A stretch of DNA of 64,000 bases from the NCBI GenBank assembly GCA_027483645.1, contig JAIXUD010000022.1, positions 1 to 64,000 on the forward strand, written 5' to 3'. Below the pieces are notes generated by a model that searched no databases, had not been told where the DNA came from, and worked only from the letters and a program-made list of their open reading frames with translations. The translations under genes and the position numbers were made by a program. Within the stretch, counting starts at the first letter, position 1. Every line of letters begins with the position of its first letter. This DNA is from Sphingobacteriales bacterium (lineage in GTDB: Bacteria > Bacteroidota > Bacteroidia > Chitinophagales > CAIOSU01). Below, piece after piece: positions 1 to 64,000 of this stretch.

Positions 1-3000
1 TTCTTGTGGAGCAACGGTGCTACTACCGAGGATATCACTGGCCTAACCGCTGGTACTTACAACGTAACCGTTACCGACCGCAACGGTTGTGTAAGCACTT
101 CTGGTGTAACTGTCCAACAGCCACAACCGGTTGTTGCAACTGCAACCCCTGTAAATATCGCTTGCTTCGGTGCTACCAACGGTGGCGTTAACCTAAGCGT
201 AACTGGCGGAACTACTCCGTTTACTTACATCTGGAGCAACGGCGCTACTACCCAGAACATTACTGGCGTTGTCGCAGGCACTTACACGGTGACTGTAACC
301 GACAGGAACAACTGTACCGCTACCGCAACAGCTACTGTTAACCAACAGAGCGCTTTGCAAGTAACAGTAACTCCAACTAACTTGACTTGCTTCGGCAACA
401 ACAGTGGTGCTTTGGCTACTACTGTAAACGGTGGCGTTGCCCCTTACACTTACACTTGGGGTGCTGGCCAGCCGACTACTGCCAACCGCAGCAACTTGGC
501 ACCTGGTACTTACAATGTAACCGTAACAGATGGCAACGGCTGCACCGGCACTGGCTCGGCTACGCTTACCCAGCCTGCTTTGTTGACTGCTAGCGCTACC
601 GGCTCTGCTGTGTTGTGCTTCGGTAACCAAACCGGTACTGTTGACTTGACCGTGGCTGGTGGTACTACTGCCTACACTTATGTGTGGAGCAACGGTGCTA
701 CTACCCAAGATTTGAGCGGCCTGGCTGCTGGTACTTACAGCGCAACAGTAACCGATGCTAATGGCTGCACTGCCACTGCATCTGCTACCGTTACCCAGCC
801 TACCTTGTTGACTGCAAGCGCTACCGGTTCTACCGTTAATTGCTTCGGCGACCAAACTGGTACAACTGACCTATCGGTAGCTGGTGGTACTGCTCCATTT
901 ACTTATGCTTGGAGCAATGGTGCTACCACTCAAGACTTGAGTGGCCTAGCTGCTGGTACTTACACCGCAACTGTTACCGATGCCAATGGCTGTACTACTA
1001 CCGCATCTGCAACGGTTAACCAACCTTTAGTATTGAGTGCTATTGGCACCAACACCAATGTGTTGTGCAACGCTGGTAACAACGCTAGCATTACTGTAAC
1101 CGTAACTGGTGGCAACACTCCATACACCTTCAACTGGGGTGGTGGCGTTACCACGCAGAACCGCACTGGCTTGGCTGCCGGTACTTACACGGTAACCGTT
1201 ACAGATGCTAAAGGTTGTATCGATACTGAATCGTTTACCATTACTCAGCCTACTGCCCTTACTGCGACTGCTACCCCGCAAAACGTTCGTTGTTTCTTGG
1301 GAGCTGACGGTGCGGTTAATACTACTGTAACTGGTGGCGTAGGCCCTTACACTTATCGTTGGAGCAACAACGCTACTACGGCTAACTTGACCGCTCTGCG
1401 CGTAGGTACTTATACTGTAACTATTACCGATGCCAACGGTTGTACTACCACGGCCAGCGCAACTGTAACCCAGCCTGGCCCGCTTACCTTGGGTAGCATA
1501 CCGGCCACGGTTAGCTGTTTCGGTGGTAGCAATGGTGCCATCAACTTGACCGTAACTGGTGGCGTATCTCCTTATACTTACCGTTGGAGCACTGGTGCTA
1601 CAACTATGGACATTAGTGGATTGGTTGCCGGTACTTACAACGTAACTGTTACCGATGCCAACAACTGTGTGGCTACCGTAGCAGTAACTGTAGTGCAGCC
1701 TCAACCTATCACTTTGAGCTTCGTGCCTACCAATGTAACCACCAACGGTGGCACCAACGGCGCGATTGACCTAAGCGTGGTAGGTGGTACTTCACCATTC
1801 ACTTATGTTTGGAGCAATGGTGGCACTACTCAAGACTTGACCGGCATCCGTGCAGGCAACTATTGTGTAACGGTAACCGATGTTAACGGCTGTACCGCTA
1901 CAGGTTGTCAAACCATTACCGAGCCTGCTTGTACTGGCTTTACCGCCTCTGCTGCTGGTACCAATGTCAACTGCTTCGGTGGTAGCAATGGCACTGTAAC
2001 GGTAACCGTAACGGGCGGTAGCGCTCCGTTTACCTACAATTGGGGTGGTGGCATTGCCACGCAAAACCGTACAGGTTTGGCAGCTGGTACTTATACCGTA
2101 ACCATTACAGATGCGGTACAGTGCGTAGCAACTGCTAGTGTAACCATTACCCAGCCAGCACAATTGGCAGCAACTGCCCTAGGTAGTAACCCAACTTGCA
2201 ACGGCCAAAACAATGGTTCAGTAGCCCTTACCGTAATAGGTGGTACTGCTCCGTTTACTTATGCATGGAGCAACGGTGCCACTTCGCAAAACCTTAGCGC
2301 TTTGGCAGGTGGCAGCTACACCGTGACTGTAACTGATGCTAATGGCTGTAGTGCTACCGCTAGCACATCGCTTACTACCCCAGGTGCATTGGCTATCTCA
2401 ACCCAAGTAACACAAGTACGTTGCTTCTTGGGTGCTGATGGTACCATTACGAATACCATAAGCGGTGGAACGCCTCCTTATACTTTCCGTTGGAGCAACA
2501 ATGCTACTTCGCAGAACCTTACCGCATTGCGCGCTGGCTCATATACCGTTACTGTTACCGATGCTAATGGTTGCTCTGCAATCAGAACCATAGTGGTTAC
2601 TCAGCCTGGTCCGCTTACTTTGGGTGCAAGCACTACAACGGTAAGTTGTTTCCAAGGTAGCAATGGCGCTATCGATCTTTCGGTAACCGGTGGCACTGCC
2701 CCTTATGTATACAACTGGAGCAATGGTGCAAGCATGCAAGACATTAGTGGCTTAGCTGCTGGTACTTACAACGTAACGGTTACTGATGCCCGGTTGTGTG
2801 TGGCTACTGTAGCGGTAAACGTACAACAGCCTGCGGCCATAGTATTGAATGCCAACATTACCCCGGCTTGTGCTGGTGGCAATAGCGGTGCCATACAGTT
2901 GAATGTGGTAGGTGGTACTTCTCCATTTACTTACAACTGGAGCAACGGCGCCACAACCAAAAACTTAGGCACGCTGGCTGCTGGTACCTACGCCGTAACT

Positions 3001-3050
3001 GTAACTGATAACAATGGCTGTGTTGTAACCAATAGCTTCCAAGTTGGCTC
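1..3050 (+). repeat. Array of 14 SprB-type units (about 225 bp each)
   Basis: Coding tandem repeat within the first protein. Units are similar in protein but diverged in DNA. A two-unit block whose first unit contains CFLGADG (starting near 1288) recurs near 2419, about 1,131 bp or five units later. That suggests past amplification in multi-unit blocks. Confidence 0.8.
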
Positions 3051-3756
3051 TAATGTTAATTGCCGTACCATAGAGTTCACTATCGATGTGATATTGGAAG
3101 GTCCGTTCCAGCAATCGAACATGATGATGCAGAACAAACTGCGCACCCAGTGTAACACGGTTCCATTGTTCCAGCCTTATGGTAGCCCAACAATGGGTTA
3201 CAGTGGTACCGAAAGCGTAGCTTCCCTAAGCAACGATGTAGTGGATTGGGTATTGGTTTCGTTCCGTTCGGGCATTGACCGCAACACGGAGATTTATAAA
3301 GTTGCTGGCTTGTTGAGCCAAGATGGAAAAGTAAGGACCATAACTGGTGATACTATCTTCCAATTGAACAGTAGCCCAAGCGACTCATTGTATGTAGTTG
3401 TGGAGCACCGAAACCATATGGGCATCATGAGCCCAGTAAAAATGTGTGCTGATCCTGCTAACGGCGGTGTTATCCCAGTTGACTTTACCCGTATGCAATC
3501 GTTCATTACTGGTGCGCCTGCAACTGCTGGCCAAAAAGTGGTGGGTACTGATGCAAACGGACCGATTTATGGTATGCACGCTGGCGACGGTGATTGCAAC
3601 TTCGACATCAACTCTAGTGATTTTGTAAACTTTGGTAGTGATTTCAATAAATTCGATATATATTCGCCGGGCGATTTTAACATGGACTGCGATTGTAACT
3701 CGAATGACTTGCCGAAGTGGTTGGGTAACTTTAACCAATTCTCTGGAGTAAGGTAA
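1..3756 (+). CDS. SprB-repeat giant surface protein, C-terminal part (5' end outside window)
   Basis: The frame is open from base 1, so this is the C-terminal 1,251 residues of a larger protein. Residues 1 to about 1020 are 14 tandem units of about 75 residues (the first partial). Each carries a Cys-Phe-Gly near its start, a YxWSNGATTQ core, a GLAAGTY turn and a VTVTDxNGC strand; this is the SprB-repeat pattern of Bacteroidota gliding and adhesion proteins. The last 230 residues are different: a beta-rich domain, then two Asp/Asn-rich loops (GDGDCNFDINSSDF and GDFNMDCDCNSNDL) that look like a dockerin-type calcium-binding tail. No CHU_C-type or type A T9SS tail is visible. It lies directly upstream of a second SprB-repeat gene on the same strand. 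Probably a secreted adhesin; export route and ligand are unknown. Confidence 0.85.
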   Translation, partial: FLWSNGATTEDITGLTAGTYNVTVTDRNGCVSTSGVTVQQPQPVVATATPVNIACFGATNGGVNLSVTGGTTPFTYIWSNGATTQNITGVVAGTYTVTVTDRNNCTATATATVNQQSALQVTVTPTNLTCFGNNSGALATTVNGGVAPYTYTWGAGQPTTANRSNLAPGTYNVTVTDGNGCTGTGSATLTQPALLTASATGSAVLCFGNQTGTVDLTVAGGTTAYTYVWSNGATTQDLSGLAAGTYSATVTDANGCTATASATVTQPTLLTASATGSTVNCFGDQTGTTDLSVAGGTAPFTYAWSNGATTQDLSGLAAGTYTATVTDANGCTTTASATVNQPLVLSAIGTNTNVLCNAGNNASITVTVTGGNTPYTFNWGGGVTTQNRTGLAAGTYTVTVTDAKGCIDTESFTITQPTALTATATPQNVRCFLGADGAVNTTVTGGVGPYTYRWSNNATTANLTALRVGTYTVTITDANGCTTTASATVTQPGPLTLGSIPATVSCFGGSNGAINLTVTGGVSPYTYRWSTGATTMDISGLVAGTYNVTVTDANNCVATVAVTVVQPQPITLSFVPTNVTTNGGTNGAIDLSVVGGTSPFTYVWSNGGTTQDLTGIRAGNYCVTVTDVNGCTATGCQTITEPACTGFTASAAGTNVNCFGGSNGTVTVTVTGGSAPFTYNWGGGIATQNRTGLAAGTYTVTITDAVQCVATASVTITQPAQLAATALGSNPTCNGQNNGSVALTVIGGTAPFTYAWSNGATSQNLSALAGGSYTVTVTDANGCSATASTSLTTPGALAISTQVTQVRCFLGADGTITNTISGGTPPYTFRWSNNATSQNLTALRAGSYTVTVTDANGCSAIRTIVVTQPGPLTLGASTTTVSCFQGSNGAIDLSVTGGTAPYVYNWSNGASMQDISGLAAGTYNVTVTDARLCVATVAVNVQQPAAIVLNANITPACAGGNSGAIQLNVVGGTSPFTYNWSNGATTKNLGTLAAGTYAVTVTDNNGCVVTNSFQVGSNVNCRTIEFTIDVILEGPFQQSNMMMQNKLRTQCNTVPLFQPYGSPTMGYSGTESVASLSNDVVDWVLVSFRSGIDRNTEIYKVAGLLSQDGKVRTITGDTIFQLNSSPSDSLYVVVEHRNHMGIMSPVKMCADPANGGVIPVDFTRMQSFITGAPATAGQKVVGTDANGPIYGMHAGDGDCNFDINSSDFVNFGSDFNKFDIYSPGDFNMDCDCNSNDLPKWLGNFNQFSGVR

Positions 3757-3883
3757 TTGAGAAGCGCATAAACATTAGGTTTTTATAAAAAGATTGAAAC
3801 GGATTAAAAATAAATAGTTGATTCGGAAAAAAAATAGCCCTAAAATGCATCCGTATTTAGTGCTACTACGTAAAAATGAGTCT

Positions 3884-6800
3884 ATGAGAAAATACTTATC
3901 ACTTGTTTGGGTTGTGCTTACCCTGCTTTTATTGGGTAATACTGCCAACGCTCAGACCTGTCCACCGGTCGGACCTAATATCGATATTAGGTTCAACAAT
4001 GTGCGACTGGATTGTGCCAATGATTCACTTTTCGTGGATATCGAGTTGAGTAATCCGACCGGTACCACGTATAGTGTATCCAGCATGAGCCTGCGTTTTA
4101 CCTATAACAGCAGCATGCTCGGCAACCCGCACATTAGCCAACAAATTATGGCTGGCTCGGCGAGTATTGCGCAGCAGAACAGCATCTGGTCATTTGGCTT
4201 GGTGGAGTTCTCAGCCGCCAACTCGATACCTACAGGTGGCGCTTGGCGTAAGGTTAGCACTCTTGGTTTCAAAGTGAATAACTTTAATGCCCAAGGAAAC
4301 AGCAACTGTATCGATTTGCGCTGGAATACTACATTGCCAGCCATTACTACGGCACAGCAGTGGGTGAGCTTTACTTGCCAACCCAATATGGTATTTACCA
4401 GTTACGGCACCAACTCAACTTGCATTATAGACTCGTGCAACACGACTAGTGGCGTTTTGGAACTTACCGCGTTGCCTACCAACGTAACCTGCACAGGTAC
4501 AAACAACGGTACGGTTGATTTAACAGTTACAGGGGGCACTGCTCCTTTTTCGTATTTGTGGAGCAATGGTGCTACTACACAAGATATTAGCAGCCTAGCC
4601 CCAGGTACTTACAGCGTAACGGTAACCGATGCCGCTAGCCAAACGGCTACCTTGGGCAGCCTAGTAGTAGGTAGTAGTAGCTTAACTGTGCAATATACAG
4701 TTGAAGATGCATCGTGCAACCAAACGGATGATGGTAGCATAACCATTAACAACGTTTTGGGTGGTACCCCACCATTTACTTATGCCTGGAGCAACGGCGC
4801 TACCACATCTAGCATTTCATTATTGGTTGCAGGCATATACAATGTAACCGTTACTGATGCTAATGGCTGCACAGGTATTGTAAACCGCATTGCGCTTAGC
4901 GAGCCAGCTGAATTTCAGTACAACGTATTTATTAACAACATTAGCTGCGCCGGCGGAAGCGATGGTGAACTGGACTTTACCCTAACCGGTGGAACCGCAC
5001 CTTATACTTACCTATGGGTTCGCTATGACTTGAATACTTATTTGCCGATTGATACTTTAGGTACCACCCAAGATTTGAGCGGTCTTACTTCTGGCCTTTA
5101 TGGTGTTGAAGTTGGCGATGCCAATGGCTGTACCGGTGCGGTATTCTTCTTATTAGTTGAGCCAGATCCAATCAATTTAATCGGATTGCCTTCTGACGTT
5201 ACTCCGGTATCGTGCGCAGGTGGCAACGATGGTAGCATCAATATCAGTGCCAATGGCGGTACGGGCGTTATTTCTTTCCAATGGAGCAACGGGACCCAAA
5301 CCGAAGACTTAGAGAACCTAACTGCGGGCACTTATACCGTAACCGCAACTGACTTGAGCGGTTGTACCGCTACCAAGTCTTTTGTAGTTACACAGCCAGA
5401 TACTATCAGCGTAGTTATCGACCCAATTGCTACCAGCAACGTTAGCTGCTACGGTGGCAACGATGGTACCATTAATATCACCGTAACTGGTGGTAATGGT
5501 GGTTTGGCTTTTGCTTGGAGCAATGGTGCTAATACTGAAGATATTGCTGGCCTTGCGGCTGGTACTTATAGCGTAACCGTAAGCGACCTTCTGGGTTGCC
5601 AAGGTGCGCTGGCAAACATAGTAGTTACCCAGCCCGACTCTTTAACCTTAACTGCAACGCCTACCGCGGTAAGCTGTAATGCATTTAATGACGGTACCGT
5701 TACCTTGACCGTAACTGGTGGCACTTCGCCATACACTTACAACTGGGGTGGGGGAGTGAGCACTGCAAACCGCAGTGGCCTATCTGCTGGTACTTATACC
5801 GTAACTGTAACCGATGCTGAAGGTTGTATCAAAACTGCTTCGGTAAGCGTAGGCACGGCTAACTGCCCGCCACTTGCCCGTAACGACATTAACAATACCC
5901 TGAAGAATGTACCGGTTAGTGGAGACATCTCTACTAACGATAGCGACCCTGATGGTGATGACCTTACTTTCACCGTAATCACAGGCCCAAGCAATGGTAC
6001 TCTAACAGCTTTCAACCCAGCAACTGGTACTTATACTTACACCCCTAACAACAATTTCGTAGGTGAGGATAGCTACACTTACTATGCTTGCGACAATGGT
6101 GTACCTAGCCTCTGCGATACCGCAACGGTTTACATCGAGGTTTTGGACGATCCGAAAGATCCGTTTAACAACCCGCCAGTTGCCAATGCCGATCACTTTG
6201 TAACTTATGTGAATACCCCAATTGGTAGCACTGTAATCAACAACGACTACGACCCTGATACTGCTGACCAAATTGCAGTAACCACTACTTTGATTGATGG
6301 CCCTAACAATGGTACCTTCCTAGTAAACCCTAACGGTAGCTTCTTGTATGCCTCTAACCCTGGTTATGTTGGCAAGGATACCGTTATTTACCAGTTGTGC
6401 GACAATGGCACCCCTGGCCCTAAGTGCGATACTGCAATCGTAGTAATCACCATATTGGAGAACCCGAACAACGGCCCAGGCAATCTGCCTCCGGTAGCCG
6501 TTGACGATGCGTTCTATACCGAATTGAATACGCCAGTTAACGGCACCGTAATCCCTAACGATTATGATGTTGATGGCAACCAGATTAGCGTTACTGTTCC
6601 ACAATTTAGTGGCCCTAGCAATGGTACTTTGACTTTGACCCCAGGCGGTGGCTTTATCTACACACCAAACCCTGGCTATGTAGGTCCTGACCAATTCGTG
6701 TATATCCTTTGTGATAATGGCGTGCCTAGCTTGTGCGATACCGCAACGGCTTACATCCTGATTCAGAATCCTGCGAATCAGCCGCCGATTGCGCGCAACG

Positions 6801-9800
6801 ACATTAACAATACCCTGAAGAACGTACCAGTTGACGGAGATATCTCTACCAACGATAGCGACCCTGATGGCGATGACCTAACCTTCACCGTAATCACTGG
6901 CCCAAGCAATGGTACTTTGACTTCATTTGACCCTGCAACCGGCACTTATACTTACACCCCTGACAACAACTTTGTTGGCGAGGATACTTATACCTACTTC
7001 GTTTGCGACAATGGCATCCCTAGCTTGTGCGATACGGCTACGGTTTACATTGAGGTGATTGACGATCCAAAAGATCCGTTCAACAACCCACCAGTTGCTA
7101 ATGCCGACCACTTTATCACTTACATCAACACACCATTCGGTAGCACTGTAATCAACAACGATTACGACCCTGATACTGCTGATGTGATTACCGTAACCGT
7201 TACTTTGATTCAAGACCCTTCAAACGGTACTATAATAATCAACGCTAACGGTAACTTTACCTACACGCCAACTACTGGCTTTGTAGGCAACGATACCTTA
7301 CAGTACCAGATTTGCGACAACGGTACCCCTGGGCCGAAGTGCGACATTGCTACTGTAGTAATTACCGTGTACGACAACCCAAGCAACCCGAGCAACTTGC
7401 CTCCAGTAGCGGTGGATGATGCGTTCTATGCTGAGGTGAACAACCCAATCAACGGTACTGTAATCCCTAACGATTATGATACCGATGGTAACTTAATCAG
7501 CGTAACGGTTCCACAGTTTAGCGGCCCAAGCAATGGTACTTTGACCATCAACCCTGATGGCAGCTTTACCTACGTGCCAAACCCTAACTACGTAGGCCCT
7601 GACCAGTTTGTATACATCCTTTGCGATAACGGCGTGCCTAGCTTGTGCGATACCGCAACTGCTTACATCCTAATTCAAAACCCTGCCAACCAGCCTCCTT
7701 TGGCTCGTAACGACATCAACAACACATTGGTGAATACTCCAGTGAGCGGTATTGTTGCTACTAACGACGAAGAACCGGATGGTGACAACGTAGTGTTTGG
7801 TCAGCTTACTGCTACCACCAACGGTACCATCAGCGGTTTCAACCCTGCTACTGGCGCTTACACTTACACTCCTAACGCTGGTTTCATTGGTACTGATGTG
7901 TTTACTTACCAGATTTGCGACGATGGCATACCTAGCTTGTGCGACACGGCAACGGTAACCATCCACGTAATACCGCCGTTCAACTATGATAACAACCCAC
8001 CAGTTGCTAACCCTGATGACTACGTTACGTACATCAACACGCCTGTAACTGGTACTGTTATCCCGAACGACTTCGATCCGGATACTGCTGACATTATTAC
8101 CGTAGGTATTACTTTGATTACCCCGCCAACCAATGGCACGGTAACCAGCATCAACCCTAACGGTACCTTTACTTATGTTCCAACAACAGGATTTGTTGGC
8201 GACGACACCTTTACCTACGTATTGTGCGATAACGGTAACCCTAGCCTGTGCGATACCGCATTGGTAACGGTGCACGTATTGCCTCCGAACGGTGGTGGCA
8301 ACTTGCCTCCTGTAGCGGTTGATGACGCCTATATTACTGAAGAAGGCATCGCCATCGTTAGCACCGTAATCCCTAACGATTACGACCAAGATGGTAACAC
8401 TATCACGGTTACGGTTCCACAGTTCACAGGGCCAAGCAACGGTACGTTGACCATCAACCCTGACGGTAGCTTTACCTACGTACCAAACCCTGGTTACACT
8501 GGTCCTGACCAATTTACTTACATCCTTTGCGATAACGGTGTACCTAGCTTGTGCGACACAGCAACTGCTTACATCACCATTTACAATACCATGCGTATTG
8601 CTTTGGATGACGACAGTGTAGATTGCTTCGGTGCGGCTACCGGCTCTATCGCCCTTACCGTAATCAATGGCAACGCACCGTTTACCTACTTGTGGAGCAA
8701 CGGCGCTACTACCCAAAACTTAACTGGTGTAATCGCTGGTATCTATAGCGTAACCGTAACTGATGCCTTTGGTGTAACAGTTGCCGGTACCGATACCATC
8801 GGCCAACCTGCTGCTGCCATTGCGGTTGCAGAAACCATTATCATACCTACTTGTAACGGACGTATCGATGCCTCAATAAGCATAGTAGCTACTGGCGGTA
8901 CTGCACCATACATATATGGTTGGACCGGCCCTGCTGGCTTTATCTCTAGCAACGAGGATATTACTGGCCTAGCAGCTGGTACTTATAACCTGACCGTAAC
9001 CGATGCCAATGGTTGTATCTACACCAACGCCTATGTGGTAACCCAGCCTGATGTGTTGGTAGCCACGGTAGATGGCTCAATACACATTGCTTGTAACGGT
9101 GGTAACACTGGCTCAATCGACATTTCTGTTGCTGGTGGTACGCCTACCTTTACTTATGCATGGAGCGGCCCTAACGGCTACACTGCCACTACCCAAGACA
9201 TTACTGGCTTGGCTGTTGGCACCTACACCGTAACGGTTACCGACATCAATGGTTGTACTGCTACCACCACTGATACCCTTACACAAAACCCAGAATTGGC
9301 TGTAACTGCTGATAGCATTACCAACGTAAGCTGTGATGGCTTGGCCAATGGCGCCATCGACCTTGATGTGACTGGTGGTGTTGCCCCTTACAGGTACTTG
9401 TGGAGCAACGGTGCTACAACCCAGGATATTACTGGTTTGACTGCTGGTACCTACAGCGTGACTGTTACTGACGGTGCAAACTGTACGGGTACTTCTAGCT
9501 TTAATGTAACACAGCCAGTATTGCTTACTGCTTCGGCCATTGCTGATAACAACGTAACCTGCTTCGGCGGTAACGATGGCAGCATCGACCTTACTGTAAC
9601 TGGTGGTACTACCCCTTACACTTACATTTGGAGCAACGGTGCAATTACTCAAGACCCTAGTGGCCTGGTTGCTGGCACCTACAATGTAACGGTAACTGAT
9701 GCACAAGGCTGTACAGCGAATGCATCGGCAACTATTACCGAAAACCCTTTACTGGAAGCAGCGTTGATTGATTCTTCTAGCATCTCTTGCTTCGGTGGTA

Positions 9801-12800
9801 ACGATGGTTTCCTTGATATTACCGTGAGTGGTGGTGTTGGCCCGTACACTTATGTATGGAGCAACGGCGCTACTACCCAAGACCTTAGTGGTCTTACTGC
9901 AGGTATCTATGCAGTTACCGTAACCGATGCGGTAGGTTGTACCGATACTGGCAGCGCTACCCTTACTCAGCCTAATTTGTTGGTTGCCTCTATCGATGAC
10001 CAAACCAATGTAGCTTGTAACGGTGGTAACACTGGCGCCATCGACCTAGGTGTAACTGGTGGAACTACTGCTTATGCTTATGTGTGGAGCAACGGCGCCA
10101 CTACCCAAGACATTTCTGGTTTGGCTATCGGTACCTACACCGTAACCGTAACCGATGCACAAGGCTGTACTGCCACTGCAACGGCTACCATTACCGAGAG
10201 CGCTCCATTGGCTATTGCTGCCACTGGCACTGAAAACGTAAGCTGCTTCGGATTGAGCGATGGTGAACTAGACATTACTGTAACAGGTGGTGTAAGCCCT
10301 TACACTTATGTATGGAGCAACGGCGCCACTACACAAGATGTAACTGGCCTTGCCGCTGGTACTTACAGTGTAACCGTAACTGACGCTGCTGGTTGTACCG
10401 GTACATCAAGCTTCACCATTACCCAGCCTGATTTGTTAGTAGCTACTGCTACTGTTGACCAAATTGTAACCTGCTTCGGCGGTAACGATGGCGAAGTTAG
10501 CCTAGTAGTAACTGGTGGCACTACTGTTTACACTTACGTGTGGAGCAACGGTGTTACTACCCAAAACTTGACTGGCCTAGCTGCTGGTACTTATACTGTA
10601 ACCGTAACTGACGCTCAAGGATGTACCGCTACTGCTAGCGCTACCGTAACCGAGAACCCAGAGTTGGTAGCAAGTTTGAATGCTTCTGACGATGTGAATT
10701 GCTTCGGTGGTAACGATGGTGAGATTGACATCAACGTAACAGGTGGTGTTGCCCCTTACACCTATGTATGGAGCAACGGTGCCATAACCCAAGACATTAC
10801 TGGCTTGGTTGCAGGTACTTACACCGTAACTGTTACTGATGCGGTAGGTTGTATCGAAACTGGTAGCTTCACTATTGGCCAGCCTAACTTGTTGGTGGCT
10901 ACTATTGATGACCAAACCAATGTAGGTTGCAACGGTGCAAGCACTGGTGCAATTGACTTAGGTGTAACTGGTGGAACAACTACCTACACATATGTATGGA
11001 GCAACGGCGCCACTACCCAAGATATTAGTGGATTGGCTGCTGGCACTTACACCGTAACCGTAACCGATGCTCAAGGCTGTACTGCCACTGCAACGGCTAC
11101 TATTACTGAAGAGCCTTCAATCGTAATCGCTATTGATGAAGTTCGTAATGCTGCTTGTAACGGTACTCCAACTGGTTCAATATTCTTGAATATTTCTGGT
11201 GGCGTACCTGCCTATACTTTCTCTTGGACTGGCCCTGGCACCTATGTAGCTACTACCCAGAACATCAGCGGATTGTTGGCTGGTACTTATAACTTGACCG
11301 TAACCGATGCTAACGGCTGTACTGCCACTGGCACATACACGGTAACAGAGCCGCAAACACTTACCGCTACTGCTACTGTCGACCAAATCGTGACCTGCTT
11401 CGGCGGCAGCGATGGTGAGATTAGCTTGGCTGTAGCTGGTGGTACTACTGCTTACACCTACTTGTGGAGTAATGGTCTTACTACTCAAAACTTGACTGGC
11501 CTAGCTGCTGGTACTTATACTGTAACTGTAACCGACTTTAACGGCTGTACTGCTACATCTAGCGCAACCGTTACTGAAAACCCAGAGTTGGCCATCAGGC
11601 TTAACTTAGGTACCGATGCATCTTGTTTCGGTGGTAACGATGGTGCGATAGACATTGCCGTAACTGGTGGTGTGGCCCCTTACACTTATGTATGGAGCAA
11701 CGGTGCCACTACTGCAGACCTTACTGGCCTAACTGCTGGTACGTACAACGTAACCGTAACTGATGCTGAAGGTTGCACTGCAACGGGTACCTTCACCATT
11801 ATCGAGCCTACCTTGCTGGTAGCCACTATCGACGGACAAACCGACGTAGCTTGTAGCGGTGCTAGCACTGGTGCAATAGACCTAGGTGTTGCCGGCGGTA
11901 CTCCTAACTATACTTACCTATGGAGCAACGGCGCCACTACCCAAGACATTACTGGCTTGGCTGTAGGCACTTACACTGTGACGGTTACAGATGCTAACGG
12001 TTGTACCGCTACTGCTTCGGCTACCATTACTGAGAATGCTCCTTTGGCCATCGCAGCAACTGCTACTGATAACGTAAGCTGCTTCGGCTTGAGCGACGGT
12101 ACACTTGACATTACCGTAACTGGTGGCGATGACCCGTACACATATGTATGGAGCAACGGTGCTACTACTGAAGACATCACTGGCTTGGTTGCCGGCACCT
12201 ATGGTGTAACCGTAACCGATGCTGCTGGTTGTACTGCTGCTGCTAGCTTCACCATTACCCAACCTAATGAGTTGACCTTTGAACCTACAGTTACCAACGT
12301 AACATGCGGTGGCGGTTCAAACGGACAAGCAGGCACACTAGTAGGTGGTGGTACTACTCCATACACTTATGCTTGGAGCAACGGAGCTACCACAGCTGGA
12401 ATCACAGGCTTAACTGCCGGTGTATACAGCGTAACCGTAACCGATGCAAACGGTTGTACTATTGGTGGAACAGTAACCATAGTTGAAGAGAACATACTAG
12501 TAGTAAATACTGCTGTAACCAATGCTACTTGTGGCGAGAGCAACGGCGTAGCTGGTGTAACCGTAAGCGGTGGTAGCGGTTCGTTCACCTACGCTTGGAG
12601 CGTAGCTGGCAACACTGCTGCTATCAGTGGTTTGGCTGCCGGTACTTACACAGTAACCGTAACTGATGCACAAAACGGCTGTACCGCTACCCGCACCTTG
12701 GCTGTGAGTGGTACTTCTACCTTAGCCGTTACCCCAACCGTTACCAATGCTACTTGTGGTGCCGCCAACGGCAGTGCAACCCTAGCGGTTACCGGCGGTA

Positions 12801-15800
12801 CACCTGCTTACACTTACCTGTGGAGCAACGGTAATGCTACCAACTCAGCTACTGGCTTGGCTGCTGGCACTTACAGCGTAACTGTAAACGATGCCAATGG
12901 TTGCCCACAAGTAGTGGTAGTAGTAGTAGAAAACAATAATGGCAACTTGGGTATCCTTACCAACGTCAATGATGCTACTTGTGGCCAGTCAAATGGTTCT
13001 GCAACGGCTTCGGTAACTGCTGGTACTGCACCATTCACTTTTGCTTGGAGCAACGGTGCCACGGCTGCTACTGCTAGCAACTTGGCTGCTGGTACATACT
13101 TTGTGACCGTAAGCGATGCCAGCGGTTGCAGCGACGTAGCCACTGTAAACATCGGCAACTTGAACGGCCCATCGGTATTTATTGATAACCTGGTGAACGT
13201 AAGTTGTGCCAACGGTAGCACTGGTTCTGTAACCATCAGCGCTGTTGGTGGTGTAGGCCCTTATACTTACTTCTGGAGCAATGGCGAATCAACACCAGCA
13301 ATCACTGGATTGACAGCCGGTACATACACCGTAACTGTTACCGATGCAAACGGTTGTGTGGCTTCTTTGGCTGCTACCGTAGGCACCCCAGATGCTATCG
13401 ATGTAATTGTGGATGCTACCCAAGTGAGCTGTAACAACGCCAACAACGGCAGTGTAACGGTTCGTGTAAGCGGTGGTGTTGGTCCGTATACCTTCGGTTG
13501 GAGCAACGGCGCATCTTCACAAAACTTGGTGAGCTTGACCCCTGGCATCTATACCGTAACCGTAACTGACGCAAACGGCTGTAACGCTTCAACTCCTGCT
13601 ACCATCACCCAGCCTACCGTATTGGATGTTACTTATGCCACAACCGACGTAAACTGTACTGATGGCACCGATGGTGCAATTGACCTTACCGTAACTGGTG
13701 GTACTGCACCATACACCTACGCTTGGAGCAACGGTGCATTAACACAAGACCTTACTGGACTTGCTGAAGGCTTATATACAGTAACTGTAACCGATGCTAA
13801 CGGTTGTGATACTGCTGTATCCATCAGCATCGGTACCTTGAACAACTTGGTATTGAACACTGCTGCTACCAACGCAACTTGCGGCCAAACCAACGGTGTG
13901 GCTGCAGTAAGCGTGAGCGGTGGTTCAGGTTCATTTACCTACAACTGGGGTACTGGCAACACTGCCAGCATCAACAACTTGGCTGCAGGTGTGTACACAG
14001 TAACAGTTACTGATGCAGTTAATGGCTGTACTGCCATTGCCAATGTAGCGGTAAGCGGCGCATCGGACATTGACGTAACCAATGCTACTGTGGATCCTAT
14101 CTGCGGAGGCACTAATGGTTCTATCAACTTAGGTGTTAGCGGTGGTACTGCTCCATATACTTACGCTTGGAGCACCCCTAACGGTAACGGCGCAAGCGCT
14201 ATTGGCCTAGCTGCCGGTACGTACTTCGCTACTGTAACCGACGCGGTTGGTTGCCAAGAAGTATTGATATTGGATTTAATTGAAATTGTAAGCTTGCGTG
14301 TATTGGTAAACACTACCGATGCGGCTTGCGGCCAAGCTAATGGCTCTGCCAGCATTACCCCAATTGGTGGCACTGCCCCTTACACTTATGAGTGGAGCAA
14401 CGGTAGCAATGCCGCTAGTGCTGCCAACTTAACTGCTGGTATCTACTTGGTAACTATTACCGATGCTAATGGCTGTGAGCTGGTGAACACCGTAACCGTG
14501 AATAACGTTGACGGCCCAACAATCACTATCGATAACGTAACCCCGCTTACTTGCGCAACTGGAAGCACTGGCTCGGTTAGCGTTAGCGTTACTGGTGGTG
14601 TTGGACCTTATACTTACCTATGGAGCAACGGCGCAACTACCGAAGACCTTGCTAGTTTGCCTTCTGGTCCGTTCTCATTGACCGTGACTGATGCAAACGG
14701 CTGTCAAGCTTCTGTATTGACCCGTGTATCTTCTCCAACGGCTATCGAAGTGATTACCGAAGGATTTGATGTAGGCTGTAACAATGCTAGCGACGGCTCT
14801 ATCAATACCGTGGTGAGCGGTGGTGTTGGCCCTTACACTTACGCTTGGAGCAATGGCCCAGCCACTGCCAACCAAAGCGGCCTAGCTGTAGGTACCTATA
14901 CCTTGACCGTAACCGATGCTAATGGTTGCTCAGTAGCCACACCAGTGGTTATTACCCAGCCTGATGTATTGACCGCAACTGCAGCAGCCACTGGCGTAAC
15001 CTGCAACGGCGGTACCAACGGTACTATAACTACTACTGTAACCGGTGGTACTACCCCTTACGCTTACCAGTGGAGCACCGGTGCCATCACCGCTAACCTA
15101 TCTGGTGTAGGTGCTGGCTTGTACACCGTAACCATTACCGATGCTAACGGCTGTACAACTACTGCTAGCGCTACGGTTGATATTGTTGGTGCCTTGGTTA
15201 TCAACCTTGGTATTACCAATGCAACTTGCGGTGCAAGCAATGGCGCGGTTGATGCTTCCGTAACTGGTGGTTTAGCCCCTTACACTTATGCTTGGAGCAT
15301 AGCTGGTACTGGCAACACTCAAACTGGCTTGGCTGCCGGTGCTTACAGCTTGACTGTAACCGATGCCAACGGTTGTTCTGCTAGCACAACTGCTGCAGTG
15401 AGCGCTACTTCCGACATCGTGGTGACCCCAACCGTAACCCCAGTGGTATGCGGTAGTGGTAACTCTGGTGCCATTAGCCTAGCAGTAACTGGCGGTGTTG
15501 CCCCTTATACTTACTTGTGGAGCAATGCTTCTACTGCATCTAGCATCAGCGGCCTAGCTGCTGGCGACTATGTGGTAACAGTAACCGACGCTAACGGTTG
15601 TGCAACGGTATTGAACATTGAAGTTGAAGAAACTTCACCGTTTACCACTACCATTACCAACAACCCTGCAACTTGTGGCAGCGCTAATGGCGACGCAACG
15701 GTAACCGTAACTGGCGGCCTTGCCCCTTATAACTATACTTGGAGCAATGGTGCTGCCGCTGCAACAGCAAGCGGATTGAGCGCTGGCTTGTACCAGGTAA

Positions 15801-17812
15801 CCATTACCGATGCAAACGGTTGCTCTGCAACAGAGTTTGTAAGAGTACCGAACGCAAATGGTGTAGCGGTTTCAATAGTTGCGATTAAAGATGTTAACTG
15901 CGGCCAAGCCGATGGTGCTATCACTATTGCCACAACTGGCGGTACCCTACCATACACTTACCTGTGGAGCAACGGTGCTACTACTGCAAACGTAATTGGC
16001 TTGAACGCTGGTACCTATGCGGTAACTGTAACCGACGCTAACGGTTGTATTGGTGTAGCGGTTGCTGAAGTAACCCCTGCTGAAGAAGTAGTGTTTGTTG
16101 CTGACCGCGACGATGTGAATTGCTTCGGTGCAACGGATGGTTCAATTGCCGTGAGCATTGTAAGCGGTAGTGGTCCGTTCACCTACGCTTGGAGCCCAAG
16201 CGGCAGCGGTGCAAGCTTAACCAACATTGGCATAGGCACTTACAGTGTAACCGTAACTGCTGCCAACGGATGTTCTTCAACTGCAATTATCACTTTGACT
16301 CAGCCAAACCAATTGATTGCTACCTTGGATAGCTCAAGCAACGTAACTTGCAATGGCTTACAGGATGGCACGATTGATGTAACTGTTGCTGGTGGTACTG
16401 CCCCTTACACTTACGGTTGGACCCCTGCTGGAAACACTGAAGACCTTACCGGTCTAGGTGCTGGTACTTACACCTTGGTAGTAACTGATGCTAACGGTTG
16501 CAATAGCCAGCCGCTGGCAGTAACCATTACCGAGCCTGTTGCGCTTACTTTGAACCTAGTAGGTGCTGATACCGTAAGCTGCAACGGCCAAGCCGATGCC
16601 ACTGCAACAGTAGCTGCAACTGGCGGTACTGCTCCTTACACTTACGACTGGAGCAATGGTGATAACACTGCCACTGCCGATAGCTTGAGCGGCGGTACCT
16701 ATACAGTAACCGCAACGGATGCTAACGGCTGTATCAGCAACGTGCTTACAGTTACTATTGTTGAGCCAACGCCTATCGTGATTTCTACCTTGGGTACTTC
16801 TAACCTGTTGTGCTTCGGCGGCAACAATGGCGAGGTAAACATTAAACTGGTAGAAGGTGGCACGCAGCCATACACCTATGCTTGGAGCAACAACGAAACC
16901 GGAGTTACTACCATTGATAGTCTAGTAGCTGGTACTTATACCGTAACCGTAACCGATGCTAACGGCTGTACTGCTTCTGCTAGTGCTACTTTAACCAACC
17001 CTGCCCAATTGGTGGTGGATGCGATAGTAACCGACGTTACTTGTTCAGATTCTATCAACGATGGCAGCATAGAGCTTACCATTACCGGTGGTACTGGTGT
17101 TGCAACGGTTGAGTGGTCGAACGCTGCACAAACCAACGTAATTGAAGACTTGGCAGGTGGCACTTACAGTGTAACGGTAACTGATGCCAACGGCTGTAGC
17201 TTAACCGCTACTTACACCGTGGGTGTGGGCAACTGTAACAACCCGCCAATTGCTGTGAACGATACCGTGACCACTACTAGCGGCACACCTGTCGAAATAC
17301 CAGTGATTGGCAACGACAGCGACCCTGATGGTGACGGCATTACCGTAACCGATGTTCCGACTCCTCCAAACCATGGTACAGTTACCATCAATCCTGGTGG
17401 CACTATTACCTATACCCCAGAGGATGGCTTCATCGGTATCGATAGCTTCTTGTACACTATTTGTGACGACGGTATACCTAGCTTGTGTGATTCAGCTTGG
17501 GTTATTGTAACGGTTCTGCCAGATCGTCCGAACGTTACTATCCCGAATGGTTTCTCTCCTGATGGTGATGGTATCAATGATAACTTCGAGATTATCGACA
17601 TCAGCAAGTTCCCGAACAACAAGTTGATCATTATGAACCGTTGGGGCAACACCGTATATGAGGCGCAGCCTTATAACAACGACTGGAACGGTGTGAACCA
17701 GGATGGCGAACCGCTACCTGATGGCACTTACTTCTATGTGTTGGAAATAAACGATGGCACTACGCCTCCTTACACAGGCTTCGTAGTGATACATCGCGGA
17801 AGCAATAAGTAA
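3884..17812 (+). CDS. Giant SprB/cadherin-like T9SS-exported adhesin (4,642 aa)
   Basis: Secreted cell-surface adhesin, likely the mobile-adhesin type that SprB defines in gliding Bacteroidota. I chose the ATG at 3884 because it gives a classic signal peptide (MRK, a Leu/Val-rich core, cut after ANA at residue 23); the frame is open to a TTG at 3818 that would add a non-signal leader. Order: a unique N-terminal domain (about 24-200); 6 SprB-type units; 9 cadherin-like/Big_9-type domains with DxDPDGD calcium-site motifs (about 660-1570); about 38 more SprB-type units (about 1575-4445); one more cadherin-like domain; and a gliding-motility-type C-terminal domain (CHU_C, about 4550-4642) with FSPDGDGINDNF and MNRWGNTVYE. 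That tail is a known T9SS export signal. A PorP/SprF gene follows, matching the sprB-sprF pairing. Unit counts are by eye. Confidence 0.92.
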   Translation: MRKYLSLVWVVLTLLLLGNTANAQTCPPVGPNIDIRFNNVRLDCANDSLFVDIELSNPTGTTYSVSSMSLRFTYNSSMLGNPHISQQIMAGSASIAQQNSIWSFGLVEFSAANSIPTGGAWRKVSTLGFKVNNFNAQGNSNCIDLRWNTTLPAITTAQQWVSFTCQPNMVFTSYGTNSTCIIDSCNTTSGVLELTALPTNVTCTGTNNGTVDLTVTGGTAPFSYLWSNGATTQDISSLAPGTYSVTVTDAASQTATLGSLVVGSSSLTVQYTVEDASCNQTDDGSITINNVLGGTPPFTYAWSNGATTSSISLLVAGIYNVTVTDANGCTGIVNRIALSEPAEFQYNVFINNISCAGGSDGELDFTLTGGTAPYTYLWVRYDLNTYLPIDTLGTTQDLSGLTSGLYGVEVGDANGCTGAVFFLLVEPDPINLIGLPSDVTPVSCAGGNDGSINISANGGTGVISFQWSNGTQTEDLENLTAGTYTVTATDLSGCTATKSFVVTQPDTISVVIDPIATSNVSCYGGNDGTINITVTGGNGGLAFAWSNGANTEDIAGLAAGTYSVTVSDLLGCQGALANIVVTQPDSLTLTATPTAVSCNAFNDGTVTLTVTGGTSPYTYNWGGGVSTANRSGLSAGTYTVTVTDAEGCIKTASVSVGTANCPPLARNDINNTLKNVPVSGDISTNDSDPDGDDLTFTVITGPSNGTLTAFNPATGTYTYTPNNNFVGEDSYTYYACDNGVPSLCDTATVYIEVLDDPKDPFNNPPVANADHFVTYVNTPIGSTVINNDYDPDTADQIAVTTTLIDGPNNGTFLVNPNGSFLYASNPGYVGKDTVIYQLCDNGTPGPKCDTAIVVITILENPNNGPGNLPPVAVDDAFYTELNTPVNGTVIPNDYDVDGNQISVTVPQFSGPSNGTLTLTPGGGFIYTPNPGYVGPDQFVYILCDNGVPSLCDTATAYILIQNPANQPPIARNDINNTLKNVPVDGDISTNDSDPDGDDLTFTVITGPSNGTLTSFDPATGTYTYTPDNNFVGEDTYTYFVCDNGIPSLCDTATVYIEVIDDPKDPFNNPPVANADHFITYINTPFGSTVINNDYDPDTADVITVTVTLIQDPSNGTIIINANGNFTYTPTTGFVGNDTLQYQICDNGTPGPKCDIATVVITVYDNPSNPSNLPPVAVDDAFYAEVNNPINGTVIPNDYDTDGNLISVTVPQFSGPSNGTLTINPDGSFTYVPNPNYVGPDQFVYILCDNGVPSLCDTATAYILIQNPANQPPLARNDINNTLVNTPVSGIVATNDEEPDGDNVVFGQLTATTNGTISGFNPATGAYTYTPNAGFIGTDVFTYQICDDGIPSLCDTATVTIHVIPPFNYDNNPPVANPDDYVTYINTPVTGTVIPNDFDPDTADIITVGITLITPPTNGTVTSINPNGTFTYVPTTGFVGDDTFTYVLCDNGNPSLCDTALVTVHVLPPNGGGNLPPVAVDDAYITEEGIAIVSTVIPNDYDQDGNTITVTVPQFTGPSNGTLTINPDGSFTYVPNPGYTGPDQFTYILCDNGVPSLCDTATAYITIYNTMRIALDDDSVDCFGAATGSIALTVINGNAPFTYLWSNGATTQNLTGVIAGIYSVTVTDAFGVTVAGTDTIGQPAAAIAVAETIIIPTCNGRIDASISIVATGGTAPYIYGWTGPAGFISSNEDITGLAAGTYNLTVTDANGCIYTNAYVVTQPDVLVATVDGSIHIACNGGNTGSIDISVAGGTPTFTYAWSGPNGYTATTQDITGLAVGTYTVTVTDINGCTATTTDTLTQNPELAVTADSITNVSCDGLANGAIDLDVTGGVAPYRYLWSNGATTQDITGLTAGTYSVTVTDGANCTGTSSFNVTQPVLLTASAIADNNVTCFGGNDGSIDLTVTGGTTPYTYIWSNGAITQDPSGLVAGTYNVTVTDAQGCTANASATITENPLLEAALIDSSSISCFGGNDGFLDITVSGGVGPYTYVWSNGATTQDLSGLTAGIYAVTVTDAVGCTDTGSATLTQPNLLVASIDDQTNVACNGGNTGAIDLGVTGGTTAYAYVWSNGATTQDISGLAIGTYTVTVTDAQGCTATATATITESAPLAIAATGTENVSCFGLSDGELDITVTGGVSPYTYVWSNGATTQDVTGLAAGTYSVTVTDAAGCTGTSSFTITQPDLLVATATVDQIVTCFGGNDGEVSLVVTGGTTVYTYVWSNGVTTQNLTGLAAGTYTVTVTDAQGCTATASATVTENPELVASLNASDDVNCFGGNDGEIDINVTGGVAPYTYVWSNGAITQDITGLVAGTYTVTVTDAVGCIETGSFTIGQPNLLVATIDDQTNVGCNGASTGAIDLGVTGGTTTYTYVWSNGATTQDISGLAAGTYTVTVTDAQGCTATATATITEEPSIVIAIDEVRNAACNGTPTGSIFLNISGGVPAYTFSWTGPGTYVATTQNISGLLAGTYNLTVTDANGCTATGTYTVTEPQTLTATATVDQIVTCFGGSDGEISLAVAGGTTAYTYLWSNGLTTQNLTGLAAGTYTVTVTDFNGCTATSSATVTENPELAIRLNLGTDASCFGGNDGAIDIAVTGGVAPYTYVWSNGATTADLTGLTAGTYNVTVTDAEGCTATGTFTIIEPTLLVATIDGQTDVACSGASTGAIDLGVAGGTPNYTYLWSNGATTQDITGLAVGTYTVTVTDANGCTATASATITENAPLAIAATATDNVSCFGLSDGTLDITVTGGDDPYTYVWSNGATTEDITGLVAGTYGVTVTDAAGCTAAASFTITQPNELTFEPTVTNVTCGGGSNGQAGTLVGGGTTPYTYAWSNGATTAGITGLTAGVYSVTVTDANGCTIGGTVTIVEENILVVNTAVTNATCGESNGVAGVTVSGGSGSFTYAWSVAGNTAAISGLAAGTYTVTVTDAQNGCTATRTLAVSGTSTLAVTPTVTNATCGAANGSATLAVTGGTPAYTYLWSNGNATNSATGLAAGTYSVTVNDANGCPQVVVVVVENNNGNLGILTNVNDATCGQSNGSATASVTAGTAPFTFAWSNGATAATASNLAAGTYFVTVSDASGCSDVATVNIGNLNGPSVFIDNLVNVSCANGSTGSVTISAVGGVGPYTYFWSNGESTPAITGLTAGTYTVTVTDANGCVASLAATVGTPDAIDVIVDATQVSCNNANNGSVTVRVSGGVGPYTFGWSNGASSQNLVSLTPGIYTVTVTDANGCNASTPATITQPTVLDVTYATTDVNCTDGTDGAIDLTVTGGTAPYTYAWSNGALTQDLTGLAEGLYTVTVTDANGCDTAVSISIGTLNNLVLNTAATNATCGQTNGVAAVSVSGGSGSFTYNWGTGNTASINNLAAGVYTVTVTDAVNGCTAIANVAVSGASDIDVTNATVDPICGGTNGSINLGVSGGTAPYTYAWSTPNGNGASAIGLAAGTYFATVTDAVGCQEVLILDLIEIVSLRVLVNTTDAACGQANGSASITPIGGTAPYTYEWSNGSNAASAANLTAGIYLVTITDANGCELVNTVTVNNVDGPTITIDNVTPLTCATGSTGSVSVSVTGGVGPYTYLWSNGATTEDLASLPSGPFSLTVTDANGCQASVLTRVSSPTAIEVITEGFDVGCNNASDGSINTVVSGGVGPYTYAWSNGPATANQSGLAVGTYTLTVTDANGCSVATPVVITQPDVLTATAAATGVTCNGGTNGTITTTVTGGTTPYAYQWSTGAITANLSGVGAGLYTVTITDANGCTTTASATVDIVGALVINLGITNATCGASNGAVDASVTGGLAPYTYAWSIAGTGNTQTGLAAGAYSLTVTDANGCSASTTAAVSATSDIVVTPTVTPVVCGSGNSGAISLAVTGGVAPYTYLWSNASTASSISGLAAGDYVVTVTDANGCATVLNIEVEETSPFTTTITNNPATCGSANGDATVTVTGGLAPYNYTWSNGAAAATASGLSAGLYQVTITDANGCSATEFVRVPNANGVAVSIVAIKDVNCGQADGAITIATTGGTLPYTYLWSNGATTANVIGLNAGTYAVTVTDANGCIGVAVAEVTPAEEVVFVADRDDVNCFGATDGSIAVSIVSGSGPFTYAWSPSGSGASLTNIGIGTYSVTVTAANGCSSTAIITLTQPNQLIATLDSSSNVTCNGLQDGTIDVTVAGGTAPYTYGWTPAGNTEDLTGLGAGTYTLVVTDANGCNSQPLAVTITEPVALTLNLVGADTVSCNGQADATATVAATGGTAPYTYDWSNGDNTATADSLSGGTYTVTATDANGCISNVLTVTIVEPTPIVISTLGTSNLLCFGGNNGEVNIKLVEGGTQPYTYAWSNNETGVTTIDSLVAGTYTVTVTDANGCTASASATLTNPAQLVVDAIVTDVTCSDSINDGSIELTITGGTGVATVEWSNAAQTNVIEDLAGGTYSVTVTDANGCSLTATYTVGVGNCNNPPIAVNDTVTTTSGTPVEIPVIGNDSDPDGDGITVTDVPTPPNHGTVTINPGGTITYTPEDGFIGIDSFLYTICDDGIPSLCDSAWVIVTVLPDRPNVTIPNGFSPDGDGINDNFEIIDISKFPNNKLIIMNRWGNTVYEAQPYNNDWNGVNQDGEPLPDGTYFYVLEINDGTTPPYTGFVVIHRGSNK
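5866..8600 (+). repeat. Nine cadherin-like domains arranged as three copies of an ABC triplet (about 912 bp)
   Basis: Domain starts read ARNDINNTL (A), VANADHF (B) and VAVDDAF (C), in that order, three times. The A-type starts fall near 5886, 6801 and 7713, a spacing of 912-915 bp (about 304 residues). DNA identity between triplets is visibly high, for example the recurring AACGATTA(C/T)GA stretches. Confidence 0.8.
9088..12270 (+). repeat. Four-unit higher-order repeat in the SprB array (about 915-925 bp)
   Basis: Units beginning with a (D)DQTNVACNG-like signature recur near 9088, 10013, 10927 and 11851. The intervening units keep their identity: an SCFGLSDG-type second unit in two of the blocks, and a VDQIVTCFGG-type third unit in two. 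The period of about 305 residues is nearly the same as that of the cadherin-like triplet upstream. Confidence 0.7.
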
Positions 17813-17821
17813 ATGATAAAC

Positions 17822-17857
17822 GGTAAGCCGGGGCTGTAAAAAGCCCCGGCATTTACC
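17822..17857 (+). terminator. Strong hairpin after the giant adhesin (terminator or attenuator)
   Basis: GCCGGGGCT (17827-17835) pairs with AGCCCCGGC (17842-17850) across a 6-nt loop. An outer GGTAA/TTACC pairing extends the stem past a 2-nt bulge. There is no T-run after it, so it may attenuate rather than stop transcription into the PorP/SprF gene, or protect the mRNA 3' end. Confidence 0.6.
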
Positions 17858-18070
17858 ATATAAAATAGCATGGCATAAAACACGTTATAAGAACCAGCTC
17901 GAATAAAAGCTGTTAGCGTGGCAAGAAGTTGATTGACAGTATTGGAATTTTTTTTGACCAATCGCAGGAACGGACCGGACACACTGAGGGTATTCTCTTA
18001 TTGTTACGTGGTTTCGGCGGTAAGGTTTCAATACTGGGTTTTTATTTTTTTGAACAGACCAAACGCAGAT

Positions 18071-19045
18071 ATGAAAAAGTTTTTATTACTCACCGCAATT
18101 GTTACGCTCTTTGTAGGAGTAGTTGGTGTAAAAGAAGCCAAAGCTCAGCAGGATGCGCAGTACAGCATGTACATGTTTAATGGCCTAGCAGTAAACCCTG
18201 CCTATGCCGGTAGCCGCGAACGCGCCGTTATACTAGCCCTATACCGCCACCAGTGGGCCGGTTTTGGCGATGGGGTGCCGCGCACCGCCCTTTTGGCTGC
18301 CCACGCACCGTTGATGAACGACCGCATAGGCCTGGGCCTATCGCTAGCGAGCGACAATATTGGCGTAACCAACATGACCAACGTAACCGCCAGCTACGCT
18401 TACCGCTTGCCTGTTGGCAAAGGTAAATGGGCCGGTAAATTGGCCTTCGGTATCAATGCCCAATTTAACAACTACCGCCACCGCTGGAGCGAGATAACAT
18501 CTACCACAGGTGGAGACCCGAGCTTTAGCAACAACTCGCAGAACGTATTCAGCCCTAACTTTGGTGCGGGTGTTTACTACAGCAACGAGAAATTCTATGT
18601 GGGCGCCTCTATTCCGCACATGTTAAACACCAGTACCCGCGACAAGGTTAAACTTGCCGGTACCGACCTTACCGCGCGCATGTACCGCCACTATTTTATT
18701 ACCGGTGGTGCCATCATCAAATTGAACGAGAACTTGAAGCTACGCCCTTCTGTTTTGTTTAAATACGTAGACAACGCTCCCTTCCAAGGTGATTACAACG
18801 TAAGCTTATTGATCAAAGAAGCCCTTTGGATTGGCGCATCGTTCCGTTCATCGTTCCAAGAGCCTGCTGCCGTACTGGGTATGGTTGAGTATATGTTTGT
18901 AAAAGGCCTGCGCCTTGGCTATGCTTACGACCATACTTTTACCGCCATCGGCGCCTACCAGAGCGGCTCACACGAGATTATGCTGAGCTACGAGTTCGGC
19001 AAAAAAGACAAGTACCTCAGCCCACGCCGCATGAGCTACTTCTAA
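18071..19045 (+). CDS. PorP/SprF family T9SS outer-membrane protein
   Basis: Outer-membrane beta-barrel-like protein of the PorP/SprF family, which works with T9SS to export or anchor a specific CHU_C-tailed partner. The ATG at 18071 gives a signal peptide (MKKFLLLTAIV..., cut after AKA) followed by the family hallmark QDAQYSMYMFNGLAVNPAYAG, and then a barrel-like pattern ending in YDH and SYEFGKK. The frame is open to 17933, but the extra 46 residues look non-coding. The length of 324 residues fits the family. Its position 258 bp after the giant SprB-repeat gene matches sprB-sprF, so the likely partner is that adhesin. A strong terminator follows. Confidence 0.9.
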   Translation: MKKFLLLTAIVTLFVGVVGVKEAKAQQDAQYSMYMFNGLAVNPAYAGSRERAVILALYRHQWAGFGDGVPRTALLAAHAPLMNDRIGLGLSLASDNIGVTNMTNVTASYAYRLPVGKGKWAGKLAFGINAQFNNYRHRWSEITSTTGGDPSFSNNSQNVFSPNFGAGVYYSNEKFYVGASIPHMLNTSTRDKVKLAGTDLTARMYRHYFITGGAIIKLNENLKLRPSVLFKYVDNAPFQGDYNVSLLIKEALWIGASFRSSFQEPAAVLGMVEYMFVKGLRLGYAYDHTFTAIGAYQSGSHEIMLSYEFGKKDKYLSPRRMSYF

Positions 19046-19077
19046 ACGAAGAAATTACCCATTTGGTCTGTATATAG

Positions 19078-19116
19078 AAGCCCCGCTTTAGTCAAAAAAG
19101 GCGGGGCTTTCTTTTT
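19078..19116 (+). terminator. Rho-independent terminator after PorP/SprF
   Basis: AAGCCCCGC (19078-19086) pairs with GCGGGGCTT (19101-19109), followed by a T-rich run (TTCTTTTT). Confidence 0.85.
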
Positions 19117-19143
19117 GATGCTACTTTGAGTTCACCGATTACT

Positions 19144-19584
19144 GCAGGAATTACCCTTTGCTATTGACAGTGATGTGGTATAACCACAAAGTGCACAAAG
19201 GAAATCACAAAGAACATGAACCTCGTTATAAGTACTTAGTTGATTTAGTGCCATTTTCATAGTGTCCTTAGTGGTCAATTTTCTTCCAATATCAATGAAT
19301 TATACCCTTTGGATGTTTAAACCATGCTTATGGTGTAGTGAAGGTAAATACCAACAGCACGAAGAAAAGAACCCCAAAGTACCCTGAGCAATGCAACATT
19401 TCTTTGTGTTCTTTGTTTGCCTCTCTACTGGTATTTGTGGTTTATCCGTATAAACCACGCATATCAAGATAAGAAGCATGCAAAAGTCGAAGTGGTCTAA
19501 TGCAATCATTGTGTTCTTAGTGATTTCCTTTGTGCACTTTGTGGTTAGATAGCGCGCATGTAAATAGCAAAGGGTAGTTCCCAC
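19144..19584. repeat. Large palindromic non-coding element (about 440 bp)
   Basis: This fills most of the gene-free stretch 19046-19986. The arms are 19144-19217 and 19511-19584. A 28-nt core (19181-19208 versus 19520-19547, built on CCACAAAGTGCACAAAGG) is a perfect inverted match, and an outer block containing TACCCTTTGCTATT also pairs. The interior carries more CTTAGTGG/CTTTGTG motifs and a perfect 9-bp hairpin at 19437-19458. I see no transposase or plausible coding frame. It resembles a non-autonomous (MITE-like) or palindromic repeat element. The rest of the spacer (19585-19986) holds a hairpin near 19705-19730 (CTACCT/AGGTAG) and otherwise nothing I can name. Confidence 0.7.
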
Positions 19585-19986
19585 ATAACTGGGTGCTCAC
19601 GATGACACACTTTTGAAAGCAGCTCAAAATGGACACTTTTTTAAAAGCTTCAACGATATTTACTATCATTTTTAGCTAGAAGTTGCTTGCTGGTTTCCGC
19701 TACTACCTACCTTTAGGTAGCAGCTACTTGGGCGCTACGTGTTTTCAATTAGTATAATGTTTGCAGCCGTTGGTATTAGGGCTTTTTATATATGGAGGTA
19801 GAAGTGTAGATGTGCCAATGTTTTACCCCATTAATAAATATTTTGGCAAAGAACCTCTTACCTATTGCATTACGTTGAAATTGGCATTAACTTAACTCGT
19901 TAGTAACAAGCCGTAATATTGGGGTAACAAAAGGGGCAAATAAGGCAAGGTTGCAATTTTTTTTGGGAGAGATATACGCACAATAT

Positions 19987-22900
19987 ATGAACGGGAAATT
20001 TACATTGGGTAACAAAGGGGTATTGCTTACATTGGTTTTGGTATGCTTGATGGCGGGCAACGCTTTTGCGCAAACCACCTACACTTGGATAGGAGCCTCG
20101 GGCGGTTCTTGGGCGGTAAGTACCAACTGGACCCCCACCCGCACTACACCCGCAACAACGGATATTTTGCAGTTTAACAGCGGCACTAACGTAACAGTTA
20201 CGGCATTACCTCTTACCCAAACCATAAGGCAGTTGCTGGTAACCAATAACACAACCGTTGCCCTTTCTTCGGCATCTACAACTACTTTGAGTATTGCAGG
20301 CCCAGGAGCAACCAACAATTTGGTTGTGGCCAGCGGCTCAACCTTGATACTTGGTAATACAGGATTGGTTAATCTTACTTTTATCACTACTGCTAGCCAA
20401 CGTGGCGATATATCCGGAGCGTTGCAAGTAGGCAACAGCACATTTACAACAACTTTCTTAACCACAGCACCCGGGGTTACAGTAGCTGGTTCATTAACCA
20501 CCCTTGCTGCTACCAGTGTAGTTACTAGTATTGCCAACGGATTGAACTTTGCAGCAGGTGGCACTTATAATCATCAACGCGACGGTGGTAACATACCCAC
20601 TGCAACTTGGAACGCCGCATCGAACCTAAATATTACCGGCATCACGGTTACCATGCCCACCTTTGTGGCATCTACCTTTGGCAATTTCACTTGGAACAAT
20701 ACAAGCCAAACCGTGAATACTGGAGGCCCAACCGCAGGTATAAGCGTGGCAGGCAACCTTAACGTATCTGCTGGCAACCTCTTAACCAATAGCAGCACTT
20801 TTGCCGTTACTGGCACCGCCAATGTAGCATCGGGCGCTACTTTTACTAGTGCAAGTGGCACTAAAACCTTTAATAACAACTTGACAATTACTGGTACTTT
20901 GGTGCCGGGCACGGCTACTTATACCCTAGCAGGAGCAAATAGGGTTTTAACCAGTGCCTCAGCATTAACCCTTGTAAACCTTGACGTAACTGGTACCTGG
21001 ACCAGTAATCCTAGCCTCACATTAACGGGTAACTTAACCGGAGCAGGTGGCCTAACCATGGCCACCGGTACCACGCTTACTTTAGGCGGTACTAGCACCA
21101 TTACAACCCTCAATGTTATAACTAATGCCCCCACCACGGTAATTTATAATGGTGCTACTGGTCAATCGATAAAGGCAATAATCTACCACAATCTAGTTAT
21201 TGATAAAGGCAGCTCCGTAGGTACAGCTGGGGGTACCATTCAAGTGGCCGACGACTTTACCATAACTTCTGGTACGTTTACCGATGGTGGAGCGTCCGTT
21301 GTAGGCACTGCTACTGGTATCTTTTCGGTAGCATCAGGAGCTACCTACCAAACCACCCGTACCGCCACCTCTTGGTTCCCAACGGGTTTTGTTGCAGCTA
21401 ATATTACCTTAAATAATAATAGTACTTTCACGTATGCAGGCACTGCTCATACCCTGCCATTGCTTTCCACTTTACCTATTACGCAGTACCCCATACTGGG
21501 AATAGCGAACGGTACGAAAACCTTGGCAGAAGCTACTGGCGTATATGGTTTAAATATTTCTTCAGGTACCCTTACCGATGGTGGCTTTCAAATTACCGCT
21601 AACGCAAGCGGGCCGGTTATCATGGCCAGCGGCACTGCCCTTAATTTGGGCTCAGCCACCACGGGCACCACCTTCCCGCTGAATGCAGTAACAGCTAACA
21701 TCAACCTTAACGTAGGTAGCACGGTAACCTACTTATCAGCTCAAGCACAAACTGTAAGCAGCCAGCCAGTATATGGCATCTTAACCCTTACCAACGCAGG
21801 TGCCAAAACAGTAGGGGGTGCCATTACCACCGTAGCTGGGGCCTTTAATATGGGTACTGGCAGCCCCACCTTTAATGTAAACGGACAGATACTAGTCTTG
21901 CGAGGCGGGGCTACCTATAATGCAGGTGCCACCTTTAATGCTACAGTTGCCGGCTCGGAGGTACGTATTGAAAATACTGCTGGCCAAACCTACAACTTCG
22001 GCACTACCACCCCACTTATTAGGCAGCTTACCATGGCCAATTCAGGCGTTGCGAGCATAACCAATAGCATAGATGTTGCAGCATTTGTGATAAACGGCAG
22101 CGCCAACCTTACTGTGAGCAACTGCACCTTGGGCATTACGGGTACCTACAGCAATAGCGGCACCATTAGCCTTAACGGGGGCGTAACATCGGTGCTGGCA
22201 ATGAAAGGCACTAGTGCCCAAAACCTTGCCATAGGCGGCTACACCAGCTCCGTGGTAGGCAACTTGGTAATAGACAATGCTGCAGGCGTAACCCTCGATT
22301 TGCCCATAAACGTTACTACCATTTCCCTTAACAGTGGCTTGCTAAATACTACCGGTACCAACATACTACAAGTGAACGGCCTTACCGCTGCCAACATAGT
22401 AGGTGGCAGTAGCACCAGCTATGTAAACGGCCCCATGCGCCGCTTGCTACCCAACGGTGTCTCGGCGGTATCGTTTGTTTTCCCTGTGGGCAAAGGCGAT
22501 TACAACCCTTTTACACTCAATAGCCCTACCACCAATGCCGCTACCGTAGTGGTGCAAGCAGAAGTAGTGGATGCCATTGCGGGCGGTACTGCGGCCACCG
22601 GCTTCAGCGCAGCGCCTACCCCAGCACGCTACTGGCAAGTATCGGCTAGCACTAGCCCGGCCAACCTTACAGCTATTGGCTCGGTGCGGTTACGAGATAC
22701 CGATATGACCATTACTGCCGATAACGCTATTGGCCGTAGTGCAACACTTACCGGCGCGTATAGCAACTTCGGCGGTGCCAGCCCTAACAGCCCTGCTACT
22801 GGCGACCTTACTACCAGCATTACCCTGCCTACTGCCTTAGGTTTTTTCAAAATAGGCGAACGGGGCAGCCTTTGCGGCGCATACAGCGTGGGCACAGGCG

Positions 22901-25900
22901 AGACCTTTGCTACCCTTACCGACGCGGTGACGGTATTGAATGGTGCTAACATTACTTGCGACGTTTTCTTGGAACTGACCGACAACTACAGCGGCGCTGG
23001 CGAGACCTTCCCGATTGTTTTCAACCAACTGAGCTATGTAGGTGGCCCTTGGAGGGTAACTGTGCGGCCGCATAGCAGCGTAACTGTGAATAGAGTTATT
23101 GCTGGAGCCCCAGCTAGTGGCTTGCCGCTGATTAACTTAAACGGTGCTGACAGGATTATTTTTGATGGCGTGCCGGGCGGTTCTACAGGCACTAATGTAA
23201 TTGCCGATAGCCGTTTGGTGCTGCGCAATACCCAAACCACTACCCCTGGCCCAGTAGTGTTGATTGATAACGATGCCCTAAACGATACACTGGAATATGT
23301 GCAAGTTGAAGGCCAAAACATTACCGCCACCAGTGGTTTGATTGTAATTGGTGCCACCGCCACCAGTGTGGGCAACGATAACCATGCTATCTTGTTTAGC
23401 ACCATCCGCGACAGGAGCGACCAAACCGGAGTGCCTTTACAAGCCATATACTCGGTAGGTAGCAGTACCGCTGGCCGCACCAATGATAATATTACCGTGG
23501 CCAACTGTAATATTTTCAACTTCTTTGTTGCGGGCACTGGAGGTTATGCCATAAACGTAGGCAACTACAATAACACATGGACTATTAGAAACAATAGTTT
23601 CTATCAAACCGCTAGCCGTGCATCATCTGGTTTAAGCCTTGCCCGCGGTGCCATTAGCATATCTACTTCAGGATTTGGAGGAGACGGTTTTGTGGTTGAG
23701 AACAACATTATCGGCGGCTTCCAGCCCGATGGCGGGGGCACTGCCTACACCATTACCGGTTCGGCATCTACCAGCACTTTTACGGGTATCTTGTTAAACG
23801 TTAATTCCGCAATTAGTGCCGTACCTAGCACAGTATCGGGCAACATCATAAGAAACATCAGTTTCCAAACCAGTTCCGCTGCCACCACCGCTCCAGGTGT
23901 TTTCTCGGGCATACACATTGGCTCCAATGGTTACAACGTTAGCGTTACCAACAACCAAGTGGGCGACACCACCGGTACCGGAAGCATTACCCTTACCCGC
24001 ACCGCTAGCGGTACCACTTATGGTATTTCATTTGCTACTAACGGCTTTGTAACCATTACGGGCAACCGCATCGGCTCGTTTACCATAACCAACACCACCA
24101 CAACCACACAGGCAAACGGTTTCACTGGCATATTCTTTTCAGGGGGCTCCAGCGCTACCCTTACCCGCAACATCAGCAACAACATAATCGGCAGTATCAG
24201 CACTGCAAACAACATCAATTTGGGCACCAGTTCAACCACCACCGCACAGAGCATGTATGGTATTTTTAGTACCTCAGGTATTGGCGACATGACCGTTGAA
24301 AACAATACCATAGCAAACCTTACCAACAACCATACGGTAGCCTCCACCGGATTGGTAAACCATGGCATAAACGTAACTTCGGGGTTGGTAAATATATCAA
24401 ACAATAAAATTTACAATATAGCCAGCGTTTCCCCTAGCACCGGGACAGGCATCGCTGCCGTGGCCGCGGGTATTATTATGAACAGCACCGGCGTTAGCGG
24501 CCATACCATAAGCGGCAACCAGATATATAACATAAGTAACACCAGCAATGGCGCGGTAACCGTACATGGCATTTTTTCCGCGGCGGGTACAAGCAGCAAA
24601 ACCACTCTTAATGCCAACCTGATACACTCGTTGCTGGCCACCAGTACCGTATCTACTACCACGATCAACGGAATATTGCTTAGTGCTGGCGACTATACCG
24701 CAAGCAACAACATGATTCGCCTTGGTTTGCGCGTAGATGGCACCACTACTGCTGGCGCCTCGGCAGTAATAAACGGTATCAACGAGGCAGCAGGTGTCAA
24801 TGACATATATCACAACTCGGTTTATATTGGTGGTACGTTTACCAACACCGTAAACTCGTTTGCATTATTTAGTGCGGTAACTACCGGCACGCGCAATGTA
24901 ATGAACAACATATTGGTGAATGAGCGCGTAAATGCTGGCACTGGCCGCAACTATGCTATCCGTTTTGCCAATACTACTGGATTAACCAGTAATTACAATG
25001 ACTTGTTTGTAACGGGCACGGGCACTTTATTGGGCCAAGTAAACGTTACGAACTACACCACCTTGGCAGATTGGCAAGCAGGTGCAGCGGAAGATGCCAA
25101 CAGTATCAGTTCCGACCCTAAATTCATCAATGCGGCAGGTAGTGCCGGTGTTGACCTACACATACAAGCCCCGCCAGTAAGCACCCCTATTGAAGGCACT
25201 GGTTTTGGCGTGGCTGTTAGCTTCGACTTTGATGGAGAAGACCGCACTGCCTTTACCCCAACGGATATGGGTGCAGATGCCGGCGATTTTGAAGGCATTG
25301 ATCTTACTGCACCTGCTTTTGGCGCTTTCAACATTACCGGTGTGTGCAATGGCGCTACCAGCCATAGCTTTACGGTAGCTATTACCGATGCAAGCACTGT
25401 AAATGTAACCAGTGGCACCGCACCGCGTGTGTACTATAAAAAATCAGGTGATGCCAACGACCTTACCGGTTGGAAGTTTGTAGAATCTGCTAGTACTAGC
25501 TCACCTTATACGTTCAATATTAACTTTAGTACACTTAACGCAGGCTCGGTATCGCCTGGCGACGTGCTACAATATTTTGTAGTGGCGCAAGATACTGCCC
25601 CAACACCTAACGTGGGCATTGCCACCGGTACCTTCACGGCTGCCCCTACCACTGTAGCTTTAACTAGTGGTGCGTTCCCTATTGGTGGCACCATTAAAAC
25701 CTTCAGCATATTACCTTGCTCAGGCACGGTTACGGTTGGTGCTACAGGTGCCAACTACCCATCGCTTACCAACGCAGGTGGTTTGTTCGAGGCCATCAAC
25801 GCCACTACCTTAACTGGTCCGTTGGTAGCCAACATTACCACCGACCTAACGCTTGAGTCAGGCTCTGTATCATTGAATCAATGGTTAGAAAGCGGTGTGG

Positions 25901-28900
25901 GCAACTATACCCTTACCATACAAAGTAGTGCGGCAGCCCAACGCCTAATAACCTCTACTAGCGCAGCTACTACCGGCCTTATCCGTATTGTTGGTGCCGA
26001 CCGTACTACCTTCAACGGTGGCACGGGCACCAACCGTTACTTGGTTTTCCGCAACACTATTACCAACGCTACGGGTGCCAGTACCTTTAGTTTTAGCGGC
26101 GATGCCAGCAACAACACTATTAATAACTGTATTATAGAAGGTGCTGCCATCAGCACTGCAAATGGCGTAATCAGTTTTGGAACAGGCGTATCTACGGGTA
26201 ATGACAACAACACCATTACCAATAGCGACATTAGCGACAACGGCACTACGCCATACAATGCTATATACTCAGTAGGTACTACTGGCACTGCTGTTAACAA
26301 TAGTGGTAACAACATTAATAACTGTAACATATCCGATTATCACCACCCAAGCGGCGTATCAACCGGTATATTGCTGGGCACCGGTAACAATAGCTGGACG
26401 ATTGAGAACAACCACTTCTTCCAGACAGCAACCCGCGCGGCTGCCGCTGGTATACATTCGGCTATCAACATCAACAACAACGTGGCCAACCAAGGTGGCT
26501 ATGTAATTACAGGCAACTACATTGGCGGCAACGCTGCCGATGGCAGTGGCACTATGACGTATACATCTGGTTTAGCCGCACAGTATGCGCCAATATATTT
26601 GCCATTTGTGCCTGCATCACCTGCATCAACGGTTAGCAACAACATTATCGATCATATTTCGGTATCAACCATCAGTGCATCTACCAGCGGCCCTGGCGTG
26701 TTTACAGCCATTTATTTGGGTGCTACTACCGCCCCTTGGACGGTTACTGGCAACTTAATAGGTGATACCACAGTGAATGGCTCTATTACAGCAACCCTTA
26801 ACACCAACGCAGGTGGCCATGTAAACGGTATTAAAATTGAAAGTACCGGTAGCAGCAATATTTCTAACAATAAGATTAGTGGCGTAAGCGCAGTGGGCGG
26901 CACTGGTACCAACGTAACCATACACAACTACGGTATAAACATTACCACAGGCAACGTAACTGCCGACAACAACTTGATAGGTAGTACTGCAGTTGCCAAT
27001 AGCTTGCAGGCAACAAGTGCCGCGGCCGGCAATGGCAGCATAGTGGGCGGTATTTTAAGTGTAAATGGCGCTGGATTTGCAGGCGCATATACTAATAACC
27101 GCATTCTAAACCTTACCAACAGTATCGCCACCACTACATCACAAGTGGTTGGTATCGTTACCTCTGGTGGTGGCCAATTTACCATCACTGGCAACACGGT
27201 TGCAACCTTAAATAGCAACGGCAGTGGTACCAGTGGCGGCACTTCATCTAGCGTATTGGGTATTTCGGTAAACTCCAGCAACCCAGTACACACCATATCC
27301 AACAACACGCTTTATGGTTTATCGTGCAACAGTAGCACTGGTGCCAACGTAACCGGTATATACTATAGCGGCGGAACCGGTAGCAGCATCGTATCCAGAA
27401 ACTTTGTACATAGCTTAAAGGGAGCCAACTCCACAACGGGCATAGTTACCGGTATTAGTTTGGCAACAGCCCCTGTAACTGCTAGCAATAATATGGTGCG
27501 TTTGGGTATTGATACCAGCGGGGCAGCTTTAACCACATCGCAACAGATTACGGGCATAAGTGCAAGCAACAGCAGCGGCACAACCGCCATATATTTCAAT
27601 ACAGTATACATAGGTGGCAGTGGCGTAGGCACTACTACTTCTAACAGTATGGCCCTAAGAACATTTGCATCTACGGGCTCTATAAATATTCGCAACAACA
27701 TATTTGCAAATGCCCGCTCCAATGCAACCACCGGTGGCAGGCACTATGCTTATTTCTTGGCTAACACTACCAACGTCACCAGCGACTACAACTTGTTCTA
27801 TGCCCCTGGTACTGGTGGTACACTGTTTACAGTTAACAATGGCACCACCCCCCTAACCACCATCAACGCATTGCGCTTGGCAGCAGGTGGCCAAAACGTA
27901 AACTCAGGTGTGGATGACCCTAACTTGGTAGACCCAACCGGCAATGCCGCCGATGTTGACCTACACATAACCGGGGTTACCGCTGCCGATGAGGCCGGTA
28001 TTGCCATTAGTGGCATCTCTGTCGATTTTGACGGCGATGACCGTACCGACGTTTCTACTACCCCAACCGACATTGGAGCCGATGCTACCGATGCCACCCC
28101 TAAAGATATTGTACCGCCTGCTGTTAATGTTACAACCGTTCCTGCCCAAGCGGCTTGCGGTGGCACCTTAACGGTAAATATAACTGCCACCGTAACAGAT
28201 GCGGCTACGGGTGTAGATACTACTACCTTCCCGCCAACCCTTTGGTGGCGCGAAAGCACCGGTACATGGGCCAGCCTGGCAGCTACCAGCAATACAGGCA
28301 GCAATTGGTTGTTTACCCTTAACCTTACTGGTGTAGTCAATGGCCAAACTTACCAGTACTATGCTGCTGCACAAGACTTGGCCGCTACGCCAAACATTGG
28401 CTACAGCAACTACAGTGCTTCTACGCCAGTGCATGCCGATGTGCTTACCACGCCATCAACTATCAATACTGCGCCAGCAACGTTTAATATTGTTGCGGCT
28501 ACGCCATTATCTGGTACAGTTACCGTTGGTAGTGGTGGTACTTTTACTTCGTTCAATGCCAATGGCGCAACGGGTCTGTTCTTCAACTTGATGACCCGTG
28601 GCTTGAGCGGCAACCTTGTTGTTAAGGTCGTTAGCGATATTAACGAGTCGGGCCTGTACTATGTATTGGGCGATATACCCGAGTATTGCGGCAGCAACTA
28701 CACCGTAACCATCACGCCTGATTCGAATTTGGTGCGCACTATACAGCAAACCAGCACCACAGGTGGCAACCCGCTAATTAACCTAGCTGGCTGCAAAAGG
28801 ATAACTTTTGACGGTAGCTTTGGCGGTAGCGGCAGGTACTTGACCTTTGCATCTAGGGTTACAGGAGCTACTACACCCACCTTCTACCTGAACGGCAATA

Positions 28901-31900
28901 CACAGAACGTGACCATTGCTAACTGCACTATTGAGGGCAACAACCAGTTGACCAACTCAGTAGGGCCCGGCGTAATCAACTTTGCCGGTTTGCTGGGTTC
29001 GGGTACGTTAATCACCAACATTACCATTAACAACAACATTATCCGTAACCGGAGTGACCTTACGCAAAATATTGCCAACTCTCCCAATACGTTGATCAAT
29101 ATCGGTGGTTTAAATGCAATGAGTTTGCCCTTGAAATCGAATATTACCATCTCGAACAACGAGATGTTTAATTTCCGCGAGAATGCTATTAACATACGAC
29201 AGAACTCTAGTTTCAGCGGTATTGGAGACAACATTACCATTACAGGTAATAAAATCTACGAGCCTATCAACTACAACTTGTACCAATATGTTGTTTGGCT
29301 AGAAGGTGGCACTAGTAGTAAAGGGCATACTATAAGCAATAATATTATTGGTGGTAATGCCTTGCCTAGCCCTGGCCTAACAGGCACTTGGAGCAACAAT
29401 AAATCAGATAGCGAAATATGGGCCATATACACGCTGAACGGCGGTACCAACATTAATGATGGTGTTACCATAAGCGGCAACACTATTGGCAACATGAACT
29501 TGAATGGCTATGGTTATGGCAATTTCTTAGGCATACGCAATGAGTTTGGCTATGCTAAGATTGAAAACAATATAATTAATGGTATTGCCAACTATGGCCA
29601 CGGCGCTGCTGAGACTGATGCCAGTGTTTGTATTGGTATTTGGAACGGCGATGAAAACGAAACCGAAATAGTGGGCAACGTAGTGTCCAACATCCGCGCG
29701 TTTTATGATGTTGCCTCAGGCTTTTTGCCATACCAGGCGGTATTGGGCATTATGCACGGTAGCAACTTTTATTTAAACGGAACGGATTTTACCAACTATC
29801 CGGGCGGTAAAATCAAATTGAGCAACAACCAAGTGTTTAACCTAAGCTCTGGTAGCTTGAACGCAACTGTTGGCACTCCGGATGCGCTCACGGGTATCTT
29901 CTGTTTCCCAGCCAATGGCACAACGGGTAATGAAGTTAGTGGCAACCAAGTGTACAACTTAAACTGCACCGAGGGCTGGACCAACAACGCAAATAATACC
30001 CGTATATATGGAATCGGTATTGGCCTAGGTGGCTATGGAGCAACTGCTGCTGGAGTAGTAAGCAACAACAAGGTATATGATATGAGCAATAATTCGCGAG
30101 CGAATGCCCCTGAAGTAAATGGCATTGTAGCCGCGGGCGGCAACTGGACCTTGGCCAACAACATGGTGAGCATAACCAATAGCGACTACCCAAATGGTAG
30201 GCCACTTATTGTAGGCTTGCTTGATTGGATGAGGAGTGGCCGCACGGGTGCCTTCTACAATAACTCGGTGTATATTGGCGGTACCGTAGTTGGCGGCAGT
30301 AACTCTAGCTACGCGTATTGCCGCATACCTGATGCACTTGCTAATGTAAATGGCGCAGCGGTTACCATACGCAACAACATCTTCTTTAACGATAGAACTG
30401 GTAATAGCACCAACAACATCGCTATTGGTAACCTCGGTACACTCAATACACCATCGGTAGGTTGGGATAGTGATTACAACTTCCTGCTAACGAGAAACAC
30501 CGGTCAAGTTGGCCGTTGGATAGGCACCACTTCTGGCGACCGTACCTTGTCTGGCTGGCAGACTACCAGTGGCGGTGATGCGAATAGCAAAACCGCAACC
30601 ATTACTACCGGAACTTCGTCTTCAACCGCTGCGAACCCTGCCGAGTTGTTCCTGAATACCGCCATTGGCGATTTGCATATTTCCCTTACTCCACCAAACG
30701 ACCCATGGCCATACAGCCATGTGCAAAACTTTGGTGAGACGCTAGCTGCACTTACGGTAGATATTGATGGGGACGCAAGGCCCTTGGGCAGCGCCTATGA
30801 TATGGGTGCGGATGAGTTTACCGCTTGCGCAACGCCTGTTGTTACCGCTAACCCTGCAAATGCCGCGGTTTGTGCATTGGGCGATACCAGCTTTGCTGTA
30901 ACCGCTACTGGTACAGGCATTGGGTATAGCTGGGAAGTGTCAACCAACAGCGGTAGCACTTGGAGCACGGTAGCCAACGGGGGTGTGTATGTAAATGCCA
31001 CCAGTTCAACCCTAGGTATCAACGATGCTACCAGCGGTATGAACGGCTACCAGTATCGCGGCATTGCTACCAATACCTGTGGTGCCGATACCAGTGCGGT
31101 GGCAACATTGACCATTAATGCATCACCCGCAGTTACGGTCTACAACCCTTCAAGCTTTAATAATAGCATCTGTGCTGGTAGCAATACCTTGTTTGGTGTT
31201 ACCGCTACCGGCGGCAGCCTTACCTACCAGTGGCAAACCTTCCCTAACGGTGGTAGTGCCTGGGCCAATGTAACCAATGTAGCGCCCTACTCCGGTGCTA
31301 CTAGCAACGAGTTGAGCATCGGCACCACCCCACAGAGCTTGGATGGATACCAATACCGCGTAATTGTATCTGGTAGCTGCGCGCCTCCTGACACCTCGAA
31401 CGTAGGCATACTTACTGTAACCGGCCCAGTGATTACCGCACAACCTAGTACAACCACCACCGTGTGCGATGGTGCATCTACTACTATTAGTGCCACGGCC
31501 AACGTAAGCAATTACCAGTGGCAAGTAAGCACCAACGGTGGCGGCGCATGGAGCAACTTGAGCAATGGGGGACCTTACAGCAATGTAACCACAGGTACGC
31601 TTACCATTAACCCGGCTAGTACTGCCCTTAACAACTACCAATACCGCGTAGTAGCTACCAACACCTCATGCAGCAATACCGTAAACTCCGATGCGAGCGT
31701 GTTGACGGTAAATGCTGCCCCTACTGCGGTTAGCGTTAGTGGCGGCGGCACGTGGTGCGGCAGTGCTACCCTTACCGCCACTGGCGGCACCGGCGGTACC
31801 ATCTACTGGCAGAATACTACCAGCGGTGGCACCAGCACTACTACGGCATCGTCAAGCGAAACAGTGAGCGCTTCGGGTACTTACTACTTCCGTGCACAGG

Positions 31901-32544
31901 GGGTAAATGGCTGCTGGAGCGCCGAGGGCAGCGCAACAGTAACGATACTGAGCGCACCTAATGCTGCTACCACTTGGACCGGGGACGTGGATAACGATTG
32001 GTTTAACTGGCAAAACTGGACTAATTGCACACCGGGCGCCATTACCGATGTTACCATACCTGCGGGCAGGCCAAACTATCCTGGTTTATACGGTTTAAAC
32101 CCTGTGGCCAACTCAGTTACCATTCAATCAGGCGGTACTATTACTTTGAACGGTGGCCGTACATTGATTACCACCGACTACATCAACAACCAAGGCACCC
32201 TTACCATGTCCGCTGCCAGCACCATTAGGCTGAGCGGAAACTGGACCAACACGGGTACCTTTAACAGCGGTAACGGTACAGTTGAGTTTACCGGTACGGG
32301 CACCAGCACTATCGCCGCTGGCGGTACGGGTACCTCCCAATCGTTCAACAACATTGCCATTACCAAAACGGGAGGCGCCAAGGTAACCCTAAGCAGCTCG
32401 GTGAAAACCAATGGCAACTTGCAGATAACTACTGGTGAGTTTGAAGTGCCTGCCGGTACATCCGCATTGCCGAATAATGTGATAAATACTACTAACGGCG
32501 CGATAAGGGTGAAAGCCGGTGCGCAGTTTAGGGTACAACCATAA
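19987..32544 (+). CDS. Giant beta-helix/Ig-like secreted protein (4,185 aa)
   Basis: Secreted repeat protein; function not recognised. The ATG at 19987 gives a signal peptide ending AFAQ; the frame is open to 19951 but the added residues do not improve it. Residues about 30-960 are beta-strand-rich Thr/Gly/Asn repeats starting WIGASGGSW. Three related modules then start near 22870, 25725 and 28515. Each opens with a GTVTVG- or YSVGTG-type motif, carries long runs of NNxI/SNNxI parallel beta-helix (PbH1-type) coils, and ends in a VDFDGDDRT...TDxGAD motif. Three Ig-like units of about 90 residues follow (from 30826), and then a WTGDVDNDWFNWQNW domain. The protein stops at FRVQP with no CHU_C or type A T9SS tail, which is odd for this kind of protein. 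It is monocistronic, with a terminator 22 bp after the stop. Confidence 0.85.
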   Translation: MNGKFTLGNKGVLLTLVLVCLMAGNAFAQTTYTWIGASGGSWAVSTNWTPTRTTPATTDILQFNSGTNVTVTALPLTQTIRQLLVTNNTTVALSSASTTTLSIAGPGATNNLVVASGSTLILGNTGLVNLTFITTASQRGDISGALQVGNSTFTTTFLTTAPGVTVAGSLTTLAATSVVTSIANGLNFAAGGTYNHQRDGGNIPTATWNAASNLNITGITVTMPTFVASTFGNFTWNNTSQTVNTGGPTAGISVAGNLNVSAGNLLTNSSTFAVTGTANVASGATFTSASGTKTFNNNLTITGTLVPGTATYTLAGANRVLTSASALTLVNLDVTGTWTSNPSLTLTGNLTGAGGLTMATGTTLTLGGTSTITTLNVITNAPTTVIYNGATGQSIKAIIYHNLVIDKGSSVGTAGGTIQVADDFTITSGTFTDGGASVVGTATGIFSVASGATYQTTRTATSWFPTGFVAANITLNNNSTFTYAGTAHTLPLLSTLPITQYPILGIANGTKTLAEATGVYGLNISSGTLTDGGFQITANASGPVIMASGTALNLGSATTGTTFPLNAVTANINLNVGSTVTYLSAQAQTVSSQPVYGILTLTNAGAKTVGGAITTVAGAFNMGTGSPTFNVNGQILVLRGGATYNAGATFNATVAGSEVRIENTAGQTYNFGTTTPLIRQLTMANSGVASITNSIDVAAFVINGSANLTVSNCTLGITGTYSNSGTISLNGGVTSVLAMKGTSAQNLAIGGYTSSVVGNLVIDNAAGVTLDLPINVTTISLNSGLLNTTGTNILQVNGLTAANIVGGSSTSYVNGPMRRLLPNGVSAVSFVFPVGKGDYNPFTLNSPTTNAATVVVQAEVVDAIAGGTAATGFSAAPTPARYWQVSASTSPANLTAIGSVRLRDTDMTITADNAIGRSATLTGAYSNFGGASPNSPATGDLTTSITLPTALGFFKIGERGSLCGAYSVGTGETFATLTDAVTVLNGANITCDVFLELTDNYSGAGETFPIVFNQLSYVGGPWRVTVRPHSSVTVNRVIAGAPASGLPLINLNGADRIIFDGVPGGSTGTNVIADSRLVLRNTQTTTPGPVVLIDNDALNDTLEYVQVEGQNITATSGLIVIGATATSVGNDNHAILFSTIRDRSDQTGVPLQAIYSVGSSTAGRTNDNITVANCNIFNFFVAGTGGYAINVGNYNNTWTIRNNSFYQTASRASSGLSLARGAISISTSGFGGDGFVVENNIIGGFQPDGGGTAYTITGSASTSTFTGILLNVNSAISAVPSTVSGNIIRNISFQTSSAATTAPGVFSGIHIGSNGYNVSVTNNQVGDTTGTGSITLTRTASGTTYGISFATNGFVTITGNRIGSFTITNTTTTTQANGFTGIFFSGGSSATLTRNISNNIIGSISTANNINLGTSSTTTAQSMYGIFSTSGIGDMTVENNTIANLTNNHTVASTGLVNHGINVTSGLVNISNNKIYNIASVSPSTGTGIAAVAAGIIMNSTGVSGHTISGNQIYNISNTSNGAVTVHGIFSAAGTSSKTTLNANLIHSLLATSTVSTTTINGILLSAGDYTASNNMIRLGLRVDGTTTAGASAVINGINEAAGVNDIYHNSVYIGGTFTNTVNSFALFSAVTTGTRNVMNNILVNERVNAGTGRNYAIRFANTTGLTSNYNDLFVTGTGTLLGQVNVTNYTTLADWQAGAAEDANSISSDPKFINAAGSAGVDLHIQAPPVSTPIEGTGFGVAVSFDFDGEDRTAFTPTDMGADAGDFEGIDLTAPAFGAFNITGVCNGATSHSFTVAITDASTVNVTSGTAPRVYYKKSGDANDLTGWKFVESASTSSPYTFNINFSTLNAGSVSPGDVLQYFVVAQDTAPTPNVGIATGTFTAAPTTVALTSGAFPIGGTIKTFSILPCSGTVTVGATGANYPSLTNAGGLFEAINATTLTGPLVANITTDLTLESGSVSLNQWLESGVGNYTLTIQSSAAAQRLITSTSAATTGLIRIVGADRTTFNGGTGTNRYLVFRNTITNATGASTFSFSGDASNNTINNCIIEGAAISTANGVISFGTGVSTGNDNNTITNSDISDNGTTPYNAIYSVGTTGTAVNNSGNNINNCNISDYHHPSGVSTGILLGTGNNSWTIENNHFFQTATRAAAAGIHSAININNNVANQGGYVITGNYIGGNAADGSGTMTYTSGLAAQYAPIYLPFVPASPASTVSNNIIDHISVSTISASTSGPGVFTAIYLGATTAPWTVTGNLIGDTTVNGSITATLNTNAGGHVNGIKIESTGSSNISNNKISGVSAVGGTGTNVTIHNYGINITTGNVTADNNLIGSTAVANSLQATSAAAGNGSIVGGILSVNGAGFAGAYTNNRILNLTNSIATTTSQVVGIVTSGGGQFTITGNTVATLNSNGSGTSGGTSSSVLGISVNSSNPVHTISNNTLYGLSCNSSTGANVTGIYYSGGTGSSIVSRNFVHSLKGANSTTGIVTGISLATAPVTASNNMVRLGIDTSGAALTTSQQITGISASNSSGTTAIYFNTVYIGGSGVGTTTSNSMALRTFASTGSINIRNNIFANARSNATTGGRHYAYFLANTTNVTSDYNLFYAPGTGGTLFTVNNGTTPLTTINALRLAAGGQNVNSGVDDPNLVDPTGNAADVDLHITGVTAADEAGIAISGISVDFDGDDRTDVSTTPTDIGADATDATPKDIVPPAVNVTTVPAQAACGGTLTVNITATVTDAATGVDTTTFPPTLWWRESTGTWASLAATSNTGSNWLFTLNLTGVVNGQTYQYYAAAQDLAATPNIGYSNYSASTPVHADVLTTPSTINTAPATFNIVAATPLSGTVTVGSGGTFTSFNANGATGLFFNLMTRGLSGNLVVKVVSDINESGLYYVLGDIPEYCGSNYTVTITPDSNLVRTIQQTSTTGGNPLINLAGCKRITFDGSFGGSGRYLTFASRVTGATTPTFYLNGNTQNVTIANCTIEGNNQLTNSVGPGVINFAGLLGSGTLITNITINNNIIRNRSDLTQNIANSPNTLINIGGLNAMSLPLKSNITISNNEMFNFRENAINIRQNSSFSGIGDNITITGNKIYEPINYNLYQYVVWLEGGTSSKGHTISNNIIGGNALPSPGLTGTWSNNKSDSEIWAIYTLNGGTNINDGVTISGNTIGNMNLNGYGYGNFLGIRNEFGYAKIENNIINGIANYGHGAAETDASVCIGIWNGDENETEIVGNVVSNIRAFYDVASGFLPYQAVLGIMHGSNFYLNGTDFTNYPGGKIKLSNNQVFNLSSGSLNATVGTPDALTGIFCFPANGTTGNEVSGNQVYNLNCTEGWTNNANNTRIYGIGIGLGGYGATAAGVVSNNKVYDMSNNSRANAPEVNGIVAAGGNWTLANNMVSITNSDYPNGRPLIVGLLDWMRSGRTGAFYNNSVYIGGTVVGGSNSSYAYCRIPDALANVNGAAVTIRNNIFFNDRTGNSTNNIAIGNLGTLNTPSVGWDSDYNFLLTRNTGQVGRWIGTTSGDRTLSGWQTTSGGDANSKTATITTGTSSSTAANPAELFLNTAIGDLHISLTPPNDPWPYSHVQNFGETLAALTVDIDGDARPLGSAYDMGADEFTACATPVVTANPANAAVCALGDTSFAVTATGTGIGYSWEVSTNSGSTWSTVANGGVYVNATSSTLGINDATSGMNGYQYRGIATNTCGADTSAVATLTINASPAVTVYNPSSFNNSICAGSNTLFGVTATGGSLTYQWQTFPNGGSAWANVTNVAPYSGATSNELSIGTTPQSLDGYQYRVIVSGSCAPPDTSNVGILTVTGPVITAQPSTTTTVCDGASTTISATANVSNYQWQVSTNGGGAWSNLSNGGPYSNVTTGTLTINPASTALNNYQYRVVATNTSCSNTVNSDASVLTVNAAPTAVSVSGGGTWCGSATLTATGGTGGTIYWQNTTSGGTSTTTASSSETVSASGTYYFRAQGVNGCWSAEGSATVTILSAPNAATTWTGDVDNDWFNWQNWTNCTPGAITDVTIPAGRPNYPGLYGLNPVANSVTIQSGGTITLNGGRTLITTDYINNQGTLTMSAASTIRLSGNWTNTGTFNSGNGTVEFTGTGTSTIAAGGTGTSQSFNNIAITKTGGAKVTLSSSVKTNGNLQITTGEFEVPAGTSALPNNVINTTNGAIRVKAGAQFRVQP

Positions 32545-32566
32545 TCTTTTTTCCATGATTGATTGC

Positions 32567-32600
32567 AAAGAGGCGCGCCGAATGGTGCGCCTCTTTTTTT
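32567..32600 (+). terminator. Rho-independent terminator after the 4,185-aa protein
   Basis: AAAGAGGCGC (32567-32576) pairs with GCGCCTCTTT (32587-32596), extended inward by a GCC/GGT pairing, with a GAAT loop and a run of T. Confidence 0.9.
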
Positions 32601-32669
32601 GGTTGTTCCGCTCAGCAATACTTTACATACACATAACGATTAGGCATCCATGGTATCAGGGTTTAGTTG

Positions 32670-32677
32670 TAACTTTG
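32670..32677 (+). promoter_or_regulatory. Candidate -7 box (TAACTTTG)
   Basis: An exact match to the Bacteroidota TAnnTTTG element, 21 bp before the ATG of the lamin-tail protein. No clear -33 TTTG is seen. Confidence 0.5.
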
Positions 32678-32698
32678 CACACTGACCGAAACTAGGAT

Positions 32699-35600
32699 AT
32701 GAGTTGTTTACGCTTGACCCTCGCAGTGCTGTTTGTTACCATACTGGCCGCATTGCCTTTACGTGCCCAATTGGTTATTAATGAACTATCTAACGGCACT
32801 TCGGGAGCTCAAGAATATGTGGAGCTTTTGGTGGTAGGCACCCCTAGTTGCGCTAACCCTTGCGTAGACCTTAGAGGCTGGGTGTTGGATGATAATAACG
32901 GCACCTTTGCTACTGGCACTGGCACCGGTATAGCTGGGGGGCATATGCGGTTTGCTAATGATGCAACCTGGCAATGTATTCCTATCGGTACTATAATCGT
33001 AATTTATAACAATACCGACCGCAACCCTGGGGTACCAGCCGATAACCTTACAGGTGCCAACTGTGTGTATGTGATACCAGCAAGCAGTACACTTTTTGAG
33101 CGAAATACTACTCAACCTTCAGCAACTGGGGTGGCTACTTATGCTGGGCCATACGTTGCTGGCGGCGATTGGGCCACCCAAGGTATGAGTAATACAGAAG
33201 ACAGTTACCAAACCCGCGCTCCTGGAGCACTTACTGTGCCCTACCATGCCGTAAGCTATGCAGGTAACAACGCTAACACTATCATTTACTTTGCCGGAGG
33301 TGGCGGTGGCCAAGTATATTCAATGACCAATGGTACTAGCAACGACCCGTTTCTGCAAACGAACTGGACCGCTGCCTCGGCCAGCACCAACCAGACACCT
33401 GGCGCACCCAACAATACCGCCAATGCTACCTGGATAGCTAGCTTGAATAACAACTGCAATCCGATTACCAGTGTAGTGGTTGACTTAGGCCCCGACGTAT
33501 CTGTTTGCCTTGGTGATAGCATTACCATAAGGGCAACAGCCAACGTAACTGGAACCTTTAGTTGGCCTGGTTTCCCTTTAAATAATACCGATAGCCTACG
33601 CATTGCGCCTACAGCCCCTATTGGCATTATTGTAAACTTTAATGGTGGTGTTGGCTGTACCGATGCTGATACCATTGCTATTAACATCATCGCCCCACCA
33701 ACAGGGGGCATCACCGGCAATACTGCCATCTGCGCCGGCCAAAGCACCACATTATCTGCTACAGGCGGCGGTACATACAACTGGAGCACCAGCGAAACAA
33801 CTACCAGCATCACCGTTTCGCCTATTACAAACACCTTTTATGATGTTACCGTTACCAATTCGGGCGGCTGTAGGGATACGGTAGGCATTAGCGTTACCGT
33901 AAACACACAACCGGTTGGACAAATAACTGGCGATAATAATATTTGCATAGGCGAAAGCACCACCCTCACTGCAAGTGGTGGCACCTCGTACGAGTGGAGC
34001 ACCACCGAGAATACGGCAGCTATTACGGTGTCGCCCCTCATTACTACCCCTTACTCTGTAACCGTGGTAGATGTGAACGGTTGCCGCGATTCTGTATTTG
34101 CGTTGGTAACGGTAAATGCCCCACCAACAGTGACCATCTCGGGTAATACCGCTATCTGCGCTGGCGATAACACGACCCTTACCGCCAGTGGCGGCGATAC
34201 TTACGTGTGGAGCACTACCGCAACCACCGCAGCTATAACCGTGAGCCCCCCAACCGATGCAAGCTACACCGTAACTGCAACCGATACTAATGGATGCGTG
34301 GGTACTGCAACGGCTACTGTTACCGTTGGGGCAGCCGTAACAGCGGCCATCACAGGCGACTTAACAATTTGCCAGGGCGAGAGCACTACCCTTACTGCAA
34401 CCGGCGGCACTATTTTTATATGGAGCACTAGCGAAACTACTAATGCCATTACAGTTAGCCCTACTATTAACACCACTTATAGTGTTACGGTAAGTAGCAG
34501 CCCTATTTGTTTTGATGTAGCAACGGTTACCGTTAATATTGATGCACCCACAGTGGGCGCCATAGCTGGCGATTTAACCATCTGCCCTGGTGAGAGCACC
34601 ACCCTAACGGCATCAGGTGGGGTAAGCTATCTATGGAGCACTGCCGAGGTTACCGCCCCTATTACGGTAAGCCCAATTACCAATACCACTTATACCGTAA
34701 CCGTAACCGGTGCCAATGGCTGCTTGGATACGGTGACTGCGGTAGTAACCATTGATGTGGCCCCAGTGGCCACGGCAGGGCCCGATACCATTATTTGCGA
34801 AGGCAACCCTGTGGTGCTTACGGCAACCGGTGGTGGCAACTACCTGTGGAGTACCAACGAAACTACTAATACCATTACTGTAACCCCAAGTACCAATACA
34901 ACCTATACGGTTACCGTTACTAGCGCCAATGGCTGCACCGCAACTGATGGCGCTACCGTAACTGTAAATGCAAATAACATAGTACTGGCCGTGGACAACA
35001 TTGCTGCCGAAACTTGCGAGCAAGTAAATGGGCAGATTACCCTACAGTCGCCGAGCAACTTTGTGACCTATGTGTTGGTGGAGAATGGCGCAAGGATAGA
35101 TAGCGTATTGGGTGGCGGGGTGTTTTTTGATTTGGATGGCGGTAATTATACCATTATTGCCACGGATAATAATGGCTGCCAACGCACCATAACGAATGTG
35201 CTAGTGCCGGAAACATTGATACCGCAAGCTACAGTTACTGCCACTACACCAACCTGCTTTGGCGATGCTAATGGAACCATTACGCTTACTTCATCCACTA
35301 CTGGCTTGTACTATAGCCTAGATGGAGGTACACCGCAGTTGAGCAGCACTTTTAGTGGATTGGTGGGTGATGATTACCAAATTCGCGTCATCGATTCCGT
35401 GGCTGGTTGCGATAACCTTATCGACTTTACCCTTACTCAGCCCGATGTACTGGAAGTATCGGTTTCGCCAGATAGCACCAACATTGTGCAAGGTGAGCAA
35501 GTGGAGCTGGTGAGCACCGTTACGGGTGGTACCACCCCGTACAGCTACTTATGGGTGCCTAGCACCGCTTTGGATTGCGATACCTGTGCAACGGTTACCT

Positions 35601-35971
35601 CTACCCCGCAAGACTCCCTGACTGCCTACACCCTCACCGTAACCGATACCAATGGTTGTGTGGACACTGCCCGCGCCGTGATAAGGGTTACCAACGAGTT
35701 TTTGATTACCGTACCGAGTGGCTTCACCCCTGATGGCGACGGCAACAACGATTTCCTTCGCCCACTATCCAATGAGCCTATTGATTTCACCCTAATGATT
35801 TTCAACCGTTGGGGCGAAAAAATATACCAAGGCGACGGCATGCCTGGCTGGGATGGCACTTATAAATACGAGCGCCAACCCATTGCCACCTACGTTTACG
35901 TCATCGAATACACCCGCCTCCTAAACGGCGACACCGGGTATTTGACAGGCAGCTTTACGCTGTTGCGGTAG
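32699..35971 (+). CDS. Lamin-tail/Ig-like protein with gliding-motility C-terminal domain
   Basis: Secreted T9SS cargo of 1,090 residues. The signal peptide covers residues 1-24 (cut near LRAQ). An LTD (lamin-tail) domain follows, with VINELSNG near its start and DLRGWVLDD. Six Ig-like units of about 80 residues then run from about 335 to 765, each with an ICxGxSTTLTASGG motif, a WST core and VSPxTNTTYTVTVT. A SprB-like unit (TCFGDANGTITL) comes next. The last 90 residues are a CHU_C-type domain (FTPDGDGNNDFL, IFNRWGEKIYQ, YVYVIEY), a recognised T9SS export signal. It has a candidate promoter of its own and sits after a terminator, so it is likely its own unit. Likely cell-surface; ligand unknown. 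Confidence 0.9.
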   Translation: MSCLRLTLAVLFVTILAALPLRAQLVINELSNGTSGAQEYVELLVVGTPSCANPCVDLRGWVLDDNNGTFATGTGTGIAGGHMRFANDATWQCIPIGTIIVIYNNTDRNPGVPADNLTGANCVYVIPASSTLFERNTTQPSATGVATYAGPYVAGGDWATQGMSNTEDSYQTRAPGALTVPYHAVSYAGNNANTIIYFAGGGGGQVYSMTNGTSNDPFLQTNWTAASASTNQTPGAPNNTANATWIASLNNNCNPITSVVVDLGPDVSVCLGDSITIRATANVTGTFSWPGFPLNNTDSLRIAPTAPIGIIVNFNGGVGCTDADTIAINIIAPPTGGITGNTAICAGQSTTLSATGGGTYNWSTSETTTSITVSPITNTFYDVTVTNSGGCRDTVGISVTVNTQPVGQITGDNNICIGESTTLTASGGTSYEWSTTENTAAITVSPLITTPYSVTVVDVNGCRDSVFALVTVNAPPTVTISGNTAICAGDNTTLTASGGDTYVWSTTATTAAITVSPPTDASYTVTATDTNGCVGTATATVTVGAAVTAAITGDLTICQGESTTLTATGGTIFIWSTSETTNAITVSPTINTTYSVTVSSSPICFDVATVTVNIDAPTVGAIAGDLTICPGESTTLTASGGVSYLWSTAEVTAPITVSPITNTTYTVTVTGANGCLDTVTAVVTIDVAPVATAGPDTIICEGNPVVLTATGGGNYLWSTNETTNTITVTPSTNTTYTVTVTSANGCTATDGATVTVNANNIVLAVDNIAAETCEQVNGQITLQSPSNFVTYVLVENGARIDSVLGGGVFFDLDGGNYTIIATDNNGCQRTITNVLVPETLIPQATVTATTPTCFGDANGTITLTSSTTGLYYSLDGGTPQLSSTFSGLVGDDYQIRVIDSVAGCDNLIDFTLTQPDVLEVSVSPDSTNIVQGEQVELVSTVTGGTTPYSYLWVPSTALDCDTCATVTSTPQDSLTAYTLTVTDTNGCVDTARAVIRVTNEFLITVPSGFTPDGDGNNDFLRPLSNEPIDFTLMIFNRWGEKIYQGDGMPGWDGTYKYERQPIATYVYVIEYTRLLNGDTGYLTGSFTLLR

Positions 35972-36040
35972 TTTTTCCAAGTGTTGCGTGGGCATCCCCA
36001 CTGAAATGCGGGACAGGCTGAAGACGCACGGTCCGTTTCA

Positions 36041-36060
36041 TCCTCGTCTAAAGACGAGGA
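36041..36060. other. Perfect 8-bp hairpin between convergent genes
   Basis: TCCTCGTC pairs with GACGAGGA across a TAAA loop. It lies between the ends of the lamin-tail gene and the esterase gene. There is no T-run on either side, so a terminator role is uncertain. Confidence 0.4.
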
Positions 36061-36119
36061 CGAGTGCGTGGAAACCGGCTGGTAACCTGAGGGATTATGT
36101 GCAGCGATGATGGATATAG

Positions 36120-37367
36120 CTACTGCTTAAGCAATCTTATGGTTTCGGTATTCTTAGGGCTCTCTATTTTTAGGAAGTAGATACCGTTGTGTAAGGTTGA
36201 AAAATCTTGGGCATTTATGTATGCTCCTGAGTAGATGGTTTGCCCTATTTGATTGGTCAATATGAAGTGTTCGTTGCCTGCCAGATTTGAAAGGGCTATT
36301 TTGTCATTAAAGGGATTGGGATAGGCATTTACCGAAGTATTGATGGAGTTGAATGAAGATATACCGCTCGCTAAGCTGCAACTTGCAGTTACGCTGTCGG
36401 TTTGATAGAAACTTTCACAACTGTTGCAAAAAAGGCTTTTGAAGAAACAGGCAGCACGCCCCACCCTAAATGGCGTTCCGAAAATGGAGTCTTGATAAAC
36501 CCCGTGCCCTCCCCCAATCTTCACAGATAGGTCGCTACAAATGCCATTTGATGTCAATAGCGTATGCAAGGCCCTTGAGCCATAAGATTTGTCGACATGA
36601 ATGCAGCCCCCACCAAATGATGAATCGATGGAAACCGTGCTATCGGCATCTCCATGAAAAGATACCATGGGCAGCATTTCGGTTTGCTCTATGCTCGCTT
36701 TCAGCATGGCCCCCCAATCATTAAACAGGCCTTTTATGCTGTAGGTATTGGTGAGGCTATTGCCCGATGTATTCAAGTTTCCCAATAGCGGTTGTAAACT
36801 GGGCGTAAAGGCATTCCATTCCGCTTGAGAGATATAAACCACACCGAGGGAACCTACGGAGCCTGCACTTCCGCCGCCAATAAACAGCCACGAAGTATCA
36901 ACCCTAAGCAATGGGGCGTTTTCGGCAACAAACCTAAATGCCGCATTAATATCCTGCTGGGCACGGTATTTTGCTTTTTCTTCTGATATGGTATCGGTAG
37001 CACAATTTAAGCCAAGGCGGTAGTTAATGGTTACGGCAACAAACCCCCGCTTAGCGAATTCTTTGCAAACCCTGGTGTAGTTAATTTTATCGCCCGAAAC
37101 CAAGCCGCCGCCGTGTACCATTACTATCAATGGCCTTAATGGAAGCGTGTCCACCGCCAAAGTGGGGTAGTAGGCATCTAGTTTGAGGGCTACACTTGAG
37201 CCTGTCCAATCTATGGCATTTGCGTAGGTAACATTCAGTTGCGAACTTATTTGCGCGTCAGTAAAGTATGGGTTGTTGCTGAATCGGTTATCAGTGGTGC
37301 AAAGCTGGGCAGCAACACTAAGTGCCAATAATTGAAGTGCAAAGATTGAAATGATATTTTTTAGCAT
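36120..37367 (-). CDS. Secreted alpha/beta hydrolase (esterase-like) with T9SS type A tail
   Basis: Probable carboxylesterase or lipase of the alpha/beta hydrolase fold, exported by T9SS. The signal peptide is residues 1-20 (MLKNIISIFALQLLALSVAA). VMVHGGG (H85-G88) is the oxyanion-hole motif of HSL/type-B esterases. GGSAG (165-169) places the nucleophile at Ser167; the acid is likely Asp240 or Asp242 in HGDAD, and His288 in GGGHG completes the triad. The last 70 residues are a type A sorting domain (VNAYPNPFNDK ... IRLLKQ). The catalytic part is about 300 residues, usual for the fold. It is convergent with the preceding gene and has no partner gene on its strand. Substrate not predictable. 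Confidence 0.85.
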   Translation of the reverse strand: MLKNIISIFALQLLALSVAAQLCTTDNRFSNNPYFTDAQISSQLNVTYANAIDWTGSSVALKLDAYYPTLAVDTLPLRPLIVMVHGGGLVSGDKINYTRVCKEFAKRGFVAVTINYRLGLNCATDTISEEKAKYRAQQDINAAFRFVAENAPLLRVDTSWLFIGGGSAGSVGSLGVVYISQAEWNAFTPSLQPLLGNLNTSGNSLTNTYSIKGLFNDWGAMLKASIEQTEMLPMVSFHGDADSTVSIDSSFGGGCIHVDKSYGSRALHTLLTSNGICSDLSVKIGGGHGVYQDSIFGTPFRVGRAACFFKSLFCNSCESFYQTDSVTASCSLASGISSFNSINTSVNAYPNPFNDKIALSNLAGNEHFILTNQIGQTIYSGAYINAQDFSTLHNGIYFLKIESPKNTETIRLLKQ

Positions 37368-37702
37368 ACCTACAGTTCATTTGTCGATAAATAGACTAGT
37401 CTTTTAACCAAATAGCAAGGGTACATGGTTTTTGCTTTGATACCAAGTTTTTGGCAATGGTTATGCCGGGCTGCAATAAGTGGCTTAGACTAAAAGTAAT
37501 GCAAATACCCCATTAGTGCAACAACAGCGCAAGCCTGTTACCATTGGCCCTTACTTGTTACAGCTAGGATGCTGCAAGGTGCTTTGCCGTAAGCGGGGAG
37601 GGTTAAGGTGGCGGGGGTTATCTTTAAAATGGCGGTTTTCAACGCTGCGTTATTCCATGTAAATCGAAACAAACCAAGTATATTTATACCACATTCCAAG
37701 GT
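37368..37702. other. Divergent intergenic region (335 bp)
   Basis: Spacer between the divergent esterase and membrane-protein genes, so it should hold both promoters. The only candidate I can point to is TATATTTA (37679-37686, + strand), one base off TAnnTTTG and 16 bp before the membrane-protein ATG. No gene, repeat or RNA was recognised here. Confidence 0.4.
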
Positions 37703-38119
37703 ATGAAAAGGGTATTGCTGCTAACTGTTTCGCTTACTGTCATCAGCATGGTGCTTTTCACCAAATGGTGGAAATTATCTGAGTATGGCAGTTATACAGC
37801 CCATGGTTTCCCTATGGTGCATAGCATACCCTGCTTGCACACTTCGCTGTGCACGCAGTATTTTGTAAGAGCTGTGCTTATTAACATAACCGTTCATTTA
37901 ATTTTCTGGGGCGCAGTAATTGTTTTTGCCAAGCGCTACATTTCGCCATCAGTTTGGACCAAGCGTTTGGCCATGGGGCTGCAAACCGTGGCGATAATTT
38001 TGGTCGTTTTGGTGGGTCTCTATTTTTTAGTCTTTGAGGGTATTTATATGTGGGAGCCCGATTATCCATGGGAAGTATTGGACAGCGGATTGGAGATTTT
38101 TTTCAATCGTTTGGACTAA
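37703..38119 (+). CDS. Small integral membrane protein, unknown function
   Basis: Not recognised. The 138 residues carry three clear hydrophobic segments: about 5-21 (LLLTVSLTVISMVLF), about 53-75 (RAVLINITVHLIFWGAVIVFA) and about 92-112 (QTVAIILVVLVGLYFLVF). A Cys- and His-containing loop lies between the first and second (HSIPCLHTSLCTQ). The C-terminus is acidic and aromatic (MWEPDYPWEVLD). It starts at an ATG 16 bp after a TATATTTA box and stands alone, with no operon partner. Confidence 0.6.
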   Translation: MKRVLLLTVSLTVISMVLFTKWWKLSEYGSYTAHGFPMVHSIPCLHTSLCTQYFVRAVLINITVHLIFWGAVIVFAKRYISPSVWTKRLAMGLQTVAIILVVLVGLYFLVFEGIYMWEPDYPWEVLDSGLEIFFNRLD

Positions 38120-38443
38120 CATGCGAAATAACCCTCCCAACCTCCCCCTGACCCATTCGGCAAAAGCTCAAGGTAAAAACTGGGTGAGGAGCTACAGTAT
38201 TACACGCGCACGAGCATTTGATAGTTGCATCTTCACCACCCGCACCCTGCCCTTTTCCGCGAAAAGCTCCAAAGGGCACAGCACTCGCTTGCACCCTTCG
38301 ACACGGCTCAGGATGACACGCGGGTTTCCACTGGTAATGTTCATCACAGTGATAATTAGAATTCTATAATTCTTAAATTCTGCAAACTATCTCACACTTT
38401 AGCGTAATTCTGATTCAGACATTCATCGTACATCAAGTTGAAG

Positions 38444-38479
38444 CAGTCTTGTGTCTTGTGTCTCAAATCTTGTGTCTAA
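38444..38479 (+). repeat. TCTTGTG heptad array, copy 1 (inverted partner at 43322-43357)
   Basis: Repeating TCTTGTG units with a 7-bp period. The 36-nt stretch matches the reverse complement of 43322-43357 at 32 of 36 positions by my alignment. Confidence 0.75.
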
Positions 38480-38485
38480 AAAACC

Positions 38486-38493
38486 TAACTTTA
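38486..38493 (+). promoter_or_regulatory. Candidate -7 box of pheT (TAACTTTA)
   Basis: Seven of eight bases match TAnnTTTG, 23 bp before the pheT ATG and just after the heptad array. Confidence 0.35.
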
Positions 38494-38516
38494 CACCCCA
38501 GAACCCTTACCACACA

Positions 38517-40943
38517 ATGAAGATATCATACAATTGGCTGAAGGATTATATCAATATCGACTTGCCTGCCGCGGAGGTGGGACAGGTGCTGACCGATATT
38601 GGCTTGGAAGTAGAGCATATTGAGGAGCATAAAGGCCCGGGCAACGGGCTGGAGGGCTTGTTTATAGGCCATGTAAAGCAGGTGGAAAAGCACCCCGATG
38701 CCGATAGATTGCGCGTGACGAAAGTAGATGTGGGCACCGGTACGGACCTCAACATTGTTTGTGGTGCGCCCAACGTGGCCGAGGGGCAGAAGGTAATAGT
38801 GGCCATCATCGGCACTACTATGCACCCGTTGAAGGGCGAGCCGTTCCCGATTAAGCGCAGCAAGATACGCGGTGTGGAAAGCGAAGGCATGATATGCGCC
38901 GAGGACGAGATTGGGGTAGGGGAGAGCCACGAAGGCATCCTGGTACTGCCTGCCGATGCGCCCGTGGGTGCGGCTTTGAAAGACTACTGGAACGTAAAAT
39001 CGGATTATGTTTTCGAGATTGGATTGACCCCCAACCGCGCTGATGCCATGGGGCATATTGGTGTGGCTAGGGACTTGCAATCGGCACTGTCGTTGCGCTT
39101 GGGTACGGATGTGAGTTACCACCTGCCCCCGATTGTGGAGTTTACCATCCCGAACACTACCCCGATAACCGTGGAAGTGCACGATGCCGTGGCTTGTCCG
39201 CGCTACACCGGCATTCTCCTAGAAAACATAAAAGTAGCCGAGAGCCCGAAATGGCTGCAACAGCGCCTACAGGCCGTAGGCATCCGCCCGATAAATAACG
39301 TGGTGGACGTTACCAACTATATTTTGCTGGAGTTTGCCCAGCCGCTTCATGCTTTTGATGCGGATGCCATTACCGGCAACAAAGTGGTGGTGCGCACTTG
39401 GCCGGAAGGCACCGAGTTTGTAACGCTGGACGAGCAAACTCGCAAGCTGAATGCCGACGACCTGATCATCGGTAATGCCACCGAGGGCATGTGTATTGCT
39501 GGCGTATTTGGCGGTGCTAAAAGTGGTGTGAAGGAAACTACTACACGCATCTTCTTAGAGAGCGCGCACTTCCATGCTATTACCATCCGCCGCACGGCCA
39601 ACCGCCACAACCTGCGCACCGATGCGGCACAGAAATACGAGAAAGGCACCGACCCAAACATTACGGTTACCGCCCTTAAGCGTGCCGTGAACCTTTTACA
39701 AGCGCTAGCGGGCGCTACCGTGGCCTCGGCTATTGTGGATGTTTACCCAAAACCTGCCACGCCGTTTACGGTGCACTTTAAATATGCCAACTGCGATAAG
39801 CTCATCGGCCACCACATACCGCCGATGGTGATCAAAAGCATCTTGGAGAAGCTAGAGATAGTAATTACCGGCGAAACCGCTGATACCTTGGCATTGGCCA
39901 TCCCACCATTCAAAGTGGACGTGACCCGCGAGGCGGACGTGATTGAGGAAGTGTTGCGCATCTATGGCTTCAATAATATTCCTTTCCCAGATGCATTGCG
40001 CTTTAGCCTCACCAACCAAGTGGGCGTTGATAAAGAACTGGTGCAGAACACCATTGCGGGCCAGTTGGCAGCGGGCGGTTTCCATGAGATAATGGTGAAC
40101 CCGATTACTAACAGCCAGTACATGGAGCAAAACGGCCTTGCCGATGATATGGTACGCCTGCTAAACAGCCTGAACATGGGCCTTGATTCCATGCGCACGA
40201 GCACCTTGTTCGGCGGGTTGGAGAGCATTGCCCACAATGTAAACCGTCGTAATCTGGATTTGCGCTTCTTCGAATTCGGTAAAACCTACCACAAAACCGA
40301 AGACGGCAATTACCAAGAGCCAGAGCACCTTTCGCTATTCATTACTGGCCAAAGCACTGGCGAAAGCTGGAAGGCCAAGCAAACGCCTAGCGACTTCTTT
40401 GTGCTGAAAAACCAAGTGGAGAACATCTTTACCCGCTTGGGTGAAAGCGGTTTTGAACCGGAATATGTGCAACACCCTTTGTTGGAGTATGGCCTACAGT
40501 ACCGTGCTGGGCAAAAAATATTGGTGAGCTTTGGTGCCGTTAGCAAAAAGCTGTTGAAGCAATTCGACATAAAACAGGACGTTTATTATGCCGACCTCAA
40601 CTGGACACAACTGTTGCGCCGTTTGAATGGCCGCAAGGTGCAATATAAGGAGGTAAGTAAATTCCCGGGCGTGCGAAGGGATTTGGCATTATTGCTTGAC
40701 AAAGCCGTATCTTATACCGAAATTGAAAAAATAGCGTTAAGAGAAGTTAAAAGAACTTTAAAAGCGGTAAATTTATTCGACCGTTACGAAGATGCTAAGC
40801 TGGGCGATAACAAAAAGAGTTACGCTGTGAGTTTTGAGTTTCAAGACGAGGAGAAAACCCTTACCGATAAAGACGTGGATAAACTGGTAACCCGCCTGAT
40901 AGAAACGTATAAAAATGAGCTAGGCGCTGAAATACGCCAGTAA
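38517..40943 (+). CDS. pheT: Phenylalanine--tRNA ligase beta subunit
   Basis: Beta subunit of the alpha2-beta2 cytosolic PheRS, which charges tRNA-Phe; it binds tRNA and edits mischarged Tyr. The ATG at 38517 starts MKISYNWLKDYI, the standard PheT N-terminus; the frame extends upstream to 38451 but through the repeat. Domains: EMAP/OB tRNA-binding (about 40-150, with HPDADRLRVTKVDVG and VCGAPNV), B3/B4 editing (about 215-390), B5 (about 405-475), the catalytic-like core (about 480-690) and FDX-ACB (about 715-808). The length of 808 residues is normal. No pheS lies next to it. It heads the pheT-coiled coil-zapA run, with a 5-bp gap to the next gene. Confidence 0.97.
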   Translation: MKISYNWLKDYINIDLPAAEVGQVLTDIGLEVEHIEEHKGPGNGLEGLFIGHVKQVEKHPDADRLRVTKVDVGTGTDLNIVCGAPNVAEGQKVIVAIIGTTMHPLKGEPFPIKRSKIRGVESEGMICAEDEIGVGESHEGILVLPADAPVGAALKDYWNVKSDYVFEIGLTPNRADAMGHIGVARDLQSALSLRLGTDVSYHLPPIVEFTIPNTTPITVEVHDAVACPRYTGILLENIKVAESPKWLQQRLQAVGIRPINNVVDVTNYILLEFAQPLHAFDADAITGNKVVVRTWPEGTEFVTLDEQTRKLNADDLIIGNATEGMCIAGVFGGAKSGVKETTTRIFLESAHFHAITIRRTANRHNLRTDAAQKYEKGTDPNITVTALKRAVNLLQALAGATVASAIVDVYPKPATPFTVHFKYANCDKLIGHHIPPMVIKSILEKLEIVITGETADTLALAIPPFKVDVTREADVIEEVLRIYGFNNIPFPDALRFSLTNQVGVDKELVQNTIAGQLAAGGFHEIMVNPITNSQYMEQNGLADDMVRLLNSLNMGLDSMRTSTLFGGLESIAHNVNRRNLDLRFFEFGKTYHKTEDGNYQEPEHLSLFITGQSTGESWKAKQTPSDFFVLKNQVENIFTRLGESGFEPEYVQHPLLEYGLQYRAGQKILVSFGAVSKKLLKQFDIKQDVYYADLNWTQLLRRLNGRKVQYKEVSKFPGVRRDLALLLDKAVSYTEIEKIALREVKRTLKAVNLFDRYEDAKLGDNKKSYAVSFEFQDEEKTLTDKDVDKLVTRLIETYKNELGAEIRQ

Positions 40944-40948
40944 CAATT

Positions 40949-41239
40949 ATGGACCCGAACGAAAAGCTCAACCAGATACAGAAAAAGGTGCAGCAATTGG
41001 CTGCGGCCCATGGGCAGCTTAAGGACGACCATAAGCGACTAAAGGGAGAAAACGAACAGTTGCTAAAGCTGCTGAAAGAGCAGGGCGAGCAACTGGACGA
41101 AGTGGAGGGTAAAATGAAAATACTGAAAGTAGCACAACACCTTGGCGCGGCCCCCGATGCGGAACGTAACGAGTTGAAGAAAAAGATAAACGAGTATATT
41201 AAAGAGATTGACAAATGTGTCGCTCTGCTGAATAATTAA
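40949..41239 (+). CDS. Small coiled-coil protein between pheT and zapA
   Basis: A 96-residue, strongly charged, mostly helical protein (MDPNEKLNQIQKKVQQLAAAH...) with heptad-like Leu spacing over about residues 5-60 and a second helix near 72-96. It has no signal or membrane segment, so it is cytoplasmic. It starts 5 bp after pheT and ends 14 bp before zapA, so it is very likely cotranscribed with both. Its size, coiled coil and position suggest a ZapB-like or other division-associated partner of ZapA, but that rests on context alone. Confidence 0.75.
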   Translation: MDPNEKLNQIQKKVQQLAAAHGQLKDDHKRLKGENEQLLKLLKEQGEQLDEVEGKMKILKVAQHLGAAPDAERNELKKKINEYIKEIDKCVALLNN

Positions 41240-41253
41240 GTGTTGAATAGAGA

Positions 41254-41550
41254 ATGAGTAGTGAGCTAATCAATATCAATGTAGTGATTGCCGATAGGCC
41301 CTATCCGCTGCGCGTGAAGCCAGAGGAAGAGGAGCGGGTGCGCAACGCTGCAAGGGATATCAATAATAAAGTAAAGCAGTTTCAAACCCAATATGCCGGC
41401 AAAGACAAGCAAGATTTCTTGGCCATGTCGGCACTGATGTATGCCGTGGAATCGAGTAGTTATCAAAACAAAACCGTGATAAACGACTCCTCCTTTGGCG
41501 ATAAACTGGACGAACTTGACCGCTTACTCACCCAAACTCTAAAAGGCTAG
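41254..41550 (+). CDS. zapA: Cell division protein ZapA
   Basis: 98-residue FtsZ-ring-associated protein of the ZapA family: it binds FtsZ and promotes protofilament bundling at midcell. It has the usual N-terminal beta-hairpin (INVVIADRPYPLRVKPEEEERVRNAA split across a turn) and a C-terminal coiled coil (MSALMYAVES..., DELDRLLTQTL). The length fits the family. It is third in the pheT run, 14 bp after the coiled-coil gene, and a hairpin begins directly at its stop codon. Confidence 0.88.
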   Translation: MSSELININVVIADRPYPLRVKPEEEERVRNAARDINNKVKQFQTQYAGKDKQDFLAMSALMYAVESSSYQNKTVINDSSFGDKLDELDRLLTQTLKG

Positions 41551-41569
41551 ACAGTAAGGCATTTACTGT
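41551..41569 (+). terminator. Hairpin at the zapA stop codon
   Basis: ACAGTAA (41551-41557) pairs perfectly with TTACTGT (41563-41569) over a 5-nt loop. There is no T-run, so it is a weak terminator candidate separating the pheT operon from what follows. Confidence 0.4.
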
Positions 41570-41604
41570 TCATAGCTCATCGCTTCATTATCAGTTTGCA
41601 ACAC

Positions 41605-41612
41605 TATATTTG
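41605..41612 (+). promoter_or_regulatory. Bacteroidota -7 box (TATATTTG)
   Basis: An exact TAnnTTTG match in the zapA-rny spacer. It lies 112 bp before the rny ATG, so the transcript starts with a long leader or a separate small RNA. Confidence 0.6.
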
Positions 41613-41616
41613 CAGA

Positions 41617-41716
41617 ACTGCCTGAACCAAAACTACTACCCAAAGTGTATGTAAGGGCAACGATGCTGTGTGGAACCCCTCGCTAGTAGGGGATTACGTT
41701 CATTTACAAACTGAAT
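41617..41716 (+). ncRNA. ssrS: Candidate 6S-like RNA between zapA and rny
   Basis: A stretch of about 100 nt with its own promoter box. TGAAC (41623-41627) pairs with GTTCA (41698-41702). Inside an internal loop, CTACTA (41633-41638) pairs with TAGTAG (41684-41689), leaving a large central region. A long hairpin with an open bulge is the architecture of 6S RNA, and 6S is known to lie next to zapA in Proteobacteria; Bacteroidota have diverged 6S forms. The identification is inference from position, promoter and fold; it could simply be the rny leader. The ends are approximate. Confidence 0.35.
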
Positions 41717-41723
41717 TGCTACA

Positions 41724-43319
41724 ATGGAAATCATTATCCCGGTTATTGTCGCACTGGTTGCCTTAGCTATAGGCACTGGGGTTGGCTTTAACATAACCAA
41801 AAAGAAAGGAAAAGACCAGGAGGACCTGGCACGTAAAGAAGCGGAAAAGCTTATTGCAGAAGCCCAGAGAGAAAAGCTGCGCTTGATTGAGGACGGTAAA
41901 AAAGAAGGCGAAAGTATCAAGCGAGACCGCATGCTGGAAGCCAAAGAGAAGTTTTTGTCACTGAAAAGCGAGCACGAAAACGAGACCAACAGCCGCAACC
42001 GCAAACTGGAAGAGCGCGAGCGCAACCTGAAACAAAAAGAGCAGAGCATTGGCCAAGAGCAGCAGAATCTAAAGAAGAAACAGGATGAAACCGATGCGCT
42101 GAAGCAGAACCTCACCCGCCAAAACGAGGTGATTGCCGCCAAGAAAGAAGACATCGACAAAGAGCACCAATTGCTGGTGAAGAAGCTGGAAACAGTGGCC
42201 AAACTATCGGCCGACGATGCCCGCGAACAGTTGATAGAATCGTTGAAAGACGAGGCCCGCACCCGCTCTATGTCTCACGTGAAGGAGATTTTGGAAGAGG
42301 CTAAACTGCGTGCCAACAAAGAAGCCAAGAAGGTTATTATACAAACCATACAGCGCACCGCTGCAGAGCACGCCATTGAGAACACGGTATCGGTATTCCA
42401 ATTGAAATCGGACGACCAGAAGGGCCAGATTATCGGTAGAGAAGGCCGTAATATCCGTGCCTTGGAAGCCGCTACCGGCGTGGAGATCGTGGTTGATGAT
42501 ACACCAGAAGCCATCATCATTTCTGGTTACGACCCGGTTCGTAGGGAGATTGCGCGCCTATCGCTGCAGCGCTTGGTTGCCGATGGCCGAATTCACCCAG
42601 CACGTATCGAAGAAGTAGTTGCCAAAACCACCAAGCAGCTTGAAGAGCAGATTGTAGAGATTGGTGAGCGTACCGTTATTGAACTAGGCGTACATGGCCT
42701 GCACCCGGAGTTGGTGCGCATGGTAGGCCGTATGCGTTTCCGCTCATCGTACGGGCAGAATTTGCTACAGCACAGTAAAGAGGTGGCCAACCTTTGCGCC
42801 ACCATGGCTGCCGAACTGGGCCTAAACGCCAAAGTAGCCAAACGTGCCGGCCTGTTGCACGATATAGGTAAAGTGCCTGATGAGGAGAGCGAGCTAAGCC
42901 ACGCCTTGCTAGGTATGAAGCTTTGCGAAAAGTATGGCGAGCACGCCGCTATTTGCAACGCAGTAGGTGCCCACCACGATGAAATAGAGATGTTGTACAT
43001 TATTTCGCCGATCATCCAAGCTTGCGACGCTATTAGCGGTGCCCGCCCAGGTGCCCGCCGCGAGACGATGGATAGCTACATCAAGCGTATTAAAGACCTT
43101 GAGGCCCTAGCCATGACTTACGACGGTGTGGAGAAGGTTTATGCCATACAAGCCGGCCGCGAGCTGCGCGTAATGGTGGAAAGCGATAAGGTTGCCGACG
43201 AGAAAGCCGACGAACTGGCATTCCTCATCAGCGAACGTATCCAAAACGAAATGCAGTACCCGGGACAGGTTAAAGTGACCGTTATTAGGGAGCGTAGGTC
43301 GATTGGGTATGCTAAGTAA
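41724..43319 (+). CDS. rny: Ribonuclease Y
   Basis: Membrane-anchored endoribonuclease that starts mRNA decay. Order: an N-terminal transmembrane helix (about 3-23, [20 protein letters not shown]), a long charged coiled coil (about 30-175), a KH RNA-binding domain (about 220-285, with [14 protein letters not shown]) and an HD phosphohydrolase domain whose HDIGK motif lies near residue 377. The length of 531 is close to the usual 510-530. It is transcribed from the promoter in the zapA spacer and ends with a strong terminator at 43362-43391. Confidence 0.95.
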
Positions 43320-43321
43320 AC

Positions 43322-43357
43322 TTAGACGCAAGATATAAGACACAACACACAAGACTG
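43322..43357 (-). repeat. TCTTGTG heptad array, copy 2 (inverted relative to 38444-38479)
   Basis: Reverse-complement counterpart of the pheT-side array, located just after the rny stop. The two bracket the 4.9-kb housekeeping block. Confidence 0.7.
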
Positions 43358-43361
43358 ATTC

Positions 43362-43391
43362 AAAGGCTTCGGGAGACCGAGGCCTTTGTTT
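43362..43391 (+). terminator. Rho-independent terminator after rny
   Basis: AAAGGCTTCGG (43362-43372) pairs over 11 bp (one G-T) with CCGAGGCCTTT (43377-43387) across a GAGA loop, followed by GTTTAT. Confidence 0.85.
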
Positions 43392-43469
43392 ATAAGATCG
43401 AAGGGCTATTGCCTCAACCTTTTAGCCTGCCCGTTGTTACCATTTCCATTCAATGAAAAAGTAGATACC

Positions 43470-44189
43470 ATGTCAACTTCCGATGCGCTTATAGTAAACA
43501 AAACAGCCGTACCCAAAGAGTTTAACAAAATAGCCCGCAGGTACGATATGGCCACGGGCCTAAGCCAAGGCTACCAAGCCGACTTGCACCGTAGCGCCGC
43601 TTACCTAAACCTAAAAGGCCATGAGCAGGTGCTAGACCTATGCTGCGGTACGGGCAAATCTACCCTAGCGGTATTGCCTTTTATCACCACTGGCAAAGTG
43701 ACTGGGGTGGATAACTCTGAAGAGATGCTGCAGGTAGCCCGAGAGAAGTTTGCCACCGAGATAAGCTCAGGCATGTTAACGCTAGAGTTGCAAGATGCCA
43801 TGCAGCTTACCTTTGCTGAAGGTAGTTTCGACGCTATATTTATGGCCTACGGCCTACGCAACATGCCCGACTATGACCGCTGCCTAGCGCAACTATACAC
43901 CAAACTTAAGCCCGGCGGCAGGCTGGTAATACACGACTACTCACTGGCCGATGGCTGGTTTGCCAAACCCTATTGGTGGGTGCTGGGCAATGTATTTATT
44001 GTACCCATCAGCTACCTTACCACTGGCGAAGCCAATATCTTCAACTACCTCATTAAGAGCGTGCAAAACTTCCTTACACCTAAGGTGCTGGAGGCAAAGA
44101 TGGCTGCTACTGGTTTCAAGCAAGTAAGCTCTCATGCACAGCCCACGTGGCGTGCACCCATATTGCGCACCTTTGTTGGGGTAAAGTAA
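43470..44189 (+). CDS. UbiE/MenG-like SAM-dependent methyltransferase
   Basis: Class I methyltransferase of the UbiE/COQ5 type. In this phylum such enzymes usually methylate demethylmenaquinone to menaquinone, but the sequence does not prove the substrate. The ATG at 43470 gives MSTSDALIVNK; the frame runs open to 43386 through the rny terminator. The N-terminal PKEFNKIARRYD and the SAM-binding motif I LDLCCGTGKST (about residue 54) fit the family. YGLRNMPDYDRCL and LKPGGRLVIHDYS are the usual later motifs. The length of 239 residues is typical. No other menaquinone genes are adjacent. Confidence 0.8.
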   Translation: MSTSDALIVNKTAVPKEFNKIARRYDMATGLSQGYQADLHRSAAYLNLKGHEQVLDLCCGTGKSTLAVLPFITTGKVTGVDNSEEMLQVAREKFATEISSGMLTLELQDAMQLTFAEGSFDAIFMAYGLRNMPDYDRCLAQLYTKLKPGGRLVIHDYSLADGWFAKPYWWVLGNVFIVPISYLTTGEANIFNYLIKSVQNFLTPKVLEAKMAATGFKQVSSHAQPTWRAPILRTFVGVK

Positions 44190-44261
44190 GGCTTATGTCC
44201 TTTGCGCAGCAGTCATTCATATTGCAAGATACCTTTCGGGCAAGCATGTGCTAATTTTGGC

Positions 44262-44269
44262 TATATTTG
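44262..44269 (+). promoter_or_regulatory. -7 box TATATTTG for the secreted protein/glycosyltransferase pair
   Basis: An exact TAnnTTTG match, 30 bp before the ATG at 44300. Confidence 0.6.
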
Positions 44270-44299
44270 AAACAGTAATGTTATAAAAAAGCTGGCTGC

Positions 44300-45850
44300 A
44301 TGCGCATCATTGTTTTTATGGTAATCCTTTGCTCTAGCGTTACCTTGTTTGGTCAAGGTTTGGAGCAAAACTTAGATAAGTACTGGCAATATCGCCAAAA
44401 GCTGGTTACGCAGTTTATGCTTGTGGGTGATGACCAGGGCTACAGCCAACCAGCCAGCTACATCAACCCCGGGCTAGAGCGAATGAAGTGGAGCGACAAC
44501 ACTATTTGGCTGGGCTGGTACATTGGCACTCTGGCAACCGAATATCACTTGCTGCACAACCCAAGGTATGCTGGCTATCATGATGGTGACAGCGCTACTC
44601 GAATCAACGAAAATATCAACGAGCTGTACTTTGCGCTTAAGGCGCTGATTAGGCTAGATGAGACCGCTGAAACGTCTTTCACCTGGAACTCATCGTGCGG
44701 GGTGCCCAATGCCCGAAACGGCTTTTTCATTAGGGATGACGTGCCGGCCAATTTTACGGATAGCTTCCCCGGCTACCAATATGTGGATGCCGATTTTGTG
44801 GAGCTGAACTATGCCAACGAAATGAGCCAAGACCAAGTGTACCACGTGCTGCTGGGCTTGGCTTTGGTAAAGCAATTTGTGCCCGATACCGTGGAAGTGA
44901 ATGGCTTCAACCTATACCAAGAGGCGGTGGATCAAGCGCTATTAATTGGCGCTTGGGTGCACCAAGATAACTGGCTCATCAAGAACCCAGCCTGTGGCAA
45001 TAAGAATGTTGACCGCGGCCATGATGCATCGCTTTTGGCACGAGGGCTGAGCAGGGCTTTGTTGTACCTTTCTGATGGTACGGTGGACTATGGCGGTGAT
45101 GTAAGCGGCTTGGGCGACTTGGCTTGGACCAACCTTGCTAACCCTTCACCCTTAATAACTACCGACAACCTGCACATGACCATGGCCTTAGCGGCAATAG
45201 GTGAAGGCTGGGGGACATCTACCCTGAACAATCTAGTAGCTTTGGCCGATACCAATAAGTGGTTTGCCTATCCATTGCTGTATATTGCCCTGCGCGATAC
45301 AGCTACCGTAAGCAACTACCAAACCCACAAGGAGCTGATACACGTGTGGGCCGATAGTATGCTGAACGAGGCGCCCATTACTGGCCCGCTCTCCACTTAC
45401 CCAAACCAAAATGGGCATGGCTATGGGGTAAACAACCGCTTCATTAGGCCGCGGGTAAACCACTATGCGGGTGTAAACCCTGGTGAGGAAGGCCACCAAT
45501 GGAATGGGCTAGACTACATGCTGCTGCACAACTTACAGTTGCTAGTGGACCCAAATAAATGGCCCGAGCAAGAAGTGGAAGACACCACAGGCATTACGGA
45601 GGTATCAACCCTAGGTGCCCGCATCTATCCAAACCCTGCAAACAGCCAAGTAACCATACAGCTAGATAACGACGCCCCTACCACCCTGCAAATACTCGAT
45701 TTAACTGGTAAGGAAGTTGCCATGCAGGTGCTAGCGGGGCGCACCGGTACGGTTAACCTAAATCTAATTCCAAGGGGTGTTTATTTGGTAAGGCTTACTA
45801 ATCAGCTTGGACAGCAGCGCACACAGCGGCTGGTAGTTTTGGGGCAATAA
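44300..45850 (+). CDS. Secreted protein of unknown function with T9SS type A tail
   Basis: Not recognised. The 516 residues start with a signal peptide (MRIIVFMVILCSSVTLFGQ). The body of about 410 residues is rich in Trp and in helical segments (TIWLGWYIGTLATEYHLL, YHVLLGLALVKQFVP, ASLLARGLSRALLYL), a spacing reminiscent of the alpha/alpha-barrel folds of some glycan-active enzymes. I cannot name a family or catalytic residues. The final 75 residues are a type A sorting domain (ARIYPNPANSQVTIQ ... RLVVLGQ), so it is T9SS cargo. It has its own -7 box and ends only 3 bp before a membrane glycosyltransferase gene, so the two are likely cotranscribed. Confidence 0.8.
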   Translation: MRIIVFMVILCSSVTLFGQGLEQNLDKYWQYRQKLVTQFMLVGDDQGYSQPASYINPGLERMKWSDNTIWLGWYIGTLATEYHLLHNPRYAGYHDGDSATRINENINELYFALKALIRLDETAETSFTWNSSCGVPNARNGFFIRDDVPANFTDSFPGYQYVDADFVELNYANEMSQDQVYHVLLGLALVKQFVPDTVEVNGFNLYQEAVDQALLIGAWVHQDNWLIKNPACGNKNVDRGHDASLLARGLSRALLYLSDGTVDYGGDVSGLGDLAWTNLANPSPLITTDNLHMTMALAAIGEGWGTSTLNNLVALADTNKWFAYPLLYIALRDTATVSNYQTHKELIHVWADSMLNEAPITGPLSTYPNQNGHGYGVNNRFIRPRVNHYAGVNPGEEGHQWNGLDYMLLHNLQLLVDPNKWPEQEVEDTTGITEVSTLGARIYPNPANSQVTIQLDNDAPTTLQILDLTGKEVAMQVLAGRTGTVNLNLIPRGVYLVRLTNQLGQQRTQRLVVLGQ

Positions 45851-45853
45851 AGT

Positions 45854-47323
45854 ATGGCACCTCTTCATCTTTCTCGTACTTCGTTTGCCATGGTTGTTAC
45901 GGTGGTTTATGGCATTTTGCTTGCCATCACCATGGCGCACCATGAGCTGTGGAGAGATGAGGCGCAGGCTTGGATGATATCTGCAGCCAGCAATTCGTTC
46001 GCGGATATATTTCATAATATCCGTTACGAAGGCCATCCACCGCTTTGGTTTTTAATTATATGGCCGTTTACTTACTTTGATAATCCTGATTGGATTAAAG
46101 TACCCCATTTTTTATTGGCCGTTGCCACTTGCTATCTCATTCTTCGGTATGCGCCATTCCCCCGTTGGGTTACGTTGCTACTCGTTTTTGGGTACTTTTT
46201 CTTCTATGAGTATGGTGTTATTAGCCGCAATTACCAGTTAGGCGTATTGGGTATTATCGGTTTTTTGGTTTTTTTGCCTCGGGCGAAACATAATCCATGG
46301 TGGGCGGTGGTGTTTTTGGCTATAGCCGCTATGGCCAACATCTATTCGCTAATTGTAAGTTTGGTGTTTGGACTGTATTACTTAGTTCAAACATTTCCCG
46401 CCCTAAGGCATCAGTCTACCAAGTTTAAATGGCACTTCGCGCTGGGAGGAATCGTTTTGCTGGCAATTGTAGGTGCAACTGCTGTTTCGCTTAAACCTCC
46501 AAGCAACGAAGGTTTTTCGCCTATCTGGTATCTACAATTGGATATGGAGCGGCTTTCGGGGGTGCTCAACATGTTCTCTAGGGTATATGTACCTATCCCC
46601 GATGATATTAGGGCTTTTTGGAACACCACGCTTTTTCGAACAGCTTGGCTGCCATATTGTTCTGTGGCTCTTTTGGGTTTATTGGCATTGGTACTAGGGC
46701 GCTATCCGCAATACCTTATATGGTTTTTGCTTTTGGTTATCGGCCTACTAGCGTTTCATTATGTAAAGTACCTAGGGCACTTGCGCCACGGTGGGCACAT
46801 GTGGCTGGCATTTATAGCCATCATGTGGCTGTTATCCACGCAGATAGGCTGGCAGCAATTGGCTAAACCTATTAAAGTAGTATTTATTTTGCTATTAGCA
46901 GCCCAACTCTATGCAGCGGGCGTGGCAACGGTAAAGGAAATAGCCTATCCATTTTCGGGTGGCAAAGCTACTGCCGAGTTTGTAGAGCAAGCGGGTTTTA
47001 GCAATTATCGTGTAATTGGGCACGTAGACAATGCGGTATCGGCGTTTACGGCTTATTACGGCAAACCGGTGTATTATCCCGTAAGCCGTAGCAATGGTAC
47101 GTTCGTCATCTGGTCTGATGTAAGGAAGTTTGATAAAATTGGTGAGTATCTTCAGCAGGAAGAAAACACATTAAGGCAGCAAGCATTGCATACTATTATT
47201 GTTACCCACCAAAGCCTTTGGGAGTACCAATGGCTGAACTTGGTATTTGATTCGGGCCGGTGTATATCAGGGGAGCAACTGCATGTATACACAATCGCTC
47301 CCACTGATGGCACGGGCTCATAA
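45854..47323 (+). CDS. GT-C type membrane glycosyltransferase-like protein
   Basis: 489-residue polytopic membrane protein. After the first membrane helix it has HELWRDEAQAW (about residues 30-40), the acidic first-loop motif of GT-C fold enzymes that use lipid-linked sugars (PMT/ArnT-like). About ten hydrophobic helices follow and then a soluble C-terminal part from about 385. The acceptor is unknown. It starts 3 bp after the secreted T9SS cargo gene, which hints at glycosylation of surface proteins, but that is inference. Its end overlaps the convergent DJ-1/PfpI gene by 6 bp (47318-47323). Confidence 0.75.
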   Translation: MAPLHLSRTSFAMVVTVVYGILLAITMAHHELWRDEAQAWMISAASNSFADIFHNIRYEGHPPLWFLIIWPFTYFDNPDWIKVPHFLLAVATCYLILRYAPFPRWVTLLLVFGYFFFYEYGVISRNYQLGVLGIIGFLVFLPRAKHNPWWAVVFLAIAAMANIYSLIVSLVFGLYYLVQTFPALRHQSTKFKWHFALGGIVLLAIVGATAVSLKPPSNEGFSPIWYLQLDMERLSGVLNMFSRVYVPIPDDIRAFWNTTLFRTAWLPYCSVALLGLLALVLGRYPQYLIWFLLLVIGLLAFHYVKYLGHLRHGGHMWLAFIAIMWLLSTQIGWQQLAKPIKVVFILLLAAQLYAAGVATVKEIAYPFSGGKATAEFVEQAGFSNYRVIGHVDNAVSAFTAYYGKPVYYPVSRSNGTFVIWSDVRKFDKIGEYLQQEENTLRQQALHTIIVTHQSLWEYQWLNLVFDSGRCISGEQLHVYTIAPTDGTGS

Positions 47324-47884
47324 CGTGTTCTGGCCGCTATGTTTGCCCTCTTTAAGTTCCTCTATCATCTTTTCGCAAAATGCCGGAAGGTCTTCGGGCT
47401 TGCGGCTGGTAGTAAGGCCCTCATCGGTCACTACTTCTTCATCCACCCAATTGGCACCGGCATTTATCAGATCGGTTTTAATGGAAGGGTAAGAGGTAAC
47501 CGTTCGGCCTTCCAGCGCGCCGGTTTCAATCAATAGCCAAGGCCCATGGCAGATGGCAGCAATCGGTTTGTTTTGCGTAAAGAAGGCGGTGGTAAAGGCC
47601 ACGGCATCCTCGTTCATGCGCAGCTTATCGGGGTTCATTACCCCGCCAGGCAGCAGTAGGCCATCATAATCATCGGCATTGGCGTCGGCAAGGTTTACAT
47701 CCACATCGTACTCGTTGCCCCAGTCGGTTGTGGCCCAAGCCTTCACTTTGCTTTTTTGTGGCGATACCACTACCACCGTAGCGCCCGCTTCTTTAAGCGC
47801 TTCGATGGGCTTGGTGAATTCTACTTCTTCAAAGCCGTTTTCCACAAGCACGGCTACTTTGTGGTTTCTCAATTGTTGATTCAT
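47318..47884 (-). CDS. DJ-1/PfpI family protein (type 1 glutamine amidotransferase-like)
   Basis: 188-residue cytoplasmic protein of the DJ-1/PfpI superfamily, which includes general stress proteins (YhbO/YajL type), chaperones and glyoxalase-like enzymes. VLVENGFEEVEF near the N-terminus carries the conserved Glu, and AICHGPW holds the nucleophile Cys112 followed by His113. YDGLLLPGG is the family strand-turn, and RTVTSYPSIKTDLINAGA and VVTDEGLTTSRKPEDLP are typical of the PfpI subgroup. Stress protection is likely but the reaction is not certain. It ends within the convergent glycosyltransferase gene. Confidence 0.88.
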   Translation of the reverse strand: MNQQLRNHKVAVLVENGFEEVEFTKPIEALKEAGATVVVVSPQKSKVKAWATTDWGNEYDVDVNLADANADDYDGLLLPGGVMNPDKLRMNEDAVAFTTAFFTQNKPIAAICHGPWLLIETGALEGRTVTSYPSIKTDLINAGANWVDEEVVTDEGLTTSRKPEDLPAFCEKMIEELKEGKHSGQNTL

Positions 47885-48032
47885 GGCATAAGGTTTTGGT
47901 TAAAATATTGCCAAGAACTGAAAAAACAATGCCAGCATTTCACCCTTTCGCTGAAAGCTAATGACCTACATACCTTAGCATGTTTTTACCAAACAACCTA
48001 CCGCGCCGATGTGTGGACGCTATCCAACAAAA

Positions 48033-48064
48033 AACCGAGATGCCCGGTACAAGACACCTCGGTT
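48033..48064 (-). terminator. Rho-independent terminator on the - strand (after the DUF2892 gene)
   Basis: AACCGAG (48033-48039) pairs with CTCGGTT (48058-48064). Read on the - strand the stem ends in a T-run (CTCGGTTTTTTG), 38 bp past the DUF2892 stop codon. Confidence 0.75.
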
Positions 48065-48101
48065 GAATCAACAACTGCTATAAATGAAAACAAAAGGAAA
48101 A

Positions 48102-48299
48102 TCAGTGATTGCCAGCCTTGTGGGCGTGGTTGATGCCCAATAGCGTGTAGATGGGGCACCAGCCTAAGATGCCGGTAAGGAAGAAAGGTAGGCCCAAAAG
48201 CATCATGGGCATGGAGTGCAATACACCGCCCAATATTACCATTACGGCCATCAAAAAGTAGCGAAACAAAACTTCGGGATAACTCAGATTATATTCCAT
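48102..48299 (-). CDS. DUF2892-type small membrane protein
   Basis: 65 residues with two hydrophobic segments (about 11-27 and about 30-46) and the GWCPIYTLLGI motif that marks the DUF2892/YgaP transmembrane domain. That domain is often found alone or fused to rhodanese in sulfur or metal stress proteins. Here it stands alone, with a TACATTTG -7 box upstream and a terminator downstream, so it is its own transcript. Precise role unknown. Confidence 0.85.
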   Translation of the reverse strand: MEYNLSYPEVLFRYFLMAVMVILGGVLHSMPMMLLGLPFFLTGILGWCPIYTLLGINHAHKAGNH

Positions 48300-48322
48300 G
48301 ACTGTCGTTTTTAAGTACAGTA

Positions 48323-48330
48323 CAAATGTA
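48323..48330 (-). promoter_or_regulatory. -7 box TACATTTG for the DUF2892 gene
   Basis: An exact TAnnTTTG match on the - strand, 23 bp before the ATG. Confidence 0.55.
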
Positions 48331-48392
48331 CGTTCGGCAGTAGGCGAAGTTGATGACCGTGGTTATGGCTAGGGGTGACTTTCGTCAGTATA

Positions 48393-48468
48393 GGTAGATG
48401 GACGATGGACAATAGACCAAGGACTATGGACCAATGATGGACCACGGACAACTGACGACAGACCACGA
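48393..48468 (+). repeat. GACnAnG heptad array
   Basis: Degenerate 7-bp-period repeat (GATGGAC/GACCAAG/GACTATG...). It lies between the DUF2892 promoter and the end of the next T9SS cargo gene. A GGTCnAT array, its approximate reverse complement, lies on the other side of that gene. Confidence 0.7.
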
Positions 48469-48502
48469 AAAACGATTTGCGAAAGATGAAAGGCCAAGTA
48501 TG

Positions 48503-49921
48503 TTACCGAGCTACTACCACTTTCTTGAAATATGTACGCGCCCCATCGTTCAACTGGATGATGTACATGCCTAGCGGCAGTAAGCTTACATCTAGTTGGG
48601 TATTGCTGGCGGGTTCACTGGCTGAGGTTTGCAATAGTTGCCCTTGTAGGTTTACCAAGTTGATAGCATACCGGGTGGGGGAAGTATTATTGATCTCCAC
48701 CACATCGTTGGCGGGGTTAGGGTGGATTTTTATTTGGGTTTCGGGGAGTTCTTCCACGCCTAGGATGAGCTTACTGCCGCCTTGCTGGCCGCAGAGGTTG
48801 TAGTAGACGAGGGTTTCATTTGTGATACCATCAACACCAGATGAATATCTAATCAGTGGCCCTAAGCATTCGAAATGGATAGGAGGCTCACCGCCATCAT
48901 AAATAATTTGCTCCCAGTTCCAACAAGTATCACTTGCCTGAACGTAAAATTGGGTTTCCCAAAGCTGTGTTGTTCTTTTACCTTGTAGTGCAACTTCGGG
49001 CCCGGTGTAGAGAGCCATATCGGCCTTTAATAATGGTAAGTTTACATCACCGGTTTCTTCAGCGTTGTTTGGCAAAGCACTACCTATATAATCATTAAAG
49101 TTGTTGTAGGTAGTAACAATGGTATCAATGTTAAATCTGGGTTGAGTTTCGCTCAGGAAGGTATAGGTTACGGTATTTCCACCATTGGTTACAACCTTGT
49201 CTAACACTGTCTTCAATGTAACGGTTACAAACGTACCTCCGAAAGTGTTATATTCTCGCTTAACTTGAAAGTAATCGCCAATATTATAATTGTAAACCTC
49301 GCTGTATTTTAGTGGCTTTATTTGGGTTTGTGTAACCACCCTATTGTTTGCAGGAAACGATAACATTTGAGGCATTGATACAAGGCCATTCGATTTTGAA
49401 AGTTGCAGCTCCATGCCATCCCATTGACTAAGCGTGGTGTCCCCAGTTATGGTAGCGGTTAAGCGTATAGTCTTTACCGAATCGATACCACCCAAAACCG
49501 TTGTCGTATCTATTCCAGTAATCGTTGCTTCAATATATTCCGATGGATTTTTTGTATAAAAACGCCACGAATCGCCAACAGAAGCTAGCGATTGTATTAT
49601 TATAGTATCCAAATTGTTGTTGAAGAAATGGTAGATCCCATTTGTGGCTTTGTGGATCTCTGCCCCTGCCCAAATAGGTTTGTTGGTGTTGATGTTGTAG
49701 CGATCGTTGAAGCAGCTGCTATCGTATTCTAATGTCCGGTACACTTTGTATTGCACAGTATTGCTTACTACAATACTATCCACTGTCGCTAGCCCGAACA
49801 TTTTACCACCCGCATCCAAATAATACGAAGTATCATTTGGATAAAAAGGTGCCCAGGATTGTGCTTGAGCGGCAAGTGTAGCGGTAAAAAGGATAAGTGC
49901 AGAGAGTAATAGCTGTTTCAT
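48503..49921 (-). CDS. Secreted protein of unknown function with T9SS type A tail
   Basis: 472 residues. I chose the ATG at 49921 because it gives MKQLLLSALILFTATLAAQAQ, a clean signal peptide; the frame is open to 49939. The body of about 380 residues is beta-rich with Thr/Tyr-rich strands (YYLDAGGKMFG, VQYKVYRTLEYD, DSVKTIRLTATIT, YNYNIGDYFQVKREY). It has no motif I recognise. The C-terminus is a type A sorting domain (IKIHPNPANDVVEIN ... YFKKVVVAR), so it is T9SS cargo. It is monocistronic and flanked on both sides by heptad repeat arrays. Confidence 0.82.
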   Translation of the reverse strand: MKQLLLSALILFTATLAAQAQSWAPFYPNDTSYYLDAGGKMFGLATVDSIVVSNTVQYKVYRTLEYDSSCFNDRYNINTNKPIWAGAEIHKATNGIYHFFNNNLDTIIIQSLASVGDSWRFYTKNPSEYIEATITGIDTTTVLGGIDSVKTIRLTATITGDTTLSQWDGMELQLSKSNGLVSMPQMLSFPANNRVVTQTQIKPLKYSEVYNYNIGDYFQVKREYNTFGGTFVTVTLKTVLDKVVTNGGNTVTYTFLSETQPRFNIDTIVTTYNNFNDYIGSALPNNAEETGDVNLPLLKADMALYTGPEVALQGKRTTQLWETQFYVQASDTCWNWEQIIYDGGEPPIHFECLGPLIRYSSGVDGITNETLVYYNLCGQQGGSKLILGVEELPETQIKIHPNPANDVVEINNTSPTRYAINLVNLQGQLLQTSASEPASNTQLDVSLLPLGMYIIQLNDGARTYFKKVVVAR

Positions 49922-50002
49922 ATAAGACGCCTTTACCACCCAAGATATTATTTTCTATCTGCATTCTTATATATCGAATGTCAGGATTTTGTCAAAGTTT
50001 AT

Positions 50003-50092
50003 GGTCGATGGTGGACGGTCCACGGTCTATGGTTAATGGTATGGCTGGTACATTTTTGTCCTTCGTCCTTCGTCTTTTGTCCTTGGTCCAGC
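50003..50092 (+). repeat. GGTCnAT and GTCCTTn heptad arrays
   Basis: Two 7-bp-period arrays in a row: 50003-50047 (GGTCGAT/GGTGGAC/GGTCCAC/GGTCTAT/GGTTAAT) and 50058-50092 (GTCCTTC twice, then GTCTTTT and GTCCTTG). They run right up to the stop codon of the ArnT-like gene. Confidence 0.75.
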
Positions 50093-50093
50093 A

Positions 50094-51695
50094 TCATTCC
50101 ACCACCTGCACCAAGTACCTTTCGCCTACCTTCTCTGCCCTGGTGGCGGGGTTGATAAACGCCCAGGTGAGCGCGGTAACTTTGTAATGCGGGTAGGCTT
50201 TGATAATGTCAATCTGCGTTTGCGATTGGTAGAGTGCATCCAAGCCTTGTTGGTTGGTATAGATGTAGGTGCCTGCCGCTAGCGACGTGGGTACTGCTTC
50301 GTAATATGGCCAGAAGCGACCGGCATAATAATCAAACGCATGGCCGCGTGCGAAAAGGCACATGGCTTCTGGAGGGTTGGCAGAAGCAATGTCGCGACCC
50401 GCCATACTGGTGCTTTGGTATTGCATTATTTGCGGGTAGCTGCTGGCGTTCAGCATCCAGTTGGCGGCCAGTATAGCCAGCAGGCAGGCTGTAAACCAGT
50501 GGTCCTTATCCCACACAAAGTAGATAACCCCACCACCTATAACCGCAAAAACCAGCCAAACCCGAATGTGCTGCACCGGGAAAGCCCAAAGCCCTAGCCC
50601 CACCGCTAGCATTAACAATAGTAAAGCCAGTACTTGCTGCGCCCAAAGGAATGGCCCTTTGGATACGCCACTGGCAAACCTCGCGGCGAGAATCGCCGCA
50701 AACGGAAACAGCACATAAATGTAGTGTGGCAGCTTATAATCGGAAAAGGAAAGGGCGATAAACGGGAGGATAAACCCCCACAGGGTAATGACTTCTTCAC
50801 CTTCGAAAATACGAAACCTATTCTTGAAGAATCCTTTCAAGCCCACCCATAATCCGGCCACCGCCAACAACGACCACGGCAAAAACGACCATAAAAACGT
50901 ATGCACAAAGAACAACGGAGACCAAGGTTGCTTACCCATGCCGGAGTTGATAAAAGGGTTGTCGCCCGTGAGCCTGCCGAAGCTCTGCGCCCAGAAATAG
51001 AAGTACGGCCCAAAACTGCCGTGTTGCTGGTAAAGTCCATACAACATTGGGCTTAGTAAGATGCCCACTAGCAATATTACTATCAACCATTGCCAGCGCA
51101 AGATATTGTGCCATTGCCGCTTGAACACCCAATCGCTACCGAAGGCCAGCACGGGCACCATGAGCCCGATGGGTCCTTTCGCCAACATGGCCAAGGCAAG
51201 CCCTACCGCTATGCCCAGTATATTTAGCCAACTGCCTGTTCGCAGGTAATCGGCTATTTGCCATATGGCAAATATGACCGCGCCCACCAGCATGGTATCC
51301 GTGCGCACATCGTTATTAATGAGGAACATTGCCTGACAACTGCCCAACATCAGTGCGCTCCACACGGCTATTTGTTGGGGGTAATATAGCTTCGCAAAGC
51401 GGTAAGTACTATATACACCGAGTAATGAAAACAGCAACGAGAATAGCTTGTAGCTCCAGTTGTGTATACCGAATACTTTGAACGCCAGCGCGCTGGTCCA
51501 AAAGAGTAGGGGAGGCTTGTCCAGATAATCTTGGCCAAGGTGCTGTACCTGCAGGTACTCGCCATGCTGCATCATCTCCTGCGAAATGGAGGCATATTGC
51601 GACGCATCCACATCCATTACGTCCACCTGTAGCCCGGCTATGTACACCGCAGCCATGGCAAGTAGTATAAGGATAAAGGGTATGGACCGAGGCAT
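50094..51695 (-). CDS. ArnT-like (PMT family) glycosyltransferase
   Basis: 533-residue integral membrane GT-C enzyme. The first loop carries DVMDVDASQYASISQEM (about 24-41) and DYLDKPPLLFW (about 56-66), the acidic and KPPL motifs of the ArnT/PMT_2 group, which move sugars from undecaprenyl-phosphate donors to lipid A or proteins. About eleven further hydrophobic helices and a periplasmic C-terminal part follow. The length fits the family. It is monocistronic, with a repeat array downstream and a palindromic element upstream. The acceptor, whether lipid A or surface protein, is not determinable. Confidence 0.85.
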   Translation of the reverse strand: MPRSIPFILILLAMAAVYIAGLQVDVMDVDASQYASISQEMMQHGEYLQVQHLGQDYLDKPPLLFWTSALAFKVFGIHNWSYKLFSLLFSLLGVYSTYRFAKLYYPQQIAVWSALMLGSCQAMFLINNDVRTDTMLVGAVIFAIWQIADYLRTGSWLNILGIAVGLALAMLAKGPIGLMVPVLAFGSDWVFKRQWHNILRWQWLIVILLVGILLSPMLYGLYQQHGSFGPYFYFWAQSFGRLTGDNPFINSGMGKQPWSPLFFVHTFLWSFLPWSLLAVAGLWVGLKGFFKNRFRIFEGEEVITLWGFILPFIALSFSDYKLPHYIYVLFPFAAILAARFASGVSKGPFLWAQQVLALLLLMLAVGLGLWAFPVQHIRVWLVFAVIGGGVIYFVWDKDHWFTACLLAILAANWMLNASSYPQIMQYQSTSMAGRDIASANPPEAMCLFARGHAFDYYAGRFWPYYEAVPTSLAAGTYIYTNQQGLDALYQSQTQIDIIKAYPHYKVTALTWAFINPATRAEKVGERYLVQVVE

Positions 51696-51696
51696 T

Positions 51697-51733
51697 GGTT
51701 TGGTTAATCGGTTAATCTGTTGATTGGTTATTG
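51697..51733 (+). repeat. GGTTAATC octamer array
   Basis: Degenerate 8-bp-period repeat (GGTTAATC twice, then TGTTGATT and GGTTATTG), directly upstream of the ArnT-like gene on its promoter side. Confidence 0.6.
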
Positions 51734-51782
51734 TCTCGCCAACAGCCGCGACTTACTTTCATAAATGTTGAAACGAGAAAAT

Positions 51783-51882
51783 TAAACCACTAAGTGCGCT
51801 AAGAAAAAAGCACTAAGAACACTAAGTACATACCACGTACTTAGTGTTCTTTGTGAAATTCCTTGGTGTTCTTTGTGGTTAA
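51783..51882. repeat. Palindromic CACTAAG/CTTTGTG element
   Basis: CACTAAGAACACTAAGTAC (51811-51829) pairs with 51837-51855 at 18 of 19 positions over a 7-nt loop. Outer AACCAC/GTGGTT ends pair less well. It shares the CCACnAAG motif with the element at 19144-19584, so the two look related. Confidence 0.75.
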
Positions 51883-51916
51883 CACATAGCACTGTCCAAA
51901 GATAAGCAACCGCTCA

Positions 51917-52705
51917 TTACCATTTCTCTGTAAGGTATTTCCAATACCGGGTAGGCACGTGGCGCAGGTGTAGTTTTAGGTTTTTGCGCTCTACAATATT
52001 GGTGCTTTTAAAGTAATCCTTCCAGAGTTGCTGGTAAGCCAATTCTTTCTCAGACAGTAGCTCGGTGGGCAGTTGTATGGAGCTGAAAGTCTCGTTATCC
52101 AGTACCACGCGCTCCACTTTTTCGCCATCGTATAGCATGCCATAGTTGCGTTTAATATCGTAAATGCACCACTGCATAGCAGCATATCGGTCTCTAAAGT
52201 GTTGGTAGGCCAAGGGCAGTACGTCGAAATCCGGTTCTATCGGGGCAAAATACAGTCCATCAGCCAACTCCTGGAAGCGTACGAAGGCATGCATGCGGTG
52301 TATCTCGCGGCCCATTTGGCGCACCAGTTGGCTTACCCGCATCACGGCATCCTCATGATAGTGGCCGTTGATGGGTTTCTTCGCCGAAAATAGCAGCCGC
52401 AGGTATTCGTATATCACCATTTCGCGGTGCGGGTCTTCGGAGAGGAAGGTTTTATAGATATCCATAAAAGCCTCTTTGCCGCCATATCGCTTTATGCCGT
52501 CCATAACCCGTTCTGCTTGCTCTTTGCTAGTGGGTATGGGTATCGGGTTTTGTTGGGCAAACAAATCCTTTAGTACCGCATCCAGCTGGTAGATGCTCGT
52601 AGGCACTAGCTTGAGGTTGTAGCACTCAAACACCACCGACAGCAGCCCATCAAAGGTACCATCGTATTGCAGTTCGCCTGTAACTATATTGGTTGCTATT
52701 GCCAT
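51917..52705 (-). CDS. DUF4130/TIGR03915-type DNA metabolism protein (SAM-pair partner)
   Basis: 262 residues, cytoplasmic, with no signal or membrane segment. The N-terminus (ELQYDGTFDGLLSVVFECY) and the central MRVSQLVRQMGREIHRMHAFVRF region fit the TIGR03915/DUF4130 family. That family is nearly always next to a radical SAM protein of TIGR03916 and is presumed to act in DNA repair or modification; some members resemble a uracil-DNA-glycosylase-like partner. Here the radical SAM gene lies 9 bp upstream on the same strand, so the pair is an operon. The chemistry is not established. Confidence 0.88.
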   Translation of the reverse strand: MAIATNIVTGELQYDGTFDGLLSVVFECYNLKLVPTSIYQLDAVLKDLFAQQNPIPIPTSKEQAERVMDGIKRYGGKEAFMDIYKTFLSEDPHREMVIYEYLRLLFSAKKPINGHYHEDAVMRVSQLVRQMGREIHRMHAFVRFQELADGLYFAPIEPDFDVLPLAYQHFRDRYAAMQWCIYDIKRNYGMLYDGEKVERVVLDNETFSSIQLPTELLSEKELAYQQLWKDYFKSTNIVERKNLKLHLRHVPTRYWKYLTEKW

Positions 52706-52714
52706 ATACTTCTT

Positions 52715-53959
52715 TTATCCAAATAAGGCTAATTGTTCAGGCTTATTACCCGTCAATCCGCCCGAAAGTTCTTGCCTTATCATTTCGGGGTAATACTGCT
52801 TGCGCAGCAGCAAGTTGCCCGGTATATCAATAAAGTATTTCGCCCTATTCACTGCCACTTTTAGCTTCTTGAGCAAATCGATATGCAGGTGGTGGTATCG
52901 GCGGGCGGCCACTATTTTCTGTGCACTTTTCACCCCGATGCCTGGCACTCGCAATATCATTTCGTAAGGGGCTGTTTGCAGCACCACGGGGAAGAGGTGC
53001 ATGTTGCGTAGGGCATATACCAGTTTCGGATCGTACTGCTCATCAAGGTGAGGATTGCGGTCGTCCACAATCTCGTTATACTTAAACCCGTAAAACCGCA
53101 TCAGCCAGTCGGCTTGGTACAATCTGTTTTCTCGAACTAGTGGCGGAGTGAGCAAGGCAGGCAGTCGGCTATCGTTGCTTACCGGTATATAGCCGGAGTA
53201 GTATACCCGTTTCAAGTTTTGCCCTTTGTACAGCTCGCTGCTCAGTTTCAATATCTGCAAATCTGTCTCGGGCGAGGCACCTATTACCATTTGGGTACTT
53301 TGCCCAGCAGGGGCGAAAATGGGTATCTTTTTATCATGCTTCTTTTCCAGCTTATAGTCAGCAATAGCATCTTTCAGGTAGTTCATGGGCTGGTAAACTT
53401 GGGCGTAGCTTTTCTCTGGCGCTATCAGTTTCAAGCTTGTTTCCGATGGCAGTTCGAGGTTGGCGCTGAGCCTATCGGCATACAATCCGGCTTGTTGTAC
53501 CAGCTCATTGCTGGCCCCGGGTATCAGCTTTAAGTGTATATATCCGTTGAAGTTGTGCAGGGTGCGGAGGTCTTTGGCAATACGCACCAGCCGCTCCATG
53601 GTGTAATCGGCATTCTTAAAAATTCCCGAACTGAGGAACAACCCCTCAATATAGTTACGCTTATAAAAGCTCATAGTGAGGTCCACCACTTCTTCGACGG
53701 TAAAGGCGGCACGCTTTACATCATTACTCTTTCGACTTACACAATAGGCACAATCGAAAATGCAGTGGTTGGTAAGGAGGATTTTTAATAGCGATACGCA
53801 TCTGCCATCTTCCGTATAGCTGTGGCAAATGCCCATGCCTGTGGCGTTGCCCAATCCACCGGCCTTGGCACCGCGCTCACTGCCGCTAGATGCGCACGAG
53901 GTATCGTACTTCGCCGCATCCGCCAATATCTTCAGTTTCTCTTGCACCCGCTCGTTCAT
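52715..53959 (-). CDS. Radical SAM DNA repair/modification protein (TIGR03916-type)
   Basis: 414 residues. KYDTSCASSGSERG near the N-terminus and the radical SAM cluster NHCIFDCAYC (Cys66, Cys70, Cys73; CX3CX2C) are visible. The C-terminal part has a helix-hairpin-helix, RVPGIGVKSAQKIVAARR, a DNA-contacting motif, and the protein ends QLALFG. This is the family of putative DNA modification/repair radical SAM proteins, always paired with DUF4130. It is the first gene of the pair, with a palindrome directly upstream of its ATG. It binds a 4Fe-4S cluster and SAM; the lesion or product is unknown. Confidence 0.9.
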   Translation of the reverse strand: MNERVQEKLKILADAAKYDTSCASSGSERGAKAGGLGNATGMGICHSYTEDGRCVSLLKILLTNHCIFDCAYCVSRKSNDVKRAAFTVEEVVDLTMSFYKRNYIEGLFLSSGIFKNADYTMERLVRIAKDLRTLHNFNGYIHLKLIPGASNELVQQAGLYADRLSANLELPSETSLKLIAPEKSYAQVYQPMNYLKDAIADYKLEKKHDKKIPIFAPAGQSTQMVIGASPETDLQILKLSSELYKGQNLKRVYYSGYIPVSNDSRLPALLTPPLVRENRLYQADWLMRFYGFKYNEIVDDRNPHLDEQYDPKLVYALRNMHLFPVVLQTAPYEMILRVPGIGVKSAQKIVAARRYHHLHIDLLKKLKVAVNRAKYFIDIPGNLLLRKQYYPEMIRQELSGGLTGNKPEQLALFG

Positions 53960-53960
53960 A

Positions 53961-53978
53961 CAGTTCTAATTTGAACTG
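53961..53978. promoter_or_regulatory. Palindrome CAGTTC-N6-GAACTG at the radical SAM start
   Basis: A perfect 6+6 inverted repeat 1 bp before the ATG, in the 5' leader of the repair pair. A second AT-rich palindrome, ACTAAT-TAA-ATTAGT, lies at 54005-54019. Both are candidate operators; the regulator is unknown. Confidence 0.4.
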
Positions 53979-54053
53979 CAAACTAATAATTTTGGTTCAA
54001 TCTAACTAATTAAATTAGTATGTAGATGAGAAAAGGATATGTGATGGAACAAA

Positions 54054-54206
54054 CCCTCACCTAGCCTCTCCCAGGGGGAGAGGGACTTATGCCTCCTTGC
54101 CTTCGGCAAGGTATTTGTTTGAAAGAAGCTTAAAAAAAGCAATTAAAACGAGCCGAAAGGTGAGGCGAATGAAGTCCCTCTCCCAGAGGGAGAGGTTAGG
54201 TGAGGG
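54054..54206. repeat. Inverted-repeat element with CCTCTCCC arms
   Basis: The 35-nt arm at 54054-54088 (CCCTCACCTAGCCTCTCCC...) pairs with 54172-54206 with few mismatches. Each arm is itself a small CTCTCCC/GGGAGAG hairpin. About 83 bp lie between them, with a CCTTGCC/GGCAAGG hairpin near 54093-54111. No coding frame is seen. It resembles a dispersed palindromic or MITE-like repeat. Confidence 0.75.
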
Positions 54207-54216
54207 AAACGTACCT

Positions 54217-54978
54217 CTATTTATCCAACCAGGCCTTAAAATCGGGTGCACGCTCACGGCTTACGAAGCTTTCTTCCAAGTGGTTGTCTTGCAACAGTTC
54301 CAGCTTTAAGCGGCCGTTGAAATGGGGGTGTATTTTCTTAATCGATTCAAGGTGGATGAGTAGTTTCCGGCTTACCCTAAAAAAGTGCTTCGGGTTCAGC
54401 ACGCCTTCCAGTTGCTCCAGCGTAAGGTCTACCAAGTGCTTTTTGCCTTCTCGGGTTATGGCCATTACCACGCCTTGCTCGGCAAAAAAGTACGCCACTT
54501 CGGCCACTTGCAGGTAGGTAAGGGTTTGGCCGGTTTTTATCAGTAAGCGCTCTTTATAGTCTGGCTTGCGCATAGCCTGCAGCAATTGCTCAATTGCGCC
54601 ACGGTCATAGTGTTGCGGGTTTTGGAAGAACTTGCGGTACTTGTTCATTGCTTGGTTAAACTCATCGGGCTCTATCGGTTTCAGCAGGTAGTCCACGCTG
54701 TTTAGCTTGAAAGCCTTTAGCATAAACTGGTCGTAAGCGGTGGTGAAGATAACCGGGGCGGTTACCTCGGCTTGCATAAATATATCGAAGCTTACCCCAT
54801 CAGCGAGTTGAATGTCCAAAAACAATAAATCGGGGTGCTTAAAGGTGCGCAGCCATTTTACGGCACCTTCCACGCTGTCAATTACATCCAGCACCTCAAT
54901 CTCCGGATCATAACTGGTAATTAAGCGTTGCAGCTGGCGGGAAGCCGGGGCTTCATCTTCTATAATAAGCACCTTCAT
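54217..54978 (-). CDS. LytTR-family response regulator
   Basis: 253 residues: a receiver domain (about 1-120) with phosphoacceptor Asp55 in LLFLD, the acidic pair Glu7/Asp8, Thr79/Thr80 and Lys100 in YLLKP. A LytTR DNA-binding domain follows (about 145-253: RLLIKTGQTLTYLQVAEVAYFFAE and FFRVSRKLLIHLESI). It is the partner of the sensor kinase immediately upstream; the genes overlap by 4 bp (ATGA at 54975-54978), so translation is coupled. The regulon is unknown; the adjacent TonB receptor is the obvious candidate target. Confidence 0.93.
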   Translation of the reverse strand: MKVLIIEDEAPASRQLQRLITSYDPEIEVLDVIDSVEGAVKWLRTFKHPDLLFLDIQLADGVSFDIFMQAEVTAPVIFTTAYDQFMLKAFKLNSVDYLLKPIEPDEFNQAMNKYRKFFQNPQHYDRGAIEQLLQAMRKPDYKERLLIKTGQTLTYLQVAEVAYFFAEQGVVMAITREGKKHLVDLTLEQLEGVLNPKHFFRVSRKLLIHLESIKKIHPHFNGRLKLELLQDNHLEESFVSRERAPDFKAWLDK

Positions 54979-56030
54979 GCGGCTAAGGGTTTATTAATGA
55001 GCGGTAGTGCCACTATAAACGCCGAAGTAGTTACTATTGTTTCCACCTCCCTGCCGCTGGCAAAATGGTAGCGGTTGCGTATGTTTTTCAGCCCGGTGCC
55101 AGTAGAATCGAGCACCTGCTGCTTGAGCTGCAGGTTATTGCGCACCACCAAGGTTTGGTCGTTTTTACCGATGTAAATTTCAATATGCAATGGCTTTTCG
55201 GTAGAAACCACGTTGTGCTTTAGGGCGTTCTCCAACAGCATTTGTAGGCTTAGGGGTACTACCTGGTGCTCCAGCAAATGCTCGGGTATCTCCATTTTCA
55301 CCACTAGGTTATCGCCAAAGCGTATTTTCTGAAGGAAGATGTACGAATTGAGAAACTCTAGCTCTTCGCGCAGCAAAATCAATTCCCGGTCGTTAATCTC
55401 CAGTATATAGCGGTACACCTTGCTCAGCTTTCGTACAAACTCCACTGCCACGTCGCGGTCGTCGGGGATGATACTTACCAGCGTGTTAAGGCTATTGAAA
55501 AGGAAGTGCGGGTTAACTTGGTTTTTGAGTGTTTCCAATTGGCTTTGCACCATCTCGCGCTTCAGTTGCTCCGCCTCTGCCGCAGAGTGCATATACCGTT
55601 TCATAAAATACACGGCCTCGTAGATGCTAATAACCAAAATGCTATTGAACAAGCCCGCCGAAAAGCCACCTATCATATTGTTATAGGTTTGGCCGGGATC
55701 GTTTTTTAAGAAAGTACATATTATCGGGTCGAGGATGAGGTACGTGCTGCTTGCAAATACTACGGTGGCCATCGCTTGCCACATTAATCGCTTACTCGCT
55801 AGACCGGCTTTATCAAATTTTTTATGGCTGTATATCATCAGCTGGCGGTTGCCTTCCCACAGTAATATTGTGAAGGCGAGGCTAACAGCAAAGCTTATTA
55901 CATAGGTGATTATACCTTCCTGAAAACGCTCGTTAAGAAAAATGATGGGCGTAATAAAGGCAACAACGGGCATGCCGATAAGGCGTGCCCAGTTGTCATT
56001 AAAGCCTAATACTGTTTCTGAATTGCTCAT
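54975..56030 (-). CDS. LytS/YehU-type sensor histidine kinase
   Basis: 351 residues: four membrane helices (about 19-33, 41-57, 86-103 and 123-143), then the His_kinase motif QVNPHFLFNSLN with phosphoacceptor His175. A compact HATPase region follows (LLENALKHN near 262-270 and GTGLKNIRNRY near 317-327). There is no separate sensor domain, so the membrane part is the likely input. It overlaps the regulator gene by 4 bp and lies 19 bp after the TonB receptor gene, so all three are probably one operon. Confidence 0.92.
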   Translation of the reverse strand: MSNSETVLGFNDNWARLIGMPVVAFITPIIFLNERFQEGIITYVISFAVSLAFTILLWEGNRQLMIYSHKKFDKAGLASKRLMWQAMATVVFASSTYLILDPIICTFLKNDPGQTYNNMIGGFSAGLFNSILVISIYEAVYFMKRYMHSAAEAEQLKREMVQSQLETLKNQVNPHFLFNSLNTLVSIIPDDRDVAVEFVRKLSKVYRYILEINDRELILLREELEFLNSYIFLQKIRFGDNLVVKMEIPEHLLEHQVVPLSLQMLLENALKHNVVSTEKPLHIEIYIGKNDQTLVVRNNLQLKQQVLDSTGTGLKNIRNRYHFASGREVETIVTTSAFIVALPLINKPLAA

Positions 56031-56049
56031 GCGTGGTTATACGCTAAAG

Positions 56050-58413
56050 TTAAAACAAGATTCGATATTGCACATCAGGGAAAAAGCCGATTTGGTAGAT
56101 GGTCTCTAAGTCGCCAGTGCGGGTATTGTACTCTTCGCTAAACACGTTTTGCCTACCGGTAAGGTTCTGCAAATCAACCGAGAATTTTTGTGTAGCGCGT
56201 TTGCCTTGAAAGGTATAGGTAAGTTTAAAATCCCAACGGAAGTAGGTGCTGTGGCGCTCTTCGAAGGTGCGGCTGAAATCGTACACTGCGCCACCTGCCA
56301 ATCTAGAGGCATCCAAATCGATAGGGGTGTAGCGCTGGCCGCCCGCTACGGCTATCTTGGTATCGAAACCGATGGTATGCCTGCTTTTTATCTTAAACTC
56401 CTTACCGCCGAGTATGTTGAACACATAGTTGCTGTTGAACTTGGTGCTGCGCCATACCTCATCGCTACCCTCGTATTGAGAGTTAAAGATAGAGGCCGTG
56501 GTTAGGAAATAGTAACCCTGCCCGAAGAACTTCTCCAAGGTAAGCTCAAGGCCATAGTTGTAGCCACGGCCGTTGTTTACCAAACTATCAAAAGGCTCTA
56601 TCCCAAAACCCGCACCTTCGTTGAGCAGTGATACGGTGCTGGGCATGCGCTCAATACCGGCATTGGTAAGGTACTGCCCATATACCTCGGCCTTGAAGCG
56701 GAAGTTTTTACCAATCAAGTTATCATAACCCAATACCAACTGGTTGCTTCGCACAAAATCCAGGTCTTCATTAGTAAGGGCCGTGCTGCCATCGGTATAG
56801 TTGGTTTCTACAAAGTAGCTTTGCAACGGCTGCATTTGGCTGTGTAGCCCGGCACCAATGCTCACGCTTTGGCGCTCCTTAAACTGGTAGCGAAGGTTTA
56901 TACGCGGTTCCACAATCCAAGTATTATTGAGGAAAAAGTGCTGGTGGTGTATGCCGCTATTTAGGGTTACCTTATCAGTAAATCGATGCTGCCACTGTAC
57001 AAAGCTTTGTAGCAGTGGGGCAATGCCGTTGTAATCTTGCACCAGGAAGTAGGTGTTTTCAGCCACTAGTTGCTCATTGGTCAATCGCAGGTCGAATACA
57101 TCAAACTGCACACCTGCCTTAATTAGGTTTTTGGCGTTGAGTTTTTGGTTGTATTGATAGCCTGCGGTGTATTTTAGTTGGGTAAATTCAAGCTCATCGG
57201 TTCTGGTGGGGCTGCCATCAATGATGCTCAAAGAGTCGGCATTAAAGGCTGTATTCCAGCCGGAAACGGCTAAGATGACTCTGCCCGAAGCCTCATTTTT
57301 GTAAAAGTAGTTGTGCGTTAGTCCCAGCACCCCCATATCAGAACCCGCGCGGGAATCTTCGCCTTGGTTGGAGTAGAAATCCTCTTCGCCCGATTCGCTA
57401 TCCAAAAACTCGATGTAACTGATGCCGCCCACCCCAAAAATGGTAAACTGGCCAAGCTTTTTGGTAGGGGCATTTATTTTGAACGTAATATCTTGGTATT
57501 GTGGTATGGCTGCCCCGGTACCAAAATCAATACCGACAGCGCTCAGCAGCCCCAAGGTGCTGTAGCGGTAGTTGAAGATGAAGGATGCCTTGCTCTTTTT
57601 GCTAAAAGGCCCTTCAGCACCCAGCTCAAACCCGTTGAAGCCGATTTGTCCCAAAAACTCATACTTCTCATTGTTGCCGTTGCGTAAGCGAAGGTCGAAC
57701 ACCCCAGCTGTGGCATTGCCGTACTCCGCTGGGAAGGCACCAGTAAGGAAATCGGAGTTTTTGAGGTTGTTGGTGTTGAGCATGGTTACCGGGCCGCCCG
57801 TGGTGCCCAAGGTGCCAAAGTGGTTGGGGCTAGGTATATCAATTCCTTCCAAGCGCCACAATACCCCCGTAGGCGAGTTGCCGCGGATGATAATATCGTT
57901 GCGGTCATCGCTGGCACCACTCACGCCAGCGAAATTTTGCGCCATGCGGCTAGGGTCGCTGCGGGTACCACTATACTTGTTGGCCTCCGTCATGCTCAGC
58001 GTACGTGCACTTACGGTGGCCATATCGTTCAGTGGCTTATCTTTATCGGGTGTACCAGAAACTACGACCTCGTCCATGCGGTTTACCTGCTCTACCAGCG
58101 GCACATCTAGCACCAGCTCTTTGGCACTGTTTAGCTCCAAGTTAGTAAGGGTAATATTTTCGTAACCCAAAAAACTTATCTGCAGGGTTACGCGGCCCAC
58201 CGGCACATTCTCAAGTTTGTAGGCGCCATCATAATCGGTGGTGGTGCCAATAAGGGGCTCACTACCCATTACTATAATGGTTGCACCCGGCACTGGGGTA
58301 TTGCTTTGTGCATCGGTAATTATCCCGCGGATGGTTTGAGTACCCTGTGCCATGGCGGTATAGCCTAGCAGCAGCAGTGCGGCGATAAGCAGGTTGGAAA
58401 GCGTAGTTTTCAT
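56050..58413 (-). CDS. TonB-dependent receptor with carboxypeptidase-like N-terminal domain
   Basis: 787 residues of outer-membrane transporter. The signal peptide is about 1-22 (cut after AMA). A CarboxypepD_reg-like domain spans about 25-105 (RGIITDAQSNTPVPGATIIV, QISFLGYENITL). A plug domain follows (about 120-260, with DRNDIIIRGNSPTGVLWRLEG) and then a beta-barrel ending in Phe (VQYRILF), as expected for outer-membrane insertion. No SusD neighbour is present, so it is not a classical glycan locus. It is first in the run receptor-kinase-regulator (19-bp gap, then 4-bp overlap). The substrate is unknown; iron or small organics are possible. Confidence 0.93.
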   Translation of the reverse strand: MKTTLSNLLIAALLLLGYTAMAQGTQTIRGIITDAQSNTPVPGATIIVMGSEPLIGTTTDYDGAYKLENVPVGRVTLQISFLGYENITLTNLELNSAKELVLDVPLVEQVNRMDEVVVSGTPDKDKPLNDMATVSARTLSMTEANKYSGTRSDPSRMAQNFAGVSGASDDRNDIIIRGNSPTGVLWRLEGIDIPSPNHFGTLGTTGGPVTMLNTNNLKNSDFLTGAFPAEYGNATAGVFDLRLRNGNNEKYEFLGQIGFNGFELGAEGPFSKKSKASFIFNYRYSTLGLLSAVGIDFGTGAAIPQYQDITFKINAPTKKLGQFTIFGVGGISYIEFLDSESGEEDFYSNQGEDSRAGSDMGVLGLTHNYFYKNEASGRVILAVSGWNTAFNADSLSIIDGSPTRTDELEFTQLKYTAGYQYNQKLNAKNLIKAGVQFDVFDLRLTNEQLVAENTYFLVQDYNGIAPLLQSFVQWQHRFTDKVTLNSGIHHQHFFLNNTWIVEPRINLRYQFKERQSVSIGAGLHSQMQPLQSYFVETNYTDGSTALTNEDLDFVRSNQLVLGYDNLIGKNFRFKAEVYGQYLTNAGIERMPSTVSLLNEGAGFGIEPFDSLVNNGRGYNYGLELTLEKFFGQGYYFLTTASIFNSQYEGSDEVWRSTKFNSNYVFNILGGKEFKIKSRHTIGFDTKIAVAGGQRYTPIDLDASRLAGGAVYDFSRTFEERHSTYFRWDFKLTYTFQGKRATQKFSVDLQNLTGRQNVFSEEYNTRTGDLETIYQIGFFPDVQYRILF

Positions 58414-58552
58414 ATAGGCTAGTTTGGTTATCTGGTACGAATATCAGTAGCCTTATTAGGGTACGCTATTTAATAATGATGAATGGCATTTTCGGGCTGG
58501 TGAATGACACGGGCGAGCCATGAACGGTTTACCCGATTTACAGCCTCAAAAC

Positions 58553-60016
58553 TTAGTGCTCCTCTTCAACCAATCCTTCTTCTTTGGCGCGTTTGTTCCA
58601 GAAGTAATAGAACGGCAGGCCTGAGGCAATCAATACCAAGCCGACGCCGGCCTCGCGAGGCTTATCGTCAATGGTAACCGTTACTATAACCGCGCAGAAA
58701 ATAACGAACAGGGCTGGTATTACCGGGTAGCCAACTACTTTGTAGGGCCTTGGGGCATCTTTCATTTTCTTTCTCAATACAAATACCCCGAAAGCGCCCG
58801 CACCATAAAAGATAAAGGCTGCGAAAATGAGCATATCCGTAAGCTGGTCGAAGTTGCCCGAGAGCACCAATACCGAAGACCAAATAGCGGTAATAACAAT
58901 AGAGCTGCCGGGTGTATGGAATTTAGGATGAACCGTGGCTGCTTTACGGAAAAATAGGCCATCTTTTGCCATAGCATAAAACACGCGAGGTGCGGTGAGG
59001 ATGGTACTATTGGTGCAGTTGAAGGTAGCAATCAATATCAACCCGGCGATGGCCCAGCCGCCATATTGCCCGAATATTTTTAAGGCCATGTTTACGGCTG
59101 GTATACTGTTGGGGTCGGCCTGTTTGTTGGCTATTATTTCCGTAACGGGGCTTACGTATAGGTACACAAAATTGATGGTAAGGTATATAACCATTACCAA
59201 CAAAACGCCAAAGGTAAGCGCCAGCGGTATGTTTCGCTTGGGGTTCTTTACCTCAGCGCCTATAAAGCCTACACTGTTCCAACCCTCGTATGCCCAAAAG
59301 GCTGCTAGCATACCGCCAAACAGGGCAGTGAACAGGCTGTTTTCTACCTTGGGTATGGTAATGGTTTGCTGGATGTTGGCCCATGAACCTTCTGCACTAG
59401 CTAGGCCGGCAATGGCAAGCGCAAATATGGCGATAACCACCGTAGAGGCCAGTATTTGGGCGATAAACCCACCGTATTTTACCCCATTGTAATTTACTAC
59501 GCCCAACAAGGTTATCAAGCCTATGGTAAGCAGCTTGATACCGGCATCTTTAAATGGCGAGAACACGTGTGCTATGGTACCATCTTCTAAAGCGTAAGGA
59601 ATAAACTCCATATTCTGCCAACTTAACGGCAACTCGGGCAGGGGCCAAATAGAATGTACGGAGCCGGCAAACACATAAGCAATAGATGCGATGGTGGCAC
59701 ACTGTATAACGGCAAAGGATGTCCAACCATATAAGAAGGCAAAAAAGCGGCCATACATGCGCTTGAAATAAACGTATTGCCCACCGCTATCGGCTATCAT
59801 GCCCGCTATTTCGGCATTGGTAAGTGCACCCATCCAACTTACTAACCCGGCCAATAACCAGCACAACAAAATCAAGCTGGGCGAGCCTAAGTCTTCGCTC
59901 ATGGGAGCTACCTTCTTAAACACCCCCGACCCAATAATGGAACTGATAACGAGCAACACTACTGTTGTTAAACCGAGGGTTGGCTCCAACCTAGGAGCAT
60001 TGGCATTTTGTTTCAT
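58553..60016 (-). CDS. APC-family amino acid permease
   Basis: 487 residues with about twelve membrane helices. The N-terminus has the APC signature (SSIIGSGVFKKV, a GSG substrate-binding loop), followed by LVSWMGALTNAEIAGMIADSGGQYVYFKRMYG. The central SVGFIGAEVKNPKRNIPLAL motif is typical of the LAT-like group. Likely a cytoplasmic-membrane amino acid transporter or exchanger; the substrate is not predictable. It is monocistronic, with 139 bp to the TonB receptor downstream and a long repeat-bearing spacer upstream. Confidence 0.92.
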   Translation of the reverse strand: MKQNANAPRLEPTLGLTTVVLLVISSIIGSGVFKKVAPMSEDLGSPSLILLCWLLAGLVSWMGALTNAEIAGMIADSGGQYVYFKRMYGRFFAFLYGWTSFAVIQCATIASIAYVFAGSVHSIWPLPELPLSWQNMEFIPYALEDGTIAHVFSPFKDAGIKLLTIGLITLLGVVNYNGVKYGGFIAQILASTVVIAIFALAIAGLASAEGSWANIQQTITIPKVENSLFTALFGGMLAAFWAYEGWNSVGFIGAEVKNPKRNIPLALTFGVLLVMVIYLTINFVYLYVSPVTEIIANKQADPNSIPAVNMALKIFGQYGGWAIAGLILIATFNCTNSTILTAPRVFYAMAKDGLFFRKAATVHPKFHTPGSSIVITAIWSSVLVLSGNFDQLTDMLIFAAFIFYGAGAFGVFVLRKKMKDAPRPYKVVGYPVIPALFVIFCAVIVTVTIDDKPREAGVGLVLIASGLPFYYFWNKRAKEEGLVEEEH

Positions 60017-60549
60017 GGTGGTGGCTACGTGTGTGTACCCAAAGGTATTAAAAATTGGTTACGGGTTGGGGATTACCGGTTGAAGATTTTTAAGGGTGAT
60101 TGATATAATAAGCTTGCACATTGTTGATAGGTCTGAAAAGCCCTATCCTAGCATTCTACAGCCCCTTCAGGGCTGTCCGCATTTTATGACGCCCCAACGG
60201 GCAATGCCGTTAAGTTAAGCACGATATAATTTTCAGGTAATGAGTGGTCTGACGGCTTTTTTGCGCAAGGAAGTGTTTTGCAATCGCAGCGAAGCTTGCC
60301 ATGTCAGGCCGTCCGAACACTTTTTCCTTTAGTCATTCCACGCGAACTTGTGAATGTAGCACCGAAGCGTTCAGACGACTCTTTGAGGCATAATAATGAA
60401 GATATACTGGATTTTTATACCCATCGCACCGAAGTCGTCAGACCGCTCAGCGACTTCCCTGCATACCTAATATAACGGCATTGCCAACGGGGCACAAGAA
60501 TTCTAGCCTTGGGCCTTTTCGCTCTATGGAAACAATGCGTTTCCAGAAA
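60017..60549. other. Gene-free spacer holding a nested palindromic element
   Basis: No plausible gene is present. Most of it (60158-60493) is a structured element described separately. A 7-bp hairpin (TGGAAAC/GTTTCCA, 60527-60545) lies just past the DoxX stop and has no T-run. Confidence 0.6.
60158..60493. repeat. Nested inverted-repeat element
   Basis: Outer arms 60191-60212 (GCCCCAACGGGCAATGCCGT plus TA) and 60473-60493 pair over most of their length. Inner arms 60242-60256 (GAGTGGTCTGACGGC) and 60434-60448 pair at 13 of 15 positions. A hairpin ACAGCCC/GGGCTGT (60158-60176) precedes them. No transposase is present. It may be a non-autonomous mobile element or an untranslated structured RNA. 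Confidence 0.65.
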
Positions 60550-60987
60550 CTACTTTTTCTTAACTGCCTTACTGGCCTTCCCGCCAATCAATTGATCCAA
60601 AGAATACTTCCCGCTGCCAAGCAATAGCAAGGCGATATAGATAGCCAAGTAAAGTAAGGCTAGTTCTTTCTTCTTGAATGGGTCATCACCGTGGGCGATG
60701 AATGCGGCGACTGCCATGGTAACTATCAATGGGATGGAAGCCAAGCGTGTGCCAAAACCGAGTATCAACAGCGCGGCGCAAACCAACTCAGCAAACACTG
60801 CGAGCAACAACGACGGCGCAGCGCCAATACCAAACGGGTCGGCAAACTCAATATTGCCGCCGGCCGCCAGCTTCTCCCATTTACCGATGCCATGTGTAAT
60901 CATGAAACTACCACCCACCAGGCGTAGCAGCAGCAAAGCAATGTTAAGGGCATGAGCGTTAATGGCGGTAGTGAAGAGTGTTTTCAT
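60550..60987 (-). CDS. DoxX family membrane protein
   Basis: 145 residues, four hydrophobic helices: about 12-32 (LNIALLLLRLVGGSFMITHGIGKW), 55-76, 83-98 and 108-126. The N-terminal RLVGGSFMITHGIGKWEKL fits the DoxX/SURF4-like family, which is linked to quinone-associated redox or stress functions. The Lys-rich C-terminus (KKK) is cytoplasmic-looking. It stands alone, with a TATCTTCG near-match to the -7 box just upstream (60992-60999 on the - strand) and a heptad array directly behind that. Confidence 0.85.
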   Translation of the reverse strand: MKTLFTTAINAHALNIALLLLRLVGGSFMITHGIGKWEKLAAGGNIEFADPFGIGAAPSLLLAVFAELVCAALLILGFGTRLASIPLIVTMAVAAFIAHGDDPFKKKELALLYLAIYIALLLLGSGKYSLDQLIGGKASKAVKKK

Positions 60988-61007
60988 AATGCGAAGATAG
61001 GGAAGTT

Positions 61008-61050
61008 GGTCAATGGTCGATGGTCAATGGTCCATAGTCAATAGGCGATG
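61008..61050 (+). repeat. GGTCAAT heptad array
   Basis: Clear 7-bp period: GGTCAAT, GGTCGAT, GGTCAAT, GGTCCAT, AGTCAAT, AGGCGAT. It fills the 70-bp gap between the DoxX promoter region and the end of the BtuB-like gene. Confidence 0.8.
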
Positions 61051-61057
61051 AAATTTC

Positions 61058-62998
61058 TCATTTCTTCTTTACCAAAAACTCATACCGTACCCCACCCGTA
61101 TAGCTCCTGCCTGGCATGGGGCGCCAAGCGATGTTTTGGTACTGGGCATTCCAAAGGTTATCGGCGGATACGTAAACGCTCAGACCTTTAAGCTTTCCCC
61201 CGAAATCTTTCCCAATACGCAAATCGCCCGTGGTAAATGCATCAAGCGATTGGCTATTGTCGCTGGTGATGTAGCGCTTGCCGCACAAGTGCTGTCGGTA
61301 CTGGATATAATAACCTTTAAAGCCCACCATACCCGAGATGTTGCCCAAGTGCTGCGGCGTGTATATCAACAGCTTGCCCGAGGAAGCCCCCTGCGAAGTA
61401 CCTTCGGTTTCGTTAGTGGCTTTATTGAAGTGGTAGTTGGCCGTAAAGCGGTACGTCCAGTTGTTCCTCTTGCCATCTAGTTTCAATAGTGCCTCCACTC
61501 CGCGCGACTTTACGCGGCGCACGTTCTCTGGTGTCCAGATACCGGTGCTGCTTTCGGGTAGCCATAGTATCCAATTCTGCACATCCAGGTAATAGGCGTT
61601 GATGCTGCTTTCCAGTCTTAGGCCTTTTTTAAAGCTCTTATCATAGCCAATCTTTCCTTCCGTGCCCCAGCCTTTTTCCTGCTGCAAATCAGGGTTGCCG
61701 CCGATGCTCCAGTAGCGGTCGTTGAGGGTGGGGTAGCGGTAGTTTCGGAAGATGTTGGAGGAGAGGTAGAAATGTTGCTTGGACGTGTCTCTGTAAAAGG
61801 GCTCGTATCTGATATTGAAAGAAGGCAGAAACGGGGATAACTGGCTATATACTAACTCTTGGCGTAAAATTAAGTTTAGGTCCCATTTATTGTCATTCGT
61901 GCGATAACTGGAGATTCCCACAAATCCAGATACAGGTTGATATTTTATGCCACTGAAATTATTAGTAACCGCCCATAAACTGGTGTGCTCGAGCTTTGCT
62001 TGAAAAATAATGTCCTGTTTTGGTAAGAAGTAGCCATATCTTATTTGTGCAATAGTAGCATGGGTTTGGCTTTTGGAATCTATGATCGGCAACTTAGATT
62101 TATAGTAGATTTCATCGAATTTATAAGTGCTTTCAAAGTATAGTATATGCCTGCTGGGTTTAAGCAAATTTCTAGTTTCAAGTTTTACCAAGCCAAGCCA
62201 ATCCGATTGGTTTTGAAAGCTGTTTGCACTTAACATTGTTGGAGGAATCTGCCGATCCGTTTTAGAAACAAAAGACATTATGTTAAAATGTTTGCTGTAC
62301 AATTCCGCAATTGCAGCATACTGGACAAAATTGGCATATTGTTGTTTCTGGATTGGTTCACCAAACAGAGTAGTGTTCCTAAATTCAAAATCATTGCGGG
62401 CTCTTCTATATAGAAAACCAATTTTACCGGTTAGCTTGTCTGTTCTTGCACTTAGTTTTAATGCAGTATTGTGCGTTCCAAAGCTTCCAACTTCATACCA
62501 TGCCAATCCAGATAATCCTTTCGGAGGGGGTATCGGAATGCTGCCAACATTAATCGCTCCGCCAAAACTACCACTGCCAGCTTGTATTGTGTTCCCACCC
62601 AGAGAAACTGATGCCCCATCAAAAGCACCCATAGGCAGGTTCGTTAAATCAATAGTACCATTCATGCCCGAATTCATTGGAATGCCATTCCAAAAAACCT
62701 TGGTTTGTGAAGCACCCATACCCCGAAGTCCTGTAGTGGCTAATGCCCCAGGTCCATATGATTTGATATATACGCCTGTGTTTTCTTGAAGTAAATTTCC
62801 TAACGAACTAGATTGGTAGTAGACCTTATCCGTTGAATCAATAATTTGGATGTTAAAAGGATTACGAAACACTATCAGCTTAACACTATTAGAACTCACC
62901 TCCACTGTATCAATCCGTTGAATGCTATCCAACGGCACCTGCCCGAACGCGGTAGTGCAGCACAACATCAATATGATATGGAGCCAAGCGATTCTCAT
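61058..62998 (-). CDS. BtuB-like TonB-dependent receptor
   Basis: 646 residues of outer-membrane transporter. The signal peptide is about 1-19 (CTTAFGQ). A TonB-box-like stretch (RIDTVEVSSN, about 28-37) and a plug domain follow (about 45-160: NTGVYIKSYGPGALATTGLRGMGASQTKVFWNGIP split by turns). The barrel comes next and ends YEFLVKKK. It has no carboxypeptidase-like N-terminal domain, like the smaller cobalamin/iron receptors; the ligand is not certain. Its ATG overlaps the stop of the short T9SS-tailed gene upstream (ATGA, 62995-62998), so the two are translationally coupled. Confidence 0.9.
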   Translation of the reverse strand: MRIAWLHIILMLCCTTAFGQVPLDSIQRIDTVEVSSNSVKLIVFRNPFNIQIIDSTDKVYYQSSSLGNLLQENTGVYIKSYGPGALATTGLRGMGASQTKVFWNGIPMNSGMNGTIDLTNLPMGAFDGASVSLGGNTIQAGSGSFGGAINVGSIPIPPPKGLSGLAWYEVGSFGTHNTALKLSARTDKLTGKIGFLYRRARNDFEFRNTTLFGEPIQKQQYANFVQYAAIAELYSKHFNIMSFVSKTDRQIPPTMLSANSFQNQSDWLGLVKLETRNLLKPSRHILYFESTYKFDEIYYKSKLPIIDSKSQTHATIAQIRYGYFLPKQDIIFQAKLEHTSLWAVTNNFSGIKYQPVSGFVGISSYRTNDNKWDLNLILRQELVYSQLSPFLPSFNIRYEPFYRDTSKQHFYLSSNIFRNYRYPTLNDRYWSIGGNPDLQQEKGWGTEGKIGYDKSFKKGLRLESSINAYYLDVQNWILWLPESSTGIWTPENVRRVKSRGVEALLKLDGKRNNWTYRFTANYHFNKATNETEGTSQGASSGKLLIYTPQHLGNISGMVGFKGYYIQYRQHLCGKRYITSDNSQSLDAFTTGDLRIGKDFGGKLKGLSVYVSADNLWNAQYQNIAWRPMPGRSYTGGVRYEFLVKKK

Positions 62999-63369
62999 TC
63001 AGCCACTATAATCTTTTGGGTAAATGTGCCTTCCACAGTGCGCAAGATACCGATGCATAAACCCAAGTTGGTAACGGGTATAGGTAACTGCTGCGCAGGG
63101 GTTTCAAAGGTTTGGGTGTAAATGATTCGACCTGTTAAATCCACCAGCGTAAACTCACCCGCAACAGGGCTGGTGAGGTAGATGTTTTCGCCAGCTTTGG
63201 CTAGAGATGGGTAGATGTAGTAGCCTTCGTTTGTAGTTAATTCGTTTACGGTTACTTGGCGCAATTGCAACTCGCCCAGCGCATGGCCATCGCCGGGGCC
63301 GCCGGTGTAAGCGGTTTGGGCGGTTGCCAAATAGGAAATGTGAAATAGGAGATAGGAAATCACAAACAC
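62995..63369 (-). CDS. Short T9SS type A-tailed protein; start disrupted by repeats
   Basis: The convincing part is the last 110 residues: AYTGGPGDGHALGELQ, then a type A sorting domain (YYIYPSLAKAGENIYLTS ... GTFTQKIIVAE), so it is a very short secreted protein or a tail without a mature body. The frame is open to an ATG at 63693, but that extra 108 residues read through an inverted repeat (63385-63651) and look non-coding. I therefore set the start at GTG 63369, which yields a signal-like VFVISYLLFHISYLATAQ. That stretch is itself encoded by a 7-bp repeat array, so the true start may have been lost. It overlaps the BtuB-like receptor by 4 bp. Confidence 0.55.
   Translation of the reverse strand: MFVISYLLFHISYLATAQTAYTGGPGDGHALGELQLRQVTVNELTTNEGYYIYPSLAKAGENIYLTSPVAGEFTLVDLTGRIIYTQTFETPAQQLPIPVTNLGLCIGILRTVEGTFTQKIIVAE
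63329..63363 (+). repeat. AAATAGG heptad array inside a coding region
   Basis: AAATAGG, AAATGTG, AAATAGG, AGATAGG, AAATCAC: a 7-bp period that encodes the signal-like region of the short T9SS-tailed protein on the - strand. Confidence 0.75.
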
Positions 63370-63384
63370 CTTTCCAAGATACCT

Positions 63385-63651
63385 GTCATTGCGAGGAATG
63401 AAACGTAGCTTTTCGCGAAGTTGAATGACGAAGCAATCCCATGCTTGGCGGTGTGAATTAGTTGATTTGGCGGTTGTTGGTGGGTTGTGCTCCTTGACAG
63501 AGGATGATTGCCAAGGCAGTAATCCCCTGAGTTGAGAGGTGAAACGAACCAACCGCAATGGTTGGCGCACATCATGCTTCGTAGCAGGGGATTGCCGCGG
63601 GGCATTATAGCTAAGTAGGGACTGCAACATTAAGTAGCCCCTCGCAATGAC
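63385..63651. repeat. GTCATTGCGAGG inverted-repeat element (about 267 bp)
   Basis: Ends GTCATTGCGAGG (63385-63396) and CCTCGCAATGAC (63640-63651) are perfect inverted repeats. Inner motifs GACGAAGCAATCCC and GGGATTGCCGCGG lie near the ends and match the general form of a dispersed intergenic repeat. There is no transposase. Confidence 0.75.
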
Positions 63652-63700
63652 GGCGTTAGTTAATGCTTTGGTTATTGGTTTATCCTTTCGCATTTTACGT

Positions 63701-63728
63701 TTTCATATTTCTCATTACATATCCCATA
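63701..63728 (+). repeat. TTTCATA heptad array
   Basis: TTTCATA, TTTCTCA, TTACATA, TCCCATA: a 7-bp period ending 1 bp before the stop codon of the FGE-like gene. It is in approximate inverted orientation to the 63329-63363 array. Confidence 0.65.
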
Positions 63729-63729
63729 T

Positions 63730-64000
63730 TCACCTTACCCCTCTCCCCCCGCCAGTATTCCTCCTACCAGTAGGTACCAACCCTATATAAAATCTATCAC
63801 TCACCGCAAGGTCTCTAAAATCGGGTAGGATGCCGCTGTTCCAGCCGCCGCCGCGGTGGCCGGCGCCTAGGGCATCGGTAGCTGGCCAAGTATTGGTATT
63901 TGCATTGCCGTCGGTGGTAAGGTTGCCGTCGCCGGTGGCGCCGTTATAGTTTAATCCTGTAGTGTTGGTGGTGGTTATTACCAGCTCCCAAAGGTTGCCG
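63730..64000 (-). CDS. FGE/SUMF1-like protein, C-terminal fragment (5' end outside window)
   Basis: 89 residues up to a TGA at 63730-63732, running off the right edge. GNLWELV, the Gly/Asn/Asp-rich TGDGNLTTDGNAN, TWPATDALGAGHRGGGWNSG, AVSDRFY and the terminal GGGRGVR fit the C-terminal half of formylglycine-generating-enzyme-like (SUMF1/EgtB type) proteins of Bacteroidota surface loci. The usual GFRGVR ending appears as GGRGVR. The rest is outside the window, so active-site residues cannot be checked. It is the upstream neighbour, on the same strand, of the short T9SS-tailed gene and the BtuB-like receptor. Confidence 0.7.
   Translation of the reverse strand, partial: GNLWELVITTTNTTGLNYNGATGDGNLTTDGNANTNTWPATDALGAGHRGGGWNSGILPDFRDLAVSDRFYIGLVPTGRRNTGGGRGVR

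Follow-up and report, generated by a model that had tools for sequence, protein, structure and literature searches.

The five plus-strand genes at the start of the window, the 64,000-nucleotide stretch of DNA analysed here, form two independent units, and the first of them appears to encode a pair of giant surface proteins that may dock to one another. We propose, with a probability of about two in three, that P0002, exported by the T9SS, holds P0001 on the cell surface via calcium-dependent dockerin–cohesin docking, and that P0004 and P0005 belong to a separate unit. The original prediction described four giant plus-strand genes with one PorP/SprF gene after the 4,642-residue one; lengths and order were as stated, P0001 being truncated by the contig start. 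HMM searches agreed that only two of the four giants carry a C-terminal type B CHU_C domain (P0002, E 1.7e-26; P0005, E 6.6e-13). SprB stretches were found in P0001 (13) and P0002 (44); P0004 is not a SprB protein. P0001 and P0004 have no type A/B tail, as expected, and therefore need another explanation.

The C-terminus of P0001

The 3' part of P0001, a giant SprB-repeat protein, occupies positions 1..3756 (+) and encodes 1,251 of about 3,915 residues, with an open 5' end. Window base 1 is the first base of contig C1, indicating that the gene was truncated by the assembly. The end of contig C15 shares an exact 119-bp overlap with window bases 1-119, in frame, and carries the 5' part of P0001 (L284). 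The full-length protein calculated from the coordinates has about 3,915 residues and a signal-peptide-like start, as judged by eye. The possibility that the giants are collapsed or fused copies had been raised: a contig break does split P0001, and congeners have unsplit homologues of 4,147 and 5,647 residues, which settles this concern in part.

No Pfam or NCBIfam match was obtained at E<=0.1 for the C-terminal 234 residues of P0001, so no type A/B domain was found there; Por_Secre_tail matches (Pfam, NCBIfam) were rejected, their best stretches lying on internal repeats (530-555, 306-333). An AlphaFold2 model of this C-terminus (pLDDT 91.3, pTM 0.90) showed an X-module-like beta sandwich (3064..3570, +, boundary approximate), followed by a dockerin-like module (3571..3753, +) that runs to the final sense codon of the gene and has two F-hand calcium loops recognised by eye. 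The eight best PDB entries in VIA-align were type II X-dockerin chains (Z 9.7-10.6, 144-152 residues), six of the eight by PDB title, while 3kcp and 4fl4 are presumably X-dockerin chains; the next matches reached only Z 6.5 and 5.0. Foldseek gave X-dockerin chains as nine of the ten best matches. When the X-dockerin profile was compared with the PDB, the best eight sequences were cellulosomal dockerin chains (E 0.0024-0.019), an identity that we assume for some of them. Dockerin_1 (PF00404) was the commonest Pfam match among the relatives (25/63 at E<=0.1, best 1.1e-6); the window's own P0001 module gave no Pfam match to this family, and the dockerin part also drew EF-hand Pfam families and EF-hand PDB chains. 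Both dockerin repeats display the acidic/Asn loop pattern by eye, and D190, D208 and D219 are invariant in alignment A3. Judged on the modelled fold, P0001 ends in an X-module–dockerin dyad with predicted calcium loops.

P0002, its N-terminal domain and the PorP/SprF gene

P0002 (3884..17812, +; 4,642 residues from the ATG at 3884, ORF 3818-17812) combines a signal-peptide-like start (by eye), a cohesin-like N-terminal domain (3974..4372, +), its 44 SprB stretches, 10 Big_9 stretches and the C-terminal CHU_C domain (T9SS type B; 17537..17791, +). The PorP/SprF-family outer membrane protein P0003 (PF11751, E 5e-74; TIGR03519, E 8e-76) is encoded at 18071..19045 (+), the place expected of a cognate shuttle for P0002's type B domain. 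With a C-terminal CHU_C adjoining PorP/SprF and SprA_N present in the genome, P0002 is predicted, by analogy with known families, to be a classical type B T9SS substrate with a PorP/SprF shuttle. SprB with SprF is described as such a substrate with its cognate shuttle in the accessible part of PMC12618676; P0002 and P0003 resemble that pair in repeats, type B CTD and adjoining shuttle; the cohesin-like domain at the N-terminus of P0002 and the X-dockerin gene upstream of it are additions that go unmentioned in that part of the source.

The N-terminal domain of P0002 seems to resemble cohesins, more weakly than the P0001 tail resembles X-dockerins. Profile A5, for this domain, matched scaffoldin cohesins in 8/9 cases against the PDB, with weak E values (0.0017-0.57); we take the PDB chains matched by A5 to be cohesins. 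All three matches of profile A11 were likewise scaffoldin cohesins (weak E 0.17-2.1). Cohesin (PF00963) gave the best Pfam E value for the cohesin-like domain (0.0038; 2/27 members at E<=1), and P0002's own domain had no Pfam match to it. The structural model was poor (pLDDT 53.7 from 5 sequences), so that its Foldseek result, in which CBM3 prevailed and a cohesin ranked sixth, was given little weight.

The modules invite comparison with the type II cohesin/X-dockerin pairs of clostridial cellulosomes (PDB 2b59, 3kcp, 4u3s, 5m0y), whose X-dockerin dyad has the fold predicted for the C-terminus of P0001 and to whose cohesins the P0002 domain profile shows a likeness. Unlike these systems, P0002 has a single cohesin-like domain, SprB repeats and a T9SS signal, and no catalytic or cellulose-binding Pfam domain was found in P0002 or in the window part of P0001. 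A cellulosome has a scaffoldin with several cohesins and dockerin enzymes; one cohesin-like domain was found in the entire source genome. Another likeness is offered by Ca. Stygibacter (Cloacimonadota), for which the available part of PMC8542988 describes a tandem-cohesin scaffoldin with a C-terminal attachment domain plus dockerin enzymes, citing a T9SS review for the conserved CTD: there, a cohesin protein is placed on its own cell via that CTD and dockerin proteins are docked to it. That system is multi-cohesin, enzyme-bearing and was identified by InterPro domains, whereas here we find one cohesin-like domain, modules under Pfam cut-offs, a gene-pair layout and giant adhesins. Dockerins (PF00404) are also reported from Bacteroidota in single-cell genomes of cockroach gut Bacteroidales, with a cohesin only in a Christensenellales genome and no partner or gene pair given in the part of PMC10266427 at hand. 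The X-dockerin/cohesin-like gene pair was not found described in the literature searched; a 2009 survey of non-cellulosomal modules lay outside that search, and a prior description is possible.

The module pair across Bacteroidota and the proposed docking

Linkage of the two modules extended to other Bacteroidota. With seed loci and duplicates left out, the next same-strand gene after an X-dockerin gene encoded a cohesin-like domain in 20/106 cases, compared to 1/814 other nearby genes (p 6e-19, treating genes as independent); the counts were 20/110 and 1/815 with duplicate loci still in. By this profile, 86/106 next genes were without a cohesin-like domain, most markedly in the named loci of module-rich genomes (33/36). 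A type A signal was matched by 30/54 next-gene proteins. A second next-gene group was defined by profile A9 (18/54), which is weakly like A5 (77%), and 13/54 next genes matched none of three N-terminal profiles. Compared with the PDB, neither A9 (flavin reductase 0.65, obscurin 2.2) nor A10 (PorV 0.41, heparinase 1.5) matched a cohesin. At the genome level, cohesin-like domains were found in 27/40 module-positive and 1/40 module-negative genomes, a comparison that is partly circular because 17/40 positive genomes supplied A5 sequences. Removing these left 10/23 versus 1/40 (p 8e-5), and 9/22 when the congener G003 was also removed (p 2e-4); four hits in the reduced set were weak (G201, G248, G365, G399; E 1e-9 to 1e-7), and A5 had no match in 13/40 module-bearing genomes. 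In one further set of co-occurrence and phylum counts at most 7 candidates were scored per genome, so that those counts are lower bounds.

The position of the module in its proteins could suggest that the X-dockerin constitutes a third kind of T9SS sorting signal, hitherto unrecognised and distinct from types A and B, with the cohesin-like adjacency secondary. It lies at the extreme C-terminus, within 2 residues of the stop in 148/181 distinct ORFs with a visible stop and within 25 in 171/181, so that no type A/B domain could follow, and four genomes of one family each hold at least 28 module copies (28 were scored) together with 86 or more type A domains. SprA_N was present in 56/56 module-bearing genomes of the phylum draw, but also in 22/24 module-free ones; T9SS dependence of the module was not accepted on this uninformative co-occurrence. 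We consider a third sorting signal unlikely: the fold is that of an X-dockerin, with a single T9SS CTD among the matches listed (8qb1_C, at a background Z of 4.0), the module sits directly behind the signal peptide in L140 and L169, whose proteins continue for 360 and 287 residues, and the linked cohesin-like gene would be left without an account. The N-terminal placement in L140 and L169 also weighs against docking.

Docking would account for that gene. The T9SS would export P0002, which, as in known families, would be held by the PorP/SprF protein encoded behind it. The N-terminus of P0002, farthest from the cell, would present the cohesin-like domain, and the P0001 dockerin may bind it in a calcium-dependent manner. 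P0001 would be displayed at the tip of P0002 as a two-stage adhesin, about 3,900 residues on about 4,600. Docking would keep P0001 on the surface, explaining the retention of a protein without a recognised sorting tag; P0001 would cross the outer membrane via the T9SS in some form. The earlier suggestion that tail-less proteins share the partner fits P0001, with its X-dockerin tail and cohesin-like neighbour, albeit in an unforeseen way. One conceivable route, in our view an improbable one, is that X-dockerin proteins associate with the partner cohesin while still periplasmic and are carried across the outer membrane as passengers of its T9SS signal. The cargo as proposed has a signal peptide and no type A/B signal; such hitchhiking would make sense of a gene order in which the cargo is encoded immediately 5' of the cohesin protein that bears the signal, and would extend T9SS export to proteins without a CTD of their own.

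Three X-dockerin proteins (L005, L027, L134) carry a cohesin-like domain at their own N-terminus, an association that counts in favour of docking. Both modules in one protein would make chains possible rather than pairs, in line with P0001 and P0002 being independent adhesins in an operon whose modules serve other contacts (e.g. other cells, self-assembly). The directional next-gene linkage makes this decidedly improbable, as does the finding of one X-dockerin module and one cohesin-like domain in the source genome, in adjacent genes.

If docking is correct, a partner displays some of the large secreted proteins of Bacteroidota that have no recognised T9SS signal, and secretome lists based on type A/B signals therefore miss a class. 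A partner could be predicted from a simple rule, an X-dockerin at the C-terminal end plus an adjoining cohesin-like gene. The modules would provide a small binding pair for testing T9SS export of CTD-less proteins, and the cohesin–dockerin plug would be at work in giant adhesins, beyond plant-fibre digestion.

P0004 and P0005 as a separate unit

Unit 1 (1-19045) comprises P0001, P0002 and PorP/SprF and is retained in two congeners, with PorP/SprF visible in one. A terminator-like hairpin with a T run (19077..19110, +; a pattern match, not proof) lies 3' of PorP/SprF, at the end of unit 1. Unit 2 (19987-35971) comprises P0004 and P0005, a pair found elsewhere in relatives. The units are set apart by a 905-bp gap holding an element with 36-nt near-perfect terminal inverted repeats (19181..19547, no strand). 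The original prediction of a single large locus for adhesion or gliding, with mixed export signals around a single PorP/SprF, is consistent with five same-strand genes contiguous in the source genome but hardly credible in view of the hairpin, the gap with its element and synteny: in G003 about 167 kb separate the P0004/P0005 homologues from unit 1, and G002 carries the pair but yielded neither unit 1 module. Of a gliding adhesin's traits, SprB repeats alone were observed, and none of the evidence indicates gliding.

P0004 (19987..32544, +; 4,185 residues from the ATG at 19987, ORF 19951-32544) has a signal-peptide-like start, by eye, and weak Ig_7 and choice_anch_Q matches under their Pfam/NCBIfam cut-offs. 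Neither database gave a type A/B domain at its C-terminus, and the ending is common to two congeners (G002 and G003), on which ground a truncated or frameshifted gene was rejected. Its unassigned C-terminal module (32032..32541, +) also closes other large proteins from this family; whole-model matches stopped no more than about 10 residues from the stop codon in all seven distinct proteins examined, partial matches elsewhere being internal (one scan covered plus frames only). Within unit 2, a second terminator-like hairpin with a T run (32567..32596, +; again a pattern match, not proof) lies directly 3' of P0004.

P0005 (32699..35971, +; 1,090 residues) contains Ig_7 stretches and an orphan type B CHU_C domain (35705-35944). 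The single nearby PorP/SprF, singled out in the original prediction, is not unusual in a genome with 22 PorP/SprF matches and 37 CHU_C above cut-off; for 25 of these 37, the 1.5 kb downstream contain no PorP/SprF. An orphan type B protein such as P0005 is ordinary (cf. PMC12618676, accessible part).

Gene content and organisation

The host genome comprises 4.27 Mb in 23 contigs and is 97.85% complete; the window corresponds to bases 1-64000 of its contig C1. All predicted genes were present in the window with the lengths originally assigned to them. Pfam and NCBIfam searches confirmed a single PorP/SprF gene (P0003) after P0002, and a C-terminal CHU_C domain in P0002 and P0005 only among the four giant proteins. 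The same searches detected 13 SprB stretches in the window part of P0001, 44 in P0002 together with 10 Big_9 stretches, and weak Ig_7 and choice_anch_Q matches in P0004, in which they found no type A or type B T9SS signal. The last ca. 170 residues of P0004 (32032-32541, + strand) form a C-terminal module shared with further large proteins, including L287 (6605-7114) and L289 (4282-4791, - strand), and may act as a signal or an anchor. Seven distinct proteins with this end were examined (three from this genome, two from the related genome G002 and one each from the congeners G003 and G004); in large proteins of this family of genomes, a stop codon lies right at the end of the module, with no type A or B signal behind it.

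The original prediction placed all giant genes in one locus around one PorP/SprF gene and proposed a synteny comparison. Synteny in G003 and G002 indicated two units instead, unit 1 (P0001 to P0003, 1-19045, + strand) and unit 2 (P0004 and P0005, 19987-35971, + strand). The P0001–P0002 order was kept in both congeners, followed by PorP/SprF and then other genes in G003, and by the contig end in G004. The P0004 and P0005 homologues of G003 adjoin each other about 167 kb from unit 1; they are also adjacent in G002, where searches for both unit 1 modules (X-dockerin and cohesin-like) found neither. In the window, the gap between PorP/SprF and unit 2 (905 bp) contains a 367-bp inverted-repeat element (19181-19547) with 36-nt terminal inverted repeats (97%). 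A pattern scan revealed terminator-like hairpins 3' of PorP/SprF (19077-19110, + strand) and between P0004 and P0005.

Contig C15 (L284) closes with a 2,738-aa open frame, part of which is 88% identical to a stretch of the G003 homologue of P0001. The last 119 bases of this contig are identical, in frame, to the first 119 bases of the window. This overlap indicates that C15 and C1 adjoin inside the P0001 gene. Since the C15 frame overlaps the window start in frame, full-length P0001 is estimated at ca. 3,915 aa, with a signal-peptide-like start as judged by eye. The suspicion of collapsed or fused gene copies is partly settled: the assembly cuts P0001 at a contig break, and G003 (4,147 aa) and G004 (5,647 aa) have unsplit homologues.

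An X-module–dockerin fold at the P0001 C-terminus

The last 234 residues of P0001 matched no Pfam or NCBIfam model. A structural model built from a 63-sequence alignment (pLDDT 91.3, pTM 0.90) was compared with known structures. The top eight VIA-align matches were X-module–dockerin chains from clostridial type II cellulosomes (Z 10.6 to 9.7, 144-152 residues), other folds following at Z 6.5 and 5.0. Foldseek returned 4u3s_B as best match (E 1.7e-4) and X-dockerin chains in 9 of the first 10. Positions 151-204 of the tail profile matched dockerins among PDB sequences (E from 0.0024), with EF-hand proteins lower in the list. Dockerin_1 was matched by 25/63 alignment members (E<=0.1), dockerin_GC (NCBIfam) by 15 (E<=0.01) and EF-hand families by 14 and 11; the window's own tail matched none of these. 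Modelling thus shows the predicted fold of the P0001 tail to be an X-module–dockerin dyad.

Searches found relatives of the tail in 22 of the 99 genomes of the kin set and, with no more than 7 candidates scored per genome, in at least 56 of the 392 genomes of the phylum draw. Copy number was at least 28, the number scored, in each of G017, G033, G077 and G097, which belong to a single family within the same order. At least 587 stretches in named genomes encode the module; the best 80, mostly from MAGs titled Chitinophagales or Bacteroidetes, were used as loci. The module ended within 2 residues of the C-terminus in 148 of 181 distinct ORFs with a visible stop, and within 25 in 171. C-terminal placement was absent in L140 (170-2131) and L169 (117-1736), secreted proteins with an X-dockerin-like module right behind the signal peptide and other sequence after it.

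Linkage of X-dockerin and cohesin-like genes

The P0002 N-terminus is related (phmmer, 5e-5) to that of L005, a protein with an X-dockerin at its own C-terminus. The cohesin-like domain profile A5, grown irrespective of position, recovered 34 ORFs at E<=0.01: 27 directly follow an X-dockerin gene, four are X-dockerin proteins themselves and three are neither (a P0002 homologue from a fragment that lacks the upstream gene, one unplaced and one at -2). L005, L027 and L134 combine an N-terminal cohesin-like domain with a C-terminal X-dockerin and could form head-to-tail chains.

With seed loci and duplicates removed, the domain (E<1e-3) was present in 20/106 same-strand next genes, 1/178 X-dockerin ORFs and 1/814 others (p 6e-19, a rough guide given the non-independence of genes from related genomes). 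The corresponding counts for next genes and others were 16/56 and 1/274 in the phylum draw, 3/36 and 0/528 at named loci, and 2/20 and 0/14 at kin loci. X-dockerin and cohesin-like genes are linked. Against PDB sequences, scaffoldin cohesins made up 8/9 A5 matches (best E 0.0017, with almost the full domain aligned) and 3/3 matches of a wider profile, with weaker E. The best Pfam E on the cohesin-like set was for Cohesin (0.0038; 2/27 members). An AF2 model of the P0002 N-terminus, from five sequences only, was poor (pLDDT 53.7). This domain (3974-4372) is likely a cohesin.

Across 60 phylum-draw regions, 72 X-dockerin ORFs were placed and their next genes surveyed. The next gene was on the same strand for 63 and opposite for 9; 54 of the 63 proteins were retained, 7 being X-dockerins themselves and 2 having a gap >400. 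The NCBIfam type A signal was found in 30/54, Por_Secre_tail (Pfam) in 29 and CHU_C in 10, at least one of which (L203) also has type A. N-terminal profiles A5, A9 and A10 matched 15, 18 and 14 proteins (union 41), descriptive counts since all three were partly built from this set. A9 resembles A5 weakly (77%) and A10 better (97%), with three members common to A10 and A5. Gaps before the 41 genes, measured between open frames and not checked starts, were -122 to 284, 35 of them within -62 to 60.

Proposed docking of P0001 on P0002

Among 27 candidates, all scored, the host genome gave a single cohesin-like match, which is the N-terminus of P0002 (C1:3974-4372, E 4e-27). Its only clear X-dockerin is the P0001 tail. 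The profile search for X-dockerins gave one match among the 7/14 candidates scored; the single-sequence search, with all 4 scored, added only a doubtful second match (26% identity, E 0.016). The idea that giants without a tail share a partner fits P0001 in an unforeseen way, with P0002 as its likely partner through the X-dockerin/cohesin-like pair.

PorP/SprF lies within 1.5 kb of 12/37 CHU_C places in the host genome. It follows the type B domain of P0002, which would therefore have its own shuttle; P0005 is an ordinary orphan, as only 12/37 adjoin PorP/SprF. P0002 would be exported by the T9SS and retained at the surface with its PorP/SprF, a behaviour established for SprB/SprF-type pairs (PMC12618676). 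Its far end would bear the cohesin-like domain, on which P0001 would dock via its C-terminal dyad. We consider this docking reading as a whole probable (roughly 0.68), a value set by the fact that most next genes have no cohesin-like domain by A5. We infer that P0001 binds P0002 and is anchored to the surface through it. P0001 may cross the outer membrane by hitchhiking on the partner or through a signal within the dyad itself, the two live options.

The closest published case found in the open-access literature was Ca. Stygibacter, described in PMC8542988 as having a multi-cohesin scaffoldin with a CTD for attachment and dockerin-bearing enzymes; PMC10266427 reports dockerins without cohesins in Bacteroidales single-cell genomes. 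Unlike these, the P0001/P0002 pair has divergent modules, a single cohesin-like domain, a gene-pair layout and giant SprB adhesins. No prior description of such a pair was found in this literature.

G091, of the same family as G017, G033, G077 and G097, has 18 X-dockerins, and no cohesin-like match was found in it. Those four genomes have 5, 5, 10 and 21 cohesin-like matches (E<=0.001) against at least 28 X-dockerin proteins each, and by analogy may possess a many-to-few system, as in cellulosomes.
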